A stretch of DNA of 64,000 nt from Vogesella margarita (GTDB taxonomy: Bacteria; Pseudomonadota; Gammaproteobacteria; Burkholderiales; Chromobacteriaceae). Positions 1 through 64,000 of the stretch are shown one piece after another. The DNA lies in assembly GCF_028548475.1 (NCBI RefSeq), contig NZ_JAQQLE010000012.1, positions 1 to 64,000 on the forward strand. The letters are read 5' to 3'. The notes under the pieces are model-generated. The model was not told where the DNA came from, did not search any database, and saw nothing but the letters and a program-made list of their open reading frames with translations. The stretch's first letter is position 1. Each line of letters begins with the position of its first letter. The position numbers and the translations under genes are program-made.

Positions 1-50
1 GCTTCGCGCAGGAAACCGATGATCTGTTCTTCGGTGAAACGCTTCTTCAT
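1..50 (-). CDS. IS3-family transposase OrfA, N-terminal fragment
   Basis: Only the first 16-17 codons are present, reading MKKRFTEEQIIGFLREA. This is the classic opening of IS3-family OrfA, a helix-turn-helix DNA-binding subunit that, after programmed frameshifting with OrfB, makes the active OrfAB transposase. The ATG is the complement of 48-50, preceded by a GGAG-type ribosome binding site (complement of about 58-61). The rest of the gene runs off the left edge of the window, so intactness cannot be judged. Confidence 0.8.
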   Translation of the reverse strand, partial: MKKRFTEEQIIGFLRE

Positions 51-113
51 GTCCAATCTCCGTGTCATGGTGAATTGGACTCTAAAGTCACGTGCTACTC
101 AATACCGGGGGGA
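1..113 (-). mobile_element. End of an IS3-family insertion sequence
   Basis: The first ~113 bases read, on the minus strand, as the terminal non-coding part of an IS3-family element followed by the start of its orfA. The inner side holds the orfA start at 48-50; the outer side ends in a C-rich tip (plus strand ATACCGGGGGGAC, about 101-113). Immediately to the right, sequence homologous to a vWA-domain protein begins mid-domain, which marks the insertion boundary to within a few bases. The other IS end and any target duplication are outside the window. The IS group is inferred from the orfA start only. Confidence 0.7.
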
Positions 114-1244
114 CGTCGCACCTTACCCTGCTGGAGGCGCTGTCGCGGCAATTGGCGTTTGGCAGTGTCGACGAGTTCTACTATCTGGCGCGCACCATCC
201 TGATCAAGGACGAAAAGTATTACGACCGTTTCGACCCGGTGTTCGGCCACTGCTTCAATGGTCTGTCGCTGGAGCTGGAAGATCTGCAGACCGCGATCCC
301 GGAGGACTGGCTACGCAAGCAGGTGGAAAAATTCCTTTCCGATGAAGAAAAGCGGCAGCTACAGGCACTGGGCTGGGACAAGCTGATGCAGACGCTGCGT
401 GAACGCCTTGCTGAACAGAAGGAGCGGCATCAGGGCGGTAACAAGTGGATCGGTACCGGCGGTACCAGTCCGTTTGGCGCCTATGGCTACCATCCGGTAG
501 GGTATCCGCATCGGGCAGCAGGAATCGCGCCACCGGCGTGCGGTCAAGGTGTGGGATCAGCGCGAGTTCCGCAATCTCGACGACCAGATTGAACTGGGTA
601 CGCGCAACATCAAGGTCGCCTTGCGTCGGCTGCGCCAGTTCGCGCGCGAAGGCGCCGCCGAGGTGCTGGATCTGGATGCCACCATCGCCGCGACCGCGCG
701 CAAGGCCGGTTTCCTCGATCTGCAAATGGTGCCGGAGCTGCACAATACGGTGAAGCTGCTGGTGCTGTTCGATGTTGGCGGCTCGATGGACGACCACATC
801 CGTGCCTGCGAGGAGCTGTTCTCGGCGGTGCGCAGCGAATTCAAGCATCTGGAGTATTACTACTTCCACAATTGCGTCTACGAAGGGGTGTGGAGAGACA
901 ATGCCCGCCGCCACGGCCAGAAATTGTCGACGCTGGAGCTGATCCACACCTTTGGCAGCGACTACAAGCTGATCCTCGTCGGCGATGCCAGCATGAGCCC
1001 GTACGAGATCGTCTACCCTGGCGGCAGTGTCGAGCACATGAACGAGGAGTCCGGCGAGGTGTGGCTGCGCCGCCTGCTGGCACAGTTCAGTCGCGCGGTG
1101 TGGCTGAATCCGGTGCCACAGGATCACTGGTGCTACACACAGTCCATCGGCCTGATCCGGCAGCTGCTGCAAGAGCGCATGTATCCGTTGACGCTGGAAG
1201 GCATCGACAGCGCGATGCGCCAGTTACGCCACGGCGTCAGCTAG
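114..1244 (+). pseudogene. vWA-domain protein (CoxE-like), 5'-truncated and frameshifted
   Basis: The remains of a ~390-residue von Willebrand A-domain protein of the kind normally encoded beside a MoxR-type AAA ATPase. The N-terminus is missing: homology starts at LTLLEAL (about 121) right after the IS end. The first frame runs to GAYGYHPVG near 500. The expected continuation IRIGQQESRHRRAVKVWDQ is in another frame, so there is one extra base at about 500-503. The second frame (from about 503) carries the vWA core with a MIDAS-like LFDVGGSM, where the usual DxSxS has Gly in place of the first Ser, and ends at TAG 1242-1244. Both lesions should abolish the product. It converges with, and overlaps by a few bases, the TPR gene on the other strand. 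Confidence 0.8.
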
Positions 1245-1581
1245 CATCGCCGCTTGCGGCCAACGTTTTCTCGATGCGCCGCGCAAACACCGCCATTTCC
1301 TTCGCGGCCTGCTTGTCGCCGCGCTGCTCGGCCACCGCGATGCCGTCGCGGTAAGCCTGTAGCGCTTGTTGCGGCTCGCCACCGGCCTGCAAGGCCTTGC
1401 CCAGCAATTTCCACGCCGCGGAATAGTCGTGCTGGAAGGCCAGTGCCGCCCTCGCCTCGCGAATCGCCTGTGGCCACTGCTCCAGCCGGGCGTACTCATT
1501 GGCCAGGCCAAAGCGCAACAGTGCGCCGTCACGTGGGCCGTCAATCAGTTTTTGCAAGCGTTGCAGGGCTTCGTCATTCAT
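1237..1581 (-). CDS. Small tetratricopeptide-repeat protein (114 aa)
   Basis: A short cytoplasmic protein made almost wholly of TPR helices. Motif residues are visible in LLRFGLANEYARLEQWPQAI and in AAWKLLGKALQAGGEPQQAL, followed by a third helix pair. It has no signal peptide or enzymatic motif; such single-module TPR proteins act as protein-interaction adaptors, but the partner here is unknown. The ATG start is the complement of 1579-1581, with a GGAG ribosome binding site about 8 bases upstream. Its stop overlaps the end of the convergent vWA pseudogene. The dispersed 13-mer lies inside its 3' end. Confidence 0.75.
   Translation of the reverse strand: MNDEALQRLQKLIDGPRDGALLRFGLANEYARLEQWPQAIREARAALAFQHDYSAAWKLLGKALQAGGEPQQALQAYRDGIAVAEQRGDKQAAKEMAVFARRIEKTLAASGDAS
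1254..1267 (+). repeat. Dispersed 13-mer, TGCGGCCAACGTT form
   Basis: Exact copy in the G variant, within the last codons of the minus-strand TPR gene. See the finding on the uptake-like signal. Confidence 0.85.
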
Positions 1582-1749
1582 GTGGGGGGACTCCGAATAC
1601 GTTCCGCCGGCTATCGCGGCGGCTAGGGTTTCATGTTATAAACTGGCGCCATCGTTGATTGTCGACATTTGCAACATAGACCTATTGCTATGTGCCGGCG
1701 CCTGTCGCTAGACTGACTAAAAGTCATATTATTGAAAGGAAAGCCATTC

Positions 1750-2580
1750 ATGTTGCGTAATTTCCTTTCGTCATGCCAGTCGCGGCGCTGGCCGGTTCTG
1801 TTGCTGGGGGCGCTGCTGGGCTTGCCAACGGCGGTCGATGCGGCGTGCACCCGGTTAGTAGCCTCCGGCAATCCCGAGTATCCTCCCTTTTTGTGGCAAG
1901 ACCCGAACAACGACAGCAAGCTGATCGGTACCAATGCCGAACTGATGCAAATGGTGTCACGCGAGATCGGTATCCCGATTGAAGTGCGCTATGTCGGGCC
2001 GTGGGGCCGGGTGCAGGAAAGTGCACGTAACGGTCGTATCGATCTGATTGCCGGTGCCTTCCTGACGCAGCCGCGGCTGGCCTACCTGCGCTATCTGCAA
2101 CCGGTGATCCGTGATACGCAGACCCTGATCTGGACCCGTCAGCAACACCCGTTGCAATACCAGCGCTGGGAAGACCTGCAGGGGAAGGAAGGCATCACGG
2201 TGGTCAACAACAGTTTTGGCCAGGCTTTCGACCAGTTTGCTGCGGCCAACCTCAAGTTGCAGCAGGTTGGCAGCGTCAAGAATGCACTGCAGATGCTGAG
2301 CCTGGGGCGTGCCGACTACCTGATCTACGAGGATGCGCCGGGTCTGGCCTATGCCTCCAGTCTCAACGTCAAGGGTTTGCGTGCGTCCACGGTGCCGGTC
2401 AGCCGCGAAAAGCTGTACCTGACGATGGCGCTGGCCTCCGCCTGCAATAACGAGCAGCTGGCGGAACGCCTGTCGCGGGCGATGAAAAAACTCAGCGAGG
2501 AGCGGGTGATGGACGCGCTGGTGGAGAAATACCTGCGCGTGTGGCAAGCGCAAAACAGTGCCGCACGCCGGCCTGGCTGA
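1750..2580 (+). CDS. Family 3 extracellular solute-binding protein (amino-acid type)
   Basis: A periplasmic protein of about 276 residues. An N-terminal signal peptide (RRWPVLLLGALLGLPTAVDA, about residues 14-33) is followed by the family 3 solute-binding fold: GNPEYPPFLWQD, LIGTNAELMQMVSREIGI, and the second lobe near ITVVNNSFGQAFDQF. Family members bind amino acids or related compounds for ABC importers. No permease or ATPase gene is adjacent, so it may be an orphan receptor or a sensor-type binding protein. The start at ATG 1750 is chosen because AAAGGA at 1735-1740 lies at proper spacing and the signal peptide follows directly. The gene is closed by the terminator at 2664-2693. Confidence 0.8.
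   Translation: MLRNFLSSCQSRRWPVLLLGALLGLPTAVDAACTRLVASGNPEYPPFLWQDPNNDSKLIGTNAELMQMVSREIGIPIEVRYVGPWGRVQESARNGRIDLIAGAFLTQPRLAYLRYLQPVIRDTQTLIWTRQQHPLQYQRWEDLQGKEGITVVNNSFGQAFDQFAAANLKLQQVGSVKNALQMLSLGRADYLIYEDAPGLAYASSLNVKGLRASTVPVSREKLYLTMALASACNNEQLAERLSRAMKKLSEERVMDALVEKYLRVWQAQNSAARRPG
2242..2252 (+). repeat. Degenerate copy of the dispersed motif
   Basis: GCGGCCAACCT followed by C instead of T, inside the solute-binding protein gene. A near-match that may be decayed or chance. Confidence 0.4.
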
Positions 2581-2623
2581 GAGACGCCGGTAAACGGCAG
2601 GCGTCAGTGTCGAATTGGCGCCG

Positions 2624-2637
2624 TTGCGGCCAACCTT
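2624..2637 (+). repeat. Dispersed 13-mer, TGCGGCCAACCTT form
   Basis: Exact copy in the spacer just downstream of the solute-binding protein gene and upstream of the shared terminator. Confidence 0.85.
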
Positions 2638-2663
2638 TGCGCTCACGTCTCACCCGCTCAAAA

Positions 2664-2693
2664 AAGAAGCCCCGCTCATGAGCGGGGCTTCTT
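2664..2693. terminator. Bidirectional rho-independent terminator
   Basis: Perfect inverted repeat AAGAAGCCCCGCTCATGA mirrored to its right, GC-rich stem with A-rich and T-rich flanks. It serves the plus-strand solute-binding gene and the minus-strand acnB, which converge here. Confidence 0.9.
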
Positions 2694-2727
2694 GCTTTCG
2701 GGCAAAGCGGCGGGAGCCGCTTGAGCC

Positions 2728-5319
2728 TTAGGCTTTTACGGTGTCAGCCACATCCTGATAATCTTGGATCTGGTTGAAGTTGAGGTACTGGTACACCTCG
2801 GCGCCACTTTCGTTGATGATGCCGATGTTGGCCTTGTATTCCTCGACGGTCGGGATCTTGCCCAGCTTGGAGCAGATCGCGGCCAGTTCGGCCGAGCCGA
2901 GATACACGTTGGTGTTCTTGCCCAGACGGTTCGGGAAGTTACGGGTCGAGGTCGACATCACGGTCGCGCCTTCACGTACCTGTGCTTGGTTACCCATGCA
3001 CAGAGAGCAGCCCGGCATTTCGGTGCGGGCACCGGCCATGCCGAACACGCCGTAGTGGCCTTCCTTGGTCAGCTGTTGCGCGTCCATCTTGGTCGGCGGG
3101 GCAACCCACAGCTTGACCGGCAGGTCGCGCTTGCCTTCCAGCAGCTTGGAGGCGGCACGGAAGTGACCGATGTTGGTCATGCAGGAGCCGATGAACACTT
3201 CGTCGATCGGGGTGCCGGCAACTTCGGACATGAACTTCACGTCGTCCGGATCGTTCGGGCAGGCTACGATCGGCTCTTTCACGTCGGCCAGATCGATCTC
3301 GATCACGGCGGCGTATTCGGCGTCGGCGTCGGCCTTCAGCAGTTCACCGTTGGCGATCCACTCTTCCATCTTCTTGATGCGACGCTCAAGGGTGTGGGCG
3401 TCCTGATAGCCTTCGGCGATCATGTACTTCATCAGGGTGATGTTGGACTGCATGTACTCAACGATCGGTGCCTTGTTCAGGTGCACGGTGCAGCCGGCGG
3501 CGGAGCGTTCGGCGGAGGCGTCGGACAACTCGAAAGCCTGTTCCACTTTCAGGTCAGGCAGACCTTCGATTTCCAGTACCTTGCCGGAGAAGATGTTCTT
3601 CTTGCCGGCCTTGGCTACGGTCAGCAGGCCTTGCTTGATCGCGTACAGCGGAATGGCATTCACCAGATCGCGCAGGGTCACGCCCGGCTGCAGTTCGCCC
3701 TTGAAGCGCACCAGTACCGATTCCGGCATGTCCAGCGGCATCACGCCGGTGGCAGCGGCAAAGGCTACCAGGCCGGAACCTGCCGGGAAGGAAATGCCGA
3801 TCGGGAAGCGGGTGTGCGAGTCGCCACCGGTACCGACGGTATCCGGCAGCAGTAGGCGGTTCAGCCAGCTGTGGATCACGCCGTCGCCCGGGCGCAGTGC
3901 CACGCCGCCACGGGTGGAGATGAAGGCCGGCAGCTCTTTGTGCATCTTCACGTCCACCGGCTTAGGATAAGCGGCGGTGTGGCAGAAGGACTGCATTACC
4001 AGATCGGCGGAGAAGCCCAGACAAGCCAGGTCTTTCAGCTCGTCGCGGGTCATCGGGCCGGTGGTGTCCTGCGAGCCAACGGTGGTCATCTTCGGTTCGC
4101 AGTAGGTGCCTGGGCGCACGCCCTGGCCCTCCGGCAGGCCACAGGCGCGGCCAACCATTTTCTGTGCCAGCGAGAAGCCCTTGCCGGAGTTGGCCGGGTC
4201 TTTCGGCAGGCGGAATTCGGTGGACGCAGGCAGGCCCAGCGCTTCGCGTGCCTTGGCGGTCAGGCCGCGGCCAATGATCAGGTTGATACGGCCGCCGGCG
4301 CGCACTTCGTCCAGCAGCACGTCGGATTTCAGGCTGAATTTTTCAACCAGCTGGCCGTCTTTCTCGATCTTGCCTTCGTACGGGTAGATGTCGATCACGT
4401 CGCCCATTTCCAGTTTGGAAACGTCAACCTCGATCGGCAGCGAGCCGGAGTCTTCCTGGGTGTTGAAGAAGATCGGGGCGATCTTGCCACCCAGGGTCAC
4501 GCCGCCGAAACGCTTGTTCGGTACGAACGGGATGTCCTGGCCGGTAGCCCATACCACGGAGTTGGTAGCGGATTTACGGGAAGAACCGGTACCCACTACG
4601 TCACCCACGTAGGCCACCAGGTTGCCTTTTTTCTTCAGGTCTTCGATGAACTGCATCGGGCCGCGCTTGCCGTCTTCTTCCGGCTTGAACGCCGCGTCCG
4701 GACGGGTGTTTTTCAGCATCGCCAGGTAGTGCATCGGGATGTCGGGGCGGGACCAGGCGTCCGGTGCTGGCGACAGGTCGTCGGTGTTGGTTTCACCTGG
4801 TACCTTGAACACGGTCACGGTGATTTTCTGCGCTACTTCCGGACGGCTGGTGAACCACTCGGCGTCGGCCCAGCTTTGCAGCACGGCCTTGGCATTGGCG
4901 TTACCGCCTTCGGCCAGCACTTGCACGTCGTGGAAAAAATCAAATACCAGCAGGGTTTTCTTCAGGCCTTCGGCGGCGATGGCACCAACCTGGGCGTCGC
5001 CCAGCAGGTCGATCATCGGCTTGACGTTGTAACCGCCCAGCATGGTGCCCAGCAGTTGAGTGGCGGTTTCGCGCGAAACCAGCGGCGACTTCACGCTGCC
5101 TTCGGCGACGGCAGCCAGGAACGAAGCTTTCACCTTGGCGGCGTCGTCGACACCCGGTGGTACGCGGTGAGTGATCAGCTCGACCAGGGCCTCTTCTTCG
5201 CCTGCCGGCGGGTTTTTCAGCAGTTCAACCAGTTCTTCAACCTGTTTGGCGGTCAGCGGCAGTGGTGGAATGCCCAGTGCGGCGCGTTCTGCGACATGTT
5301 GGCGGTAAGCTTCTAGCAT
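2728..5319 (-). CDS. acnB: Aconitate hydratase B
   Basis: The bifunctional aconitase/2-methylisocitrate dehydratase of the TCA cycle, which interconverts citrate and isocitrate through a [4Fe-4S] cluster. The 863-residue length is typical of AcnB. The N-terminal HEAT-like domain ([20 protein letters not shown]) and the AcnB-specific order (swivel domain before the catalytic domains) are visible. Cluster-ligand cysteines are in the C-terminal half: [12 protein letters not shown] and [10 protein letters not shown]. The start at complement 5317-5319 is chosen because it matches the family N-terminus; upstream in-frame codons do not look like AcnB. A LysR regulator is divergent to it. The convergent terminator at 2664-2693 closes the gene. 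Confidence 0.97.
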
Positions 5320-5491
5320 GGCTTGGGACCTTTTTGCTGGGGTTATGTGCAAGTTAGTCTGTCGACAGCGGGTGAATGTCTGCCGGCAACCACCCGGCCG
5401 CATCGTGACGATGGCAGCCGGTCGGGATGGTGAAAGATTACGCCGTTCCGCAGGTGAGCACAAACGAGTAATCGCAACATTGCCTGTGAGA

Positions 5492-5497
5492 TATAAT
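5492..5497 (+). promoter_or_regulatory. -10 box for the LysR gene, suggesting a leaderless transcript
   Basis: A perfect TATAAT ends only 6 bases before the ATG at 5504, and no Shine-Dalgarno sequence lies between. A clear -35 hexamer is not evident. If this box is used, transcription starts at or next to the start codon. Confidence 0.5.
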
Positions 5498-5503
5498 CAC
5501 ACC

Positions 5504-6391
5504 ATGAATGCCTACCCTCCCCTTAACGGATTGCGTATTTTCGAGACGGCAGCAAGGCTGGAAAGCTTTTCTGCCGCGGCCAACGAGCTGCATGTGACCC
5601 ACGGTGCTGTGAGCAAGCAGATCAAGCAGCTGGAAGACTGGCTGGGCGTGCAGCTGTTCGAGCGCACCGGCGGCCGCGTCAAGCTGACCGACACCGGCTG
5701 GCGCTATCTGGTGCAGGTGCAGGACGGTCTGGACCTGATTGCCAACGCCACCTCGCAGCTGCTGCAGCCGGACCGCCAGCGCCGCCTGTCGATCAACTCG
5801 ACACCGACCTTCGCCATGTACTGGCTGCTGCCGCGGCTGGCCGATTTCCGTGCCCGCCATCCGGATATCGACCTGCACATCGTCACCTCCGATCGCGACA
5901 TCAGCCGGCTGGATACGCCGTTCGACATCGCGATCCGCCGTGGCCCCGGCGACTGGCCCGGCCACCTTGCCAAGCCCTTCCTGGAAGAGTGGGAGCTGCC
6001 GCTGTGCCATCCCGCGCTGCTGAAAAAGACACCGCTCACCAGCCCGGCCGACCTCGCGCAGCACACCCTGCTGTACGCCGACACGCGGCCAACGGCGTGG
6101 CAGCGCTGGCTGACGCTGGCGGCGGTGCCGGAGCTGAAGCCGGCCAGTCGCCTGCACTTCGACCGCTTTTCGCTGGCGCTGCAGGCGGCGCTGGACGGGC
6201 TGGGCGTGGTGCTGGGGCCGCTGCCGATGGCGCAGCGCGAGATCGACGCCGGCCGGCTGGTGGCGCCGCTGTCGCTGCCGATTGTGCCGGTGCGGGATTA
6301 CTGCTGGATTGCGCCGCGCGCCGCGATCGACGATACCGCCATCAATGCCTTCTGCCAGTGGCTGGAGCAGCAGGCTGTCATGCATCAATAA
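5504..6391 (+). CDS. LysR-family transcriptional regulator (GcvA-like)
   Basis: A 295-residue regulator. The winged helix-turn-helix is at residues ~5-65 (PPLNGLRIFETAARLESFSA, then HVTHGAVSKQIKQLEDWLGV), with the AAN-LHVTHGAVSKQI pattern of the GcvA/AmpR subgroup. The C-terminal effector-binding domain (residues ~90-290) has the substrate-binding-protein fold. It is transcribed divergently from acnB, so control of acnB or of itself is plausible by position, but the effector cannot be read from sequence. ATG 5504 matches the family N-terminus; there is no upstream ribosome binding site, consistent with the leaderless promoter noted above. Confidence 0.88.
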   Translation: MNAYPPLNGLRIFETAARLESFSAAANELHVTHGAVSKQIKQLEDWLGVQLFERTGGRVKLTDTGWRYLVQVQDGLDLIANATSQLLQPDRQRRLSINSTPTFAMYWLLPRLADFRARHPDIDLHIVTSDRDISRLDTPFDIAIRRGPGDWPGHLAKPFLEEWELPLCHPALLKKTPLTSPADLAQHTLLYADTRPTAWQRWLTLAAVPELKPASRLHFDRFSLALQAALDGLGVVLGPLPMAQREIDAGRLVAPLSLPIVPVRDYCWIAPRAAIDDTAINAFCQWLEQQAVMHQ

Positions 6392-6466
6392 ATGTGCGGA
6401 TTACCGATTGACAGCCACCGGCGGCGGTCGTCTATGCTGGGGCACACTGTGTAACGGGTACCGACT

Positions 6467-7267
6467 ATGCTTTTCGACATGTGTCACCTGACGGTCTGCC
6501 TGGTGGAGCCTTCGCGGGCGCAAGGACAGATCATCCAGCATCACCTGCAGGAACTGGGTATCGAACGAATCGATCGCGTCGAGAGCGGCGCCGAGGCGCT
6601 GGCACGCATCCACCTGGCGCCCATGCCGGACATCGTGATCAGCGCGATGTACTTGCCGGACATGACCGGCGCCGAGCTGGTGATGGCGATGCGCGGCGAC
6701 GAGCGGGTGCGCGAGATGCCGTTCGTGCTGGTTTCCAGCGAAACGCGGCCGCAGCAGCTGGATGCGATCCGCCAGGCCGGCGCGATGGCGATCCTGCCCA
6801 AGCCGTTTACCCCGGCGCAGCTGGACAAGGCGATCAGCAGTTCGCTCGATTATCTCAATGTCGAAGATACCCGCAGCGAACTGGAGTCGCTGGACCTGTA
6901 CGCGAAGAAGCTCCTGCTGGTCGACGACAGCACCGTGTCGCGCAGCTTCATGCGCAGCGTGCTGGAGCGCTTCGGCTTTTGCGAGATCACCGAGGCCGAC
7001 AACGGCCGCAGCGCAGTCGGCCTGCTGGCGGCCGGCAATTATTTCGATCTGATCATTACCGACTACAACATGCCGGAGATGGACGGCCGCGAGCTGATCG
7101 AGCACATCCGCACCAGCAGCCAGCTGGTTTCGGTGCCCATCCTGATGGTGTCCGGCGAGCAGGACGAGCAAAGGTTGGCCGCAGTCGAAGAAGCTGGCGT
7201 GTCCGCCATTTGTGACAAGCCGTTCGACATCGGCACCCTGAAAAGCCTGATCAGCCAGTTCCTGTAA
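6467..7267 (+). CDS. Tandem-receiver response regulator, first receiver degenerate
   Basis: A 266-residue protein of two CheY-like receiver domains and no output domain. REC1 (about 1-120) lacks the phospho-acceptor: the position after VIS is Ala60 in PDIVISAMYLPDM where an Asp is expected, and the acidic pair is reduced to VEPS. REC2 (about 145-266) is canonical, with LLLVDDST, Asp199 in IITDYNMPEMDG, a Ser/Thr switch in LMVSGE and the Lys in CDKPF. Such proteins relay signals by phosphorylation of one domain, with the other serving in dimerisation or binding. No kinase gene is adjacent. An alternative ATG at 6479 exists; neither start has a strong ribosome binding site. Confidence 0.85.
   Translation: MLFDMCHLTVCLVEPSRAQGQIIQHHLQELGIERIDRVESGAEALARIHLAPMPDIVISAMYLPDMTGAELVMAMRGDERVREMPFVLVSSETRPQQLDAIRQAGAMAILPKPFTPAQLDKAISSSLDYLNVEDTRSELESLDLYAKKLLLVDDSTVSRSFMRSVLERFGFCEITEADNGRSAVGLLAAGNYFDLIITDYNMPEMDGRELIEHIRTSSQLVSVPILMVSGEQDEQRLAAVEEAGVSAICDKPFDIGTLKSLISQFL
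7171..7183 (-). repeat. Dispersed 13-mer inside the response regulator
   Basis: AAGGTTGGCCGCA, the reverse-strand form, read in the gene as QRLAAV near the end of REC2, a poorly conserved stretch. Confidence 0.85.
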
Positions 7268-7316
7268 CGGAGACGGCTCACCCGCGCTACCAGCATGCCG
7301 GCAGAGGGTGCCGAGC

Positions 7317-8075
7317 TCAGCGTGGCGGCACCCACACCAGACGTTCAGCGCCGCCGGCTGCCTGGCGGCGCCAGTATCCTTCCTTGCCGTACGCTGCGGA
7401 CTGTACCAGTTCGCCATCCCATGACAACAGGCGCGCCGGCAGCTCGCCACGGCGCAAGGCGTCGGCCTGCTCCGCCGGGCTGATGGCAGCGGCCAGCTGG
7501 CAACGCGGCTGCGTCAGTAGCGCCAGATGGTTGAACAGACTCAGCAGGGCCGCGCGCCACGGCTGCACCGCCGGGATGTCCGGCAATTGCAGGCTGTCAC
7601 CGCCGCGCAGAGTCAGTGCCAGCACCTCGGCGTTCTGCTGCCACCAAGCGCTGTTTCCCTGTGCAAAGCCGGCGGCCAGCACCAGCACCTGCCAGGCGCC
7701 CTCCTCGTCTGTCCGCACATATGCGCCGCAACCATCCGGCAGCGGTATGAAGCACGCCGCCAGCGGCAGGGTCGGCGCTGGTGGCAGCGCCTTGGGCGGG
7801 TGCGTTGCCGCCAGTGCGGTGCCCAGTGCCGCATCGCACTGCAGCAACTGGCGGGCGTGGCGCACGAAGTGGCCATAGGCCTGGGCCAGCAGCCCTTCGG
7901 CCTCCTGGCGGGCCACATCCTGCCCTGCACCGCCGGGCGCCGCCTGCAAGGTGCGGAGCAGCAAGGCGTCGCAGTCGGCGACGGCAGTCTTGCCGCCATG
8001 TTCAAACAGATGCGCCACCCGCTTGGCCCATGGCCGGCTGGCAGCATAACGAACAGGATGGAACGGAACAGTCAC
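7317..8075 (-). CDS. Hypothetical protein, about 252 aa
   Basis: I do not recognise this family. The product begins VTVPFHPVRYAASRPWAKRV (GTG start read as Met) and has no signal peptide, membrane segment or obvious catalytic motif. Features visible are an Ala/Gln-rich helical first half with several His and Cys residues, then a middle segment with an AACFIPLPDGCGAYVRTDEE pattern. The GTG at complement 8073-8075 is preferred over upstream codons because a GGAG lies about 9 bases before it. Codon use looks native. It converges with the response regulator, leaving about 50 bases between them. Function unknown. Confidence 0.6.
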   Translation of the reverse strand: MTVPFHPVRYAASRPWAKRVAHLFEHGGKTAVADCDALLLRTLQAAPGGAGQDVARQEAEGLLAQAYGHFVRHARQLLQCDAALGTALAATHPPKALPPAPTLPLAACFIPLPDGCGAYVRTDEEGAWQVLVLAAGFAQGNSAWWQQNAEVLALTLRGGDSLQLPDIPAVQPWRAALLSLFNHLALLTQPRCQLAAAISPAEQADALRRGELPARLLSWDGELVQSAAYGKEGYWRRQAAGGAERLVWVPPR

Positions 8076-8258
8076 GGGGTGGCTCCGGAAAAAGGCGCGA
8101 TTGTAGCGGAAAGCCGCGCCGCCACGAACCCGCATTGTGATGTCATCTGAAAGCGGGTAAGCTCATCGTTGCGCTGAAAGTTGCTTGCAATGCTAGGCGC
8201 GGACGCCTGCGCACTGGCTGTGCAGGTATCCTTCCCTTGTTTTACCAAGTGCTTTGTG

Positions 8259-8282
8259 GCCGGCCTCGCGCCGGCTTTTTTT
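8259..8282 (+). terminator. Rho-independent terminator with no plus-strand gene before it
   Basis: Stem GCCGGC, 5-base loop CTCGC, stem GCCGGC, then seven T. It points rightwards, but the gene to its left (7317-8075) is on the other strand. It therefore ends either an unannotated short transcript or a leader of the glxR gene that starts 34 bases on. Confidence 0.7.
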
Positions 8283-8315
8283 CGCGTGGCGGATGCCGGA
8301 TTCAGGGAGCAAGCG

Positions 8316-9197
8316 ATGACGACTCTGGGCTTTGTCGGACTGGGGCTAATGGGGGTGCCGATGTGCCGGCGCCTGCTGGCGGCCGGGCATCCGCTGACGG
8401 TATGGAATCGTTCTGCCGCCAAGGCTGACAGCCTGCGCACCGCGGGTGCCCGCGTTGCGGCCAACCTTGGCGAGCTGGCGCGCGGCAGCGACATCGTCAT
8501 GCTGTGCCTGGCCAATGACGAGGCGGTGCAGGCGGTGTGGCAGGCGGAAGACGGCATCCGCGCGCAGCTGCGCCCCGGCCAGCTGCTGGTCGATTTCTCC
8601 AGTACGTCGCCAGCGCTGACCCGGCAACTCGCACAGCAGGCGGCCGAGCGCGGCGCCGCCTGGGTCGATGCACCGGTGTCCGGTGGCGTGCGCGGCGCGG
8701 AAAACGGCACGCTGGTGATCATGGCTGGCGGCGAAGCGCAGGATGTCGCTCGCCTGCAGCCCGTTGCCGCCTGCCTGTCGCAGCGGCTGAGCCATATCGG
8801 TGGCCACGGTGCCGGACAAGTCGCCAAGGTCTGCAACCAGCTGATCGTGGCCAGTAACGCGATGCTGATCGCCGAAACGGTGCAGCTGGCGGAGACGGCC
8901 GGTATCGACGCCAGCCTGTTGCCGGCGGCGCTGGCCGGCGGCTTCGCCGATTCGCTGCCCTTCCAGATCCTGGCGCCGCGCATGGCGCAACGCCAGTTCC
9001 AGCCGCTGCAGTGGAAGGTGGCAACCTTGCTCAAGGACCTTGGCAATGCCCGCCAGCTGGCGGCCGAGCACGGCGCTGCCCTGCCCCTGGCCAGCCTCGC
9101 AGCCGGTTTGATGGCGGCCCATGCCGATGCCGGCTACGCCGAGCAGGACCTGAGCACGGTGATTGCCTGCTATCTGCCCGATGGTGAGAATCGCTGA
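8316..9197 (+). CDS. glxR: Tartronate semialdehyde reductase / beta-hydroxyacid dehydrogenase
   Basis: An NAD(P)-dependent beta-hydroxyacid dehydrogenase of 293 residues. The Rossmann start MTTLGFVGLGLMGVPMCRRL holds the GxGxxG motif. The substrate-binding stretch VDAPVSGGVRGAENGTLVIM and the catalytic Lys region GHGAGQVAKVCNQLIVASN are canonical. It would reduce tartronate semialdehyde to glycerate. The next gene, two bases downstream, is hydroxypyruvate isomerase, which feeds the same pool, so the pair fits glyoxylate/hydroxypyruvate use. 3-hydroxyisobutyrate dehydrogenase is the main alternative. ATG 8316 is chosen for the GGGAG upstream and the family N-terminus. Confidence 0.85.
   Translation: MTTLGFVGLGLMGVPMCRRLLAAGHPLTVWNRSAAKADSLRTAGARVAANLGELARGSDIVMLCLANDEAVQAVWQAEDGIRAQLRPGQLLVDFSSTSPALTRQLAQQAAERGAAWVDAPVSGGVRGAENGTLVIMAGGEAQDVARLQPVAACLSQRLSHIGGHGAGQVAKVCNQLIVASNAMLIAETVQLAETAGIDASLLPAALAGGFADSLPFQILAPRMAQRQFQPLQWKVATLLKDLGNARQLAAEHGAALPLASLAAGLMAAHADAGYAEQDLSTVIACYLPDGENR
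8455..8468 (+). repeat. Dispersed 13-mer inside glxR
   Basis: TTGCGGCCAACCTT, read in frame as VAANL. Confidence 0.85.
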
Positions 9198-9198
9198 G

Positions 9199-9975
9199 AT
9201 GCCGCGTTTTGCCGCCAACCTGTCGCTGCTGTTTACCGAGCTGCCGCTGCCGGCGCGTTTTGCCGCCGCCGCTGCCGCCGGTTTTGACGCGGTCGAAATC
9301 CAGTTTCCCTACGACTATCCGGCGCCGCTGCTGCGTGATGCTGCCGACGCGGCCGCGGTCGACATCATCCTGATCAATCTGCCAGCCGGTGACCTGATGA
9401 CCGGCGGTTACGGCCTGGCCAGTCACCCGGCGCGTACCGAGTCATTCCGTGACGCGCTGGCCGAGGGCGAACACTACGCGCAGGTGCTGGGTGTGCAGAT
9501 GGTCAATGTGCTGGCCGGGCGTTTCGATCCGCAGCAAGACGCGATGCTGACGCGACAGACCCTTGCGGCCAACCTTGCGCTGGCGGGCGAGCGGCTGGCG
9601 GTGCACGGCATTCGCGTCACCTGCGAAGCGATCAACGCCCTGGACATGCCCGGCTTTGTGACAAGCACGCCGGCCGAGTTGGCCGCAGTGCTGGCCGAGG
9701 CGGCGCACCCCAATGTCGGCATGCAGCTGGATCTTTACCACTTGGCGCGAATGCGGCTGGATCTTGCCGCCACGCTGACGCACTACCTGCCACAGACCGG
9801 ACACATCCAGTTTGCCGACTGCCCGGGTCGCCACGAGCCTGGCACCGGCGAGCTGCCGCTGGCGCAAATCTTTGCCTTGCTGGACGAGCTTGGCTATACC
9901 GGATGGTGCGCCGCCGAGTACAAACCGGCTACCAGCACGCCGGATAGCCTGAGTTGGCTGGCTTCCTGGCGCTGA
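9199..9975 (+). CDS. hyi: Hydroxypyruvate isomerase
   Basis: A 258-residue TIM-barrel enzyme of the xylose-isomerase-like family that interconverts hydroxypyruvate and tartronate semialdehyde. Family marks are the opening MPRFAANLSLLFTELPLPAR, the DAVEIQFPYDYPA strand, metal-site residues CEAINALDMPGF and MQLDLYH, and the C-terminal Glu in WCAAEYKP. The start lies one base after the glxR stop, so the two are co-transcribed and probably translationally coupled; the longer in-frame extension overlaps glxR and is not family-like. No terminator directly follows. Confidence 0.92.
   Translation: MPRFAANLSLLFTELPLPARFAAAAAAGFDAVEIQFPYDYPAPLLRDAADAAAVDIILINLPAGDLMTGGYGLASHPARTESFRDALAEGEHYAQVLGVQMVNVLAGRFDPQQDAMLTRQTLAANLALAGERLAVHGIRVTCEAINALDMPGFVTSTPAELAAVLAEAAHPNVGMQLDLYHLARMRLDLAATLTHYLPQTGHIQFADCPGRHEPGTGELPLAQIFALLDELGYTGWCAAEYKPATSTPDSLSWLASWR
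9563..9576 (+). repeat. Dispersed 13-mer inside hyi
   Basis: TTGCGGCCAACCTT, read in frame as LAANL. Confidence 0.85.
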
Positions 9976-10274
9976 TTTTTTCGGTTGCTGCAGTGCACCA
10001 CAATTAAAAATCAGCTACTTGCCGCTGCTCTTCGCAGAAAACGCTTGCCAAGCGTAATTAATTTCCATAGAATGCGCCCTTTCCTGATTTGCTGAGCGGA
10101 AACACCCGCGCCGCCAGCTTCCACGATTTCATCGTATCTGACCGTTTTTGGCTTCGTTTCTCGCCTCGTCCTTTCCGTTCGGACTGCAGTTCGCCGCTTT
10201 GTCAGGTTGGTTCGATGACCTGTAACCCTTAGCGGGCTAACGCACCGGCCATAAGCCGGACTGAAAGGATCACC
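9976..10274 (+). promoter_or_regulatory. Long spacer and probable 5' leader of rhlE
   Basis: A 299-base non-coding stretch before the helicase gene. No ORF is convincing here. Near the start codon a small hairpin, CCGGC-CATAA-GCCGG at about 10246-10260, stands just before the ribosome binding site AAAGGA, so it could modulate translation. Long structured leaders are common on cold-responsive DEAD-box helicase genes; that role here is inference. Confidence 0.45.
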
Positions 10275-11600
10275 ATGCATTTCTCCGATCTCGGACTCCC
10301 AGAACCTATCGTTCAAGCACTGACCAAATCCGGCTACGAAAGCCCGACCGACGTCCAGGCTGAAGCCATTCCTGCCGCCCTGCTGGGTAAGGATCTGCTG
10401 GTATCGGCACAAACCGGTAGCGGCAAGACCGCGGCCTTCCTGCTGCCTGCCCTGACCAAGATGGGCGAGCGCTCCAAAGGCTCCGGCAATGGCCCGCGCG
10501 TTCTGGTGCTGACCCCGACCCGCGAACTGGCCTCCCAGGTAGAAAAGAACGCCCAGGTTTACGGCGAACACCTGCGCTGGTTGCGTACCGTGACGCTGGT
10601 CGGCGGCGCCTCCTTCGGCTTCCAGACCCGCGCGCTGTCGCGTCCGGTCGACATCATCGTCGCCACCCCGGGCCGCCTGATGGATCACATGCGCTCCGGC
10701 CGTGTTGACTTCTCCCGCCTGGAAATGCTGATTCTGGACGAAGCCGACCGCATGCTGGACATGGGCTTCATCGAAGACATCGAAACCATCGTTGCCGCCA
10801 CCCCGGCCGAGCGCCAGACCCTGCTGTTCTCCGCCACGCTGGACGGTACCGTTGGCCGCATGGCAGAGAAGATGACCCGCTCGCCACAGCGCATCGAGAT
10901 TGCCCGCAAGGAAGACGGCGGCAGCATCGAAGAACACCTGCTCTACGCCGACGACAATGCCCACAAGGCCCGTCTGCTGGACGCCATCCTGAAAGAATCC
11001 GACTTCGAACAGGCGGTTGTATTCAGCGCCACCAAGATCGGTTCCGAAGAAATCGCCGACAAGCTGTCTGACATGGGCTACTCCGCCGCCTGCCTGCATG
11101 GCGACATGCCGCAGAACTGGCGTAACCGTACCCTGAACGACCTGCGTCGCGGTCGCATCAAGATCCTTGTTGCCACCGATGTGGCCGCCCGCGGTATCGA
11201 CGTGCCGGCCATCGGCCTGGTGGTGAACTACGACCTGCCAAAACAGGCGGAAGACTACGTGCACCGTATCGGTCGTACCGGTCGTGCCGGCCGTAGCGGC
11301 GTGGCGATCACCATCGCCGAATCGCGCGAATTCCACCGCGTGCGCCGTATCGAGCAGTACATCAAGCGCTCGCTGACCGAAGCCGTGATCCCTGGCCTGG
11401 AACCGACCCGTCGTCCGCCAAAAGGCCGTCCGGCTGGTGCCCGCAACAACGGCCCGCGTCGCGGCAATGGCGGCGGCTACGGCGATCGCAAGCCGGGTAG
11501 CGGTGGCGGTTACGCCGGTCGCAGCAGCAGCGGCCCACGCCGCAGCGGCAGTGGCGGCGGCAGCAGCTACAGCGGTAGCCGTGCTCCGCGTGCCGAATAA
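10275..11600 (+). CDS. rhlE: DEAD-box ATP-dependent RNA helicase (RhlE type)
   Basis: A 441-residue RNA helicase acting in ribosome assembly and RNA turnover. The RecA1 domain shows the Q motif (FSDLGLPEPIVQALTKSGY), Walker A AQTGSGKT (residues ~46-53), PTREL, the DEAD box (LDEADRMLDMGF) and SAT. RecA2 shows the ATDVAARGIDV and HRIGRTGRAG motifs. The C-terminal tail (about residue 385 on) is a basic, Gly/Arg/Ser-rich RNA-binding extension, typical of RhlE. ATG 10275 follows AAAGGA at good spacing. It is monocistronic, closed by the terminator at 11610-11642. Confidence 0.93.
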   Translation: MHFSDLGLPEPIVQALTKSGYESPTDVQAEAIPAALLGKDLLVSAQTGSGKTAAFLLPALTKMGERSKGSGNGPRVLVLTPTRELASQVEKNAQVYGEHLRWLRTVTLVGGASFGFQTRALSRPVDIIVATPGRLMDHMRSGRVDFSRLEMLILDEADRMLDMGFIEDIETIVAATPAERQTLLFSATLDGTVGRMAEKMTRSPQRIEIARKEDGGSIEEHLLYADDNAHKARLLDAILKESDFEQAVVFSATKIGSEEIADKLSDMGYSAACLHGDMPQNWRNRTLNDLRRGRIKILVATDVAARGIDVPAIGLVVNYDLPKQAEDYVHRIGRTGRAGRSGVAITIAESREFHRVRRIEQYIKRSLTEAVIPGLEPTRRPPKGRPAGARNNGPRRGNGGGYGDRKPGSGGGYAGRSSSGPRRSGSGGGSSYSGSRAPRAE

Positions 11601-11609
11601 GGCAATATG

Positions 11610-11642
11610 AAAAAACCCCGATGCCTGCATCGGGGTTTTTTT
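11610..11642. terminator. Bidirectional rho-independent terminator
   Basis: CCCCGATG-CCTG-CATCGGGG at 11616-11635 flanked by an A-run on the left and a T-run on the right; serves rhlE (+) and the diguanylate cyclase (-). Confidence 0.9.
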
Positions 11643-11645
11643 CAT

Positions 11646-11659
11646 TTGCGGCCAACCTT
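11646..11659 (+). repeat. Dispersed 13-mer in the spacer after rhlE
   Basis: TTGCGGCCAACCTT directly behind the terminator between convergent genes. Confidence 0.85.
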
Positions 11660-11686
11660 GGTTACCGCTGGGCTAGCGGTATGGCC

Positions 11687-13375
11687 TCAGTGGCGCGCAA
11701 CGACCGACTTGTCGGAGTACATCTTGCGGTCGGCCACGCGCAGCAGCAGCTCCGGCTCGTCGCCATCGTCCGGGTACAGTGCCACTCCGATGCTGGCGGA
11801 GACGCGATACAGTGCACCCTCGTCGCGCACCGGCCGGTCGATGGCCATCTCTACCTTGCGCGCCAGCATCGCCAATGCCTGATCGTCGCTGACCTGCGGA
11901 ATCAGCAGCACGAACTCGTCGCCACCGACCCGCGCCACGGTGTCGGAACGACGCAAGAGCGCCATCAGCCGGTCGGCCACGGTCTGCAACACCTTGTCGC
12001 CGGCGGCGTGGCCGTAGCGGTCATTGACCTGCTTGAAGCGGTCCAGATCGACGAACATCACCGCAAAACGCTGACGCAGTCGTTCGGCGCGGCGGATCTC
12101 CTGCCCCAGTCGGTCGAACAGCAGGGTACGGTTGATACAGCCGGTCAGCGCATCGTGCGAGGCCTGGTACTGGATCAGCTGCTGCGATTCCTTGGCTTCG
12201 GTGACATCCATCAGCACGCCGAACAGCAGCGGCTCGCCGTCGCGCTCCACCACCTGTGCGCGCAGCGCCAGCCAGCCGTAGCCGTGTTCGCCGTGGCGCA
12301 GGCGCACCTCCAGCGCCAGCGGCGTGCGATGCTGCATGCTGTGCTGCAAGGCGTCGCGCCAGTGCTGGCGATCCGGTACCAGCATCCGTCGCTCGACCTC
12401 CACCAGTGGCAACAGCGGGCTCGGCTCGACATCCAGCAAACGACAGGCCTCTTGCGACAGGCTGACCTGGCCGTCCTGCGGCATGTAACTCCAGTGCCCC
12501 AGGCGGGCCACCTGCCCCGCCAGTCGCAGCCAGCCCAGCTGCTCTTCCATCGCCTGCTGGGTCTGCATTGCCTCGTCGGCGGACTGCTTGCGCTCCACCA
12601 CGACCGCCGTCCAGCGCGCCAGATGCTGCACGAATTCGGTATCGGCACTGGAAAACGGCGTCCGCGGGCTGGCGGCGAAGAAAGCCAGCGTGCCGAAGAT
12701 GCGACCCTGCACCAGCAGCGGCACGCCGATATAGGCACGGAAGCGGAATTCGCGGTAACAGGCACTGTCGGCCAGTGTCGTTTCCAGCACGTCGGGCAGG
12801 CACAGCAGCTGGCCGTTCTGTAGTGTGCGCTCGCAATAGGTAAGGTCCAGCGGCAAGGATTTGCCACGACTCAGGCTCTCGCCGGCGTGGCAGGCAATGA
12901 TTTCCAGCTGTGTGCCCTTACGCTGTGCGACAAAGGCGACTTCCATGCCCAGCGCGGCCGCACCGGCGGCCAGTGCGCCGTCCAGCCGGTGCAGGCGGTC
13001 TCTTTCGCCGGAGGCGGCCAGGTCGGACAGAATTTGCAGGTAGTGTTCGCGCTGGCGGCGCTTCTGCTCCTGTTCGTGCCAGTCCTGTAGCGGCACGAGG
13101 CGATAGGCGGTCAGGGTATTTGCCTGCGGACCAGGCAGCAGACCGAACAGGCGCGACTCCAGCAGGCAAGGCAACATGTCCGCCGGTAGTGGCGCACCCT
13201 GCCATGCATCTGGCGTGACCACCGGCAGCACCATGTTGATATTCACCGCGCTGCCAAGCAGTTGCCGGGCCGCGGGATTGCAGGCGTGCAGCCGCTGCCG
13301 CACGTCAAGAACCAGCCAGGGGGCTGTCGCTGTCCGCAATAGTGCCAGCAGACCATCATCAAGCACGTTCTGCAT
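11687..13375 (-). CDS. Diguanylate cyclase with PAS, GAF, PAS and GGDEF domains
   Basis: A 562-residue soluble c-di-GMP synthase. An N-terminal PAS-like segment (1-105) is followed by a GAF domain (about 120-270), a PAS/PAC domain (about 285-385, ending LFGVLMDVTEAKES) and a C-terminal GGDEF domain (about 395-560). The catalytic motif is intact (RVGGDEFVLLIPQ). The inhibitory I-site RxxD is present as RRSD, five residues before GGDEF, so product feedback is expected. There is no EAL domain and no membrane segment, so it probably senses a cytosolic signal or redox state; the ligand is unknown. Monocistronic, convergent with rhlE. Confidence 0.9.
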   Translation of the reverse strand: MQNVLDDGLLALLRTATAPWLVLDVRQRLHACNPAARQLLGSAVNINMVLPVVTPDAWQGAPLPADMLPCLLESRLFGLLPGPQANTLTAYRLVPLQDWHEQEQKRRQREHYLQILSDLAASGERDRLHRLDGALAAGAAALGMEVAFVAQRKGTQLEIIACHAGESLSRGKSLPLDLTYCERTLQNGQLLCLPDVLETTLADSACYREFRFRAYIGVPLLVQGRIFGTLAFFAASPRTPFSSADTEFVQHLARWTAVVVERKQSADEAMQTQQAMEEQLGWLRLAGQVARLGHWSYMPQDGQVSLSQEACRLLDVEPSPLLPLVEVERRMLVPDRQHWRDALQHSMQHRTPLALEVRLRHGEHGYGWLALRAQVVERDGEPLLFGVLMDVTEAKESQQLIQYQASHDALTGCINRTLLFDRLGQEIRRAERLRQRFAVMFVDLDRFKQVNDRYGHAAGDKVLQTVADRLMALLRRSDTVARVGGDEFVLLIPQVSDDQALAMLARKVEMAIDRPVRDEGALYRVSASIGVALYPDDGDEPELLLRVADRKMYSDKSVVARH

Positions 13376-13436
13376 ATCCGTAACCCGGTAAAAAGTTCGG
13401 GCATATTACGGATATGTCATATTTATGACAAGCGAT

Positions 13437-13928
13437 CTATGTCAGGGACAGCAGTAGCCGTATCAATAGTGTTGCAAATAGTGCGGCGACGGCGTCGTCC
13501 AGCATCACGCCGAAGCCGCCGTGCACGTGACGATCCAGCCAGCGTATCGGCCACGGCTTGACGATGTCGAACAGGCGGAAGGCGGCAAAAGCCAGCGCCC
13601 ACCACAGCGGCGTGGCCGGCACCCAGGCCAGTACCAGCAGCATCGCCACGATCTCGTCCCACACGATGTGGCCGGAATCGGCCACGCCCAGTGCACGACC
13701 GGTGACGTCGCACAGCCAGATACCAAGCAGGAACAGCGGCAGTGTCAGCAGCGCCAGCGCCCCGCCGCTGATACCCAGCCACAGCAAGAGCGCGGCCAGT
13801 GGCAAGGCCGCCAGCGTGCCCCAAGTGCCAGGCGCCGGCGTGATCAGGCCGCTGCCAAAGCCCAGTGCCAGAAAGTGCGCCGGTCGCGCGAGCAGGAAGG
13901 CACGATCCGGTTTATGCGAAGTGGTCAT
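13437..13928 (-). CDS. pgpA: Phosphatidylglycerophosphatase A
   Basis: A 163-residue inner-membrane phosphatase that converts phosphatidylglycerophosphate to phosphatidylglycerol. Several hydrophobic helices are visible (ALPLAALLLWLGI, ALLTLPLFLLGIWLC, LLVLAWVPATPLWWALAFAAF). Family motifs include GSGLITPAPGTWGT, VWDEIVAMLL and FDIVKPWPIRWLD followed by GGFGVMLDDAVAAL. Its start overlaps the end of thiL by 17 bases, so the two are transcribed together on the minus strand. Confidence 0.92.
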   Translation of the reverse strand: MTTSHKPDRAFLLARPAHFLALGFGSGLITPAPGTWGTLAALPLAALLLWLGISGGALALLTLPLFLLGIWLCDVTGRALGVADSGHIVWDEIVAMLLVLAWVPATPLWWALAFAAFRLFDIVKPWPIRWLDRHVHGGFGVMLDDAVAALFATLLIRLLLSLT

Positions 13929-14853
13929 AGCCCAGCCTTTCCAGGGTCACGGCCGCGCCCTGCCCGTTCAGTAGCCGCAAGCCTGGCTCGGCCACGATGC
14001 GGCCAACCTTGGTCACCGCCACGCCGGCCTGTCGCGCCGCCGCCAGTACCGCGTCGGCTCGTGCCGGGCTGGCGGTGAAGCACAGCTCGTAGTCGTCGCC
14101 GCCGGCGGCGATGCAGGACAAAAGCTGTGCGCGGGCGCCGTGCAGCGCCGGATGGGTCGGCAAGGCGTCCAGCCAGACCTCGGCACCACAGGCGGAGCGG
14201 TCGAGAATATGGTGCAGGTCCGCGGCAAAACCGTCGGAAATATCCAGCGCAGCGTGGGCGATGCCGAGCAAGGCGCGGCCGAGTGCCACCCGTGGCTGTG
14301 GCCACTCCAGCTGCCGACGACACTCGGGCGGCAGGGCCAGGTCCAGGCGGCCGAGGCGCTGTTGCAGCGCGGCGGCGGCCAACCCCAGTTCGCCGGATAC
14401 CCAGATGTCGTCGCCGGCCTGCGCCGCATCGCGTCGCAGCGCCTGACCTTGCGGCGTTTCGCCGAAGATGGTCACCGACAGCGTCAGCGGGCCGCGCGTG
14501 GTGTCGCCGCCGATGACGCTGACACCGTGCTGCGCCGCCAGCCCGAAAAAGCCGCGCGCAAAGGCTTCCACCCAGGCGCCGTCCAGTTGCGGCAGCGCCA
14601 GTGCCAGCACCGCCCAGCGCGGCGTGGCGCCCATCGCTGCCATGTCGGACAGGTTGACCGCCAGCGTCTTGTGTCCCAGCGCCTCGGGATCGACATCGGG
14701 GAAGAAGTGGCGCCCGGCCACCAGCATGTCCACCGACACGTGCAGGTCGTGGCCGGGGCTGGGGCGCACGATGGCGGCGTCGTCGCCGACGCCGAGCACG
14801 GCGTTTGGTGTCGCCTGGGTAAAGTGGCGGCGGATCAGTTCGAATTCATTCAT
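13912..14853 (-). CDS. thiL: Thiamine-monophosphate kinase
   Basis: A 313-residue PurM-like enzyme that phosphorylates thiamine monophosphate to the active cofactor. Motifs seen are the N-terminal FELIRRHF, GVGDDAAIV (Mg/ATP site), VSVDMLVAGRHF, KTLAVNLSDMAAMGATP, GGDTTRGP, and the C-terminal ALDISDGFAADL and AGGDDYELCF. The ATG start (complement 14851-14853) matches the family; the longer in-frame extension is not conserved. It lies behind the terminator of nusB, so part of its expression should depend on read-through or a local promoter. pgpA follows with overlap. Confidence 0.93.
   Translation of the reverse strand: MNEFELIRRHFTQATPNAVLGVGDDAAIVRPSPGHDLHVSVDMLVAGRHFFPDVDPEALGHKTLAVNLSDMAAMGATPRWAVLALALPQLDGAWVEAFARGFFGLAAQHGVSVIGGDTTRGPLTLSVTIFGETPQGQALRRDAAQAGDDIWVSGELGLAAAALQQRLGRLDLALPPECRRQLEWPQPRVALGRALLGIAHAALDISDGFAADLHHILDRSACGAEVWLDALPTHPALHGARAQLLSCIAAGGDDYELCFTASPARADAVLAAARQAGVAVTKVGRIVAEPGLRLLNGQGAAVTLERLGYDHFA
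13998..14010 (+). repeat. Dispersed 13-mer inside thiL
   Basis: TGCGGCCAACCTT on the plus strand; on the coding strand it falls in a different codon phase from the LAA/AANL copies, reading TKVGRI. Confidence 0.85.
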
Positions 14854-14867
14854 GGCGTGACAAATAA

Positions 14868-14888
14868 AAACACCCGCCGTAGCGGGTG
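14868..14888 (-). terminator. Rho-independent terminator after nusB
   Basis: CACCCGC-CGTA-GCGGGTG with a T-run on the minus-strand side (A-run at 14861-14870 on plus). It separates the rib-nusB operon from thiL-pgpA. Confidence 0.85.
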
Positions 14889-14909
14889 TGATATGGAAGC
14901 GGACCGCGC

Positions 14910-15359
14910 TCAGGCACCCTGGCGGCGGCTGCGGATGGCCTGCACTTCGTCGGCGCGCACGTCGGCGGCAAACTTGTCCAGCACGCCGTTGACGAACTTG
15001 TGGCCGTCGGTGCCGCCGAAGGTCTTGGCGATCTCGATGGCTTCGTTGATGATCACCGGGTACGGCGTCTGCGGGTGCGAGCACAGCTCGAAGGCGGCCA
15101 TCAGCATGATGGCGCGCTCGACCGGGCTGACTTCCTGCTCGTCGCGGTCGTAGTACGGTTGCAGGCGCTTGGACAGGTCGGTCACGTCGCGCAGCACGCC
15201 GAACAGGATTTCACGGAACAGCGCTTCGTCGGCCTTGACGAAGTAGTCATTCTCGCGCAGGTGTTTTTCGATTAGCGACGCGGGTCGGTCAGCATTCAGC
15301 TGCCACTCGTAGATGCCCTGGACAGCGTATTCGCGGGCACGGCGGCGTGCGGTTTTCAT
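14910..15359 (-). CDS. nusB: Transcription antitermination factor NusB
   Basis: A 149-residue all-helical RNA-binding protein that joins NusE(S10) on boxA RNA for rRNA antitermination. The family signature is present: RRRAREYAVQGIYEWQLN at the N-terminus, VERAIMLMAAFEL, then PYPVIINEAIEIAKTFGGTD and GHKFVNGVLDKFA at the C-terminus. It directly follows ribH, the common arrangement in proteobacteria. The downstream hairpin at 14868-14888 ends the operon. Confidence 0.95.
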   Translation of the reverse strand: MKTARRRAREYAVQGIYEWQLNADRPASLIEKHLRENDYFVKADEALFREILFGVLRDVTDLSKRLQPYYDRDEQEVSPVERAIMLMAAFELCSHPQTPYPVIINEAIEIAKTFGGTDGHKFVNGVLDKFAADVRADEVQAIRSRRQGA

Positions 15360-15393
15360 GTACGGCTTCCTTTATTTAAAGAACAGGCGCGGC

Positions 15394-15861
15394 TCAGCCA
15401 CGCAGGGTCTTGTGCAGATTGACCATTTCGACCGCCACCTGCGCGGCTTCGCGCCCCTTCACCGTCATGCGTACCTCGGCTTGCTCGTCGGTTTCGGTGG
15501 TCAGAATGGCATTGGCGATCGGGATGTCGAAATCGAGACCGACACGGGTAACGCCCGCGCCGGATTCGTTGGATACCAGCTCGAAGTGATAGGTCTCGCC
15601 GCGGATCACCGCGCCCAGTGCGATCAGTGCGTCAAAGCGGCCGGACTTGGCCATGGTTTGCAGCACCAGCGGCGCTTCCAGCGCGCCCGGCACCGTGGCC
15701 AGGGTGATGTCGGCCGGGTTCACGCCCAGCGCCACCAGCTCGGACAAGCACGCATCGCGCAGACCGTGGCACACCACCTCGTTGAAGCGGCCCATGACGA
15801 CGCCGATTTTCAGGCCGTTGGCAGACAGGTCGGGGGCAATACGGTTTACTTGGTCCAGCAT
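15394..15861 (-). CDS. ribH: 6,7-dimethyl-8-ribityllumazine synthase
   Basis: A 155-residue subunit of the lumazine synthase capsid; it condenses the ribityl-pyrimidine with dihydroxybutanone phosphate, the step before riboflavin synthase. Recognisable stretches are [20 protein letters not shown], the phosphate loop [16 protein letters not shown], and [17 protein letters not shown] with its catalytic His. ATG at complement 15859-15861 is chosen because AAGGAGAA stands 5-6 bases before it. It sits between ribBA and nusB in one minus-strand operon. Confidence 0.95.
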
Positions 15862-15906
15862 CCGGTTCTCCTTGCGGCGAAAGCCAATCACGAAAAGGGG
15901 CGTATT

Positions 15907-17022
15907 TTAATCCAAATCGACGTGCACGTGTTCAGGTTGGGCAAAGCCGGTGACTTCCAGCCCGAAACCGGTCATCGACGGCAGGTTGATCGGCGAGGCC
16001 ATCAGCTTCATCTTGCCCACGCCCAGCGCGCGCAGCATCTGCGCGCCGATGCCGAAGGTCTTGCTGTCCCAGCGCTGGCGGACGGTATTTTCTACCTGTT
16101 CCGGCAGCGCGCGCGCCAGGATGTCGGCGCCGGATTCCGGGCGGTGCAGCAGGATCACCACGCCGCAGCCCTTCTCCGCGATTTCTTCCAGCGCGTTAGG
16201 GATGGTCCAGCTGTGCTTGCCGCCCATCGGGTCGAGCAGGTCCATCACCGACAGCGGCTCGTGCACGCGCACCAGCGTTTCGGCGTCGGCGGAGGGTTGG
16301 CCGCAAACCAGCGCCAGGTGCGTTGCCTTGGTCAGTACGTCCTGGAACACGTGCAGCTGGAAGGCGCCGAACGGTGTTTCCGCCAGACGTTGGCCGACTT
16401 CCTCGACAAAGCACTCGGTACGGCTGCGGTAGTGGATCAGGTCGGCGATGGTGCCGACCTTGAGGCCGTGTTCCTTGGCAAACTCCAGCAGCTCCGGCAG
16501 GCGCGCCATGGTGCCGTCGTCGTTCATGATCTCGCAGATCACCGACGCCGGTTCCAGCCCGGCCAGGCGCGACAGGTCGCAGCCGGCCTCGGTATGGCCG
16601 GCGCGCACCAGCACGCCGCCCTTTTGCGCCTTCAGCGGGAACACGTGGCCGGGCTGCACGATGTCGGTCGGCCGCGCGTCGCGCGCCACCGCCACCAGCG
16701 TGGTGTGGGCGCGGTCGGCGGCGGAAATGCCGGTGGTGACGCCCTCGGCGGCCTCGATCGACACGGTGAAATTGGTGCCGAAACTGGTGCCGTTGTTGGT
16801 CGCCATCATCGGCAGGTTCAGTTGCTTGCAACGCTCTTCGGTCAGCGTCAGGCAGATCAGGCCACGGCCGAACTTGGCCATGAAATTGATCGCCTCCGGC
16901 GTCACGTGTTCGGCGGCCATAACCAGGTCGCCTTCGTTTTCGCGGTCTTCGGCGTCCATCAGAACCACCATCTTGCCGGCCTTGATGTCGGCGATAATTT
17001 CTTGAACCGGGGAAATGCTCAT
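15907..17022 (-). CDS. ribBA: RibBA: DHBP synthase with a degenerate GTP cyclohydrolase II-like domain
   Basis: A 371-residue fusion. The N-terminal RibB domain (about 1-200) is intact: [39 protein letters not shown], and [19 protein letters not shown]. It makes dihydroxybutanone phosphate from ribulose 5-phosphate. The C-terminal half has the RibA fold, but I do not see the zinc motif with spaced cysteines (a GDxxGSxxCDCG-type stretch) needed for GTP cyclohydrolase II. That half is therefore probably not catalytic, as known for several proteobacterial RibBA proteins. The start MSISPVQEI at complement 17020-17022 has GGGAGAA upstream. A separate ribA would be needed elsewhere. Confidence 0.9.
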
Positions 17023-17111
17023 GCTGTGTTCTCCCGCACGCCCTGCGTGCCAGACTTGCTGCAACATTCATGCGCGGACGGGGTGCGCCCGCGCGCCTGT
17101 AATCTAGTTTA

Positions 17112-17132
17112 TTGCGGCCAACGTTGGCCGCA
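17112..17132. repeat. Palindromic double form of the dispersed motif
   Basis: TGCGGCCAACGTTGGCCGCA, reading the motif on both strands at once, in the spacer between ribE and ribBA. Confidence 0.85.
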
Positions 17133-17137
17133 GCGCG

Positions 17138-17746
17138 TCATGCGCGTGCCGCCAGTACTCGCTCCACGGTGTCGACAATGGCCTGGGTCTGCGGGTCGAT
17201 CTCGATGTTGACGATATCGCCGGCCTTGCGCACGCCCATCAGCGTGCGCTGCAGCGTTTCCGGGATCAGGTGCACGCAGAAGGTGTCGCCCTGTACGTCG
17301 CCTACGGTCAGGCTGCAGCCGTCAATACCGATATAGCCCTTCTTCAGCACGTACTTCCCCAGTTCCGCCGGCAGACGAAACCACACGGTGCGGTTGTCCG
17401 GGCTGCTGATCACCTCGGTCACGGCGGCGGTGGCCATGATGTGGCCGGACATCGCGTGGCCGCCGATGTCGTCGCCGAACTTCGCCGCGCGCTCGACGTT
17501 GACCCGGTCGCCGACCTGCAGCGCACCAAGGTTGGTCAGGCGCAGGGTCTCGGCCATCAGATCGAAGCTGACCTCCTCGCCGTCGATGCGGGTGACCGTC
17601 AGGCAGCAGCCGTTGTGCGCCACCGAGGCGCCGATCTGCAGGCCGGGCAGCAGCTCGGCCGGCAGTGCCAGCCGGTGGCTGCGGAATGCGGTTTTTTCTT
17701 CGATGGCGACGATGCGCGCCATGCCTTGCACAATGCCGGTGAACAT
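17138..17746 (-). CDS. ribE: Riboflavin synthase, alpha subunit
   Basis: A 202-residue enzyme that dismutates two lumazines into riboflavin. The sequence shows the two internally repeated lumazine-binding barrels: [18 protein letters not shown] with [14 protein letters not shown] in the first half, then [18 protein letters not shown] with [14 protein letters not shown] in the second. It is first in the minus-strand operon ribE-ribBA-ribH-nusB. The spacer upstream to prfC (17747-17916) does not show a convincing FMN riboswitch. Confidence 0.95.
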
Positions 17747-17821
17747 GGTTTTGCCTTCATTTCAGGACAAACGATCATCGATTGTACCGCGTTGCAGCGC
17801 AAAATCCGACCTCGCTGCCAG

Positions 17822-17835
17822 CAAGGTTGGCCGCA
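17822..17835 (-). repeat. Dispersed 13-mer upstream of prfC
   Basis: CAAGGTTGGCCGCA in the divergent spacer between ribE and prfC. Confidence 0.85.
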
Positions 17836-17916
17836 GGAGCGTATACCGGCGCGCAAAAGCCGGCCGAAATCCAGTACAATCGCCTGTTTTTCCGAATCTT
17901 TACCTGACGAGCATCC

Positions 17917-19527
<1,611 letters not shown>

Positions 19528-19544
19528 TGACGGGGAGTGCACTG

Positions 19545-20405
19545 ATGCCCGCCTGGCTCGTCTCGCTGTTCAATAGCTACGGTTCGGACTTCTTCCGCTC
19601 CGCGGTGCTGGTTGTGGTGCTGCTGCTGGTTTACGGCAGCATCGTGCGCACCATTGCAGCCAACCCGCGGGTGCCGGTGGATACCCGCCGCCGCTGGATG
19701 ATCAACATCCGCAACGCGATGATCATCATCGGGCTGGCCGGCTTCGTCACCATCTGGGCGCGCGAGCTGCAGACCATCGCACTGTCGATGGTGGCGTTCA
19801 CCGCGGCGCTGGTGGTGGCCACCAAGGAGCTGCTGATGTGCCTGGGCGGCGGGCTGGTGCGCTCGATGTCGGGCAGCTACGAGCTGGGCGACATCATCGA
19901 GATCGGTGCCATTCGCGGCCGGGTGATGGACATCACCATGCTTAGCACCACCGTGATCGAAATCGGCCCGCGCCACGACGCACACCAGGCCACCGGCCGC
20001 TCGCTGAACTTCCCCAACAGCCTGCTGCTGAGCCAGCCGGTGGCGCGCGAGAACTTCACCGGCGACTACGTGATGCACATCATCACCATCCCGTTGCCGT
20101 ACAGCGTGCGTCCGGCCAGGGCAGAGCGTCTGCTGCAGGAGATCGCCAACGAGGCCTGCGCGCCGCACCTGGAAGGCGCCCGCCGCCACATGGCGATGCT
20201 GGAAAGCAAGCTGCTGATGGACACGCCGTCGGTGGAACCACGCATTTCGCTGCAGCCGGCCAGCGAGAAGGAGTACCGCCTGATCGCCCGCATCGCGCTG
20301 CCGCCGCGTGAACGACAGCGCATCGAGCAGGCCATCCTGCACCGCTTCATGTTCGAGTGCTTCCCGGAAGCCGAACCGCACACGGCGGCATCCGCCGCGG
20401 ACTGA
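19545..20405 (+). CDS. Small MscS-family mechanosensitive channel
   Basis: A 286-residue inner-membrane protein. Hydrophobic helices are at about residues 14-36 (FFRSAVLVVVLLLVYGSIV), 55-75 (AMIIIGLAGFVTIWA) and 78-100. The MscS-type pore helix and beta domain follow, with SGSYELGDIIEIGAIRGRVMDI and SLNFPNSLLLSQPV. It would release solutes on membrane stretch. ATG 19545 is chosen over the upstream ATG 19524 because GGGGAG at 19532-19537 lies at ideal spacing; the upstream one overlaps the prfC stop. The TetR gene starts two bases after its stop codon. Confidence 0.82.
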   Translation: MPAWLVSLFNSYGSDFFRSAVLVVVLLLVYGSIVRTIAANPRVPVDTRRRWMINIRNAMIIIGLAGFVTIWARELQTIALSMVAFTAALVVATKELLMCLGGGLVRSMSGSYELGDIIEIGAIRGRVMDITMLSTTVIEIGPRHDAHQATGRSLNFPNSLLLSQPVARENFTGDYVMHIITIPLPYSVRPARAERLLQEIANEACAPHLEGARRHMAMLESKLLMDTPSVEPRISLQPASEKEYRLIARIALPPRERQRIEQAILHRFMFECFPEAEPHTAASAAD

Positions 20406-20407
20406 CC

Positions 20408-21055
20408 ATGCAAAAGACCCGCATCAAGACCTACGACCGCATCGTGCAGGAGAGCCTGGCCCTGTTCAACGAGCACGGCGAGCGCAGCATCACCACCAAC
20501 CACATCGCCGCCCACCTCGGCATCAGCCCCGGCAACCTGTACTACCACTTCCGCAACAAGGAAGAGATCGTCTACCAGATCTTCCTGCTCTACCGCGGCT
20601 TCATCACCGAACGGCTGGCCCTGCCGCAGGACCGGGCGATGGACGTCGCCGATCTGGTCAACTATCTGGATACCGCGTTCGAGGCGATGTGGCGCTTCCG
20701 CTTCATGTTCTACGACCTGCCGGGGCTGATGGCGCGCAACCCGCAGCTGCAGCGCGACTACCACCAGTTCGTGCACAGCGAGATGAAGGCAATCCTGGAA
20801 GGCCACTTCCGCGAGTTCATCCGCCTTGGCCTGCTGCAGATGGCGCTGGAAGACATTGAGGCGGTGTCGGTGAACATCTGGCTGGTGGTGAAGTTCTGGT
20901 TCGCCTTCGAGCAGACCGCCCGTCCCAACGAGCCAATCAACGAGGCCTCCGGCCATCGTGGCGTGCGCCAGGTGCTGGCACTGCTGAAGCCCTACGTCAG
21001 CCCCGAGTTTCTGCCGCTGTTCCAGCAGCAGCTGGTTCGCAATCTGCAGCCCTGA
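20408..21055 (+). CDS. TetR-family transcriptional regulator
   Basis: A 215-residue regulator. The N-terminal helix-turn-helix is typical: YDRIVQESLALFNEHGERSI, TTNHIAAHLGISPGNLYYHF, RNKEEIVYQIFLLY. The C-terminal ligand domain (about 70-215) is helical, and no ligand can be named. ATG 20408 is the family-like start, two bases after the MscS-like stop, so it sits at the end of a prfC-mscS-tetR transcript. Transcription then meets the perfect inverted-repeat terminator at 21075-21120. A role in controlling the channel is possible by position only. Confidence 0.85.
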   Translation: MQKTRIKTYDRIVQESLALFNEHGERSITTNHIAAHLGISPGNLYYHFRNKEEIVYQIFLLYRGFITERLALPQDRAMDVADLVNYLDTAFEAMWRFRFMFYDLPGLMARNPQLQRDYHQFVHSEMKAILEGHFREFIRLGLLQMALEDIEAVSVNIWLVVKFWFAFEQTARPNEPINEASGHRGVRQVLALLKPYVSPEFLPLFQQQLVRNLQP

Positions 21056-21074
21056 GCGGCGCGCTGGCTTCGGC

Positions 21075-21120
21075 AAAAACATTGCGGCCAACCTTGTACA
21101 AGGTTGGCCGCAATGTTTTT
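21075..21120. terminator. Bidirectional terminator built from an inverted pair of the dispersed 13-mer
   Basis: A perfect 46-base palindrome. Each arm is AAAAACATTG plus the motif, with a TA centre; A-run and T-run flank the stem. The two motif copies occupy about 21082-21096 and 21099-21113. It closes the TetR gene (+) and fruR (-). Doubling an uptake sequence to make a terminator is a known habit in Neisseria. Confidence 0.92.
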
Positions 21121-21138
21121 TGATACAGCGAAGCTGTA

Positions 21139-22119
21139 TTACTGCGGCAGGCTGCTGCCGCGCACCATCAGCTTGCCCTGCAGCACCACGATGCGCTGGC
21201 TGCGTTCCGGCTCCTCCAGCCGCTCCAGCAGCATCGCCATCGCGGTGCGGCCGATCTCGTTCACCGGCTGCTCCATCACGGTCAGGCCGTCGCCGAGCAG
21301 GTCGGTCCACACCTCGTTGTCGAAACCGACTAGCGCCACATCCTGCGGCCAGTGCAGGCCGGCGGACTTGATCGCGCGCACCGCGCCCAGCAGCAGCACG
21401 CCGTTGCTGACCAGCAGCGCCTGCGGTCGCGCCGGCTCGGCCAGCCACTGCAGTACCGCCTGCTCCGCCGCCTCCACGCTGGGTGCGACAAAACGCGCCG
21501 GCGCGGCGAGCCCGGCCTGCTGCAAGGCCTCGCTGAAACCCGCGTGGCGCTCCATGCCGGTATTGCTGGTATTGCCGAACAGGCCGCCGATGTCGCGATA
21601 GCCCTGCTGCAGCAGGTGGCCGACCAGCTGCGCGGCGGCGCGGCGGTTGTCCAGCACCACCGCATCGGTGGCGGCGTCGGCACTGACGCGGTCGATCATC
21701 ACCACCGGAAAACCCAGTGCCTGCTGGTCGATGCTGGTCACCAGCTGTCGCGTCGGTGCAAAGATCACGCCGGTGACGCGCTCTTCCTGCATCAGGCGCA
21801 GGTACATCGCCTCCTTGTCCGGGTTCTCGTCGGTGTTGCACAGGATCACGCGCATGCCGTTGCGGTAGGCTTCGTCCTCCACCGCGCGGCTGACCGCAGT
21901 AAAGAACGGGTTGCGGATATCCGACACGATCAATCCTATAGTGTCGGTGTGCTGGGAGCGTAGACGGCGCGCCGCCAGATTGGGGCGGTAGTCCAGCCTG
22001 GTCATCGCCGCCTCGACGCGCTTGCGTACCTTGTCGCTGACCGGGCCGTTACACAGCACCCTGGAGACGGTTGACGCGGAAACGCCTGCCGCTGCTGCCA
22101 CATCCTTGATCTTTGCCAC
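21139..22119 (-). CDS. fruR: LacI-family fructose operon regulator (FruR/Cra-like)
   Basis: A 326-residue regulator. The LacI helix-turn-helix and hinge are clear: MAKIKDVAAAAGVSASTVSR, YRPNLAARRLRSQHT. The periplasmic-binding-like core (about 60-326) follows. It is transcribed divergently from fruBKA, so it very likely represses that operon and responds to fructose 1-phosphate, as FruR proteins do. Two identical 10-base boxes in the shared spacer (22131-22143 and 22222-22234) are candidate operators. Whether it acts globally like enterobacterial Cra cannot be told here. Confidence 0.88.
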   Translation of the reverse strand: MAKIKDVAAAAGVSASTVSRVLCNGPVSDKVRKRVEAAMTRLDYRPNLAARRLRSQHTDTIGLIVSDIRNPFFTAVSRAVEDEAYRNGMRVILCNTDENPDKEAMYLRLMQEERVTGVIFAPTRQLVTSIDQQALGFPVVMIDRVSADAATDAVVLDNRRAAAQLVGHLLQQGYRDIGGLFGNTSNTGMERHAGFSEALQQAGLAAPARFVAPSVEAAEQAVLQWLAEPARPQALLVSNGVLLLGAVRAIKSAGLHWPQDVALVGFDNEVWTDLLGDGLTVMEQPVNEIGRTAMAMLLERLEEPERSQRIVVLQGKLMVRGSSLPQ

Positions 22120-22130
22120 TCGCCTGCTCC

Positions 22131-22143
22131 GGAATCGATTTCA
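22131..22143 (-). promoter_or_regulatory. Candidate FruR operator 1
   Basis: GGAATCGATTTCA, 12 bases upstream of the fruR start. Its reverse complement TGAAATCGATTCC resembles a LacI/FruR half-palindrome and shares TGAAATCGAT with the second box, so it could serve autoregulation. Confidence 0.55.
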
Positions 22144-22207
22144 TCAGGCCACAGATGGCCTGTCTGACAATTTTGTCGAAATGTTACCACCAATCGCGTG
22201 ACAAATA

Positions 22208-22236
22208 TTGACACAAAAAGTGGTATCGATTTCAAT
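22208..22236 (+). promoter_or_regulatory. Probable promoter of fruBKA
   Basis: A consensus -35 TTGACA at 22208-22213, 17-base spacer, then -10-like TTCAAT at 22231-22236. The second operator-like box overlaps the spacer and -10, as expected for repression. Confidence 0.65.
22222..22234 (+). promoter_or_regulatory. Candidate FruR operator 2
   Basis: GGTATCGATTTCA, matching the first box in 12 of 13 positions and lying over the fruB promoter. Confidence 0.6.
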
Positions 22237-22278
22237 TGCAGCCAGCGATACAGAAAAACACACCGGAGACAGGAAGCC

Positions 22279-24783
22279 ATGACCACCCAGATTATCCGCA
22301 ACGAGCTGATCCAGCTTGGCGCCACCGTTAGTGAAAAGACCTTTGCAATCAAGGCTGCCGGCGAGTTGCTGGCCAAGGCTGGTCGCATCGCCCCTGCCTA
22401 TATCGACAGCCTGCTGCGCCGCGAAACCGTTGCCAATACTTTCCTGGGTCATGGCGTCGCCATTCCGCACGGCATGATCGAGGATCGCCACCTGATCAAC
22501 GAAACCGGCATCGCCATCCTGCAGGTGCCGGAGGGCGTGGAGTGGAATCCTGGCCAACGCGTGCACCTGGTGATCGCCATCGCCGCGCAATCCGACGAAC
22601 ACATCGCGCTGCTGCGCCGCCTGACCCGCCTGCTGCAGGACGAGGCGCGCCTTAGTGAGCTGTTCACCACCGCCGATCCGTACGCGCTGATCAGCGCACT
22701 GGACGACAGCGCGGCTGCACCGGCTGCACCGCAAACCGCCGCCATCGACCTAAGCCTGAGCCTCAGCTGGCAGATGAACTACCCGAACGGCCTGCATGCG
22801 CGGCCGGCACGGGTGTGGACCGAACAGGCGCGCCGTTTTGCTGCCACGTTGCAGGTCCGCAACGGTAACGAGGTGGCCGACGCCAAGAACCTGATCGGCC
22901 TGCTGCAGATCGGTGCCGAGTTCGGCCACGAGCTGCACTTCTCCGCCGATGGCCCCGACGCCGCCGCCGCGCTGGACGCGCTGCTGGCGACCGCCAACCA
23001 GCTCACCGCCCAGGAAGTGGCCGATGCCGAAGCGGCGCGCAAGGCTGCCGCCAACGCCAAGCGCCAGCACTGGCAGGCGCCGGGCAAGGTGCTGGCGCTA
23101 CGTGGCATCAGCGCCAGCCCCGGGCTGGTGATCGGCCAGGCGCGGGTGATGAAGCCGCAGGCGATCCAGGTGCCGGACATCCCGGCCACGCTGGGCTACG
23201 ACGGTGATCTGCTGGAAAACGCGCTGCAGGCCACCCGCGAACAGCTGCAAATCTTGGCCGCGGACACTTCCCGCCGCCTCGGCAAGACCGAGGGCAACAT
23301 CTTCCTCGCGCAGGCCGAGCTGCTATCCGATACCGACCTGATCACCCTCACCTGCCAGCTGATGGTCGAAGGCCACGGCGTGGCCTGGGCGTGGCACGAG
23401 GCGGTGCAGCGCCTTGCCGACCGTCTGGCCGCGCTGGGCAACCCGCTGTTGGCCGCCCGCGCCACCGACCTGCGCGACGTTGGCCGCCGCGTGCTGGCAC
23501 GCCTGGCGCCGGACCTGAACCTGCTCGACAACAGCAAGACCCAGAGCAATAACGAAGTGCTGATCGCCAACGACCTGGCCCCGTCCGACACCGCCACGCT
23601 GGACCCGAAACAGACGCTGGCGCTGGTTACAGCCCAGGGCGGCCCGACCTCGCACACCGCCATTCTGGCGCGCACGCTGGACCTGCCGGCCGTGGTCGCC
23701 GCCGGCGCCGCGGTGCTGGACATCCAGGACGGCGCCACGCTGATCGTCGATGGTGACAGCGGCACCATCTACCTCAACGCCAGCGACGAGGACCTCGCCA
23801 GCGCGAAGCAGTGGCAACAGGCGCAGCGCGACAAGCAGCAGCAGGCCGCCAGCGCCGCGCAGCAGCCGGCCGTCACCGCCGACGGCGCACGCCGGATCGA
23901 GGTTGCGGCCAACGTCAACCGTCCGGAGCAGGTCGCCGCCGCGCTGCAGGCCGGGGCCGAGGGTGTCGGCCTGATGCGTACCGAGTTCCTGTTCCTGGAG
24001 CGCGACGACGCGCCGGACGAGGAAGAGCAGTACCAGACCTACCGCGGCATGCTCAGTGCCCTGGACGGCAAGCCACTGGTGATCCGCACGCTGGACATCG
24101 GCGGCGACAAGCAGGTGCCCTACCTCAACCTGCCGCACGAGGAAAACCCCTTCCTCGGTGTGCGCGGCGTGCGCCTGCTGCTGCGCCGTCCGGACCTGCT
24201 GCTGCCGCAACTGCGCGCGCTGTACCGCGCCGCCAGCCATGGCCCGCTGTCCATCATGTTCCCGATGGTCAGCACCCTCGCAGAGGTCAAGGCGCTGCGC
24301 GCGCAGTGCGAACAGGTACGCGCCGCCCTGAATGCGCCGGTGGTGCCACTTGGCATCATGGTGGAAGTGCCGGCCGCGGCGACGATGGCCGACCGGCTCG
24401 CCGAGCATGTCGACTTCTTCTCGGTCGGCACCAACGACCTGACGCAGTACGTGCTGGCGATCGACCGTCAGCACCCGGAGCTGGCGGCGGAAGCCGACAG
24501 CCTGCACCCGGCGGTGCTGCGCCTGATCGCACAGACCGTGGCCGGTGCCGATGCCCACGGCCGCTGGGTGGGCGTCTGCGGCGGCATGGCCGGCGATCCG
24601 CTGGGCGCGGCCATCCTCACCGGCCTCGGTGTGACCGAGCTGTCGATGAGCCCGCGCGACATCCCGGGCGCCAAGGCCAGCATCCGTGCGGCCAACCTTG
24701 CCGAGCTGCAGCAGCTGGCGCAGCGTGCCCTCAATTGCGACAGCGCCGCTGAAGTGCGCGCGCTGACCGGAGCCACAGCATGA
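22279..24783 (+). CDS. fruB: Fructose PTS multiphosphoryl transfer protein (EIIA-HPr-EI)
   Basis: An 834-residue fusion of three PTS modules. EIIA-Fru occupies about 1-145, with the phospho-His64 in GVAIPHGM. HPr occupies about 155-245, with His173 in NGLHARPAR. Enzyme I occupies about 270-834, with active His459 in GGPTSHTAILAR, and its PEP-binding barrel contains MRTEFLFLERD and CGGMAGDP. It passes phosphate from PEP to FruA without the general PTS proteins. ATG 22279 has AGGAAG upstream and matches the family start. It overlaps fruK by four bases (ATGA), so translation is coupled. Confidence 0.96.
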   Translation: MTTQIIRNELIQLGATVSEKTFAIKAAGELLAKAGRIAPAYIDSLLRRETVANTFLGHGVAIPHGMIEDRHLINETGIAILQVPEGVEWNPGQRVHLVIAIAAQSDEHIALLRRLTRLLQDEARLSELFTTADPYALISALDDSAAAPAAPQTAAIDLSLSLSWQMNYPNGLHARPARVWTEQARRFAATLQVRNGNEVADAKNLIGLLQIGAEFGHELHFSADGPDAAAALDALLATANQLTAQEVADAEAARKAAANAKRQHWQAPGKVLALRGISASPGLVIGQARVMKPQAIQVPDIPATLGYDGDLLENALQATREQLQILAADTSRRLGKTEGNIFLAQAELLSDTDLITLTCQLMVEGHGVAWAWHEAVQRLADRLAALGNPLLAARATDLRDVGRRVLARLAPDLNLLDNSKTQSNNEVLIANDLAPSDTATLDPKQTLALVTAQGGPTSHTAILARTLDLPAVVAAGAAVLDIQDGATLIVDGDSGTIYLNASDEDLASAKQWQQAQRDKQQQAASAAQQPAVTADGARRIEVAANVNRPEQVAAALQAGAEGVGLMRTEFLFLERDDAPDEEEQYQTYRGMLSALDGKPLVIRTLDIGGDKQVPYLNLPHEENPFLGVRGVRLLLRRPDLLLPQLRALYRAASHGPLSIMFPMVSTLAEVKALRAQCEQVRAALNAPVVPLGIMVEVPAAATMADRLAEHVDFFSVGTNDLTQYVLAIDRQHPELAAEADSLHPAVLRLIAQTVAGADAHGRWVGVCGGMAGDPLGAAILTGLGVTELSMSPRDIPGAKASIRAANLAELQQLAQRALNCDSAAEVRALTGATA
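24687..24699 (+). repeat. Dispersed 13-mer inside fruB
   Basis: TGCGGCCAACCTT, read in frame as RAANL near the C-terminus. Confidence 0.85.
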
Positions 24784-25739
24784 GCACAACGGTCATCACC
24801 GTGACACTGAATCCGGCCATCGACCAGACCGTCACGCTGGACGCGCTGCGCCCCGGCGCGGTCAATATCGCCGGCATGGTGCACGTCAACGCCGGCGGCA
24901 AGGGCGTCAACGTCGCCAGCTGCCTCGCCGACTGGGGCGTGCCGGTAATCGCCAGCGGTCTGCTCGGTCGCGACAACGCCGCGCCGTTCGAGAACCTGTT
25001 TGCCGACAAGGGCATCCGTGACGCCTTCATCCGCGTCGCCGGCAGCACCCGCACCAACATCAAGCTGGTCGACCGCAGCACGCTGGACACCACCGACATC
25101 AACCTGCCGGGCATGACCGCCAACGAAGAAGCGCTCGACCGCCTGCAATTGCTGCTGGACGAGCAGGCCGACGCCGACCGCTACGTGGTGCTGGCCGGCA
25201 GCCTGCCCGCCGGCATCGCCGACGACAGCTGGGCGCAATTCTGCCGCCAGCTGCGCAGCCTCGGCGCCCGCGTGCTGCTCGACAGCAGCGGCACCGCGCT
25301 GCAGCAGGCGCTGGCACTGCCGGCCGACGAGCTGCCGTGGCTGATCAAACCCAACCAGCACGAACTGGAACAGTATCTTGGCCGCACGCTGGCCAGCCGT
25401 GACGAGCTGGTCGCCGCCGCCCGCGAGTTGCAACAGCGCGGCATCGCCGTGGTGGTGGTGTCGCTGGGCAGCGACGGCGCCCTGCTCTGCTGCGACGAGG
25501 GCTGCTGGTTTGCAGAGCCGCTGACGCTCAGCGGCATCCATAGCAGTGTCGGCGCCGGCGACGCACTGGTCGCCGGCCTGGTGGCGGCGCTCACGGCCCA
25601 GCTGGCATGGCCTGAAGTGCTGCGTACCGGCATGGCCTTTGCCGCCGCCAAGCTGGGACAGTTCGGCCCCAACCTGCCGCCGCGACAGGAGGTCTGCCAG
25701 CTGGCGGAGCGTATCCAGGTCAACCGCATCACCGATTAA
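24780..25739 (+). CDS. fruK: 1-phosphofructokinase
   Basis: A 319-residue PfkB-type sugar kinase that phosphorylates fructose 1-phosphate to the 1,6-bisphosphate. Signatures are TLNPAIDQTVTLDALRPGAV at the N-terminus, the first PfkB box near NAGGKGVNVASCLADWG, and the ATP/anion-hole motif SSVGAGDALVAGLVAAL with its catalytic Asp. It is the middle gene of fruBKA, starting in the ATGA overlap with fruB. fruA follows after 53 bases with its own strong ribosome binding site. Confidence 0.95.
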   Translation: MSTTVITVTLNPAIDQTVTLDALRPGAVNIAGMVHVNAGGKGVNVASCLADWGVPVIASGLLGRDNAAPFENLFADKGIRDAFIRVAGSTRTNIKLVDRSTLDTTDINLPGMTANEEALDRLQLLLDEQADADRYVVLAGSLPAGIADDSWAQFCRQLRSLGARVLLDSSGTALQQALALPADELPWLIKPNQHELEQYLGRTLASRDELVAAARELQQRGIAVVVVSLGSDGALLCCDEGCWFAEPLTLSGIHSSVGAGDALVAGLVAALTAQLAWPEVLRTGMAFAAAKLGQFGPNLPPRQEVCQLAERIQVNRITD

Positions 25740-25792
25740 GCAGCGCGTACGTCACATAAGCCGATCCGGCACACACAAAGAGGAGATCCACC

Positions 25793-27493
25793 ATGTCCAC
25801 CATTCTGGCCATCATTGCCTGCCCGCAGCGGGTGGCGCAGGGCCAACTCGCCGCCGAGGCGCTACGCAAGGCCGCCACCCAGGCCGGCCACCAGATCAGC
25901 ATCGAAATCCGTAATGCGCAGGGCGTGCAGGGGCTGCTGGACGGCAACCGCATCGCCAGCGCCGACGCGGCAGTGGTCATTGCCGAGGGCGACGCCGATC
26001 TGGCCCGCCTGGGCGGCAAGCCGGCCCATCAGGCGAGCCTGGAAGCGGTACTGGCCGACGCCGCTGCGGTGATCGGCAAGGCGCTGGGCGCGCACGCGCC
26101 GGCAACCACGCTGCGCATCGTCGCCATCACTTCCTGCCCGACCGGTATCGCGCACACCTTCATGGCGGCCGAAGGCCTGACCCAGAGTGCGCAGCAGCTG
26201 GGCCACCAGATCAAGGTCGAGACCCAGGGCTCGGTCGGCTCGCAGAATGCGCTGACCGCCGAGGACATCGCCGCAGCCGACCTGGTGGTCATCGCCGCCG
26301 ATACCCAGGTCGACCTGTCGCGTTTCGACGGCAAGCGCGTGTTCAGTAGCGGCACCAAGGCCGCCATCAATGACGGCCAGGCGCTGATCAAGCGCGCGCA
26401 GGTCGAGGCCAAGACGCACGCCGCCAACGGCAAGGCCGCCGCCAGCGCTGCTGCCAACGTTGCCACCACGTCGGAACGCAGCGGCGCCTACAAGCACCTG
26501 ATGACCGGCGTGTCCTTCATGCTGCCTTTCGTGGTGACCGGCGGCCTGCTGATCGCGCTCGGCTTCGCGCTGGGCGGCATCTACGTTTACGAGGACGCGT
26601 TCAAGGGCACGCTGGGCTGGACGCTGTTCACCATCGGCGCCAAGGCTTCCTTCGCCCTGATGGTGCCGATCCTGGCCGGCTACATCGCCTACTCCATCGC
26701 CGACCGCCCCGGCATCGCACCGGGCATGGCCGGCGGCATGATCGCCGGCTCCATCGGTTCCGGCTTCCTCGGCGGCATCGTCGCCGGCTTCATCGCCGGC
26801 TACGCGGTGAAATACCTGAACGAGAAGATCCAGCTCGGCCGCAACTTCGACGGCCTGAAGCCGGTGCTGATCCTGCCGCTGTTGGGCACCACCATCGTCG
26901 GCCTGCTGATGTACTACGTGCTGGGCCAGCCGGTGGCGGTGGCGCTGGGCGTGGTCACCGACTGGCTGAAGGGCTTGCAGGGCTCCAGCGCGCTGGCGCT
27001 GGGCATGATCCTGGGCGGCATGATGGCGTTCGACATGGGCGGCCCGATCAACAAGGCGGCCTACACCTTCTCTACCGGCCTGCTCGCAAGCCAGGTGTAC
27101 GGCCCGATGGCCGCGGTGATGGCGGCCGGTATGACCCCGCCGCTGGGCATCGCGCTGGCCGCGCTGCTGTTCAAGAACCGTTTCTCCGCCGACGAGCGCG
27201 AAGGCGCCAAGGCTGCCGGCGTGCTGGGTATCTCCTTCATCACCGAAGGCGCGATCCCGTTTGCCGCCAAGGACCCGCTGCGCGTGATCCCGGCGCTGGT
27301 GGCCGGCTCGGCGCTGGCCGGTGCGATCTCGATGGCATCGGGTTGCGAACTGCGCGTGCCGCACGGTGGCGTGTTCGTGCTGCCGATCCCGAACGCGGTG
27401 ACCAACCTCGGCATGTACCTGGTGGCGCTGGCGGCCGGTACCGCGCTGACCGCCGTGCTGCTGGGCGTGCTCAAGAAGGCCCGCGCCGACTGA
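25793..27493 (+). CDS. fruA: Fructose-specific PTS EIIBC transporter
   Basis: A 566-residue membrane permease. It has a duplicated N-terminal EIIB: a B' domain (about 1-100, [20 protein letters not shown]) and the active EIIB (about 105-205) with Cys115 in [14 protein letters not shown]. From about 230 on, the EIIC domain has 8-10 hydrophobic helices ([40 protein letters not shown]) and the substrate-site motif [14 protein letters not shown]. It imports fructose as fructose 1-phosphate using phosphate from FruB. AAAGAGGAG lies before the ATG. A terminator follows at 27537-27570. Confidence 0.96.
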
Positions 27494-27536
27494 GCATCCT
27501 GTAACGATTACTCTCCCTTGCTTGCGTGTTGCAGCC

Positions 27537-27570
27537 GGGCTGACCGCCATAGCGGTCAGCCCGTTATTTT
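27537..27570 (+). terminator. Rho-independent terminator of fruBKA
   Basis: GGGCTGACCGC-CATA-GCGGTCAGCCC followed by GTTATTTTTT. Confidence 0.92.
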
Positions 27571-27803
27571 TTGGCTATGCTCCAGACAGAACCCGCCCTG
27601 CCGGCACGGTCAGCGCTGGCGGCAGCAAGACCGGCACAACAGAAAACTATGACCTGCCTGTTTAAGAACGCATAATTGGCACCATATGGCATGGATTGCC
27701 ATCCCAGATCCGGCTGCAGACCCACCTGTTCATGCCTGCAGCAGCCACCCACCACTGGTGCGCACTACCCCGCGTGCCGTAACCACGCCACAGGAGATCC
27801 TGC
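27571..27803. other. Spacer before folE
   Basis: A 233-base gap between the fru terminator and folE. A CATAAT at 27671-27676 could be a -10 box, but no good -35 is seen. No ORF or RNA element is supported. Confidence 0.4.
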
Positions 27804-28526
27804 GTGAGTAACGACAGCCAAAAAAACGATGCCGTAACCCAGTACAAAGCGCCGGCATCGACCCGCATCCGCGAACGCATCCGCCAGTCGCGGCAGCGCT
27901 TCCACGCCAATGACAATATCGCCGCCTTCATCGAACCGGGCGAGATGGAAGAGCTGCTGGACGAAGTGCAGGACAAGATGAAGGCGGTACTGGAAAGCCT
28001 GGTCATCGACACCGACAGCGATCACAACACCCAGGACACCGCGCGCCGCGTCGCCAAGATGTATCTCAACGAGGTGTTCAAGGGCCGCTACATCGCCGAG
28101 CCGCCGGTCACCGAGTTCCCCAACGCCGAGCATCTCAACGAGCTGATGATCGTCGGCCCGATCACCGTGCGCAGCGCCTGCTCGCATCACTTCTGCCCCA
28201 TCCTTGGCAAACTGTGGATCGGCGTGATGCCGAACGAGCACTCCAACCTGATCGGCCTTTCCAAGTATGCGCGGCTGGCGGAATGGGTGATGGGTCGGCC
28301 GCAGATCCAGGAAGAAGCCGTGATCCAGCTGGCCGATCTGCTACAAAACAAAATGAATCCGGACGGTCTCGCCATCGTGATGGAGGCCGATCACTTCTGC
28401 ATGAGCTGGCGCGGGGTGAAGGACATGGACTCGAAGATGATCAACAGCGTGATGCGCGGCTCCTTCCTGAAGAACCCGGATCTGCGCCGTGAGTTCCTGG
28501 CGCTGCTGCCCAACAAGAAAGCCTGA
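27804..28526 (+). CDS. folE: GTP cyclohydrolase I
   Basis: A 240-residue type I GTP cyclohydrolase that makes dihydroneopterin triphosphate for folate and other pterins. Zinc-site motifs are visible in SACSHHFCPILG and DHFCMSWRGVKD, and the allosteric/active-site loop in GLSKYARLAEWVMGRPQIQE. The basic N-terminal extension (about 40 residues) is longer than in E. coli. The GTG start at 27804 is chosen because AGGAG at 27791-27795 is well spaced. The BLUF photoreceptor gene begins 10 bases after its stop, so the two form an operon. Confidence 0.93.
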   Translation: MSNDSQKNDAVTQYKAPASTRIRERIRQSRQRFHANDNIAAFIEPGEMEELLDEVQDKMKAVLESLVIDTDSDHNTQDTARRVAKMYLNEVFKGRYIAEPPVTEFPNAEHLNELMIVGPITVRSACSHHFCPILGKLWIGVMPNEHSNLIGLSKYARLAEWVMGRPQIQEEAVIQLADLLQNKMNPDGLAIVMEADHFCMSWRGVKDMDSKMINSVMRGSFLKNPDLRREFLALLPNKKA

Positions 28527-28536
28527 GGAAACCGTC

Positions 28537-28965
28537 ATGCTCGTTCGTCTGCTTTACGCCAGCCGCGCCGCCCAACCCTACAGCGCGGAAGTGCTCGACA
28601 GCATCCTGGCCCAGTCCCACAAGCACAACCCGGAGCGTGGCCTGACCGGCATCCTGTGCTATAGCGGCGACATCTTCATCCAGGTGCTGGAAGGCGGCCG
28701 CGCCGAGGTGTCCTCGCTGTACAACAGCATCGTGCGCGACCCGCGCCACCAGGATGTCGAGCTGCTGCACTTCGAGGAAATCCGCGAGCGCCGCTTCGCC
28801 AACTGGACCATGGGGCAGGTCAACCTGGCCAAGGTCAACCCGTCGCTGCTGCTGCGTTTTTCCGAGAAGCCGCAGCTCGATCCGTTCAGCGTGCGCGGCT
28901 CGGCGTCGATGGCGCTGCTGGAGGAGCTGATCGCTACCGCCGCCATTGTCGGACGATGCCACTGA
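28537..28965 (+). CDS. BLUF-domain blue-light photoreceptor (FAD)
   Basis: A 142-residue protein that is a single BLUF domain plus a short C-terminal helix. All photocycle residues are in place: Tyr7 (RLLYAS), Asn31 (HKHNPERGLTGIL), Gln49 (FIQVLEG), Trp90 and Met92 (NWTMG). It should bind FAD and switch state in blue light. It has no output domain, so signalling must go through a partner protein. It is co-transcribed with folE, ten bases downstream; a functional link with pterin synthesis is only suggested by this. The terminator at 28972 ends the operon. Confidence 0.93.
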   Translation: MLVRLLYASRAAQPYSAEVLDSILAQSHKHNPERGLTGILCYSGDIFIQVLEGGRAEVSSLYNSIVRDPRHQDVELLHFEEIRERRFANWTMGQVNLAKVNPSLLLRFSEKPQLDPFSVRGSASMALLEELIATAAIVGRCH

Positions 28966-28971
28966 TACAGC

Positions 28972-29000
28972 AGGCCTGCCCCACGGAGCAGGCCTTTTTT
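28972..29000 (+). terminator. Rho-independent terminator of folE-BLUF
   Basis: AGGCCTGC, 8-base loop, GCAGGCCT, then TTTTT. Confidence 0.9.
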
Positions 29001-29031
29001 GCGCACCGGCAACAGTGCAGTGCAGCACCAA

Positions 29032-29060
29032 TTGCCAAAATTCTGTCAAACGTGTAATAC
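29032..29060 (+). promoter_or_regulatory. Promoter of the 56-residue protein gene
   Basis: -35 TTGCCA at 29032-29037, exact 17-base spacer, -10 TAATAC at 29055-29060; start codon 62 bases on. Confidence 0.65.
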
Positions 29061-29122
29061 AGTAGCAATGTGCAGCCGTTTAAATCGGTGGCACCGTCCA
29101 GTAGACAATTCGGAGAAATGCC

Positions 29123-29293
29123 ATGGCACGCTTTCATCCCAGATCCGATTTCGTACAGGTCCGCGCCGAGATGCGCAGCAATGAACTGACCGGCAAGCCG
29201 ATGCCGCGCACCAGCCCCAGCGACATCCGCAATGCCAACGCCCGGCGCGAGATAGAACGCCGCCGCATGGAGCGCGAGTCGCGCGAGCAATAG
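29123..29293 (+). CDS. Small basic hypothetical protein, 56 aa
   Basis: A short ORF starting MARFHPRSDFVQVRAEMRSN, with a Ser/Thr/Pro-containing middle and a strongly charged Arg/Glu-rich helical tail (RREIERRRMERESREQ). GGAGAA stands 6-7 bases before the ATG, a good promoter (29032-29060) lies upstream, and its own terminator (29302-29336) follows, so it is a complete independent gene. I do not recognise a family. The charge pattern suggests nucleic-acid or ribosome contact, which is a guess. Confidence 0.75.
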   Translation: MARFHPRSDFVQVRAEMRSNELTGKPMPRTSPSDIRNANARREIERRRMERESREQ

Positions 29294-29301
29294 CCAGCAA
29301 A

Positions 29302-29336
29302 AAGGCGCCTGAATCGATCAGGCGCCTTGTTTTTTG
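29302..29336. terminator. Rho-independent terminator, probably bidirectional
   Basis: AAGGCGCCTGA-ATCGA-TCAGGCGCCTT followed by GTTTTTT; A-run on the left may serve dsbB on the minus strand. Confidence 0.9.
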
Positions 29337-29353
29337 GGGGGTGTAGTGTCGGC

Positions 29354-29848
29354 TTAGCGGGCCTGGCGCCAGCCGTTGTACAGCGCCAGCAGTAAGGTCA
29401 GCAGCAGGAAGGCGCCAACCCAGAACGGCATCGACTGGCCGAGGAAAGTCCAGTCGATTGCTGCGCACTCGCCGCTACCCTTGAACACCTTCTCCAGCAC
29501 CTGGGTCATCGGCAACGTTTCCAGCATGAAGTCCAGCCCCGGCCCGCACGCCGGCACTTGCTCCGGCGGCAGATGCTGCAGGTACACCTGCCACGCTGAC
29601 ACGCTGCCCCCGGCCACCGCGGCCACGGCGATCAGCAGCGACCACACCTTTGCGGCCAACCTTTGCGGGTTGAAGATGGCGGCCAGCAGCGCCAGGCTGC
29701 CGACGGCGATCACGCCCACGCGCTGGAAAATGCACAGCGGGCACGGCTCCAGCTCCAGCACATACTGCGCATACAGGGCGTAGCCCATCGCGGCGGCGCA
29801 CATTGCCGCAATCACGCCGTACAGCTGGCGTCGCGTCAGAAAATTCAT
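29354..29848 (-). CDS. dsbB: Disulfide bond formation protein B
   Basis: A 164-residue inner-membrane quinone reductase that reoxidises DsbA. Four membrane helices are visible. The first catalytic pair is CPLCIF (after LELEP) in periplasmic loop 1. The second pair is the two Cys in the long second loop, PACGPGLDF and GSGECAAIDW. The start MNFLTRRQLYGV fits the family. No dsbA is adjacent. It converges with the small-protein gene at the shared terminator. Confidence 0.94.
   Translation of the reverse strand: MNFLTRRQLYGVIAAMCAAAMGYALYAQYVLELEPCPLCIFQRVGVIAVGSLALLAAIFNPQRLAAKVWSLLIAVAAVAGGSVSAWQVYLQHLPPEQVPACGPGLDFMLETLPMTQVLEKVFKGSGECAAIDWTFLGQSMPFWVGAFLLLTLLLALYNGWRQAR
29650..29663 (+). repeat. 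Dispersed 13-mer inside dsbB
   Basis: TTGCGGCCAACCTT on plus; on the coding strand it reads QRLAAK, between helices. Confidence 0.85.
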
Positions 29849-29905
29849 TGATGACCCCTTGGTAGTAGCCCTGCCGCCACGACGGCGGCACGGGAGTGAA
29901 TCGGA

Positions 29906-31036
29906 CTAGCGTCCGGACAAAAAATTCACGATCTCGTTTTTTTTGGCAAACGCATCCTTGTAGCCCAGCTCGACCAGCTCTTTGCCGTAGGCCGGATGGA
30001 ACAGCAAGTAACTGGCCAGCGCCGAGCCGCGATGACGCATGGCGCCGGCGCCGCGCAGCAGGAAGCGCATCGTCGCCGGGAAGCCGTCGAAATGGCGGTG
30101 GGCAATGCTGTCCAGCGAGACACTGGGCGAGATGTGGAACACCTCGACCCGCTTCAGCGCGGTGCTGTGGTTGCGCACGTGCTCGTCCAGCAGCGACACG
30201 GTGTGGTTGACGCGCGCCAGCCGCTCCATGTCCGCCGACATGCTGTCCATGAAGATGCTGTCCAGCAGGTGGCCGAAAATCTGCGCCAGACTGGGCACGG
30301 CCGTCTGCTGGACATGACGCCGTTCCTGATGACTGACCAGGTTGATCACGAACAGCCGTTGCGCGCCGAGGTGCAGCGCTGGCGACAGCGGCGCCATCTG
30401 GCGGATGGCGCCATCGCAGTAGTGGCGGGTGCCCACGCGAGCGGAGGGGAACAGCAGCGGAATCGCCGAGGTCGCCATCAGATGCTCGATGCTGAGGCGC
30501 TCACGTTGGCCGCAACGCTGGTGGCGATGCCACGGTTCCACCTGCTCGCTGCCCTCGAAGAAACTCACCGACTGGCCAGTGCTGTAACAGGAGGCAGTCA
30601 GAGACAGTGCGCGCAGCGCGCCGCTCTGGATGGCGGTCTCGATACCGTCCAGCTGCACCGTGCGCGTCAGGTAGTGATACAGCGGGCTGCTGTCGAGAAA
30701 GCTCGGCGGCGTGTGCACCAGCCGGCCACCGGTCAGCAGCGAGCCGCCCCACTGCAGGAAGGCCTTGATGAAGTATGGCGCGTCAACGCGGTAGATATCT
30801 TCAACCCGCACTGACTGCCACATCCGCACCAGGTGTGCGGTGGTACGGCGGAAATGCTGCGCGCCGGCGCCGAGGGCGACGGCATTGATGGCGCCGGCAG
30901 AAGTACCGCTGACGACCTGGAACGGGCTGGCCGCATGGCGCGGCAGCATGCGCGCCACCGCCATCAGTACCCCGACCTGATAGGCTGCCCGCGCACCACC
31001 GCCGGCCAGTACCAGACCCACGACAGGTTTTGTCAT
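29906..31036 (-). CDS. Patatin-like phospholipase
   Basis: A 376-residue serine hydrolase of the patatin/RssA class. The oxyanion-hole motif is VLAGGGARAAYQVG (residues ~10-23), the nucleophile elbow is GTSAG (Ser near residue 45) and the catalytic Asp is in CDGAIRQ (near residue 207). It would deacylate phospholipids. No signal peptide or transmembrane segment is evident. The start MTKPVVGLVLAGGG at complement 31034-31036 is chosen because the fold begins there; the upstream in-frame extension is Gly/Arg-rich and unconvincing. Monocistronic between dsbB and pmbA. Confidence 0.9.
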   Translation of the reverse strand: MTKPVVGLVLAGGGARAAYQVGVLMAVARMLPRHAASPFQVVSGTSAGAINAVALGAGAQHFRRTTAHLVRMWQSVRVEDIYRVDAPYFIKAFLQWGGSLLTGGRLVHTPPSFLDSSPLYHYLTRTVQLDGIETAIQSGALRALSLTASCYSTGQSVSFFEGSEQVEPWHRHQRCGQRERLSIEHLMATSAIPLLFPSARVGTRHYCDGAIRQMAPLSPALHLGAQRLFVINLVSHQERRHVQQTAVPSLAQIFGHLLDSIFMDSMSADMERLARVNHTVSLLDEHVRNHSTALKRVEVFHISPSVSLDSIAHRHFDGFPATMRFLLRGAGAMRHRGSALASYLLFHPAYGKELVELGYKDAFAKKNEIVNFLSGR

Positions 31037-31131
31037 GTCCTGCCCCCTTGTCGAAACACGCCCGCCTGCGGGCGCCAAAACGGGTGCCGCGCCGGGCGCG
31101 GCACCATTGGTTTGCGCTTCTTGGTTCGCGC

Positions 31132-32484
31132 TTAACCCTCGCCTGCCACCATCATCGACGACAGCAATACCGAGCCGATATGACGGCTGCCACGGCGGTC
31201 GATGTCGTCGCCAACGGCGTCTATCTGCTGCAGCATGTCGCGCAGGTTGCCGGCGATGGTCAGCTCTTCCACCGGGTAGGCGATCACGCCGTTTTCGACC
31301 CAGAAACCGCTGGCGCCGCGCGAATAGTCGCCGGTCACCATATTGATGCCCTGCCCCATCAGCTCCGTCACCAGCAGGCCGCTGCCCATGCGTTGCAGCA
31401 CCGCGTCCAGGCCGCCGGTCAGCGTCGGCTTCACCGACAGATTGTGCGGGCCGCCGGCGTGGCCGGTGCTTTGCATGCCCAACTTGCGCGCCGAGTAGCT
31501 GCCGAGGAAATAGCCTTGCAGCACACCGTTGTCCACCAGCCGTCGCTCGCGGGTGGCGACGCCCTCGTCGTCGCAGCAGCCGCTGGCGAGGCCGCGCAGC
31601 ACGAACGGGTCTTCGTCGATGGTGATGATGTCGGCGCAGACTTTGGTTCCGAGCGAATCCAGCAGGAAGCTGGACTTGCGGTACAGGCTGCCGCCGCTGA
31701 CCGCCTGCACCAGATGGCCGAGCAAGGAGCCGGCAATCGGTGCCTCGAACACCACCGGATACTGACCGGTCTTGATGCGGCGGCCGTCGAGGCGGCGCAC
31801 GGTGCGCTCGCCGGCGATGCGGCCAACGTTGGCCGCAGACAGCAGATCGTCTGCGCAGCGCGCAGCGCTGTACCAGTAGTCGCGCTGCATCGCGTCGGCG
31901 CTCTCGGCGATCACCGCCGCCGACAGGCTGTGGCGCGAGGTGGTCTGGCTGCCGATGAAACCGTGGCTATTGGCGTAGCAGTGGCGGGTCGCGTGGGTGG
32001 ACACGGTGCCGCCTTCGGAGTTGCGGATGCGGGCGTCCACCGCGCGCGCGGCGGCCTCGCACTCGCGCGCCAGCTCGATCGCGGTTTCTACCGGCAGATT
32101 CCACGGGTGGTACAGGTCGAGGTCGCGATCCTGCTCCGCCTTCATCAGCAGTGCTGGGTCGGCCAGCCCGGCGCAATCGTCGGCGGCGGTATAGCGCGCG
32201 ATGTTCAGCGCGGCATTGACGGTGTCCTGCAAGGCGACGTCGGAAAAATCGGACGTGCTGGCGTGACCCTTCTTCTGGCCCAGGTACAGCGTGACCGACA
32301 CACCCTTGTCGCGGTTGTACTCGATGGTCTCCACTTCCGCCAGGCGCACCGACACGCTGTGGCCGCAGCCTTCGGAAATATCGGCTTCTGCGGCGGTGGC
32401 ACCGCCGGCGCGCGCCAGCTCCAGTATCCGGCTGGCGATGGACTCCAGCTCGGGTGAGCTGTAGGAAAAAATCTGTTCTGACAT
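31132..32484 (-). CDS. pmbA: Metalloprotease-related protein PmbA/TldE
   Basis: The TldE/PmbA subunit (450 residues) of the TldD-TldE complex, which degrades unfolded peptides and helps mature microcins and CcdA. The family shows conserved ISEGCGHSVSVRLAEVE, the YFLGSYSARKLGM region with GHAGGPHNLSV, and a SGFWVENGVIAYPVEELTIAGN end. As expected for TldE it lacks the HExxxH zinc motif, which is on TldD, not in this window. The start MSEQIFSY at complement 32482-32484 follows AAGAAGG. darP is divergent, the usual pairing of these two genes in proteobacteria. Confidence 0.93.
   Translation of the reverse strand: MSEQIFSYSSPELESIASRILELARAGGATAAEADISEGCGHSVSVRLAEVETIEYNRDKGVSVTLYLGQKKGHASTSDFSDVALQDTVNAALNIARYTAADDCAGLADPALLMKAEQDRDLDLYHPWNLPVETAIELARECEAAARAVDARIRNSEGGTVSTHATRHCYANSHGFIGSQTTSRHSLSAAVIAESADAMQRDYWYSAARCADDLLSAANVGRIAGERTVRRLDGRRIKTGQYPVVFEAPIAGSLLGHLVQAVSGGSLYRKSSFLLDSLGTKVCADIITIDEDPFVLRGLASGCCDDEGVATRERRLVDNGVLQGYFLGSYSARKLGMQSTGHAGGPHNLSVKPTLTGGLDAVLQRMGSGLLVTELMGQGINMVTGDYSRGASGFWVENGVIAYPVEELTIAGNLRDMLQQIDAVGDDIDRRGSRHIGSVLLSSMMVAGEG
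31818..31837. repeat. Palindromic double form of the dispersed motif, inside pmbA
   Basis: TGCGGCCAACGTTGGCCGCA, read in the gene as SAANVGRI. Confidence 0.85.
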
Positions 32485-32594
32485 AGCAGCCTTCTTCATC
32501 TGTCAACGATAGCGCCACGGAAAGGCACGGTGATCGGCCGTGGCTTGTGCTTTTCCGGTATCATACCAGCTTGAAACCGTAACCAAGCCTTACC

Positions 32595-33152
32595 ATGCCT
32601 GAATACCATAATGATGGCGCTGATGCGCTCCCTGCCAGCAAATCGCAACGCAAACGCGACATGGACGCGCTGCAGGACATCGGCCGCGCGCTGACCGAGC
32701 TGCCGGCCGCCAAACTGAAGAAAATGAACCTGGACGACGGCCTGCTGGTCGCCGTGCTCGACTTCCAGAAAATCACCGCCAACGGCGCCAAGCGCCGCCA
32801 GTTGCAGTACATCGGCAAGCTGATGCGCGTGATCGACCCGGAGCCTATCGAGCAGCAACTGGCCGCGCTACGCGGCGACTCCAGCGCCCACACCCGCTGG
32901 CTGCACCTGCTGGAGCGCTGGCGCGAGCGGCTGATTGAAGACGACAGCCACGTGCAGCAACTGATCAACGACTTCCCGCAGCTGGACGTGCAGCAGCTGC
33001 GCACCATGGTGCGCAACGCCCGCAAAGAGCGCGAGGAAAGCAAGCCACCGAAGGCCAACCGCCAATTGTTCCAGCTGCTGAAAGAGCTGATTCCGGAACA
33101 GGGCAAGCCGGCCAATAGCGGCGACGAGCAAGACGACACGCAGGACGAGTGA
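32595..33152 (+). CDS. darP: Ribosome assembly factor DarP (YjgA, DUF615)
   Basis: A 185-residue highly charged helical protein that binds late 50S assembly intermediates. It shows the family start SKSQRKRDMDALQDIGRAL, then LDDGLLVAVLDFQKI and RRQLQYIGKLMR, and ends in an acidic tail. It is divergent from pmbA. mog starts two bases after the stop, so darP heads a run of darP-mog-yheT-trpC with minimal spacing. Confidence 0.92.
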   Translation: MPEYHNDGADALPASKSQRKRDMDALQDIGRALTELPAAKLKKMNLDDGLLVAVLDFQKITANGAKRRQLQYIGKLMRVIDPEPIEQQLAALRGDSSAHTRWLHLLERWRERLIEDDSHVQQLINDFPQLDVQQLRTMVRNARKEREESKPPKANRQLFQLLKELIPEQGKPANSGDEQDDTQDE

Positions 33153-33154
33153 AC

Positions 33155-33733
33155 ATGAGCATCAAGATCGGTCTGGTTTCCATCTCTGATCGTGCCAGCC
33201 AGGGCATTTATGAAGACAAGGGCATTCCGGCGCTGCTGGACTGGCTGAGTCTGGCCATCGCCACGCCGTTCAGCACCGAAACCCGGCTGATCGCCGACGA
33301 GCAGGCGCTGATCGAGGCCACGCTGCGCGAGCTGGTCGACGACGTCGGCTGCCACCTGGTGCTCACCACCGGCGGCACCGGCCCGGCGCCGCGCGATGTC
33401 ACCCCGGAAGCCACGCTGGCGGTCGCCGACCGGGTGATGCCCGGCTTTGGCGAGCAGATGCGCCAGATCAGCCTCAAGTTCGTGCCGACCGCCATCTTGT
33501 CGCGGCAGGTGGGCGTAATCCGCAAGCAGAGCCTGATCCTGAACCTGCCCGGCCAGCCCAAGGCCATCCGCGAGACGCTGGAAGGCCTGCGCGACGGCGA
33601 GCAGGTGGTGGTGCCCGGCATCTTTGCCGCGGTGCCCTACTGCCTGGACCTGATTGGCGCGCCCTGGTTGGACACCCGCGAGGCCGTGGTCAAGGCCTTC
33701 CGCCCGAAATCCGCGGTCAAGCCCGGCGCATGA
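33155..33733 (+). CDS. mog: Molybdopterin adenylyltransferase
   Basis: A 192-residue MoCF-domain enzyme that adenylates molybdopterin before molybdate insertion. Seen are IGLVSISDRASQGIYEDKGI at the N-terminus, the signature TTGGTGPAPRDVTPEAT and the PGQPKAIRETLEGL loop. It complements the moa/mob genes at 51-55 kb. ATG 33155 gives the family start; the track of coding also allows a GTG two codons upstream. Its stop overlaps the yheT ATG by four bases. Confidence 0.93.
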   Translation: MSIKIGLVSISDRASQGIYEDKGIPALLDWLSLAIATPFSTETRLIADEQALIEATLRELVDDVGCHLVLTTGGTGPAPRDVTPEATLAVADRVMPGFGEQMRQISLKFVPTAILSRQVGVIRKQSLILNLPGQPKAIRETLEGLRDGEQVVVPGIFAAVPYCLDLIGAPWLDTREAVVKAFRPKSAVKPGA

Positions 33734-34695
33734 GTTATTGCCCGCCGCGCTGGCTGCTCGGCAGTCACCTGCAGACCATCTGGCCGGCGCTGTTTCTCAA
33801 ATCGCAACCACCAGCCTATCGCCGTGAAATCTGGCCGACGCCGGACGGCGGCGAGATCGCCGTCGATTACGTCGATGGCGACGCCGGTGCCCCGCTGGTG
33901 GTGCTGTTCCACGGCCTCGAAGGCAGCAGCCACAGCCACTACGCCAGCGCGCTGATGCACGCAGTCAAGGCGCGCGGCTGGCGCGGCGTGGTGCCACACT
34001 TTCGTGGCTGCGGCGGTCAGCCCAACTTGCTGCGCCGCGCCTATCACGCCGGCGACGCCGCCGAGATCGACTGGATCCTGCAGCGACTGGCGGTCGGCAA
34101 TACGGTGCTGTTTGTCGCCGGCGTATCGCTGGGCGGCAACATGCTGCTGCGCTACCTGGGCGAGCACGGCGCCCGCGCGCTGCCACAGGCAGCGGCGGCG
34201 ATCTCTGCGCCGCTGGATCTGGCGGCGGCCAGCACCTGTCTCGATCGCGGCTTCGGGCGCCACGTCTACACCCGCATGTTCCTCAATACACTGAAGCCGA
34301 AGTCGCTGGCCCAGCTGGCACAGCACCCGGACCTGTTCGACGGCGAGGCGGTGCGCAACAGCAAGACCTTTGTCGAGTTCGACAACCTGGTCACCGCGCC
34401 GCTGCACGGTTATCGCGACGTGCAGGACTACTGGCGCCGCGCCAGCAGCAAGCCGCTGCTGAAGGACATTGTGCGGCCAACCCTGGTGCTGAATGCGCGC
34501 AACGATCCGTTTCTGCCGGTGTCGGCGCTGCCCGGCAACGGCGAGGTCAGCCCGGCGGTGACGCTGGAGCAGCCGGAACACGGCGGCCACGTCGGTTTTG
34601 TCAGTGGCCGCTTTCCCGGCCACCTGCACTGGCTGCCGCAACGGCTACTGACTTTTTTCGATCATCACCTGCCGGGCAGTACCGGCACCGACTGA
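33730..34695 (+). CDS. YheT-family alpha/beta hydrolase
   Basis: A 321-residue hydrolase of the YheT/ABHD1-3 type. It begins with the family phrase PPRWLLGSHLQTIWPALFL. The oxyanion region is VLFHGLEGSSHSHYA, the nucleophile elbow GVSLGGN (Ser near 137), the acid Asp in LNARNDPFLP and the His in EHGGHVGFV. Substrates are unknown; homologues are carboxylesterases acting on lipids. It starts within the mog stop (ATGA) and lies 12 bases before trpC. Confidence 0.88.
   Translation: MSYCPPRWLLGSHLQTIWPALFLKSQPPAYRREIWPTPDGGEIAVDYVDGDAGAPLVVLFHGLEGSSHSHYASALMHAVKARGWRGVVPHFRGCGGQPNLLRRAYHAGDAAEIDWILQRLAVGNTVLFVAGVSLGGNMLLRYLGEHGARALPQAAAAISAPLDLAAASTCLDRGFGRHVYTRMFLNTLKPKSLAQLAQHPDLFDGEAVRNSKTFVEFDNLVTAPLHGYRDVQDYWRRASSKPLLKDIVRPTLVLNARNDPFLPVSALPGNGEVSPAVTLEQPEHGGHVGFVSGRFPGHLHWLPQRLLTFFDHHLPGSTGTD
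34472..34484 (+). repeat. Degenerate copy of the dispersed motif
   Basis: TGCGGCCAACCCT, one mismatch to the 13-mer, in yheT. Confidence 0.4.
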
Positions 34696-34707
34696 AAGAC
34701 AATCCGC

Positions 34708-35499
34708 ATGTCCGACATTCTCAATAAAATCTGCGCCACCAAATTCGAGGAAGTAGCCGCCCGCTCGGTGCAGCAATCGCTGGCCGCGGTACGTGCCGCC
34801 GCCGAGGCCAAGCGCGGCGACCATCGCGATTTCGTAGCTGCCATCCGCAGCAAGCACCAGCAACAGCTGGCCGCGGTGATTGCCGAAGTGAAAAAGGCCA
34901 GTCCCAGCAAGGGCGTCATCCGTGCCGATTTCGATCCGGCCGCGATTGCCCGTAGCTACGAGGCGGCCGGGGCCACCTGTCTGTCGGTGCTGACCGACGC
35001 GCCCTACTTCCAGGGGCACGAGGATTACCTGATCGCCGCGCGTGCCGCCTGCAAGCTGCCGGTGCTGCGCAAGGATTTCATGGTCGATCCGTACCAGATC
35101 TACGAGGCACGCGCCATCGGTGCCGACTGCATCCTGCTGATCGCGGCGGCGCTGAGCCTGTCGCAGATGCAGGATTTTGAGGCGCTGGCCCACGAGCTGG
35201 GCATGGCGGTGCTGGTGGAAGTGCACGATGCAGTCGAACTTGAGGCGGCGCTGCAGCTGAGCACGCCGCTGGTGGGTGTCAACAACCGCAACCTGCGCAC
35301 CTTCGAGGTCAACCTCGACACCACACTGCAACTGCTGCCGATGATCGGCAAGGACCGCATCGCCGTCACCGAAAGCGGCATCGTCACCCGTGACGACGTG
35401 CAGCGCATGCGCGACCACGACGTACACACCTTTCTGGTTGGCGAGGCCTTCATGCGTGAAGGCGACCCTGGTGCCGCATTGCAGCAGCTGTTTGCCTGA
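34708..35499 (+). CDS. trpC: Indole-3-glycerol phosphate synthase
   Basis: A 263-residue TIM-barrel enzyme of tryptophan synthesis. Motifs are [83 protein letters not shown] and VTESGI. It is a stand-alone enzyme, not fused to TrpF. It is last in the darP-mog-yheT-trpC run; trpD and trpG are not in the window. A strong terminator follows. Confidence 0.96.
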
Positions 35500-35516
35500 G
35501 ACGAAGCGCAATACCG

Positions 35517-35547
35517 AAAACCGGCTCCACGAGAGCCGGTTTTTTTA
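35517..35547 (+). terminator. Rho-independent terminator of trpC
   Basis: AAAACCGGCT-CCACGAG-AGCCGGTTTTTTT. Confidence 0.92.
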
Positions 35548-35654
35548 TGCCGCCGGCGGCCGCCATGTATGGTCCACCAGTTGACCATGACGAGAACCGG
35601 GCGCACAGCCGGGCGGCGCTGTCGTGCAGCACTTCGATCGGCACATGCCGTGAC

Positions 35655-35675
35655 TTGCGGCCAACGTTGGCCGCA
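35655..35675. repeat. Palindromic double form of the dispersed motif after kfrA
   Basis: TTGCGGCCAACGTTGGCCGCA, three bases past the stop of the minus-strand kfrA-like gene. The GC stem could act as a weak terminator, though no T-run follows. Confidence 0.85.
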
Positions 35676-35678
35676 GGC

Positions 35679-36683
35679 TCATGAGTTGCCGGATGGCGCG
35701 ACAGCCTCGACCGTGTCGGCCGCCGCCCCGCCATCGCTCGTCGTGTCCGCTGCCGCCTCGTCGCCCGTCGTGGCCGCCGGTGCCGTGCTGGCTTGCTGCA
35801 ATAGCTGCCACACCTCCTCGCGGCTGCTGACCGCCTGCTCCAGGCGTTCGTTCAGCACCGCCAGCAAGCGCTCCTGCTCCACGATCCTTGCCTGCAATCC
35901 CGTCATGGCCTGCGCCTGTCGTGCGTTTTCCTGCTCCTGCTGCCGCAGGGCGCGACTGGCGGCCAGCAGCTCGGCACCGGTGCGGGCGCTGTCCTGATAC
36001 AGCCGCGTCAGCTCGTCCTGCTTGACAATCAGCGTCTGGCCGAGGGTGCGCAGCTCGGCCTGCAATTGCTGCACCTGCTGCTCGTGGCGGCGCTGCTCCT
36101 GGTCGCGCTGCTCTTTCACCGACTGGCGATAGTGTTCCAGCGCTTCGCGCGCGTGCTGGTGCTTTTCCTCCAGCGACGCGCGGTGCACCTGGTTTTCTGC
36201 CAGCCGTTCCTGCAGACCGATGATCTGCTGTTGCTGCTGGCCGTCACGCAATTGCACTGCCTGCAGTGCCTCGCGGGCGGCGGCGTGCGCTTGCTGTTCG
36301 GCCGCCAGTGCCTGGCTTGCCTGCTGCAGCTGCTGCTGGCTGTTCTGTGCTTCCAAGGTGATCTGTGCCAGCTGCTCGCGACAGTGTGCCAGCTGTGCAG
36401 CCGACTCCGCCGCTATCGTCGCAATGCGCTCGTCGGCCTCTTCGTGCAGGCGGGCGGCCAGCCGGCCGACCAGCTCCTGGATCGCCTCGCTGACGGCGAT
36501 CTTGGCGCCACTGCCGGCGCCCTCTTCCTCTTCCAGCTCCTTCAGGTAGCGATGAATGGTGGTCTTGGAGCCGGTGTTGCCGAGCTCGGCTCGGATGGCG
36601 TCAATCGACGGATTGCGCCCCTGCGCCAGCAGATTGTCCCTGGCGCGCAGGACTTCCGATTTGTAGATGCCGCTTCTGGCCAT
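35679..36683 (-). CDS. KfrA-like DNA-binding coiled-coil protein
   Basis: A 334-residue protein. The N-terminal ~55 residues match the KfrA DNA-binding module (YKSEVLRARDNLLAQGRNPS, AIRAELGNTGSKTTIHRYLK). Residues ~60-300 form a long Gln/Glu/Ala-rich coiled coil, and the tail is Ala/Thr-rich. KfrA of plasmid RK2 is an autorepressor that forms filaments aiding plasmid partition; chromosomal relatives are poorly understood. The start MARSGIYKSEV at complement 36681-36683 is family-like. Upstream is an AT-rich stretch with TACGTATTACGTA-type repeats (36705-36720) that could be its operator. A tyrosine recombinase gene is divergent. Confidence 0.85.
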   Translation of the reverse strand: MARSGIYKSEVLRARDNLLAQGRNPSIDAIRAELGNTGSKTTIHRYLKELEEEEGAGSGAKIAVSEAIQELVGRLAARLHEEADERIATIAAESAAQLAHCREQLAQITLEAQNSQQQLQQASQALAAEQQAHAAAREALQAVQLRDGQQQQQIIGLQERLAENQVHRASLEEKHQHAREALEHYRQSVKEQRDQEQRRHEQQVQQLQAELRTLGQTLIVKQDELTRLYQDSARTGAELLAASRALRQQEQENARQAQAMTGLQARIVEQERLLAVLNERLEQAVSSREEVWQLLQQASTAPAATTGDEAAADTTSDGGAAADTVEAVAPSGNS

Positions 36684-37069
36684 GCTGTGCTCCGCTGAAA
36701 TTTGATACGTATTACGTACTATGATAATACATGCTAATGTACAAATTAAATTTTTTAAGATTTTTAAAATAAAAAGCGTGATAATCACGAATTATCACGC
36801 CTTGAAGCAGCATGACCACCAGAATCGGCCAGAACACGTACGTTTCGCCCCAGGGTTGCCGGGCATCGCCAAAAATGACCCAAAAAAATGCGCGACACCT
36901 ACGGCGCTCCGCCCGCCTCCTTGCTGCCACCGTTGCGGCAAACCATGGCGCATAACCGTTGCCGGCAACGGCGAAGCGCACTGCTATAATTCGCCGCCGG
37001 CCATGCCGGCTACGGCACCAGGCCCGCGCCACAAGCCCCCGTCCGTCACCGCCCGAAATCATCGCTACC
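36684..37069. promoter_or_regulatory. AT-rich divergent spacer between the kfrA-like gene and the recombinase
   Basis: A 386-base spacer. The part next to the kfrA-like gene (36690-36800) is markedly AT-rich against a GC-rich genome and contains TACGTATTACGTA and an inverted CGTGATAATCACG/AATTATCACG-type repeat near 36777-36800. These fit an operator/promoter region for a self-regulated DNA-binding protein. No ORF in it is convincing. Confidence 0.45.
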
Positions 37070-38035
37070 ATGGAAAAAATCGCCCGCTATCTCGCCGCCG
37101 CCACCCGTGACAACACGCGGCGCAGCTACGCAGCAGCCATTCGTCATTTCGAGGTGGAATGGGGTGGTTTTCTGCCGGCCACCGCCGACAGCATCGCGCG
37201 CTATCTGGCGGAGCACGCCGAGACGCAATCGGTGAACACGCTAAAGCAAAGGTTGGCCGCATTGGCGCAGTGGCACCAGCAGCAGGGTTTTCCCGACCCG
37301 ACCAAGGCGCCGGTGGTGCGCCAGGTGCTGAAAGGCATCCGCGCGCTGCATCCGGCGCAGCAGAAACAGGCGCTGCCGCTGCAGATCCGGCAGCTGGAAC
37401 AACTGCTCGTCTGGCTGGATGACGCCATCGAACAGGCAATACAGCAGCAGGATCACGCCACCCGCCTGCGCTGCCGCCGTGACAAGGCCTTGCTGTTGCT
37501 GGGTTTCTGGCGCGGTTTTCGCGGAGACGAATTGTTGCGGCTTCAGATCGAGAACATCGAGGTCGTCGCCGGTGAGGGGATGAACTGCTATCTGGCGCAA
37601 TCGAAGGGCGACCGCCAGCTGCAGGGCCGCGTGTTCCGCGTGCCGCAACTATCGCGACTCTGCCCGGTCAGCGCCTACGGCGAGTGGCTGGCCGACAGCG
37701 GGCTGCGCGAGGGCGCGGTGTTTCGCGGCATCAGCCGCTGGGGCGTGATCGGTGAGGACGGCCTGCACATCAACAGCCTGATCCCGCTGCTGCGCCGCCT
37801 GTTTGCCGCCGCCGGGCTGGCGGAGGCGGCGCGTTTCAGTGGCCACTCCTTCCGCCGCGGATTTGCCAACTGGGCCAGCGCCAACGGCTGGGATATCAAG
37901 ACGCTGATGAGCTACGTCGGCTGGAAGGACATCCAGTCGGCGATGCGCTATATCGACGCCGCCGATCCGTTTGCGCGGCAGCGCATCGAAAACAGCCTAC
38001 CGCCGGCGCCGCCCTTGCCGCCAGTGGCGGACTGA
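37070..38035 (+). CDS. Tyrosine recombinase / phage-type integrase
   Basis: A 321-residue site-specific recombinase. The N-terminal SAM-like core-binding domain is about 1-100 (TRDNTRRSYAAAIRHFEVEW). The catalytic domain shows Arg in GFWRGFRGDELLRL, HxxR in HSFRRGFANW, Trp in place of the second His in YVGWKDIQ, and the nucleophile Tyr in AMRYIDAAD. It is not XerC or XerD by length or motif. The ATG at 37070 is chosen because the domain begins there. It carries the dispersed 13-mer and has native base composition, so it looks long resident rather than newly acquired. Its target site is not evident. Confidence 0.87.
   Translation: MEKIARYLAAATRDNTRRSYAAAIRHFEVEWGGFLPATADSIARYLAEHAETQSVNTLKQRLAALAQWHQQQGFPDPTKAPVVRQVLKGIRALHPAQQKQALPLQIRQLEQLLVWLDDAIEQAIQQQDHATRLRCRRDKALLLLGFWRGFRGDELLRLQIENIEVVAGEGMNCYLAQSKGDRQLQGRVFRVPQLSRLCPVSAYGEWLADSGLREGAVFRGISRWGVIGEDGLHINSLIPLLRRLFAAAGLAEAARFSGHSFRRGFANWASANGWDIKTLMSYVGWKDIQSAMRYIDAADPFARQRIENSLPPAPPLPPVAD
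37249..37261 (-). repeat. Dispersed 13-mer inside the recombinase gene
   Basis: AAGGTTGGCCGCA, read in the gene as QRLAAL. Confidence 0.85.
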
Positions 38036-38052
38036 GCCGGCGCGCGGGCAAC

Positions 38053-38084
38053 AAAAAAGCGGACACCGATGGTGTCCGCTTTTT
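38053..38084. terminator. Bidirectional rho-independent terminator
   Basis: GCGGACACC-GAT-GGTGTCCGC between an A-run and a T-run; serves the recombinase (+) and the nucleoside transporter operon (-). Confidence 0.92.
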
Positions 38085-38102
38085 GCTGTGGCGGTCGTAC
38101 GC

Positions 38103-39050
38103 TCAGCGCGACTTGACGAAGGGTACGCCGATCGCCTTCGGCGCCACCGCACGGCCCATGAAGCCGGCCAGCAGCACCACGGTCAGCACGTACGGAATCG
38201 CCTGGATGAAGGCGTCCGGAATGCTGCCGATCAGCGGCAGTTCCGAGCCTTGCAGCCGGATCTGGATCGCATCGGTAAAGGCAAACAGCAGGCAGCCGGA
38301 CACCGCCGCCCACGGCCGCCACTTGCCGAAGATCAGCGCCGCCAGTGCGAGGTAGCCCTTGCCGGCGGTCATGTCCTGGATGAAGGCGCCAGTCTGCGCC
38401 AGCACCAGATAGGCCCCGGCCACGCCGCACAGGGCGCCGCTGATGACCTGTGCCAGATAGCGCACCAGCTTGACGTTGATGCCGGCGGCGTCGGCGGCGT
38501 GCGGATTTTCACCCGCCGCACGCAGACGCAGACCGAAACGGCTCTTGTACACCACCCAGCTCACCACCACGATCACCAGCACGGCCAGATAGACCAGGAT
38601 GTTGTGGCCGAACAGCGCCTTCAACGGTGCCGAGGCGGCAATGGTGTCGGCAAACGGCAGCTCGATACTGCGAAAGCGCGCCGCGTCGTCCAGCGTCGGC
38701 GTGCGGCCGCCCTGCTGGAACCAGGCCAGCGCCAGCACCGGCGTCAGGCCGGATACCATCATGTTGAGCGCGACGCCGGAAATCAGCTGGTTGCCGTTAT
38801 AGCCGATCGACACGATGCCGTGCAGCAAGGCCACCATCACCCCGGCGGCCATGCCGGCGGCGAGGCCGGCCCACGGCGACTGCATCATGTAGGCGACGCA
38901 GGCGGCGGCAAACGCGGCGGCCAGCATCTTGCCTTCCAGTGCCAGGTCGACGATGCCGGAGCGCTCGGAAAACAGGCCGGCCAGCGCCGCCAGCACCAGC
39001 GGGGTGGCGACGCGAATGGTGGCGTCCAACACACTGAAAAAGCTGTCCAT
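38103..39050 (-). CDS. Nucleoside ABC transporter permease (second of two)
   Basis: A 315-residue inner-membrane permease of the BPD_transp_2 family used by BMP-dependent nucleoside importers. About eight hydrophobic helices are visible, with the family phrases LFSERSGIVDLALEGKML near the N-terminus and RAAGENPHAADAAGI in the cytoplasmic loop that contacts the ATPase. It is last in the operon bmpA-type / ATPase / permease / permease, and ends at the shared terminator. Confidence 0.9.
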   Translation of the reverse strand: MDSFFSVLDATIRVATPLVLAALAGLFSERSGIVDLALEGKMLAAAFAAACVAYMMQSPWAGLAAGMAAGVMVALLHGIVSIGYNGNQLISGVALNMMVSGLTPVLALAWFQQGGRTPTLDDAARFRSIELPFADTIAASAPLKALFGHNILVYLAVLVIVVVSWVVYKSRFGLRLRAAGENPHAADAAGINVKLVRYLAQVISGALCGVAGAYLVLAQTGAFIQDMTAGKGYLALAALIFGKWRPWAAVSGCLLFAFTDAIQIRLQGSELPLIGSIPDAFIQAIPYVLTVVLLAGFMGRAVAPKAIGVPFVKSR

Positions 39051-39062
39051 GTCAGTGTCTCC

Positions 39063-40160
39063 TTATCGTTTCGTCATCTGTTTGAACGCCAGCGCCAGCG
39101 GCGTCTGGAACAGGTTTTCCAGCGCGCCGCAGAACAGGATGATCAGGCCCTGGGTCAGGATGATCATCTCGTGGGTGATCGCCGGCTTTTCGAAGGACAG
39201 GTCCAGGCCGCCCTGGGTCAGCGCGCCGAACAGCAGCGCCGACAGCAGGATGCCGAACGGGTGGTTGCGTCCCATCAGTGCCACCGCAATGCCGACAAAA
39301 CCGATGCCATTGGTGAACGCCAGGTTCATGCGGTGGGTGGAGCCGAGCAGTTCGTTGACCGCCGCAAGGCCGGCCAGTGCGCCGGAGAAGCACATCGCCA
39401 CGATGATCACCTTCGATACCGGCATGCCGGCGTAGCGCGCCGCCTTCTCGTTAAGGCCGACAGTGCGCAGCGTGTAGCCCCAGCGGCTGCGCCACACCAT
39501 CAGGTAAAACACCACCAGCGAAATCAGCGCGAGGAAGAAGGTCGCGTTCAGCGGTGTCTGCGGCAATTCGACGCCAAGGTTGGCCGCAAGCTCGTGCAAC
39601 ATCGGGATCCACGCCGATTCGGCGAACAGCCTTGTTGCCGGTGTCTGCGAGCCGGGCATGATCAGCTTGTCCACCAGCAGCCAGGTCATCAACGCGCTGG
39701 CGATGAAGTTGAACATGATGGTGGTGACCACGATGTGGCTGCCACGCTTGGCCTGCAGGTAGCCGGGAATGAACGCCCACGCCGCGCCGAACATCATCGA
39801 CGCCAGCAGCGCGAGCGGAATCACCACCCAGCCGGGCAGGAAATCCAGCCCCAGGCAGACCAGCGTTACGCCGAGGCCAGCGAGATACATCTGTCCCTCG
39901 CCGCCGATGTTGAACAGGCCGGCGTGGAACGCCGCCGCCACCGCGAGGCCGGTAAAGATGAAGCTGGTGGTGTAGAACAGCGTGTAGCCGATGCCTTCCG
40001 GATAGCCGAAGGCACCGTTGATCATCAATTGCAGACACTCGACCGGATCTTCGCCGATCAGCGTGATCACCAGCCCGGACACCAACAGTGCCGCGAACAG
40101 GTTGAGTGCCGGCATCAGCCACAAGGTGGCCCAGCGCGGCAGGTTACTTGGCTGGCTCAT
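39063..40160 (-). CDS. Nucleoside ABC transporter permease (first of two)
   Basis: A 365-residue permease of the same family and operon. About nine hydrophobic helices are seen; family marks include AAAFHAGLFNIGGEGQMYLA and TVGLNEKAARYAGMPV. The longer N-terminus than its partner permease is usual for the first permease of these systems. Its start overlaps the stop of the ATPase gene by four bases, so they are coupled. Confidence 0.9.
   Translation of the reverse strand: MSQPSNLPRWATLWLMPALNLFAALLVSGLVITLIGEDPVECLQLMINGAFGYPEGIGYTLFYTTSFIFTGLAVAAAFHAGLFNIGGEGQMYLAGLGVTLVCLGLDFLPGWVVIPLALLASMMFGAAWAFIPGYLQAKRGSHIVVTTIMFNFIASALMTWLLVDKLIMPGSQTPATRLFAESAWIPMLHELAANLGVELPQTPLNATFFLALISLVVFYLMVWRSRWGYTLRTVGLNEKAARYAGMPVSKVIIVAMCFSGALAGLAAVNELLGSTHRMNLAFTNGIGFVGIAVALMGRNHPFGILLSALLFGALTQGGLDLSFEKPAITHEMIILTQGLIILFCGALENLFQTPLALAFKQMTKR
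39575..39589 (-). repeat. Dispersed 13-mer inside the permease gene
   Basis: CAAGGTTGGCCGCAA; on the coding strand it reads LAANL. Confidence 0.85.
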
Positions 40161-41680
40161 TTATGCCCCCCCATCAACAGGCCCAGTTCGGTGGCCGTGG
40201 CTTGCGCCACCGGCAGCTCGCCGCTGACGCGACCGGCGTTCATCACGATGATGCGGTCGCTCAGCGCCAGAATCTCGTCCAGCTCTACCGAAACCAGCAG
40301 CAGCGCCTTGCCGGCATTGCGCAGGGCCATGAGTCGTTTGTGTATGAATTCGATGGCGCCGATATCGACGCCCCGTGTCGGCTGGCCGATCAGCATTAGC
40401 TGCGGATCGCTGTCGATCTCGCGCGCCAGGATCACCTTCTGCTGGTTGCCACCGGAGAACAGGCCGCTGCGGCGGAAGGCGTTGGCCGGGCGCACATCGA
40501 ACTCGCTGATGAAACGGCGGCAGCGCTCGATGATGGCCTTGCGGTTGAACAACAGGCCGTGCTGGATCGCCGGCTGGTCGTGATAGCCGAGGATCGCGTT
40601 CTCGAAGGTGGAAAAATCCTTGACCAACCCTTCGCGCGAGCGGTCTTCCGGCACATGGGCGATGCCGAGGCGACGATAGGCGGCCGCCTTCGGCTCGCGC
40701 GTTGGCAGCGTGGTCAGCTCGGTGCCGTTGTAGCACACCGAGCCGGCGCTGGCCTCGCGCATGCCGGACAGGATTTCCAGCAGCTCGGACTGGCCGTTGC
40801 CGGAAACGCCAGCGATGCCGACGATCTCGCCCGCGCGCAGCTCGAAGCTGACGTCGTCCAGCAGCTTCACGCCACGCGCGTCGGTCAGAGACAGGCTGCT
40901 CACCTGCAGCACGGTCTTGCCGGGTTTGGCCGGCGTCTTGTCCAGCTGCAGGTTAACCTTGCGGCCAACCATCAGGTCGGCGAGGTCTTCCTTGCCCACG
41001 TCGGCGGTGACGACATTGCCGACGATCTCGCCGGCGCGCATCACGGTGACGGCGTCGGTGATATCCAGCACCTCGCGCAGCTTGTGGGTGATCAGCAGCA
41101 CCGTTTTGCCCTGCGCCTTGAGCAGGCGCAGGATGCGGAACAGGTCGTCCGCCTCCTGCGGCGTCAGCACCGCGGTTGGCTCGTCCAGGATCAGCACGTC
41201 GGCGCCGCGATACAGCGCCTTCAGGATCTCGACGCGCTGCTGCTCGCCCACGCCCAGCTCGCCGACGATGGCGTCCGGATCGACCTGCAGGCCGTAGTCG
41301 CGGTTCAGCGTGGCCAGATGATCACGCGCGGCCAGCAGGCTCTGCTTCAGCGCCACACCCTGCTCGGCACCGAGCACGATGTTTTCCAGCACGGTAAAGG
41401 TGTCCACCAGCATGAAGTGCTGGTGCACCATGCCGATGCCGCGGGCGATGGCGTCGTGGCTGTTGCGGATGCGCACCTCCTGTCCGTTCAGGCGGATGCT
41501 GCCGGAGTCGGCCTGGTAGTAGCCGTACAGGATGCTCATCAGCGTCGACTTGCCTGCCCCGTTTTCGCCGATGATGCCGTGGATGCTGCCCTTGGCGACG
41601 GCGAAGGAGATGTTCTTGTTGGCGTGGACTTCGCCGAAATACTTGTTGACGCCCGTCAGCTCGATAGCGAGTTCGGCCAT
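40157..41680 (-). CDS. Nucleoside ABC transporter ATP-binding protein (double cassette)
   Basis: A 507-residue protein with two ABC cassettes, as in nucleoside and sugar importers. Cassette 1 has Walker A GENGAGKSTL and signature LGVGEQQRVEILKAL with Walker B VLILDEPTAVL. Cassette 2 has a degenerate Walker A (GVSGNGQSEL) and the signature FSGGNQQKV. It energises uptake through the two permeases. Its start lies behind the stem-loop at 41744-41778, which separates it from the highly expressed binding-protein gene. Confidence 0.92.
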   Translation of the reverse strand: MAELAIELTGVNKYFGEVHANKNISFAVAKGSIHGIIGENGAGKSTLMSILYGYYQADSGSIRLNGQEVRIRNSHDAIARGIGMVHQHFMLVDTFTVLENIVLGAEQGVALKQSLLAARDHLATLNRDYGLQVDPDAIVGELGVGEQQRVEILKALYRGADVLILDEPTAVLTPQEADDLFRILRLLKAQGKTVLLITHKLREVLDITDAVTVMRAGEIVGNVVTADVGKEDLADLMVGRKVNLQLDKTPAKPGKTVLQVSSLSLTDARGVKLLDDVSFELRAGEIVGIAGVSGNGQSELLEILSGMREASAGSVCYNGTELTTLPTREPKAAAYRRLGIAHVPEDRSREGLVKDFSTFENAILGYHDQPAIQHGLLFNRKAIIERCRRFISEFDVRPANAFRRSGLFSGGNQQKVILAREIDSDPQLMLIGQPTRGVDIGAIEFIHKRLMALRNAGKALLLVSVELDEILALSDRIIVMNAGRVSGELPVAQATATELGLLMGGHK

Positions 41681-41743
41681 ATTGATTCAGCTCTCGATCA
41701 ACACTCATCCCGGTATGGCCTGCCAAACGGCAGGATACGAAAG

Positions 41744-41778
41744 CGCGCGGCAAGCAGGAAACCTGCTTGCCGCGCGCG
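41744..41778 (-). other. Stable intra-operon stem-loop without a T-run
   Basis: GCGCGCGGCAAGCAGG, a 3-base loop, then the exact complement. It lies between the binding-protein gene and the ATPase gene on their common transcript. Lacking a T-run, it more likely stabilises the upstream mRNA or partly attenuates, giving excess binding protein. Confidence 0.65.
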
Positions 41779-41811
41779 CCGTCCGGGATTCAGACGATTA
41801 ATAAAGAAGGA

Positions 41812-42810
41812 TTACTGTACCGGGCAGCGGTTGCCGGCACGGTAGTCGACCACCTTGATCTTGCCGGCCACGATATCTTTCTTGGCCTGGGTGATCTTGG
41901 CTTCCATGTCCTTGGAGATCAGCTTGCGGTTGTTGGCATCTACAGCCCAATCCACGCCGCCTTCCTTCAGGCCCATGGTCACGAGGCCCGGTTTCCAGCT
42001 GTTGTCCTTGCCGGACATCATGATGCTGTAGACGGCATTGTCGACGCGTTTGAGCATCGAGGTCAGCACGAAGCCCGGGAACAGGTGGTTTTGGTTGGAA
42101 TCCACGCCGATGCCCAGCTTGTTCTTGTCCTTGGCTGCCTGCAGCACGCCCATGCCGGTGCCACCAGCGGCGTGGAAGACCACGTCCACGCCACGGTCAA
42201 ACTGGCTGCGCGCCAGCTCGCCGCCGCGGGCTGGATCGTTGAACGCCTGCGGTGTGGTGCCGGTCATGTTGGAAATCACTTCCACCTTCTTATCCGCCGC
42301 CTTGGCACCCTGGGCGTAGCCGCAGCCGAAGGCGCGGATCAGCGGCACGTCCATGCCGCCGATGAAGCCGACCTTCTTCGACTTGGAGGCCATGCCGGCC
42401 GCCATGCCGACGAGGTAGGAGCCTTCCTGTTCCTTGAACACGATCGACTGCACGTTGGCGCCCTTGGCCACGTCGTCAACGATGGTGAACTTCACTTTCG
42501 GGAATTCGGCGGCAACGGTCTGCACCGCTTGGGTGAAGGAGAAACCCACGGCCACGATCAGGTCGACGTTGCGACGTGCCAGGTTGCGCAGCACCTGTTC
42601 CTTTTGCGCTTCGTTGGCGATCTGGGCTTCGCGGTAGGCGATGCCGGTGGCCTTCTTGAAGCGTTCGGCGCCGGTGTAGGCTGCCTCGTTGAAGCTCTTG
42701 TCAAACTTGCCGGCCTGGTCGTACACCACGGCCGGTACGAATGCCCAGCTTGCGGATGCCGTCATCAGCATGACAGCAGCGGCAATACCTCGTGTTTTGG
42801 AAATGTGCAT
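41812..42810 (-). CDS. BMP-family nucleoside-binding lipoprotein-like protein
   Basis: A 332-residue periplasmic substrate-binding protein (Bmp/Med family) that supplies purine nucleosides to the ABC importer downstream. The signal peptide is MHISKTRGIAAAVMLMTASA followed by SWA; no lipobox Cys is obvious, so it may be soluble. Family motifs are YDQAGKFDKSFNEAAYTGAE, the LIVAVGFSFTQAV strand and GFIGGMDVPLIRAFGCGY. First gene of the minus-strand operon, with GAGGGAAA before its ATG. Confidence 0.92.
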   Translation of the reverse strand: MHISKTRGIAAAVMLMTASASWAFVPAVVYDQAGKFDKSFNEAAYTGAERFKKATGIAYREAQIANEAQKEQVLRNLARRNVDLIVAVGFSFTQAVQTVAAEFPKVKFTIVDDVAKGANVQSIVFKEQEGSYLVGMAAGMASKSKKVGFIGGMDVPLIRAFGCGYAQGAKAADKKVEVISNMTGTTPQAFNDPARGGELARSQFDRGVDVVFHAAGGTGMGVLQAAKDKNKLGIGVDSNQNHLFPGFVLTSMLKRVDNAVYSIMMSGKDNSWKPGLVTMGLKEGGVDWAVDANNRKLISKDMEAKITQAKKDIVAGKIKVVDYRAGNRCPVQ

Positions 42811-43055
42811 GAGATGTTTCCCTCAATGTGCGTGTAGTTACAACGAACGGGTCATGGTAACCGTAATCGGTTTGGCATGGACGTGCCATTCGTTGTGCAT
42901 GTCAGCAGCTGCAACAGCCGGCGCCAGTCAGCGGGCGGCTGCTTTGCGACAGGGGCGAGATTATAAGCACAGCGACAAAAAGTTATTAGCAAAAAAACGG
43001 CCGCACCGGACAGATTACGCGCAATGCGTAAAACGGCGCGGCCGCCACGCCACAT

Positions 43056-43541
43056 TCATAGCGCCAATTGCGTGCAAAGTGCAGACAGCGCGCTGCACAC
43101 CGACTGCTGGCGGATGGCGGCGCGATCGCCGGCAAAGTGTTGCGTGTATGTCAGTGGTTGCGGTAGCGAAAGCCCGGCCAGCGCGAAACAAACGGTGCCG
43201 ACCGGCTTGTCGGCACTGCCGCCGCCGGGGCCGGCGATGCCGCTGACCGCCAGCGCCCAGTGGCAATCGGCCAGACGTAGCGCACCGCTGGCCATCGCCG
43301 CCGCCACCGGCTCGCTGACCGCGCCATGCTGCAGCAACAGCTGTGGCGGCACTCCCAACAGGCGCTGCTTGGCGTCATTGCTGTAGCTGACGATGGCCAT
43401 GTCGAACCAGCCGGAACTGCCGGCAACGGCGGTAATCGCCTGTGCGACGCCGCCGCCGGTACAGGACTCGGCGGTGGTCACCCTTTCGTCGCGCGCCAGC
43501 AGCAATTCGCCCAGGCGGGTCGCTAGCTGAAATTCATCCAT
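43056..43541 (-). CDS. pncC: Nicotinamide-nucleotide amidase (CinA C-terminal domain)
   Basis: A 161-residue stand-alone CinA_C enzyme that deamidates NMN to nicotinic acid mononucleotide in NAD recycling. It shows TTAESCTGGGVAQAITAVAGSS, the GAVSEPVAAAMASG stretch and AVSGIAGPGGGSADKPVGTV, all family signatures. Its start overlaps the end of pgi by 8 bases, so it is the distal gene of orn-pgi-pncC. Confidence 0.93.
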   Translation of the reverse strand: MDEFQLATRLGELLLARDERVTTAESCTGGGVAQAITAVAGSSGWFDMAIVSYSNDAKQRLLGVPPQLLLQHGAVSEPVAAAMASGALRLADCHWALAVSGIAGPGGGSADKPVGTVCFALAGLSLPQPLTYTQHFAGDRAAIRQQSVCSALSALCTQLAL

Positions 43542-45213
43542 GAAAGCGCTCCTGGAAATGTCGCATCAGGCCGCAGGTGGAGGCGTCGTGGGCGGCAGAG
43601 GCCTTGCCATCCATCTCCGCCAGCAGCTGTGCGGCCAACTGTTTGCCGTACTCCACGCCCCACTGGTCGAAGGAGTTGACCCCCCAGATCACGCCCTGCA
43701 CGAACACCTTGTGCTCGTACAGCGCCAGCAGCATGCCTAGTGTATAGGGCGTCAGCCGGTCGAGGGCCAGGGTGTTGGACGGTTGGTTGCCGGGGAACAG
43801 CTTCTGCGGCAGCAGCATGTCCAGCTCGTCGCCCGGCAGGTGGGCAAGCTCGCGCAGCACCTCGGCCTCGCTCTTGCCGCGCATCAGCGCCTCGGTCTGT
43901 GCCAGGCAATTGGCGACCAGCACGCGATGCTGGTCGCCCTGCGGGTAGTGCGTGTTCAGCGGCAGGATGAAGTCGCAGGGCACCAGGCGCGTGCCCTGGT
44001 GCAAGAGCTGGAAGAAGGCATGCTGGCTGTTGACGCCCTCCTCGCCCCAGATCACCGGGCCGGTGTCGAAATCCAGCCGCTCGCCGCAACGCCCGACGCG
44101 CTTGCCGTTGGACTCCATGTCCAGCTGCTGCAGGTGCGCCGGCAGCCGGCGCAGGCCGTGGTCGTAGGGCATGATGGCGTGGGTGTGCGCACCATAGAAG
44201 GTGTTGTACCAGATGCCGAGCAGCGCCAGGAGTACCGGCATGTTGCGCGCGAAAGGCGCACTGAAGAAGTGTTCGTCCATCGCCGCGCCGCCGGCCAGGA
44301 ACTGGCGGAACTGCTCCGGCCCGATCGCCAGCATCACCGGCAGCCCGATCGCCGACCACACCGAGTAGCGGCCGCCGACCCAGTCCCAGAAGCCAAACAT
44401 GTTGGCCACATCGATGCCGAAAGCCTGTACCGCCGGACGATTTGTCGAGATCGCGACGAAGTGCCGCGCCACCGCCGCGTCGCCGGCGGCCGCCACCAGC
44501 CAGCGACGGGCGGCGTGGGCGTTGAGCAGCGTTTCCGGGGTGGTGAACGACTTGGAGGCGACGATGAACAGCGTGGTCGCCGGCTGGCACTGTTCCAGCG
44601 TTTGTGCCAGATGCTGGCCGTCGACATTGGACACGAAGTGGACATTCAGCCCCGGCTTGCAGTACGGACGCAGCGCCTCGTGCACCATCAGCGGCCCCAG
44701 GTCGGAGCCGCCGATGCCGATATTGACCACGTCACGGATGGCTTGGCCGTCATGACCGCGCCAGTCGCCGCCGCGCACCGCTTCTGCAAAGCGGCTGCAC
44801 GCAGCCAGCACGTCCTGCACCTCGTCCACCACGTTGACACCGTCCAGCAGCACGCGGCTGCCGGCCGGCTGGCGCAGCGCGGTGTGCAGCACCGCACGCT
44901 GTTCGCTGACATTGATGCGTTCGCCATCGCGCATCCACTGCAGCCACTGCCCAAGGTTGGCCGCATCGGCCAGTTCCAGCAGCAGTTCAAGGGTGCGGTC
45001 GGTGATGCGGTTCTTGGAGTAGTCCAAGAGCAGGCCGTCCAGCTCCAGCGAATAGCGGTCAAAGCGCTGCGGGTCCTGCTCGAACAGCTCGCGCATGTGC
45101 ACGTGGCGGGTGGCGCGCTGGTGCTGGTGCAGGCGCGCCCACACCGGCGTGCTGTTGATCGCGGCGTGGCGCTGGCGCGCCATCTGCTCGAGGAAACTGC
45201 TCATCCCGGGCAT
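43534..45213 (-). CDS. pgi: Glucose-6-phosphate isomerase
   Basis: A 559-residue (or 556 from the second ATG) isomerase linking glucose 6-phosphate and fructose 6-phosphate. Signatures are VNIGIGGSDLGPLMV, FIVASKSFTTPETLLNA, FGFWDWVGGRYSVWSAIGLP and GVNSFDQWGVEYGKQLA. It joins the fructose PTS genes here in central sugar flow. Two start codons lie nine bases apart; AAGG is close to the first and a bit far from the second, so the exact start is unsure. It directly follows orn, with a 4-base gap. Confidence 0.96.
   Translation of the reverse strand: MPGMSSFLEQMARQRHAAINSTPVWARLHQHQRATRHVHMRELFEQDPQRFDRYSLELDGLLLDYSKNRITDRTLELLLELADAANLGQWLQWMRDGERINVSEQRAVLHTALRQPAGSRVLLDGVNVVDEVQDVLAACSRFAEAVRGGDWRGHDGQAIRDVVNIGIGGSDLGPLMVHEALRPYCKPGLNVHFVSNVDGQHLAQTLEQCQPATTLFIVASKSFTTPETLLNAHAARRWLVAAAGDAAVARHFVAISTNRPAVQAFGIDVANMFGFWDWVGGRYSVWSAIGLPVMLAIGPEQFRQFLAGGAAMDEHFFSAPFARNMPVLLALLGIWYNTFYGAHTHAIMPYDHGLRRLPAHLQQLDMESNGKRVGRCGERLDFDTGPVIWGEEGVNSQHAFFQLLHQGTRLVPCDFILPLNTHYPQGDQHRVLVANCLAQTEALMRGKSEAEVLRELAHLPGDELDMLLPQKLFPGNQPSNTLALDRLTPYTLGMLLALYEHKVFVQGVIWGVNSFDQWGVEYGKQLAAQLLAEMDGKASAAHDASTCGLMRHFQERFHG
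44952..44965 (-). repeat. Dispersed 13-mer inside pgi
   Basis: CAAGGTTGGCCGCA; on the coding strand it reads DAANLG. Confidence 0.85.
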
Positions 45214-45217
45214 CGCC

Positions 45218-45763
45218 TTACACTTTGAGGAAGTGTTCGCGGTAATAGCGCAGCTCCTCGATCGATTCGAGGATGTCCGCCAGCGCCTCGTGCTTGCCCT
45301 TCTTCACCACGCCCTTGGCGATGTCCGGGCGCCAGCGCTTGCACAGCTCCTTCAGCGTGGACACGTCGAGGTTGCGGTAGTGGAAGTAGCGCTCCAGCTC
45401 CGGCATCCAGCGCGCCATGAAGCGGCGATCCTGGCCGATGGAGTTGCCGCACATCGGCGACACGCCCTTGGCGATGTGCTCCTGCAGGAAGGCCAGCAGC
45501 TGCTGTTCGGCCTCAGCCTCGCTCAGCGTCGAGGCCTTGACGCGAGCGGTGAGCCCGGTCTTGCCGTGGGTATTGGTGTTCCACTCGTCCATTGCGGCCA
45601 ACGTTTCGTCGCTCTGGTGCACGACCAGCACTGGCGACTCGGCGACCACGTTCAGTTCGCTGTCGGTGACCACCATCGCGATTTCGATGATGCGGTCGGT
45701 GTCCGGTTCCAGCCCGGTCATTTCCATGTCCAGCCAGATGAGATGCTTGGGATCTTGCGGCAT
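45218..45763 (-). CDS. orn: Oligoribonuclease
   Basis: A 181-residue DEDDh 3'-5' exoribonuclease that degrades dinucleotides, including pGpG from c-di-GMP breakdown. Exo I is [13 protein letters not shown], Exo II includes [12 protein letters not shown], and Exo III has [15 protein letters not shown] with the conserved His/Asp later. It complements the diguanylate cyclase at 11.7-13.4 kb by clearing its breakdown product. The M48 protease gene is divergent. Confidence 0.95.
45592..45605 (+). repeat. Dispersed 13-mer inside orn
   Basis: TTGCGGCCAACGTT; on the coding strand it reads ETLAAM. Confidence 0.85.
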
Positions 45764-45831
45764 AATGCTTGTCTCTAACGAAATGCAGGCATTTTCCTTT
45801 AATAACCGCCCTTGGGCAAACCCGGCTCGCC

Positions 45832-47076
45832 ATGAATTTATTCACCTGGTCTTTCCTGTTCGCCGTACTGCTGTCGCTGACGCTGCGGCTCTACCTGTCG
45901 CAACGGCAGATCCGCCATGTGCAGCAACATGCGGACAAGGTGCCGCCAGCCTTCCGTGACCGCATCACGCTACAGCAGCACCAGCTGGCCGCCGACTACT
46001 GCGTGGCACGACAGCGCCCCGGTCAGTGGCAGGCGCTCGCCGACAGCGCGCTGCTGCTGGCGCTGACGCTGGGCGGCGGCCTGCAGTGGCTGTGGCAGCA
46101 GCTGGCCGGCATCGGGCTCGCCGGCCTGTGGCAGGGTGTGGCGCTGATCGGCGTGCTGGCCCTGCTCAGCAGCGTGCTCGGCCTGCCGTTCAGCCTCTAT
46201 CGCACCTTCGCCATCGAGAAACGCTTCGGCTTCAACCGCACCAGCTGGCCGCTCTACCTCGTCGACCTGGCCAAGGGCGGCGTGCTGGCCGTCATCGTCG
46301 GCGCGCCGCTGGTTACGCTGATCCTGTGGCTGCTACAGGCCGCCGGCGACTGGGCATGGCTGTGGGTGTGGTGCAGCTGGACGCTATTCAGCCTGGCGAT
46401 GCTTTGGGCGTACCCGACACTAATCGCGCCGCGCTTCAACCGTTTCACGCCGCTGGCCGATCCGGCGCTGCGCCAGCGCATCGACGACCTGCTGGCACGC
46501 ACCGGCTTTCACAGCGACGGCGTGTTCGTGATGGACGGCTCGCGCCGCTCCAGCCACGGCAACGCCTACTTCACCGGCTTTGGCAAAACCAAGCGCATCG
46601 TGTTCTTCGATACCCTGCTCACCCAGCTGGACGAAGGCGAGATGGAGGCAGTACTGGCGCACGAGCTGGGCCACTTCAAGCACGGCCACATCCGCCAGCG
46701 CATCGCCACCACCTTTCTGCTGTCCTTCCTTAGCCTGGCCTTGCTCGGCTGGCTGCTGACACTGCCGGCGTTCTACAGCGGCCTGGGCGTTGTTGATGCG
46801 GTGCCAGCGCTGGGACTGGTGCTGTTCATGCTGGCAGCGCCGGCCTACACCTTCCCGCTGACGCCGCTGTTCAGTCAGCTGTCGCGGCGCCACGAATACC
46901 AGGCAGACGACTTCGCTGCCCGCCACAGCAGCGCCCGCGAGCTCGTCAGCGCACTGGTCAAACTGTACCGTGACAATGCCAGCACACTGACGCCAGACCC
47001 GCTACACTCGCGCTTTTACGACTCCCATCCACCGGCGAGCCTGCGCATCGCCCACCTGGAAAGACAAGCACAATGA
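45832..47076 (+). CDS. M48-family (Ste24-like) membrane zinc metallopeptidase
   Basis: A 414-residue integral-membrane protease. Hydrophobic helices are at about 3-20, 65-85, 97-118, 145-170 and 175-195, and two more flank the active site. The N-terminal domain is of the CAAX-protease type ([20 protein letters not shown]). The zinc motif is HELGH (in [13 protein letters not shown]), with the distal Glu in [12 protein letters not shown]. It likely takes part in membrane-protein quality control. The ATG at 45832 opens directly into the first helix. It overlaps phhB by four bases. Confidence 0.92.
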
Positions 47077-47399
47077 ATCTGCAACACATGCACTGCGAGG
47101 CCCAGCACGGCCTGCACGCCCTCAGCGAACAGGCCCGTACCGAGCTGCTGACCCACCTCGACGGCTGGGCAGTAGAAGGCATCGAATTGGTCAAGACCTT
47201 CCGCTTCGACGACTACTACCGCACCATGGCCTTCGTCAACGCGCTGGCCTTCATCGCCCACCAGCAGGATCACCACCCCGACCTGTCGGTGCACTACAAC
47301 CGCACCGTGGTCCGCTTCAGCACCCACGACGCCGGTGGTCTGACCCTCAACGACTTCATCTGTGCCGCCAAGACCGAAGCACTGGCGGCCGGCAAATGA
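47073..47399 (+). CDS. phhB: Pterin-4a-carbinolamine dehydratase
   Basis: A 108-residue enzyme that regenerates tetrahydropterin after phenylalanine hydroxylase. The active-site pattern is FRFDDYYRTMAFVNALAFIA followed by HHPDLSVHYNRTVV with the conserved His residues. No phhA is in the window. It sits between the M48 protease and rsgA with four-base overlaps at both ends, a common betaproteobacterial arrangement. Confidence 0.93.
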   Translation: MNLQHMHCEAQHGLHALSEQARTELLTHLDGWAVEGIELVKTFRFDDYYRTMAFVNALAFIAHQQDHHPDLSVHYNRTVVRFSTHDAGGLTLNDFICAAKTEALAAGK

Positions 47400-48262
47400 A
47401 GCAGCAAGGTCAGATCATCCGCAGTTACGGCCGCCGCTTCATCGTCGAATGTGACGGCCGCCAGTACGATTGCACCACCCGCGGCAAGCGCGTCGACTAC
47501 GCCTGCGGCGACCACGTCGAGCTGTCGGTCATCAACGGCGAACAAGCGGTGATCGAGCAGGCCTGCGAGCGCAAGAGCCTGCTCTACCGCCAGGATGACT
47601 GGCGCACCAAGCTGATTGCGGCCAACGTGACGCGCATCGTGTTCGTCACTGCCGCCGTCCCCACGCCCAGCGAAGAGCTGCTCAACCGCTGCCTGCTGGC
47701 CGCCGAGGCCGCCGACATCGAGCCCATCATCCTTGTCAACAAGTGCGACCTGCCGGAAACCGCCGACTGGCTGGCCAAGCTGCAGCCCTACCGCGAACTG
47801 GGCTACACCCTGGTCACGGTCAGCGCCCTGCACGACATCAACGAGCTGCTGCCGCTGGTCAAGGGCCAGACCTCGGTTTTTGTCGGACAGTCCGGCATGG
47901 GCAAGTCGACGCTGACCAATGCGTTGCTGCCTGCCGCCGAGGCGCGCGTCGGCGATATTTCCATCGCACTGGACGCCGGCCGCCACACCACCACCCACGC
48001 CGCGCTCTACCATCTGGACGACGACAGCCACCTGATCGATTCGCCCGGCTTGCAGGAGTTTGGCCTCAGCCACCTTGCCGCCACCGAGCTGGCCGGCCTG
48101 TTCCCGGAAATGCGTCCCTATATCGGCCACTGCCGCTTTCACAATTGCACCCACCGCGCCGAGCCCAATTGCGCGATCAAGGGCGCCTGCGATGAAGGCC
48201 GCATCCGCCCGGCCCGGCTGGCCTTATTGCAGAAGCTGACTAATCAGCTTGTTAATGCCTAA
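47396..48262 (+). CDS. rsgA: Ribosome small-subunit GTPase RsgA
   Basis: A 288-residue circularly permuted GTPase that checks 30S maturation. The OB fold (1-75) is followed by the permuted G domain: G4 NKCDLPET comes before G1 GQSGMGKSTLTN and G3 DSPGLQEF. The C-terminal zinc finger is CRFHNCTHRAEPNCAI. It ends the M48-phhB-rsgA transcript. Confidence 0.95.
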   Translation: MKQQGQIIRSYGRRFIVECDGRQYDCTTRGKRVDYACGDHVELSVINGEQAVIEQACERKSLLYRQDDWRTKLIAANVTRIVFVTAAVPTPSEELLNRCLLAAEAADIEPIILVNKCDLPETADWLAKLQPYRELGYTLVTVSALHDINELLPLVKGQTSVFVGQSGMGKSTLTNALLPAAEARVGDISIALDAGRHTTTHAALYHLDDDSHLIDSPGLQEFGLSHLAATELAGLFPEMRPYIGHCRFHNCTHRAEPNCAIKGACDEGRIRPARLALLQKLTNQLVNA

Positions 48263-48388
48263 TGAATAAAACTTTTGCGTCACAATCCGTTTACATTTGC
48301 TGGCGATAACCCTAATCTGTCATGAAATGACAACAAGGGGGCGTTAGCATCCCCCTCATTCCGACAATAAAGACTAGGAGTCAGCATC
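48263..48388 (+). promoter_or_regulatory. Spacer and probable promoter region of phaB
   Basis: Contains an AT-richer stretch (48263-48330) and a GGGGG-loop-CCCCC hairpin at about 48338-48356 that could end rsgA or sit in the phaB leader. TAGGAG precedes the phaB ATG. Confidence 0.4.
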
Positions 48389-49126
48389 ATGAGCAAGCGA
48401 ATCGCATTGGTTACCGGGGGCATGGGTGGCATCGGCACCGCCATCTGCAAGGCACTGGCCGACAGCGGCCATATCGTGGCCACCACCTACAGCAAACCGG
48501 GCAAGGAACAGGCTTGGCTTGCGGACATGAAAGAACAGGGTTACGACTTCCACGCCTTCCAGTGTGACGTCAGCGACTTCGACTCGTGCCAGCAGGCTGT
48601 TGCCGCCATCACCGAAAAGCTCGGTCCGGTCGACGTGCTGGTCAACAATGCCGGTATCACCCGCGACGCCACCTTCCGCAAGCTGGGCAAGGCTGACTGG
48701 GACGCCGTCATCGGCACCAACCTCGACTCCGTGTTCAACGTGTGCAAACCGGTCGTGGAATCGATGCTGGAGCGCGGTTTCGGTCGCGTGATCAACATCT
48801 CGTCGATCAACGGCCAGAAAGGCCAGTTCGGCCAGACCAACTACTCCGCCGCCAAGGCCGGCATGCACGGCTTCACCATGGCACTGGCGCAGGAAGTGGC
48901 CCGCAAGGGCGTGACGGTCAACACCATCAGCCCGGGTTACATCGGCACCGACATGGTGATGGCCGTGCCGGAGGACGTGCGTAACAAGATCATCGCGCAG
49001 ATCCCGGTCGGTCGTCTGGGTCAGCCGCAAGAGATCGCCGGCCTGGTCAACTACCTGGCCTCCGATCTGGCCGGTTTCATGACCGGTGCCGACTTCGCCA
49101 TCAACGGCGGTCAGCACATGATGTAA
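48389..49126 (+). CDS. phaB: Acetoacetyl-CoA reductase
   Basis: A 245-residue short-chain dehydrogenase that reduces acetoacetyl-CoA to (R)-3-hydroxybutyryl-CoA for polyhydroxybutyrate. The cofactor motif is ALVTGGMGGIGTAI, the catalytic tetrad is in NNAGITRDATF, INISSINGQKGQFGQTNYSAAKAG (Ser, Tyr, Lys), and PhaB-specific wording includes SPGYIGTDMVMAVPE. phaA and phaC are not adjacent. It is a single gene with its own terminator. FabG is the alternative family member but fits less well. Confidence 0.92.
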   Translation: MSKRIALVTGGMGGIGTAICKALADSGHIVATTYSKPGKEQAWLADMKEQGYDFHAFQCDVSDFDSCQQAVAAITEKLGPVDVLVNNAGITRDATFRKLGKADWDAVIGTNLDSVFNVCKPVVESMLERGFGRVINISSINGQKGQFGQTNYSAAKAGMHGFTMALAQEVARKGVTVNTISPGYIGTDMVMAVPEDVRNKIIAQIPVGRLGQPQEIAGLVNYLASDLAGFMTGADFAINGGQHMM

Positions 49127-49138
49127 GCGCGACCGCCG

Positions 49139-49151
49139 CAAGGTTGGCCGC
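49139..49151 (-). repeat. Dispersed 13-mer between phaB and its terminator
   Basis: AAGGTTGGCCGCA form (from 49140) in the 3' untranslated region. Confidence 0.85.
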
Positions 49152-49159
49152 ACGCAAAA

Positions 49160-49185
49160 AGCCGGGATGCATTCCCGGCTTTTTT
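49160..49185 (+). terminator. Rho-independent terminator of phaB
   Basis: AGCCGGGA-TGCAT-TCCCGGCT followed by T-run. Confidence 0.92.
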
Positions 49186-49226
49186 GCTATGCTGCGTTCC
49201 CCTTTTTACACTGATGGAGTCCTGTC

Positions 49227-49727
49227 ATGGCAGAACAGCTGCTGATCGCCGAAGGCTCGCGCGAGGCGCAATACCAGGCCCTGTTACCGCAGGTGCTGGC
49301 ACTGATCGAATCCGAGAGCGACATCGTCGCCGCCATGGCCAACTGCAGCGCCGCGATCCAGCAGACCTTCAACTGGCTGTGGACCGGCTTCTACCTGGTC
49401 AAGGGCGAGCAACTGGTGCTGGGGCCGTTCCAGGGGCCGATCGCCTGCACCCGCATCCCGAAAGGCCGCGGCGTGTGCGGCAGTGCGTGGGCGCAGGCTA
49501 AGACGCTGATCGTACCGGATGTGGACGCCTTCCCCGGCCATATCGCCTGCTCGTCGGCGGCGCGCTCCGAGATCGTGCTGCCAGTGTGCGATGCCGCCGG
49601 CACGGTGGTGGCGGTGCTGGACATCGACGCCAGCGAACTGGCGCAGTTCAGCGAGCTGGATCAGCGCTACCTGGAGCCGGTGTGTGCGGCGCTGGGCAAG
49701 CTGTTCAACCCGCCAGCAATCGCCTGA
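49227..49727 (+). CDS. msrC: Free methionine-(R)-sulfoxide reductase (GAF domain)
   Basis: A 166-residue single-GAF enzyme that repairs free methionine sulfoxide. The three redox cysteines are in place: IACTRIPKGRGVCGSAW carries two and GHIACSSAARSEIV the third. A WTGFYLVKGEQLVLGPFQG stretch is also family-typical. It is a single gene; its 3' end overlaps the convergent second KfrA-like gene by 23 bases. Confidence 0.93.
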   Translation: MAEQLLIAEGSREAQYQALLPQVLALIESESDIVAAMANCSAAIQQTFNWLWTGFYLVKGEQLVLGPFQGPIACTRIPKGRGVCGSAWAQAKTLIVPDVDAFPGHIACSSAARSEIVLPVCDAAGTVVAVLDIDASELAQFSELDQRYLEPVCAALGKLFNPPAIA

Positions 49728-50754
49728 CCTGTTCCGCCAGCTGCGCCGCCGGCATCGCCCCCAGCTGCGCCTGCTCGGCCTGCAGCCACAACAGCAGGTG
49801 CGGCAGGCGATGCTGCAGCAGTAGCGCCTGCTCCTGCTGCAGCTGCTGCAGGGTTGCACCTTGCTGCTGCGCCGTCGCTGCCAGCTCGGCGTGACGTTGC
49901 TGCCACTGCTGCCGTGCCGCCTCGCTTTCCGTCAGCCGTTCCTGCAGCGCCGCCAGCTCTGCGGCCAACCTGCCATTCTCCTGCGCGCGTTGCGCCAGCT
50001 GCTGCTGGCTGTTGTCGCGCAGCACTGCCAGCTGCTGCGCCTGCTGTTGCCGTTCTGCCTGCCACTGCTGTTCGCGCTGACGCAGCAGCGTGCGCTCGTC
50101 CTCCACCTGCTGGTACAGCTGGAGTCGCACACCTTCCAGTCGCTCGTAGGCCAGCGCCTCGCGCCGCTCGCCATCCTGCTGCAATTGCTGCAATTGCTCT
50201 GCATGACGTGCTTCCAGCGCCTCGACGCGCTGGTCGGCGGCCTGCTGGGTGGCGACGATCTGGCTGCGCGCCTCCTGCAATGCCGCTTCGCTGGCGAGGG
50301 CACGTGCCTCCTGTACCGCCAGCGCCTGCTGCAACTGCGTCAGGCTGGCGGCCAGCTGCTGCCGCGCCTGCTCGGCGTTGTCGCAGCGCCGGCTTAACAC
50401 CTGTTGCTGCTCGATGGCGGTAACCAGTTCGCGCTGTGCCTGGGCCAGCTCGGAAACCAGTCGCGCCACCTCCTGTTGCGCCTCTTCGCGCAAGCCGGCC
50501 AGATTCTGCTCCGCCTCGCCGCAGGCCTGCTGCCAGATCTGGGCAAAGGCCTGCGCCAACGCTGGAGACCAGTCCGGGTGGCGGGCACTGGTCGCCATCT
50601 TGCCGAGGAATTCCTGACGCCACTGGCGTAGGGTATTGTTGATGGTGGTGTTGGAGCCGGTGCCCAGCCGCGTGCGCACCTCCTGCACCGTCGGCCACAC
50701 GCCGGCGCCAACCAGTTCCAGCGCCACGTCGCGCACTCGTGTATGAATATCCAT
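49705..50754 (-). CDS. KfrA-like DNA-binding coiled-coil protein, second copy
   Basis: A 349-residue protein with the same plan as the one at 35.7 kb: an N-terminal KfrA-type DNA-binding module (VRDVALELVGAGVWPTVQEV, GTGSNTTINNTLRQWRQEF, about 1-60) and then a very long Gln/Ala/Glu/Leu-rich coiled coil up to the C-terminus. The two differ enough in sequence to be old paralogues. The start MDIHTRVRDVA at complement 50752-50754 is family-like. It overlaps msrC convergently and is upstream, divergently, of moaA. Role unknown; nucleoid or segregation functions are possible. Confidence 0.83.
   Translation of the reverse strand: MDIHTRVRDVALELVGAGVWPTVQEVRTRLGTGSNTTINNTLRQWRQEFLGKMATSARHPDWSPALAQAFAQIWQQACGEAEQNLAGLREEAQQEVARLVSELAQAQRELVTAIEQQQVLSRRCDNAEQARQQLAASLTQLQQALAVQEARALASEAALQEARSQIVATQQAADQRVEALEARHAEQLQQLQQDGERREALAYERLEGVRLQLYQQVEDERTLLRQREQQWQAERQQQAQQLAVLRDNSQQQLAQRAQENGRLAAELAALQERLTESEAARQQWQQRHAELAATAQQQGATLQQLQQEQALLLQHRLPHLLLWLQAEQAQLGAMPAAQLAEQVRRLLAG
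49961..49971 (+). repeat. Degenerate copy of the dispersed motif
   Basis: GCGGCCAACCT followed by G, inside the second kfrA-like gene. Confidence 0.35.
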
Positions 50755-51036
50755 GATTGTTTTCCTGCTGGCTGTCTGCCTTGTTTCGCGTCGGCACGAC
50801 ACGCCGATTTCCGTAGCGGAGCTTATAACACTGCCAGCCCTGCTGCGGCCAGTGCCGCCAGCCGGCAAGCACACCGTTTCACCGCGCACTGTAAGCGGCG
50901 GCGCCCTGCCACGACCAAGTGTCAGGGCGCCGCCCTAGTTCTTACGATCTAGCCGCAATAATGCTTTGTGTGGCTGGCAGGCTGTTTGCTAGTGAGTAGA
51001 ATGAGTCATACCCCCCACTTCACGGAAGGACGCGGC
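50755..51036. promoter_or_regulatory. Divergent spacer between the second kfrA-like gene and moaA
   Basis: 282 bases with no supported gene. I looked for a molybdenum-cofactor riboswitch before moaA and do not see one. GGAAGGA at 51024-51030 is the moaA ribosome binding site. Confidence 0.4.
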
Positions 51037-52011
51037 ATGTTGTCAGACCGTTTCGGCCGCACCATCGACTACCTGCGCATTTCAGTCACCGATCGCTGCG
51101 ACCTGCGCTGTACCTATTGCATCCCCAAAGGCTTCAAGGGCTTTGAGGAACCGAGCAACTGGCTGACCTTCGACGAGATCACCCGCGTGGTCGCCGCGTT
51201 CAGCCGCCTGGGCACCCGCCGCTTCCGCCTCACCGGCGGCGAGCCGCTGCTGCGCCGTAACCTGCCCGCGCTAGCCGCCAGCCTGTCGGCGCTGGAAGGC
51301 GTCGACGACCTGTCGCTGACCACCAACGCCACCCAGCTCAGCCTGCAGGCGCAGGCGCTGCGCGACGCCGGCGTCAACCGCATCAATGTCAGCCTCGATT
51401 CGCTGCGCGACGACTGCGTCAGCCGCATCACCGGCAGCGACTGCCTGGACAAGGTGCTGTCCGGCCTCGCCAGCGCCAGCCAGGTCGGTTTCGACAGCAT
51501 CAAGATCAACATGGTGCCGATGCAGGGCGTCAACGATGGCGACATCGAGGCCATGGTGGCGTTCTGTATCGAGCACGGCTTCATCCTGCGCCTGATCGAG
51601 GCGATGCCGATGGGTAGCACCGGCCAGCACACCGCCGGCCTCGACCTGCAGAAGCTGCTGGCACAGCTGCAGCCGCGCTTCGGCCTGCTGCCATCGGACC
51701 AGCCGCTGGGCGGCGGCCCGGCCCGCTACTGGCGCACGCCGGACGGCCGCTTCACCCTCGGCCTGATCACCCCGATCTCGCAGCACTTCTGTGCCAGCTG
51801 CAACCGCGTGCGGTTGTCGGTGGATGGCACGCTGTACATGTGCCTGGGGCAGGAAGAACGCTTCGAGTTGCGCCCGCTGCTGCGTGCCGGCTGTAGCGAT
51901 GCCGAGCTGGAGGCCGCGATCCGCGACGCCATCGAGCTGAAGCCGGAAAAGCACGAATTCCTCGAGCAACCGACGCGCATCGTGCGCTTCATGTCGATGA
52001 CCGGAGGCTGA
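51037..52011 (+). CDS. moaA: GTP 3',8-cyclase MoaA
   Basis: A 324-residue radical-SAM enzyme that starts molybdenum cofactor synthesis by making 3',8-cyclo-GTP. The SAM cluster is CDLRCTYCIP; the second, C-terminal [4Fe-4S] site is FCASCNRVRLSVDGTLYMCL. The C-terminal GG tail needed for activity is present (SMTGG). ATG 51037 is chosen for the GGAAGGA before it; an upstream ATG at 51001 has none. The carbonic anhydrase gene starts one base after its stop. Confidence 0.95.
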   Translation: MLSDRFGRTIDYLRISVTDRCDLRCTYCIPKGFKGFEEPSNWLTFDEITRVVAAFSRLGTRRFRLTGGEPLLRRNLPALAASLSALEGVDDLSLTTNATQLSLQAQALRDAGVNRINVSLDSLRDDCVSRITGSDCLDKVLSGLASASQVGFDSIKINMVPMQGVNDGDIEAMVAFCIEHGFILRLIEAMPMGSTGQHTAGLDLQKLLAQLQPRFGLLPSDQPLGGGPARYWRTPDGRFTLGLITPISQHFCASCNRVRLSVDGTLYMCLGQEERFELRPLLRAGCSDAELEAAIRDAIELKPEKHEFLEQPTRIVRFMSMTGG

Positions 52012-52012
52012 C

Positions 52013-52657
52013 ATGCCACTGGCCGACCCGCTGCTGGAAGGTTTCCGCCGTTTCCAGCAGCAGTATTTCTCTCCCGACAACGACCTGTTTGCCGCGCTGC
52101 GCCACGGCCAGCACCCGGTCACGCTGGTGATCGCCTGTTGCGATTCGCGCGTGCATCCGCCGGCGCTGATGGGCAGCCAGCCCGGCGAGATGTTCGTGAT
52201 CCGCAACGTGGCCAACCTGGTGCCGCCCTGTTCGCCGGACAACCAGCACGCCAGCGTCGCCGCGGCGCTGGAGTTCGCGGTGCTCAACCTGCAGGTGGCC
52301 CGCATCATCGTGATGGGCCATGCCGGTTGCGGGGGCATTCGTGCACTAATGCAGCGCAGCACGCCCCAGGACAGTGCATTGACGCGCTGGCTGGACATCG
52401 CCGCCCCAGCGCGCGAGCTGGTCTACCGCCACCACGCGGCCGAGGACGAGGCCACCCGCCTGCGTCGTTGCGAGCAGGCCGGCATCCTGGTGTCACTCAA
52501 CAACCTGCTGACCTATCCGTGGCTGGCCGACAAGGTGAAAGTCGGCGAAGTCGCCCTCGACGGCTGGTATTTCGATCTTAACGACGGCACGCTGTGGGGG
52601 CTGGACGCACCGTCCAACCAGTTCATGCCGCTGGTCTGCCCGCTCGGCCAGCAATAA
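52013..52657 (+). CDS. Beta-class carbonic anhydrase
   Basis: A 214-residue zinc enzyme that hydrates CO2. The zinc ligands and catalytic dyad are visible: CCDSRVHP (Cys, Asp, Arg) and GHAGCGGIRAL (His, Cys). Further family marks are GEMFVIRNVANLVPP and SNQFMPL near the end. It is transcribed with moaA (one-base gap), an unusual pairing with no obvious pathway link. A terminator follows at 52681. Confidence 0.93.
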   Translation: MPLADPLLEGFRRFQQQYFSPDNDLFAALRHGQHPVTLVIACCDSRVHPPALMGSQPGEMFVIRNVANLVPPCSPDNQHASVAAALEFAVLNLQVARIIVMGHAGCGGIRALMQRSTPQDSALTRWLDIAAPARELVYRHHAAEDEATRLRRCEQAGILVSLNNLLTYPWLADKVKVGEVALDGWYFDLNDGTLWGLDAPSNQFMPLVCPLGQQ

Positions 52658-52680
52658 GCCCCGTTCCTTGCATGCGACAT

Positions 52681-52703
52681 GGCGCCCTCGTGGCGCCTTT
52701 TTT
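52681..52703 (+). terminator. Rho-independent terminator of moaA-carbonic anhydrase
   Basis: GGCGCC-CTCGT-GGCGCC followed by TTTTTT. Confidence 0.85.
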
Positions 52704-52871
52704 GCGTCTGCCACAAACAAATCCGGCTTGAAAGAAAAATACCTCGTTCACCGTCAGTCCTTGCCTTGATCGCCACGCGATAGTGATCGGCGCGATACGA
52801 TCAGGCTCACGCGACGATTTCAGCAGAAAATCACCGCGGCGCCCGATTCCGAGACAAGCGGCAAACCGATG

Positions 52872-52925
52872 CCGGTAATACATTGCGGCCAACCTTGTGC
52901 AAGGTTGGCCACAATGTATTACCGG
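52872..52925. repeat. Long inverted repeat made of a pair of the dispersed motif
   Basis: Two 26-base arms around a TG centre, identical as complements except one G/A change. Each arm is CCGGTAATACATTG-like flank plus the motif (52883-52897 exact; 52900-52914 with GGCCAC for GGCCGC). It lies just past the stop of mobA on the minus strand, where a terminator is expected. Confidence 0.88.
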
Positions 52926-52936
52926 AGCGTGCAAGA

Positions 52937-53524
52937 TTACTGGCCAAGGCTCGCCAGCGACTGTGGATCGTTGAGATTGCTGAAGGCGCGGGTGTCGTCG
53001 AAATTGACGATGCGGCAATCCAGCAGCGCGAGAAAACCGCGCAGGCTGCGGCCGCCGCCGGCAAGATAGTCCGGCAGTCGCGCCAGCGCGCTGCGGCGCA
53101 GCAGCGCACACACCGGCTGCGGGCCGTTGATGGTGTAGGGACAGCAGGCGTCGGCGCGACGCTCCGCCTGCAGAACGGCCAGTTGACGCGCCACCAGATC
53201 GGCCGGCAGCAAAGGCGCGTCGCACGGCACCAGCTGCACGTAGTCGATGCCGTCCGGCAGCTTGTCCGCCAGGGTGGCGACCCCAGCCAGCGGCCCCATG
53301 CCCTGCCAGGCCGCCTCGTCGGCGAATACGGCGTGGCCGCTGACGGCGTAGTCGTCCAGATGGCGGTTGGCGCTGATCGCCAGCCAGCCGGCCTGCGGCG
53401 CCAGCCGTGTCAGCACGTGGCGGTATAAAGGTTGGCCGCACCACGGCAGCAAGCCCTTGTCCTGTCCGCCCATGCGCCGACCTTCACCCCCGGCCAGCAG
53501 CAGCACTGCCACCTGTTCAGTCAT
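52937..53524 (-). CDS. mobA: Molybdenum cofactor guanylyltransferase
   Basis: A 195-residue nucleotidyltransferase that makes the MGD form of the cofactor. The GTP site is VLLLAGGEGRRMGGQDKGLL; the family phrases YVQLVPCDAPLLPADLV and GGRSLRGFLALLD follow. The start MTEQVAVLL at complement 53522-53524 is family-like; it overlaps moaE by 8 bases. It is the last gene of the minus-strand run mobB-moaD-moaE-mobA, ending at the large inverted repeat. Confidence 0.94.
   Translation of the reverse strand: MTEQVAVLLLAGGEGRRMGGQDKGLLPWCGQPLYRHVLTRLAPQAGWLAISANRHLDDYAVSGHAVFADEAAWQGMGPLAGVATLADKLPDGIDYVQLVPCDAPLLPADLVARQLAVLQAERRADACCPYTINGPQPVCALLRRSALARLPDYLAGGGRSLRGFLALLDCRIVNFDDTRAFSNLNDPQSLASLGQ
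53428..53440 (-). repeat. Dispersed 13-mer inside mobA
   Basis: AAGGTTGGCCGCA; on the coding strand it is read in a third phase, as CGQPLY within an otherwise conserved region. Confidence 0.85.
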
Positions 53525-53978
53525 GCCAGCGCCCGCATGCCGCGTCGTCGCTGGCCTTGGCTTCGACCCAGCGGCTGCTGCCGTCGACAAAATCCTCGCG
53601 CTTCCAGAACGGCGCCTGCGTCTTCAGGTAGTCCATCAGGTATTCGGCGGCGGCAAAGGCGCCAGCGCGGTGGCCGGCGGCGATGAGCACCAGCACGATG
53701 GGCTCGCCCGGCGCCAGCGCCCCGACGCGATGGATGACGCGACAGGCGCTCACTGGCCAACGCGCGGCGGCCTGCTCGGCGATGCGGCGGATTTCGGCCT
53801 CGGTCACGCCGGGATAGTGTTCGAGAAACAGCGCCGCGAGCGGCACGGCTTCGTCGTGGGCGCGCACCATGCCCTGGAAGGCCACCAGCGCCCCGGCGTC
53901 GCCGGCTTGCGCGCGCAGCGCCAGCTCTTCGGCGCCAAGGTCGAAGGTGGCGGTTTGTACGGTGATGTCGCAGTACAT
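53517..53978 (-). CDS. moaE: Molybdopterin synthase catalytic subunit
   Basis: A 153-residue large subunit of molybdopterin synthase, which with MoaD inserts two sulfurs into cPMP. Signatures are ALVAFQGMVRAHDE, LFLEHYPGVTEAEI, RVIHRVGALAPGEPIVLV and the catalytic Lys in KTQAPFWKREDF. It lies one base downstream of moaD and overlaps mobA. Confidence 0.95.
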   Translation of the reverse strand: MYCDITVQTATFDLGAEELALRAQAGDAGALVAFQGMVRAHDEAVPLAALFLEHYPGVTEAEIRRIAEQAAARWPVSACRVIHRVGALAPGEPIVLVLIAAGHRAGAFAAAEYLMDYLKTQAPFWKREDFVDGSSRWVEAKASDDAACGRWHD

Positions 53979-53979
53979 G

Positions 53980-54231
53980 TCAGCCCCCGGTCACGGGCGG
54001 CAGGATGCCGACTTCGGCACCCTCCGGGATCGCCGCGTCGCCGCGCACGATCTGCTGGTTGACCACCAGGCGGAACACCTTGCCCGGTGCCAGCGCCAGC
54101 GCCCAGTCCTCGCCGCGGCCGCGCAGCAGGTCTAGCAAGGTGGCGGTGGTGCCGCCGTCCCAGGCCAGCGTTTCCGTGCTGCAGCCCAGCGTGTCCTTGA
54201 GAACACCAAAATACAGTAGCGTGATGCTCAT
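53980..54231 (-). CDS. moaD: Molybdopterin synthase sulfur-carrier subunit
   Basis: An 83-residue ubiquitin-like protein. It begins [17 protein letters not shown] and ends in the diagnostic ILPPVTGG, whose final Gly is thiocarboxylated and delivers sulfur to MoaE. The ATG at complement 54229-54231 overlaps the mobB stop (ATGA), so mobB and moaD are translationally coupled; the much longer in-frame reading upstream belongs to no gene. Confidence 0.94.
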
Positions 54232-54722
54232 GCAGAATCCTTCAGCCAGTTGGCAATAAAATCGGCAATCGCGGCGTGGTCGTCCAGCGGCAATTGCGGC
54301 AAATCGGTTTCGGTGGCGCAGTCGCTGGCCAGCGCGATCACGAACGGGTCGTCCGGGTACAGCCACGGCTTGGCGCAGGCACTTCGGTGCACCTCGATGC
54401 GCGGCACCGGCAGCGTTTTCTGGCCTTCCAGCAGCACGAGGTCGACTGCGGCCAACCTTGACAGCTGCTGTTCTAGCGTCAGCGGCTGCGGCGTCTCGGC
54501 AAACAGGCCGAAGCGGTAGGGCGACACCACCATCACCTCGTGCGCGCCGCTGGCGCGGTGGCGCTGGCTGTCCTTGCCGGCCACGTCCAGCTCGATGTCG
54601 TGATGGCTGTGCTTGATCACCGACACCGTCAGTCCGCGCGCGGCCAGCAGCGGCAACATCGCGCCGATCAGCGTGGTTTTGCCACTGCCGGACCAGCCGG
54701 CAATGCCCAGCACTTTTTGCAT
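54228..54722 (-). CDS. mobB: Molybdopterin-guanine dinucleotide biosynthesis adaptor MobB
   Basis: A 164-residue GTP-binding P-loop protein that assists MobA. Walker A is [12 protein letters not shown]; other family phrases are [15 protein letters not shown] and [19 protein letters not shown]. It is first in the minus-strand run mobB-moaD-moaE-mobA and divergent from moaC, with about 68 bases between them for promoters. Confidence 0.94.
54447..54459 (+). repeat. Dispersed 13-mer inside mobB (last exact copy in the window)
   Basis: TGCGGCCAACCTT; on the coding strand it reads SRLAAV. Confidence 0.85.
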
Positions 54723-54790
54723 ACCCTCTCCCTTTGGTGGATTGTGGTCTACGCCATACGGCGCTATCGTTCAACCAGACTCCACTCCCG

Positions 54791-55306
54791 ATGATCCAGA
54801 TGAATCCGCTTACCCATTTCAATGCTGCCGGCCAGGCCCACATGGTCGACGTCGGCGACAAGCCGGAAACCCGTCGCGTGGCGGTGGCCACCGGCCACAT
54901 CACCATGCTGCCGGCCACCTTCGCGCTGCTGCAGGGCGGCAACGCCAAGAAGGGCGACGTCATCGGCATCGCCCGCCTGGCCGCCATCCAGGGCACCAAG
55001 CAAACCGCGAACCTGATCCCGCTGTGCCACCCGCTGGCGCTGACCCGCGTCAACGTCGATTTTAGCGTGGATGAGGCGCTGTCACGGGTGGACATTTTCG
55101 TCACCAGCGAGACCGTGGGCCGTACCGGTGTGGAAATGGAAGCGCTCAGCGGCGTGATGGCCGGCCTGCTCACCGTCTACGACATGCTCAAGGCAGTAGA
55201 CCGCGGCATGCAGATCGACGGCGTGCGCCTGCTGGAAAAACAGGGCGGCAAGAGCGGCCACTGGCAAGCCGACAGCGACAATTCTGCGCCGCGCGGCCAG
55301 TGCTGA
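54791..55306 (+). CDS. moaC: Cyclic pyranopterin monophosphate synthase
   Basis: A 171-residue enzyme that turns 3',8-cyclo-GTP into cPMP, the step after MoaA. Motifs are [49 protein letters not shown] and [20 protein letters not shown]. Two ATGs (54791 and 54800) are possible; neither has a strong ribosome binding site. narX begins 23 bases after its stop, so moaC is likely transcribed with narXL. Confidence 0.95.
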
Positions 55307-55329
55307 CCATACGCCGGACGACCTAAGCC

Positions 55330-57231
55330 ATGCCCCTGCCCGCCCCTCCCTCCGTTCGCAGCTTGTCCAGCAAGCTGCTGATCCTGACCATCGTCTGGCT
55401 GGTGCTGGCGATGACCTCCATCGGCTACACCCTGGTGCTGTCGTGGAAACTGGAAGGCGGCGCTGCCGCCATCAACGACGCCGGCAGCCTGCGCATGCGC
55501 AGCTACCGCGTCGCGCTGCTGGTCAGCGAAGGCGCCGACCCGGCCCAGATCCAGCAGGAAGCCGTCCAGTTCAGCGACACCATGGCGCGACTGCGCAAGG
55601 GCGACCCGGCGCGGCCGCTGTTCCTGCCCGACAACGCCGAAGTGCGCTCGCAGGCGGCGGAAATCGCCAACTACTGGCAGCACGAGATGCTGCCGAAAAT
55701 GGAGCAGGCGCAGCTCGACCCGCGCCGCAACACCACCCGCGTCGACCTGGGCGCCTTCGTCAATCGCATCGACAAGCTGGTGCGGCTGGTGGAAGAAGAC
55801 AACGCGCGCAATACCACGCTGCTGCGTTTCTTCCAGATGACGCTGATGGCGATGGCCATCATCGGCGCCATCACCATGATGTACCTGATGTTCCTGCTGA
55901 TCATCCGCCCGCTGAACGAGCTGGGTGACGCCATCGTGCAGGTGCGTGACGGCGAGCTGTCGGCACGGGTGCCGGTGATCGGCAACGACGAATTCGCCAT
56001 CCTGTCCGCCGGCTTCAACCAGATGGCCGGCCGCCTGCAGGAGCTGTACACAACGCTGGAAGACAAGGTGCGTGACAAGACGCGCTCGCTGGACGAGAAA
56101 AACCGCCAGCTGACCGCGCTGTACGGCGTCACCGCCTACCTGCACGAATCGCACGACCTCAACACCATGTGCAAGGGCTTCATCGAACGCCTGATCCAGC
56201 TGACCCATGCCGACGCCGCCAGCGTGCGCATCGTCGACAGCAAGCGCGGCAAGCTGGAGCCGGTGGCGCAGATCGGCCTGCCGGAGGGGATGATCCACAC
56301 CCACGACTGTGCCCACATCGACAGCTGCTACTGCGGCGCCGCCGTCGAGCAGCCCAGCTCGGTGATCCGCCTGTTCCGCGAACTGCCGCAAAAGGAACAG
56401 AAACACTGCGAGCGCGCCGGCTTCCGCTGCGTGTCGATCTTCCACATCCGCGTCAACCAGCAGAACGTCGGCATCTTCACTCTCTATTTCCGTGACGACA
56501 CCCGCCTCAGCGCACAGGAACAGTTCCTGATCGAGACGCTGGGCAGCCACCTTGGGGTCGCCATCGAGAACCTGCGCCTCGCCGCCCGCGACCGCCAGTT
56601 TGCGGTGTCGGAAGAGCGCAACCTGATGGCGCAGGGCCTGCACGACAGCATCGCGCAGTCCTTGTCCTTCCTCAACCTGCAGGTGCAGATGCTGGAGAGC
56701 GCGCTTGGTGACACCCAGGACGAGCAGGCGCGCGAAAACCTGGCCTTCATCAAGACCGGGGTGCAGGAATGCTACGAGGACGTGCGCGAACTGCTGCTCA
56801 ACTTCCGCACCCGCATCAGCAAGGAAGACTTCCCCGACGCGGTCAACACCCTGCTCAAGCGCTTCGAACAGCAGGCGCGGGTGCTGACCCAGTACCAGCT
56901 GCGCGGCAACGGCCTGCCGCTGAACCCGGAACAGCAGCTGCAGGTAATCTTCATCCTGCAGGAGGCGCTGTCCAACGTACGCAAGCACGCACAGGCGCAC
57001 CGCGTCGACATCGACATCGACAACCACGACGACTTCGTGATGCGCATCAGCGATGACGGCTGCGGCTTTGATGCCGCGGTACTAGCCGCGCGCCAGGCGC
57101 GACACGTCGGGCTGTCCATCATGCAAGAGCGGGCATCGCGCATCAACGCCCGCATCCAGATCGAAAACCGAGTAGGCGGCGGCACCACCGTCACCCTCAC
57201 CCTGCCGCACACAGAAAGACAAGCCGCATGA
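55330..57231 (+). CDS. narX: Nitrate/nitrite sensor histidine kinase NarX
   Basis: A 633-residue membrane kinase. Transmembrane helix 1 is about 13-36, followed by the nitrate-binding P-box (INDAGSLRMRSYR, about 50-62); helix 2 is about 175-196. A HAMP linker (about 196-248) and a Cys-containing GAF-like region (about 265-415, HDCAHIDSCYCG and later Cys) follow. The HisKA_3 phospho-acceptor is His438 in QGLHDSIAQSL, and the ATPase domain (about 540-630) has SDDGCGFD and the G-box near VGGGTTVTL. It overlaps narL by four bases. Position among moa/mob genes suits control of molybdoenzyme nitrate respiration. Confidence 0.94.
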   Translation: MPLPAPPSVRSLSSKLLILTIVWLVLAMTSIGYTLVLSWKLEGGAAAINDAGSLRMRSYRVALLVSEGADPAQIQQEAVQFSDTMARLRKGDPARPLFLPDNAEVRSQAAEIANYWQHEMLPKMEQAQLDPRRNTTRVDLGAFVNRIDKLVRLVEEDNARNTTLLRFFQMTLMAMAIIGAITMMYLMFLLIIRPLNELGDAIVQVRDGELSARVPVIGNDEFAILSAGFNQMAGRLQELYTTLEDKVRDKTRSLDEKNRQLTALYGVTAYLHESHDLNTMCKGFIERLIQLTHADAASVRIVDSKRGKLEPVAQIGLPEGMIHTHDCAHIDSCYCGAAVEQPSSVIRLFRELPQKEQKHCERAGFRCVSIFHIRVNQQNVGIFTLYFRDDTRLSAQEQFLIETLGSHLGVAIENLRLAARDRQFAVSEERNLMAQGLHDSIAQSLSFLNLQVQMLESALGDTQDEQARENLAFIKTGVQECYEDVRELLLNFRTRISKEDFPDAVNTLLKRFEQQARVLTQYQLRGNGLPLNPEQQLQVIFILQEALSNVRKHAQAHRVDIDIDNHDDFVMRISDDGCGFDAAVLAARQARHVGLSIMQERASRINARIQIENRVGGGTTVTLTLPHTERQAA

Positions 57232-57881
57232 CCCAGACCATCCGCATCCTGCTGGTAGACGACCACACCCTGTTCCGCAGCGGCCTCAAGGCGCTGCTGC
57301 AGCGCCAGCCCGATTTCGACATCGTCGGCGAGGCCGCCGACGGACTGGAAGGCGTCAAGCTGGCCGAACAGCTCAAGCCCGACGTGGTGCTGCTGGACCT
57401 GGACATGCCGGTGATGCACGGCCGCGACGCGCTGTCGCAGATCCTGGTCACCCAGCCGCAGCTGGCGGTGCTGATGCTGACCGTGTCCGAGGACGGCGAA
57501 GACCTCGCCGAGTGCATGAAGAGCGGCGCGCGCGGCTACCTGCTGAAGAACATCAACGCCGATTTCCTGCTGACCAGTATCCGCCGTGCGGTGGACGGCG
57601 ACAGCGTGCTGTCACCGGAGATGACCGCCAAGCTGGTGGCGCGCCTGCGCGCGCCGGTAGCCGCGCCGCGCAACCTGGAGCTGGACAGCCTGACGCCGCG
57701 CGAGCGCGAAACGCTCAGCTACCTTGCCTCCGGCGCCAGCAACAAGGAAATCGCCCGCGCGCTGGACCTGGCGGAGAGCACCATCAAGGTGCACGTGCAG
57801 AACATCCTGCGCAAACTGAGCCTGAGCAGCCGGGTGCAGGCGGCTGTATACGCGGTGGAGCACGGCCTGGACAAGGCCTGA
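57228..57881 (+). CDS. narL: Nitrate/nitrite response regulator NarL
   Basis: A 217-residue NarL/FixJ-type regulator. The receiver (1-125) has LLVDDHTLFRSG, the phospho-Asp in VVLLDLDMPVMHG and the Lys in YLLKNINADF. The LuxR-type helix-turn-helix is at about 148-210 (LTPREREVL-type: LTPRERETLSYLASGASNKE, then STIKVHVQNILRKL). It overlaps narX (ATGA), forming a classical NarXL pair. The nitrate reductase genes it would control are not in the window. Confidence 0.94.
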   Translation: MTQTIRILLVDDHTLFRSGLKALLQRQPDFDIVGEAADGLEGVKLAEQLKPDVVLLDLDMPVMHGRDALSQILVTQPQLAVLMLTVSEDGEDLAECMKSGARGYLLKNINADFLLTSIRRAVDGDSVLSPEMTAKLVARLRAPVAAPRNLELDSLTPRERETLSYLASGASNKEIARALDLAESTIKVHVQNILRKLSLSSRVQAAVYAVEHGLDKA

Positions 57882-58094
57882 GGCTGACCGCGCGGGTGCC
57901 ACGTTCGAAAACCCCGCAGCTCAACACCAGACAGTGGCAGCACCGGCGTGACGAGTGTCGGTGCACTGCAACCAAGCTGGCAGCGCATCTTCCATATCGC
58001 CAAACGCGATTAGCAATACAGGTTTTCTTGGTTTGTTTGCATAAAGGCACCCGCTACAGTGGTGCCATCACTGCACGCACACAAGGAAACCATC

Positions 58095-58241
58095 ATGTCG
58101 TTCCCGTCCCGCCAGATCATCACCGCCCTGCTGCTGGGCAGCGCCAGCTTCGCCTACGCCGACGTCAGCCTGCTGAACGTGTCCTACGACCCGACACGCG
58201 AGCTGTACCAGGATTTCAACACCGCCTTTGCCAAGTACTGG
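58095..58241 (+). pseudogene. sbp: Sulfate-binding protein gene, interrupted by the mobile element
   Basis: The first 49 codons of a periplasmic sulfate/thiosulfate-binding protein: signal peptide MSFPSRQIITALLLGSASFA then the mature start DVSLLNVSYDPTRELYQDF and NTAFAKYW, which is the well-known Sbp/CysP N-terminus. AAGGAAA precedes the ATG. After Trp49 the family sequence stops and the reading frame continues only four codons into foreign low-GC DNA (stop at 58254-58256). The remainder of the gene (about 280 codons) is not in the window and would be expected beyond the right end of the element. The product is surely non-functional. Confidence 0.88.
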
Positions 58242-58249
58242 TTATCAGT

Positions 58250-58292
58250 AGTTTGATTGCAGCCATAAGTTACAACAGTTATGATTCAAACT
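58250..58292. repeat. Imperfect inverted repeat at the element's left end
   Basis: Outer arms AGTTTGA (58250-58256) and TCAAACT (58286-58292); inner arms CATAA (58264-58268) and TTATG (58279-58283). Eight bases inside the boundary, it has the layout of a tyrosine-recombinase binding site, though that is inference. Confidence 0.5.
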
Positions 58293-58413
58293 GCATCATG
58301 AAGCGTAGTTTCATACATATTTTACAAACATACACATAGCAATAGCACCAATAGTATGAGTGATCGGCTCAGTGCCCTCCCTTGCTGCCGTGCTCGAGGA
58401 GACATAGCACCAC

Positions 58414-59904
58414 ATGCCCTTCTTCTCCACCGTTGCCAAAGTGCGCCGCGATGACACTGGCGCCCTGACGGACATCCCCGTTCTGATTTCTGAAGAAGGC
58501 CCCCTAACCCCCCTGATTCACTATTTACTGTGGCGAAGCCATGACCGTTCGCTGTCATGGATGAGGAAGGTGACCTTGGCCGTACAGCGCTTTCTGCTCT
58601 ACATGGAAGCTAACAGCCAGTCACTAGGCAGCCCAGAAGCAATTCTGAACAGTTTCATCCAGCGACTCTACAGTGGCACTATTGGCCCGGATGGCTTAGA
58701 TCCTAGCGGGCTATATTGGAGGCCAATGGGAGCCAAGACTGCTGCCCCCCTCCTTGCATGCCTAAGTGACTTCTCGGATTGGCTCTCAGAGCGCCATGGC
58801 ACCAATATCAATCCATTACGGCAAGCCAGTCGTTTTGATGAAATGCTGACACTGACTGCTATGCAACACCGTCATAGCCGTGCCTTTCTTGGGCACACAT
58901 ACAGCGCCAAACAAGCAGCCAGCCTGGCCCAAAAATCACGAAGCACCAGAGCAAAAAAGGCCCCTCATGTCGCAGATGAAGGTGAGACAAAGGAGTTTCC
59001 GGAGAAGTATTTCTCCGATTTGTTGCTGCAGGGTTTCATCAAGCGTGGATTTGAAAATCATGCAGATCCTCTCGCGCGCCTAAATCTGCGCGACTGCCTC
59101 ATTACACTTTTGGTACATGGGGCGGGGTTCCGACTATCCGAGTGCTTCCACCTATGGGTACATGATGTCACTCCGGATCCGTTGGACCCTTCGATGGCAT
59201 TGGTACACATCCACCACCCGGCTGAAGGCGCGGCACCAAGTGACTGGTTTAACGAAAGAGGCAAGCCGGTCAAAGGAAACCGTAGCGCATACCTGGTTTC
59301 TCGCTATGGACTTCGTCCACGTCATCAAGTGGCAGGGTTGAAACATGCAGGCTGGAAGGACCCCGCACTTGATGAAGACTATTACATGCGGGCTTATTGG
59401 TTTTACCCTGTTTTCGGCCGTATTTTCTTGCAGCTCTGGAACCGTTATCTAATCCAGCTAGCCGGAGTTAAGCGGCAGCATCCCTTTGCCTTTGTCGTTT
59501 TCAAGGGCGCAACAGCTGGAGAAATGTACAGCATAACTGCCTACTGCCAAGCGCACCGTCAGGCAGTGCAACGCATTGGCCTAGAGGCAGCCAAAACTCT
59601 AGGCACCACGCCGCACGGCCATCGACATGCATATGGTCAACGCCTCAGAAGGAACGGCATTGAGCCTTGTTTTCGGCAGAAAGCCCTTCATCACAAGGCG
59701 CCAGAGTCTCAGGCCATTTACACCGCCCCCAGCAGCGATGAAGTCAACGCGATTCTCAATCAAGCTGCCAAATCTCTTGAGCAATTAGGCTCGCCAAGCC
59801 CAAGCAACAACATTGACCTTGAAAGACTGCTCACCTTCGGTTTCGAAGATGTAGACCCATCCGGACTGTTCTCTGGCCCCAACCCGAAGTTGCAAAGAAA
59901 ATAA
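58414..59904 (+). CDS. gmtY: Gamma-mobile-trio recombinase GmtY (tyrosine recombinase)
   Basis: A 496-residue tyrosine recombinase. The N-terminal half holds a helical core-binding domain (VTLAVQRFLLYMEANSQSLG). The C-terminal catalytic domain has Arg in HGAGFRLSECFHLW (near 236), HxxR in TTPHGHRHAYGQR (near 402), a further His in ALHHKAPESQ and the nucleophile Tyr in AIYTAP (near 434). Length, position as first of three and pairing with a second, larger integrase-like gene indicate GmtY. GAGGAG lies 12 bases before the ATG. Its stop overlaps the next ATG by one base. Base composition is unlike the host. Its name rests on recollection of the family, not a search. Confidence 0.78.
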   Translation: MPFFSTVAKVRRDDTGALTDIPVLISEEGPLTPLIHYLLWRSHDRSLSWMRKVTLAVQRFLLYMEANSQSLGSPEAILNSFIQRLYSGTIGPDGLDPSGLYWRPMGAKTAAPLLACLSDFSDWLSERHGTNINPLRQASRFDEMLTLTAMQHRHSRAFLGHTYSAKQAASLAQKSRSTRAKKAPHVADEGETKEFPEKYFSDLLLQGFIKRGFENHADPLARLNLRDCLITLLVHGAGFRLSECFHLWVHDVTPDPLDPSMALVHIHHPAEGAAPSDWFNERGKPVKGNRSAYLVSRYGLRPRHQVAGLKHAGWKDPALDEDYYMRAYWFYPVFGRIFLQLWNRYLIQLAGVKRQHPFAFVVFKGATAGEMYSITAYCQAHRQAVQRIGLEAAKTLGTTPHGHRHAYGQRLRRNGIEPCFRQKALHHKAPESQAIYTAPSSDEVNAILNQAAKSLEQLGSPSPSNNIDLERLLTFGFEDVDPSGLFSGPNPKLQRK

Positions 59905-62483
59905 TGACAACCACAAAAAAAATCCAACGGAATGCAGACGTGCAGTTCTCGTGGATGACTCGCGAGCTTGGGCCTCAGTATTTGATTTGGCAGGAATACG
60001 CTACCACATGGCTCACAACGCAGACCGGAGGGCTACCGACCCGAATCCAGGCGGTGCAGTGTTTTGTTGAAACTTATCTGCACAAACAGAAGCTTCCATT
60101 CGAACCAGAAAAAATTCTGCACAGAAACAGCATCTTGCCTAGTTTTTTTGACGTGGCGTGCCCCCAAAGTGCAGCCGGCGTCGCATACAACAATATCGCC
60201 GCGCAGTTCTTGGACTGGGTGCTGGAAGCACATTTCAGTGAAAGCGATGACCATGGTCGTCCTGTTGTTTCTCCTGACTTTTACAACCCCATTACCCCTC
60301 GTTCCAGAAAAGGGATGGGACGCAGGACAGAGTCCGTGCATTCGCCACTTCCTTACCGGTTCATCCGGGAGTTGCGGGACATACTAGCCCCTGGAGCACA
60401 CTTTCAAGATTGGACTTGGGCTCAATCTGCGCTGGGTAGTGACGTCGTCAAATCAATGAGGCTATCCTACGGCGGAGATTGGTTTCCCGTTAAAGAAAGT
60501 CTCATCGATGCCAGCGATCCGGATTGCGTATGGCGCCGGCGACCGCATAAAGATGGCTATGAAATACTCGAGATGTGGAGTCCGGTCCGCTCACTGGCCT
60601 TGCTGGTAAAACTGATGCTACCACTTCGCACCTTCCAAGTTCGGATGCTGGACTCTGGTGAGGCTGATACTTGGCGCTACACTCAGCAGGGCTGGGTGAA
60701 GAATGACAGCACATTGGCCACCGGCAATGAAAAGAAGCCATTCAGACGAGGCGTCTTTCGTCGCGTGCTAGACCTTGAAAAGGGTGAAGAGAAAACTTCG
60801 CTCTTCATTAACACCAACAAAACCGCGGACATCGACAAGGCCGGAGATGCGTTAGGGTATACCATCCCGTGGCAGTACAATGAGCTTCTATATTGGCTAG
60901 AAAAGTTACGGAACTGGCAAGCAAAATACAATCCGATCACCAAGCCGACAGCTTGGTCAGAACTTGGCGTCAAGCAGTTAAAGCACATCAAATCCGATCA
61001 GCAACTGGCTGCAATGCCAGACACCTGCTTTCTATTCCGAGATCCCACTGCTCGTAAAGTCAAAGAAAAAGCACAGCCGATCGGGGATGGCAGTCTTGCA
61101 AACCTCTGGCATAGGCTGCTGTTGCAGCTAGAAGAACGATGCAAAACCAAAAGTGAACTCAGCAAAGGTATGACGTTAAAATTTGTCGTACCAGATACCG
61201 AGGCTGCAACATACTATCCCTTGCACAGTTTGCGCGTCTCATTGCTGACCTGCCTTGCTTTGGATGCTGAAGTTCCGTTGGTGGTGCTGTCAAAGCTGGT
61301 AGCAGGTCACTCACGCCTCGTCATGACACTCTACTACACCAAAATCGGTGTTACTCATATGACCCATGTACTTGACGCCGCAACCCGGAGGCTCAATGAA
61401 ACCGATGGGGAGGGGCTTCAACGTTTTTTACAGGAAGCCGAGTACGAATCGCTGTTGAAAAACATAGTGGCCAACTCCGCCGAAGGTGCGCGAGCCACCA
61501 TTCCAATCCGCGCGGAAGAACGCCAGCCCGCGGGCTGGATGTCAATGCATCACGGTCTCTGCTTGGTTGGCGGCAACACCTCTCCCGTTGAGGGCAACAC
61601 TCGCGTTGGCGGCTGCTTTAATGGGGGTGAGCGTCTGCGAGAAAATAAACATGATCCGTCCATGAACACAAACGCCCCGGTTCCGGGTGGCGTAAGAAAT
61701 TGTGTCCGGTGTCGCTGGTTTATTACGGAGCCTCACTACCTGGACGCATTGCGTGCACATTTCAACACGACCAGCTATCACGTCTCTGAAGCCGCCAAGT
61801 TGGCACGCTCTTATGAAGAAACACTTGAAGCATTAAAAAAACGCCGGTACGAGGCCGAGCAACAGCAGCTTCACTTTGCAGAAGAGTCCACGTATTTGAA
61901 ATACGAACGCTTGTGGGAGGCAGAGTTGGCCCGTGCCGATCAGTTGGCCAATGATCTCATTGCCACCTATCGACTGATAAAGCGCTGTTTCGACTTGATA
62001 GAGGAGCGTGAAGGTAGCGAAGATAAGCAGTTGCTGGTTGCTGTTGGCAACATGCAAGACCTGAGCTTGGCTCTGGAAGACACTCCATCAGAACTTCTGC
62101 AGCTTTCAGGTGTTTGCCAGGACGCTGAACTTTACCCAGACGAACTCCCTGGTAAAGCAATTATTCGTTTAAGCCAGTTCCTAGACTCCGCCCTTTATCG
62201 TGAAGGTATTGAGCCCGTCTTCATGGCACTGCATGAAAGCGAACAACTTCGGCTTGCCAACCGCTTATTAAAGCACTTGGCCGGTGTTGCTCAGCCGCAA
62301 GATCCGTTTGTGGGCATGCGCAAGGTCATTGGTGTAATCGAATCTGGCCGTCGACTTGCGGACATCGGCGTAGAAACGGATTTGGTTGACCTGCTGGAAG
62401 CTGAGTTGGTACGTCCGGTTGCGCGATTGGCTGATCTGACTCTCCCCAAAAAAACGCTTAGCAAGGTACCCCTACTCTCATGA
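59904..62483 (+). CDS. gmtZ: Gamma-mobile-trio integrase GmtZ
   Basis: An 859-residue protein with a tyrosine-recombinase domain in its middle: Arg in LMLPLRTFQVRMLD (near 240), HxxR in YPLHSLRVSLL (near 440), a GH in VAGHSRLVMT (near 468) and Tyr in LYYTKIG (near 478). After it comes a Cys/His cluster (MHHGLCLVGG; RNCVRCRWF, near 599) that could bind zinc, then a coiled-coil stretch (about 640-710, ALKKRRYEAEQQQLHF) and a helical C-terminus. It is coupled to gmtY (1-base overlap) and gmtX (4-base overlap). Size and order fit GmtZ. Confidence 0.78.
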   Translation: MTTTKKIQRNADVQFSWMTRELGPQYLIWQEYATTWLTTQTGGLPTRIQAVQCFVETYLHKQKLPFEPEKILHRNSILPSFFDVACPQSAAGVAYNNIAAQFLDWVLEAHFSESDDHGRPVVSPDFYNPITPRSRKGMGRRTESVHSPLPYRFIRELRDILAPGAHFQDWTWAQSALGSDVVKSMRLSYGGDWFPVKESLIDASDPDCVWRRRPHKDGYEILEMWSPVRSLALLVKLMLPLRTFQVRMLDSGEADTWRYTQQGWVKNDSTLATGNEKKPFRRGVFRRVLDLEKGEEKTSLFINTNKTADIDKAGDALGYTIPWQYNELLYWLEKLRNWQAKYNPITKPTAWSELGVKQLKHIKSDQQLAAMPDTCFLFRDPTARKVKEKAQPIGDGSLANLWHRLLLQLEERCKTKSELSKGMTLKFVVPDTEAATYYPLHSLRVSLLTCLALDAEVPLVVLSKLVAGHSRLVMTLYYTKIGVTHMTHVLDAATRRLNETDGEGLQRFLQEAEYESLLKNIVANSAEGARATIPIRAEERQPAGWMSMHHGLCLVGGNTSPVEGNTRVGGCFNGGERLRENKHDPSMNTNAPVPGGVRNCVRCRWFITEPHYLDALRAHFNTTSYHVSEAAKLARSYEETLEALKKRRYEAEQQQLHFAEESTYLKYERLWEAELARADQLANDLIATYRLIKRCFDLIEEREGSEDKQLLVAVGNMQDLSLALEDTPSELLQLSGVCQDAELYPDELPGKAIIRLSQFLDSALYREGIEPVFMALHESEQLRLANRLLKHLAGVAQPQDPFVGMRKVIGVIESGRRLADIGVETDLVDLLEAELVRPVARLADLTLPKKTLSKVPLLS

Positions 62484-63139
62484 CACTGCATCCTGATGAG
62501 GTTTTAGTGATGCTCAAAGAGCAATCGCCAAACCCGGTGCGTCATCGCAACCTTGATGTCATTCATCGCATCTGTGCCGAGCTACATGCAAAGAACAGCC
62601 AAGATTTTTCTATTACGACGATCGGCAGGCTCAGCCAAGAGCGCGGCGGGATGTCGAAGCAAGCCCTTTACAATCAGACTTCTAGCTACCTGCGGGATCT
62701 GATCAAAGCTTGGGCAGGGCTCGCCGGTAACCCTCTCAAAAAACCAGCCAAGCCATCGAAACCGCTGGCTGAAAGCGAATGGCTGAAGAAGATTGAGGAT
62801 CCTGCCATACGAGCGTTGATAGGCAACATCATTGCAGAACGCAATTTGCTCAGGAGTCAGGTTGCCATCCAGCGTAAAAACACAGACATAATCATCGACT
62901 GTCGCCCCCTGCCTGGAGAGATGAGCCGTCTAGACAACGGAGATATCCTTCAGGTAGTAGCTGCATTAGACACACTAACCCCAACGGAAAAATTCGCCCT
63001 AAAGAAAGCAATTTCACCAAGCTTTTTGGCCGATGAGGGGTGGTACGAAGGCAGCGCAGGAGAGATTCGGAATTCGAAAGGACGTGTTTTGTTGGATTTT
63101 GGCTTTGCCAATGGCATCCGCAAAATTCTCAATGAGTGA
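62480..63139 (+). CDS. gmtX: Gamma-mobile-trio protein GmtX
   Basis: A 219-residue soluble protein. Its N-terminal part looks like a helical DNA-binding module (HRNLDVIHRICAELHAKNSQ, TIGRLSQERGGMSKQALYNQ), with basic linker KKPAKPSKP and a helical middle (AIRALIGNIIAERNLLRSQV). It has no catalytic motif. As third gene after two tyrosine recombinases, overlapping the second by ATGA, it matches GmtX, whose role is not well defined; a directionality or accessory DNA-binding function is inference. Confidence 0.75.
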   Translation: MTLHPDEVLVMLKEQSPNPVRHRNLDVIHRICAELHAKNSQDFSITTIGRLSQERGGMSKQALYNQTSSYLRDLIKAWAGLAGNPLKKPAKPSKPLAESEWLKKIEDPAIRALIGNIIAERNLLRSQVAIQRKNTDIIIDCRPLPGEMSRLDNGDILQVVAALDTLTPTEKFALKKAISPSFLADEGWYEGSAGEIRNSKGRVLLDFGFANGIRKILNE

Positions 63140-63199
63140 GAGTGCCAGATTGCCTCCAAGGTCGGGGCAGTCCAGGCTATGTGTGTGCCTGAACATTGA

Positions 63200-63231
63200 A
63201 GCAGGGACGGACGCCCTTGTCCGTCCCTGCT
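63200..63231. terminator. Strong hairpin after gmtX
   Basis: AGCAGGGACGGAC, 6-base loop, exact complement. No T-run follows on either side, so it may act as a processing or rho-related stem, or mark an end of the trio module. Confidence 0.55.
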
Positions 63232-63395
63232 ACTGAAGTGAATCGAAAACCTTGATGGCGGTGATCACCGCCGACATTCCTTGTGACTGAAACTCAAACT
63301 TCACTTTCTTCCCGACGGCAAGCCCTTGGCCAACTCCGGCTTGCCCAGTTTGAACGTCATGGTCATCGCGGGCTATTTCAGTTCTTGCACCGGCC
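63230..63395 (-). pseudogene. Decayed CusF-like copper-binding domain
   Basis: On the minus strand, three-frame reading recovers THGPVQELK, a stop, PAMTMTFKLGKPELAKG, then after a one-base shift LAVGKKVKFEFQSQGMSAVI and TAIKVFDSLQ. This is the C-terminal part of a CusF-type periplasmic copper/silver-binding protein. The stop (TAG) replaces the conserved metal-site Trp codon (TGG) just before the two metal-binding Met residues. One nonsense change and one frameshift show decay. The N-terminal part was not found. It probably marks older metal-resistance cargo or neighbouring DNA. Confidence 0.65.
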
Positions 63396-63401
63396 CATGT
63401 G

Positions 63402-64000
63402 TTAACGGCTGAGTAGCACCGCTAATGCCTCATCCAATGCTGTGACCGATTCGACTATTGTGCGCACAGTGGTGCGGTCGAACTCATGGTCTCGTTGGGA
63501 GTCGTGCACACCACTGTTGAGATAGCCCCATTCGATGCTTCCAGCGCCGATACCGAGGAGACGTGTCAATCCGGCGACGACATCTGGTGCGCCGGTGTGC
63601 TGTGCAGCGACGCGATCAACGGCTGACCGTAACTTAGTACATTTGTTATTGAGCTCCCATGGTGAGCGCGGTCCGCTTAGCTTGAGCTCGAGGCGTCCAT
63701 CCGTACGCCGGCCCAGCCAGGTCCAGAGGCGGTCCGTCAGGCTCTCCAGTGCGGGCCGCGCTTGGCGCAACGCCTCGCGCTTCTCATCGGCTGCCAATGC
63801 CTGCTGGGCCAGCAGAACGTAGTTCTTAGTCGGCGGGTCGCTATCGACGCGGAGCTCGTGTTCGCCTTGATGCGGTAGAAACTTGTAGCGCTTGATGACC
63901 GCGGCACGCCGCGTGCCCAGCTCCTGCTGGATGCGATGCAAGAACTCTTCAGCGTGCGAAGTTAGGATGATTTGCTTGCCGTCCAGCAGACCATCCTCGA
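63402..64000 (-). CDS. SMC/AAA-type ATPase, C-terminal part (runs off the window)
   Basis: The last ~198 residues of a minus-strand protein whose start lies beyond 64000. The reading frame is open to the window end. The first visible residues, DGKQIILTSHAEEFLHRIQQ, are the D-loop/H-loop end of an ABC/SMC-type ATPase head (the switch His in LTSHAEEF), of the kind found in OLD, RecF and many defence ATPases. The tail (RLWTWLGRRTDGRLELKLSG to ALAVLLSR) is a helical family-specific domain I do not recognise. The gene runs towards the trio, so it is convergent with it and may be cargo. Walker A is outside the window. Confidence 0.7.
   Translation of the reverse strand, partial: EDGLLDGKQIILTSHAEEFLHRIQQELGTRRAAVIKRYKFLPHQGEHELRVDSDPPTKNYVLLAQQALAADEKREALRQARPALESLTDRLWTWLGRRTDGRLELKLSGPRSPWELNNKCTKLRSAVDRVAAQHTGAPDVVAGLTRLLGIGAGSIEWGYLNSGVHDSQRDHEFDRTTVRTIVESVTALDEALAVLLSR

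What the first reader, a model, noticed from the sequence alone, without database searches (positions are those of the whole stretch)
1254..54460. A dispersed 13-mer, TGCGGCCAAC(C/G)TT, behaves like a DNA uptake sequence
Twenty-four exact copies were found by eye, at 1254, 2624, 7171, 8455, 9563, 11646, 13998, 17112, 17822, 19271, 21082, 21099, 24687, 29650, 31818, 35655, 37249, 39575, 44952, 45592, 49139, 52883, 53428 and 54447, plus several one-mismatch copies. With equal base frequencies, both variants and both strands, chance gives well under 0.1 in 64 kb. Copies sit on both strands, in genes and spacers, and within genes in different codon phases (LAANL, SRLAAE, TKVGRI, CGQPLY), so selection acts on DNA and not on a peptide. 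Neisseriaceae DNA uptake sequences show this same behaviour, but their core is different (GCCGTCTGAA). I know of no described uptake signal with this sequence.
Basis: partly seen in the sequence, partly recalled or inferred. Interest (0 to 1): 0.93.

Follow-up and report, generated by a model that had tools for sequence, protein, structure and literature searches.

The report
New DNA uptake tags in Chromobacteriaceae
A short DNA word repeated over a thousand times in this bacterium looks like a tag for taking up DNA from close relatives, of a kind known from Neisseria but with a different core and in a sister family where none had been recognised.

Summary
The 3.33 Mb genome holds 1,356, reversed control 0. 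All 12 held congeners carry 473-1,372; 24 other-genus genomes of the family 0-11.

Read on the other strand it is AGGTTGGCCG-CA, one of three clade-specific dialects; the others end in AA or AG. 23 of 61 genomes of the family (Chromobacteriaceae by named relatives) carry one; 291 genomes of other families have at most 8 copies. Motif columns diverge 2.8% between species, flanks 12%, random 13-mers 6.5%. The genome encodes a ComP orthologue: its soluble part matches only the three solved Neisseria ComP sequences.

Best reading: a DNA uptake sequence (DUS) read by a ComP-type pilin. Described Neisseriaceae DUS share CTG; here it is CCG, so a new variant of a known kind. Against: comP homologues also occur in motif-less genera, these ComPs lack one disulfide, and uptake is untested.

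The parts
1255..1267 (+). exact copy, TGCGGCCAACGTT
   Evidence: inside called gene 1237-1581
2241..2253 (+). one-mismatch copy
2625..2637 (+). exact copy, TGCGGCCAACCTT
7171..7183 (-). exact copy
8456..8468 (+). exact copy
9564..9576 (+). exact copy
10848..10860 (-). one-mismatch copy
11647..11659 (+). exact copy
13998..14010 (+). exact copy
16293..16305 (-). one-mismatch copy
17113..17132 (.). 20-bp palindrome of two overlapping exact copies (17113-17125 + and 17120-17132 -), between called genes
17823..17835 (-). exact copy
19272..19284 (-). exact copy
21083..21112 (.). inverted pair of exact copies (21083-21095 + and 21100-21112 -) between converging called genes, followed by a T run: terminator-like
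23904..23916 (+). one-mismatch copy
24687..24699 (+). exact copy
26449..26461 (+). one-mismatch copy
29651..29663 (+). exact copy
30502..30514 (-). one-mismatch copy
31818..31837 (.). 20-bp palindrome of two overlapping exact copies (31818-31830 + and 31825-31837 -), inside called gene 31132-32499
34472..34484 (+). one-mismatch copy
35656..35675 (.). 20-bp palindrome of two overlapping exact copies (35656-35668 + and 35663-35675 -), between called genes
37249..37261 (-). exact copy
39576..39588 (-). exact copy
40960..40972 (+). one-mismatch copy
44953..44965 (-). exact copy
45593..45605 (+). exact copy
47617..47629 (+). one-mismatch copy
49140..49152 (-). exact copy
49960..49972 (+). one-mismatch copy
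52884..52913 (.). inverted pair: exact copy 52884-52896 + and one-mismatch copy 52901-52913 -
53428..53440 (-). exact copy
54447..54459 (+). exact copy, the last one before a 9.5-kb stretch to the window end without an exact copy

Best explanation
DNA fragments that carry it are bound more readily at the cell surface by the type IV minor pilin ComP, perhaps together with a FimT/GspH-like pilin encoded just upstream of comP. They are pulled in through the PilQ secretin and by ComEA and ComEC, and recombine into the chromosome, so the word accumulates genome-wide. Each clade of the family keeps its own dialect (ending CA, AA or AG), which favours uptake from close kin. Inverted pairs placed behind genes may also serve as terminators. 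Shown here: abundance, boundaries, dialects, DNA-level conservation, a ComP orthologue, and PilQ, ComEA and ComEC in the genome. Inferred: binding by ComP, preferential uptake, and competence itself.
For: Abundance: 1,356 exact copies in 3.33 Mb, 0 reversed; the 12-mer AGGTTGGCCGCA has 149 copies against 0.43 expected in 464 kb. Clade-specific dialects in 23 of 61 family genomes, and at most 8 copies of AGGTTGGCCGMA in each of 291 genomes of other families. Ascertained in one species and measured between the others, motif columns diverge 95/3,432 (2.8%), against 12.0% in flanks and 6.5% in random GC-matched 13-mers; per site 20 lower and 8 higher than the flank, p 0.036. In 464 kb: 99 coding, 74 intergenic and 9 edge copies; 25 of 25 close pairs are inverted. 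No strong strand bias: 96 on the G-rich strand, 86 on the other. ComP: Pfam ComP_DUS 48.9 bits, cut-off 27.3; its soluble part hits only the three solved ComP sequences in the PDB at E up to 1; Foldseek ranks 1-3 of 350,542 chains are ComP, E 2.6e-5, 1.1e-3 and 1.2e-2. comP lies near aroB, aroK and pilQ. ComEA is over its cut-off in 13 of 13 and ComEC found in 11 of 13 genomes of the genus.
Against: No uptake or binding data. comP homologues also occur in motif-less genera g6 and g7, so co-occurrence is imperfect; the profile used there was built partly from the same motif-bearing genera. Only two cysteine columns are invariant in these ComPs, where Neisseria ComP has two disulfides. They end 2-4 residues after the last cysteine, and the charge of the soluble part is near neutral in own ComP (13 K+R, 13 D+E) and from -3 to +5 in the 14 aligned. 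Foldseek TM-scores are moderate (0.43-0.56 by query). ComEC was not found in 2 of 13 genomes of the genus and is split in a third. The core differs from the DUS core (CCG against CTG).
Confidence: 0.85

Rival explanations
1. The motif is the site of a chromosome-wide cytoplasmic DNA-binding protein, such as a recombination (Chi-like), segregation (KOPS-like) or nucleoid-organising factor, and has nothing to do with uptake.
For: Such sites are also short, abundant and conserved (recalled). Mean spacing, close pairs aside, is 2.4-2.9 kb.
Against: Chi and KOPS are strand-skewed (recalled); here 96 against 86 copies on the two GC-skew strands, and 47 against 52 with and against genes. Close pairs are always inverted. 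Change of dialect between genera of one family and absence in others is the known behaviour of DUS.
Confidence: 0.07
2. The copies are remnants of a small mobile repeat or a family of transcription terminators (REP/MITE-like).
For: Inverted pairs, many just behind genes; 9 of 25 have a run of 4 or more T (right) or A (left) within 12 nt.
Against: Beyond the 13-mer only one neighbouring base stands out (G in 25 of 44 core matches). 132 of 182 copies are not in a close pair and 99 of 182 lie inside called genes.
Confidence: 0.05
3. It is a methylation or restriction-modification recognition site, over-represented through a modification system.
For: It contains the palindrome GGCC.
Against: Positions +1 to +9 are nearly all required: single-base variants there number 0-3 against 149 in 464 kb, which is long for a recognition site (recalled). 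The CA/AA/AG dialects follow clades. No methyltransferase search was made.
Confidence: 0.03

Closest known systems
DNA uptake sequences (DUS) of Neisseriaceae, Frye et al. 2013, PMC3630211
   Same: 10-12-mer in great numbers, clade-specific dialects, ComP-type pilin in the genome; here both strands, genes and spacers, inverted pairs, as recalled for Neisseria. AGGTTGGCCGAA matches AG-simDUS AGGCTGCCTGAA at 9 of 12 positions with the same ends (AGG...GAA); 1.05% of permutations of its bases do as well, uncorrected for the choice among three dialects.
   Different: The CTG core (+6 to +8), conserved in all described dialects, is CCG. It occurs in a different family, of which five genomes examined in 2013 had no obvious DUS. 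The CA and AG dialects match a DUS at only 8 of 12, which is not significant (7.6% and 6.1% of permutations).
ComP, minor pilin DUS receptor (PDB 5HZ7, 2NBA, 2M3K)
   Same: Sequence, Pfam family and predicted fold; a shared stretch ENA.F.E.FY...GS.K.T.T.WP.LP with 2NBA.
   Different: One conserved cysteine pair instead of two disulfides, no C-terminal tail, near-neutral soluble part. Encoded directly behind a FimT/GspH-like pilin in the own genome and, by my reading, in G003; behind a PilY1-like gene in the g5 genome (my reading).
Uptake signal sequences (USS) of Pasteurellaceae (recalled)
   Same: Abundant self-recognition word for uptake.
   Different: Other sequence and another bacterial class (recalled, not tested); its receptor was predicted in 2025 to be a different minor pilin (PMC12616744, title and start of abstract seen in the listing).

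Membership tests
Neisseriaceae DUS | short word in hundreds to thousands of copies, far above chance | tested here: met
   1,356 copies, reversed control 0; 12 of 12 congeners
Neisseriaceae DUS | CTG at +6 to +8 | tested here: not met
   CCG in all three dialects; variants at +7 number 0-1 each against 149 in the own 464 kb, 0 with T there; criterion
Neisseriaceae DUS | A at +10 | tested here: inconclusive
   met in the CA and AA dialects, not in AG
Neisseriaceae DUS | dialects that follow phylogeny | tested here: met
   on the tree of 31 ComPs the four labels (CA, AA, AG, none) need 4 changes, shuffled mean 15.3 (near-copies favour clustering)
Neisseriaceae DUS | raises DNA uptake and transformation | not testable with these tools
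   needs an experiment
ComP (DUS receptor pilin) | ComP_DUS family (PF16732) over its cut-off | tested here: met
   48.9 bits against 27.3; caution: the family also rings over its cut-off in other pilins and in motif-less genomes
ComP (DUS receptor pilin) | closest solved relatives by sequence and fold are ComP | tested here: met
   soluble part: only 3 PDB sequences at E up to 1, all ComP; full length: 22 sequences at E up to 10, best 2NBA, the rest including other pilins by the shared N-terminal helix; Foldseek ranks 1-3
ComP (DUS receptor pilin) | two disulfides, one holding the DD-region | tested here: not met
   the only cysteine columns invariant across the 14 aligned ComPs are C131 and C140, and own ComP has no others; criterion
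ComP (DUS receptor pilin) | electropositive stripe | tested here: inconclusive
   only K+R and D+E counts were made; no surface computed
ComP (DUS receptor pilin) | binds the motif | not testable with these tools
   needs an experiment
Chi/KOPS-type polar sites | strong skew to one replication strand (recalled) | tested here: not met
   96 against 86 by GC skew of 20-kb bins in 464 kb
REP/MITE-type repeats | conservation well beyond the core word (recalled) | tested here: not met
   beyond the 13-mer one G stands out in 25 of 44 core matches, nothing further

The most novel reading that the evidence does not exclude
DUS-guided transformation predates the split of Neisseriaceae and Chromobacteriaceae. 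The ancestral ComP-DUS pair diverged in parallel, giving a CCG-core branch with CA, AA and AG dialects, and was lost in several Chromobacteriaceae genera that still keep a comP relative. CTG would then be a lineage trait of Neisseriaceae, and the ComP/FimT-like pilin pair of this genus a second solution for reading an uptake word.
Probability: 0.5. Interest if true: 0.87.

Novelty: new variant of a known kind. Interest (0 to 1): 0.78.

Why it matters
Few sequence-guided uptake systems are known (recalled: DUS and USS). Another set, in 23 genomes of a family of which five genomes were reported without an obvious DUS, would show that the CTG core needed in Neisseria is not universal. It also supplies matched receptor-dialect pairs and natural contrasts, such as G017 against its nine motif-less genus mates. 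That makes the open question of how ComP reads DNA testable by swapping pilins and dialects. If the genus is Vogesella, an environmental isolate with working genetics by conjugation exists (V. indigofera OSW_575, PMC12826045, passages read).

Tried and rejected
Rejected: chance or composition; polar replication sites; mobile repeat; peptide repeat (both orientations in genes, and copies in spacers); known RNA element in the window (no Rfam match at gathering threshold; no tRNA). The pilin that scores best for ComP_DUS in the own genome (G000:C10, 71.4 bits) was set aside as PilE of a fimU/pilW-type cluster by its neighbours (my reading); pilins at L193, L194 and L198 were likewise set aside.

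Weak or dropped arguments. Absence from islands: 3 low-GC 10-kb bins hold 5 copies, 43 others 177, and one motif-poor low-GC gap holds a flagellin gene, not evident foreign DNA. A ComP loop: N-[T/V/A]-D occurs in 22 of 23 rows from motif-bearing genomes (not in G021) and in 0 of 8 motif-less rows read, but I chose the pattern after seeing the rows, counted by eye, and the g7 rows carry a similar N-[V/I/L]-[D/E] there; I do not count it as evidence. Likeness to DUS is only suggestive. Genes were called by my own codon-usage script, which misses genes in low-GC stretches, so 'intergenic' is somewhat overcounted. ComP of motif-less genera was read in 8 rows only, of 38 motif-less genomes. In the sign test 28 of 37 sites could be scored.

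Not resolved: the genus name.

Print: 'TGCGGCCAAC' anywhere gives 39 papers, 30 listed, none of those on uptake by title; four related strings give 89 papers, 40 listed, none of those on uptake by title; Vogesella with DNA uptake or with natural transformation gives the same 2 papers, unrelated by title and abstract start; Chromobacteriaceae, Chromobacterium, Neisseriales or other genus names with uptake sequence (in 88 12 of 16 listed) gave no report of this motif in the titles and abstract starts listed. Supplements could not be read, among them Table S1D of Frye 2013 with over-represented 10-mers of five such genomes.
Full report
CHECK OF THE OBSERVATION. The window holds 27 exact and 11 one-mismatch copies of TGCGGCCAACSTT; 100 dinucleotide shuffles give 0.32 on average for the two together. 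The genome (G000, 3,329,447 bases, 26 contigs) has 696 + 660 exact copies and none of the reversed word.

WHERE IT OCCURS. Of 61 genomes searched (G000 and 60 relatives), all 12 congeners have 473-1,372 exact copies. The 24 genomes of other genera in the family have 0-11 and the 24 of other families 0-2. Matches at identical places show that TC5R-5, Paludibacterium and Craterilacuibacter are the family's g7, g8 and g9. The window therefore belongs to Chromobacteriaceae or its near kin. The genus is probably Vogesella, an inference from size and GC.

DIALECTS. [quoted passage not shown] Genomes G022, G016 and G021, of three other genera, show GTTGGCCGAA instead, and G024 shows GTTGGCCGAG, 92 against 2.9 expected. 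Genome-wide, AGGTTGGCCGAA has 384-610 copies in G013, G014, G016, G017, G021 and G022, 144 in G023, 68 in the 84%-complete G029, and 0-22 in the other 53 of 61. GTTGGCCGAG has 1,940 and 1,590 copies in the two g4 genomes and 13-165 elsewhere. So 23 of 61 family genomes carry one of three dialects. The 19 g7, 6 g8 and 4 g9 genomes and 9 of 10 g6 genomes carry none of them; sampled stretches of g6 and g7 show no comparably strong other word. In 300 genomes drawn from the order, AGGTTGGCCGMA reached 0-8 copies in 291 genomes of other families; of nine genomes of family f1, five had 420-1,095 and four motif-less ones 2-9.

ANATOMY. A substitution scan gives the requirement in DUS numbering: +1 to +9 (GTTGGCCGC) are nearly absolute, -1 is G or C (149 and 69 copies), -2 is A (149; G 24), and +10 is A with 11 copies of G. 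In 464 kb of the own genome (14%), 182 copies divide into 99 coding, 74 intergenic and 9 on edges, with 13-19% of bases intergenic by my gene calls. Orientation to genes is 47 same, 52 opposite. All 25 pairs closer than 60 bases are inverted; 17 are wholly intergenic, 5 lie wholly inside a called gene, and 9 of 25 have a T/A run beside them. Copies show no clear skew to one replication strand.

CONSERVATION. A four-species alignment of 60 kb at 92-95% identity was used with sites found in one species and divergence measured between the other three. Motif columns differ at 95 of 3,432 (2.8%), flanks at 12.0%, random GC-matched 13-mers at 6.5%, and eight control 9-mers at 5.4-9.0%; the core 9-mer itself at 3.1%. 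Flanks are more variable than average, as many copies lie in spacers, so the random 13-mers are the fairer yardstick. Of 27 gap-free sites, 13 are exact in all four species; 10 further sites with gaps were left out. Species lacking a copy mostly differ by one base (16 of 21). Exact copies are kept in another species in 230 of 277 cases (83%), four common 9-mers in 66-75%. The per-site sign test is modest: 20 lower, 8 higher, p 0.036, 28 of 37 sites scored.

RECEPTOR. The own genome has three places that ring for the ComP_DUS family, two over the cut-off. I take the one at G000:C1:11036-11470 for the ComP orthologue. Against all PDB sequences the full-length protein matches 2NBA best and then other pilins by the N-terminal helix; its soluble part matches only 2NBA, 2M3K and 5HZ7, all Neisseria ComP, at E up to 1. 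The AlphaFold model (pLDDT 87.5, pTM 0.75, 14 sequences) finds the same three at ranks 1-3, with moderate TM-scores of 0.43-0.56. The gene overlaps the end of a GspH/FimT-like pilin gene (GspH 21.2 bits, cut-off 21) and lies near aroB, aroK and pilQ. FimT-type pilins as DNA binders in other bacteria are recalled, not tested. In the g5 genome the orthologue directly follows a PilY1-like gene (my reading). ComEA is over its cut-off in 13 of 13 genomes of the genus. ComEC is found in 11 of 13, split in one of these (G004) and not found in G002 and G008; both are also well known from many non-competent bacteria, so they permit rather than prove competence.

AGAINST A SIMPLE STORY. ComP homologues also occur in motif-less g6 and g7. 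On the ComP tree the CA dialect is one group (100/99), while AA and 'none' are not; G017, the only motif bearer in g6, groups with two motif-less genus mates at 96/93 (long branches, so not certain). This suits vertical descent with loss of the motif. A loop pattern that seemed to track the motif was chosen after the fact and is not counted (see Tried and rejected). These ComPs have a single conserved cysteine pair and end 2-4 residues after it, so DNA reading must differ in detail from Neisseria, whose ComP has two disulfides.

COMPARISON WITH THE KNOWN. Frye et al. 2013 (section 6 read in full; other passages) report CTG at +6 to +8 and A at +10 in all eight DUS dialects and no obvious DUS in the genomes of Laribacter hongkongensis, Lutiella nitroferrum, Pseudogulbenkiania sp. 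NH8B and two Chromobacterium. The words found here have CCG. As a control, three Neisseria loci of 17-22 kb hold 27-36 Neisseria-type words each, while the 64-kb window holds 18 of that degenerate pattern and none of GCCGTCTGAA. By the membership test it is not a Neisseriaceae DUS as defined; it behaves like one in copy number, dialects and a ComP-type receptor gene.

VERDICT. A genuine uptake-sequence candidate, present throughout the genus and, as dialects, in part of the family, with a ComP-type receptor candidate: a new variant of a known kind. The missing step is the uptake experiment.

Noticed in passing
window 58414-63139: Phage-type integrase followed by GmtZ of a gamma-mobile-trio element in a stretch of lower GC without an exact motif copy.
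   Followed up: partly
window about 51 kb: G004 and G005 no longer align with the window here, while G011 resumes alignment further on, so an insertion or deletion separates the species at this place.
   Followed up: no
L166 and L167 (G015): A 48-copy repeat with words such as CTGAGCTGCCTA and CACTGCCGGATA resembles a type I-F CRISPR array (recalled); similar words occur in G087.
   Followed up: no
L233-L239 (G087), L168-L169 and L240-L245 (G030): Motif-less genera show weakly over-represented CAGGTTCAG, CAGCGTCAG and CAGGCCCAG; codon usage or a weak other signal.
   Followed up: no
G094:C1:465057-465458: The comP homologue of a motif-less g8 genome contains an in-frame TGA, perhaps a decaying receptor gene.
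   Followed up: no
L121:10503-11470: FimT/GspH-like pilin and comP genes overlap by 7 bases; by my reading the pair is also adjacent in G003, suggesting a two-pilin unit.
   Followed up: partly
L199-L232 (ComP rows): N-[T/V/A]-D occurs in 22 of 23 ComPs of motif-bearing genomes and 0 of 8 motif-less rows, but g7 rows carry a similar N-[V/I/L]-[D/E]; pattern chosen after the fact.
   Followed up: partly
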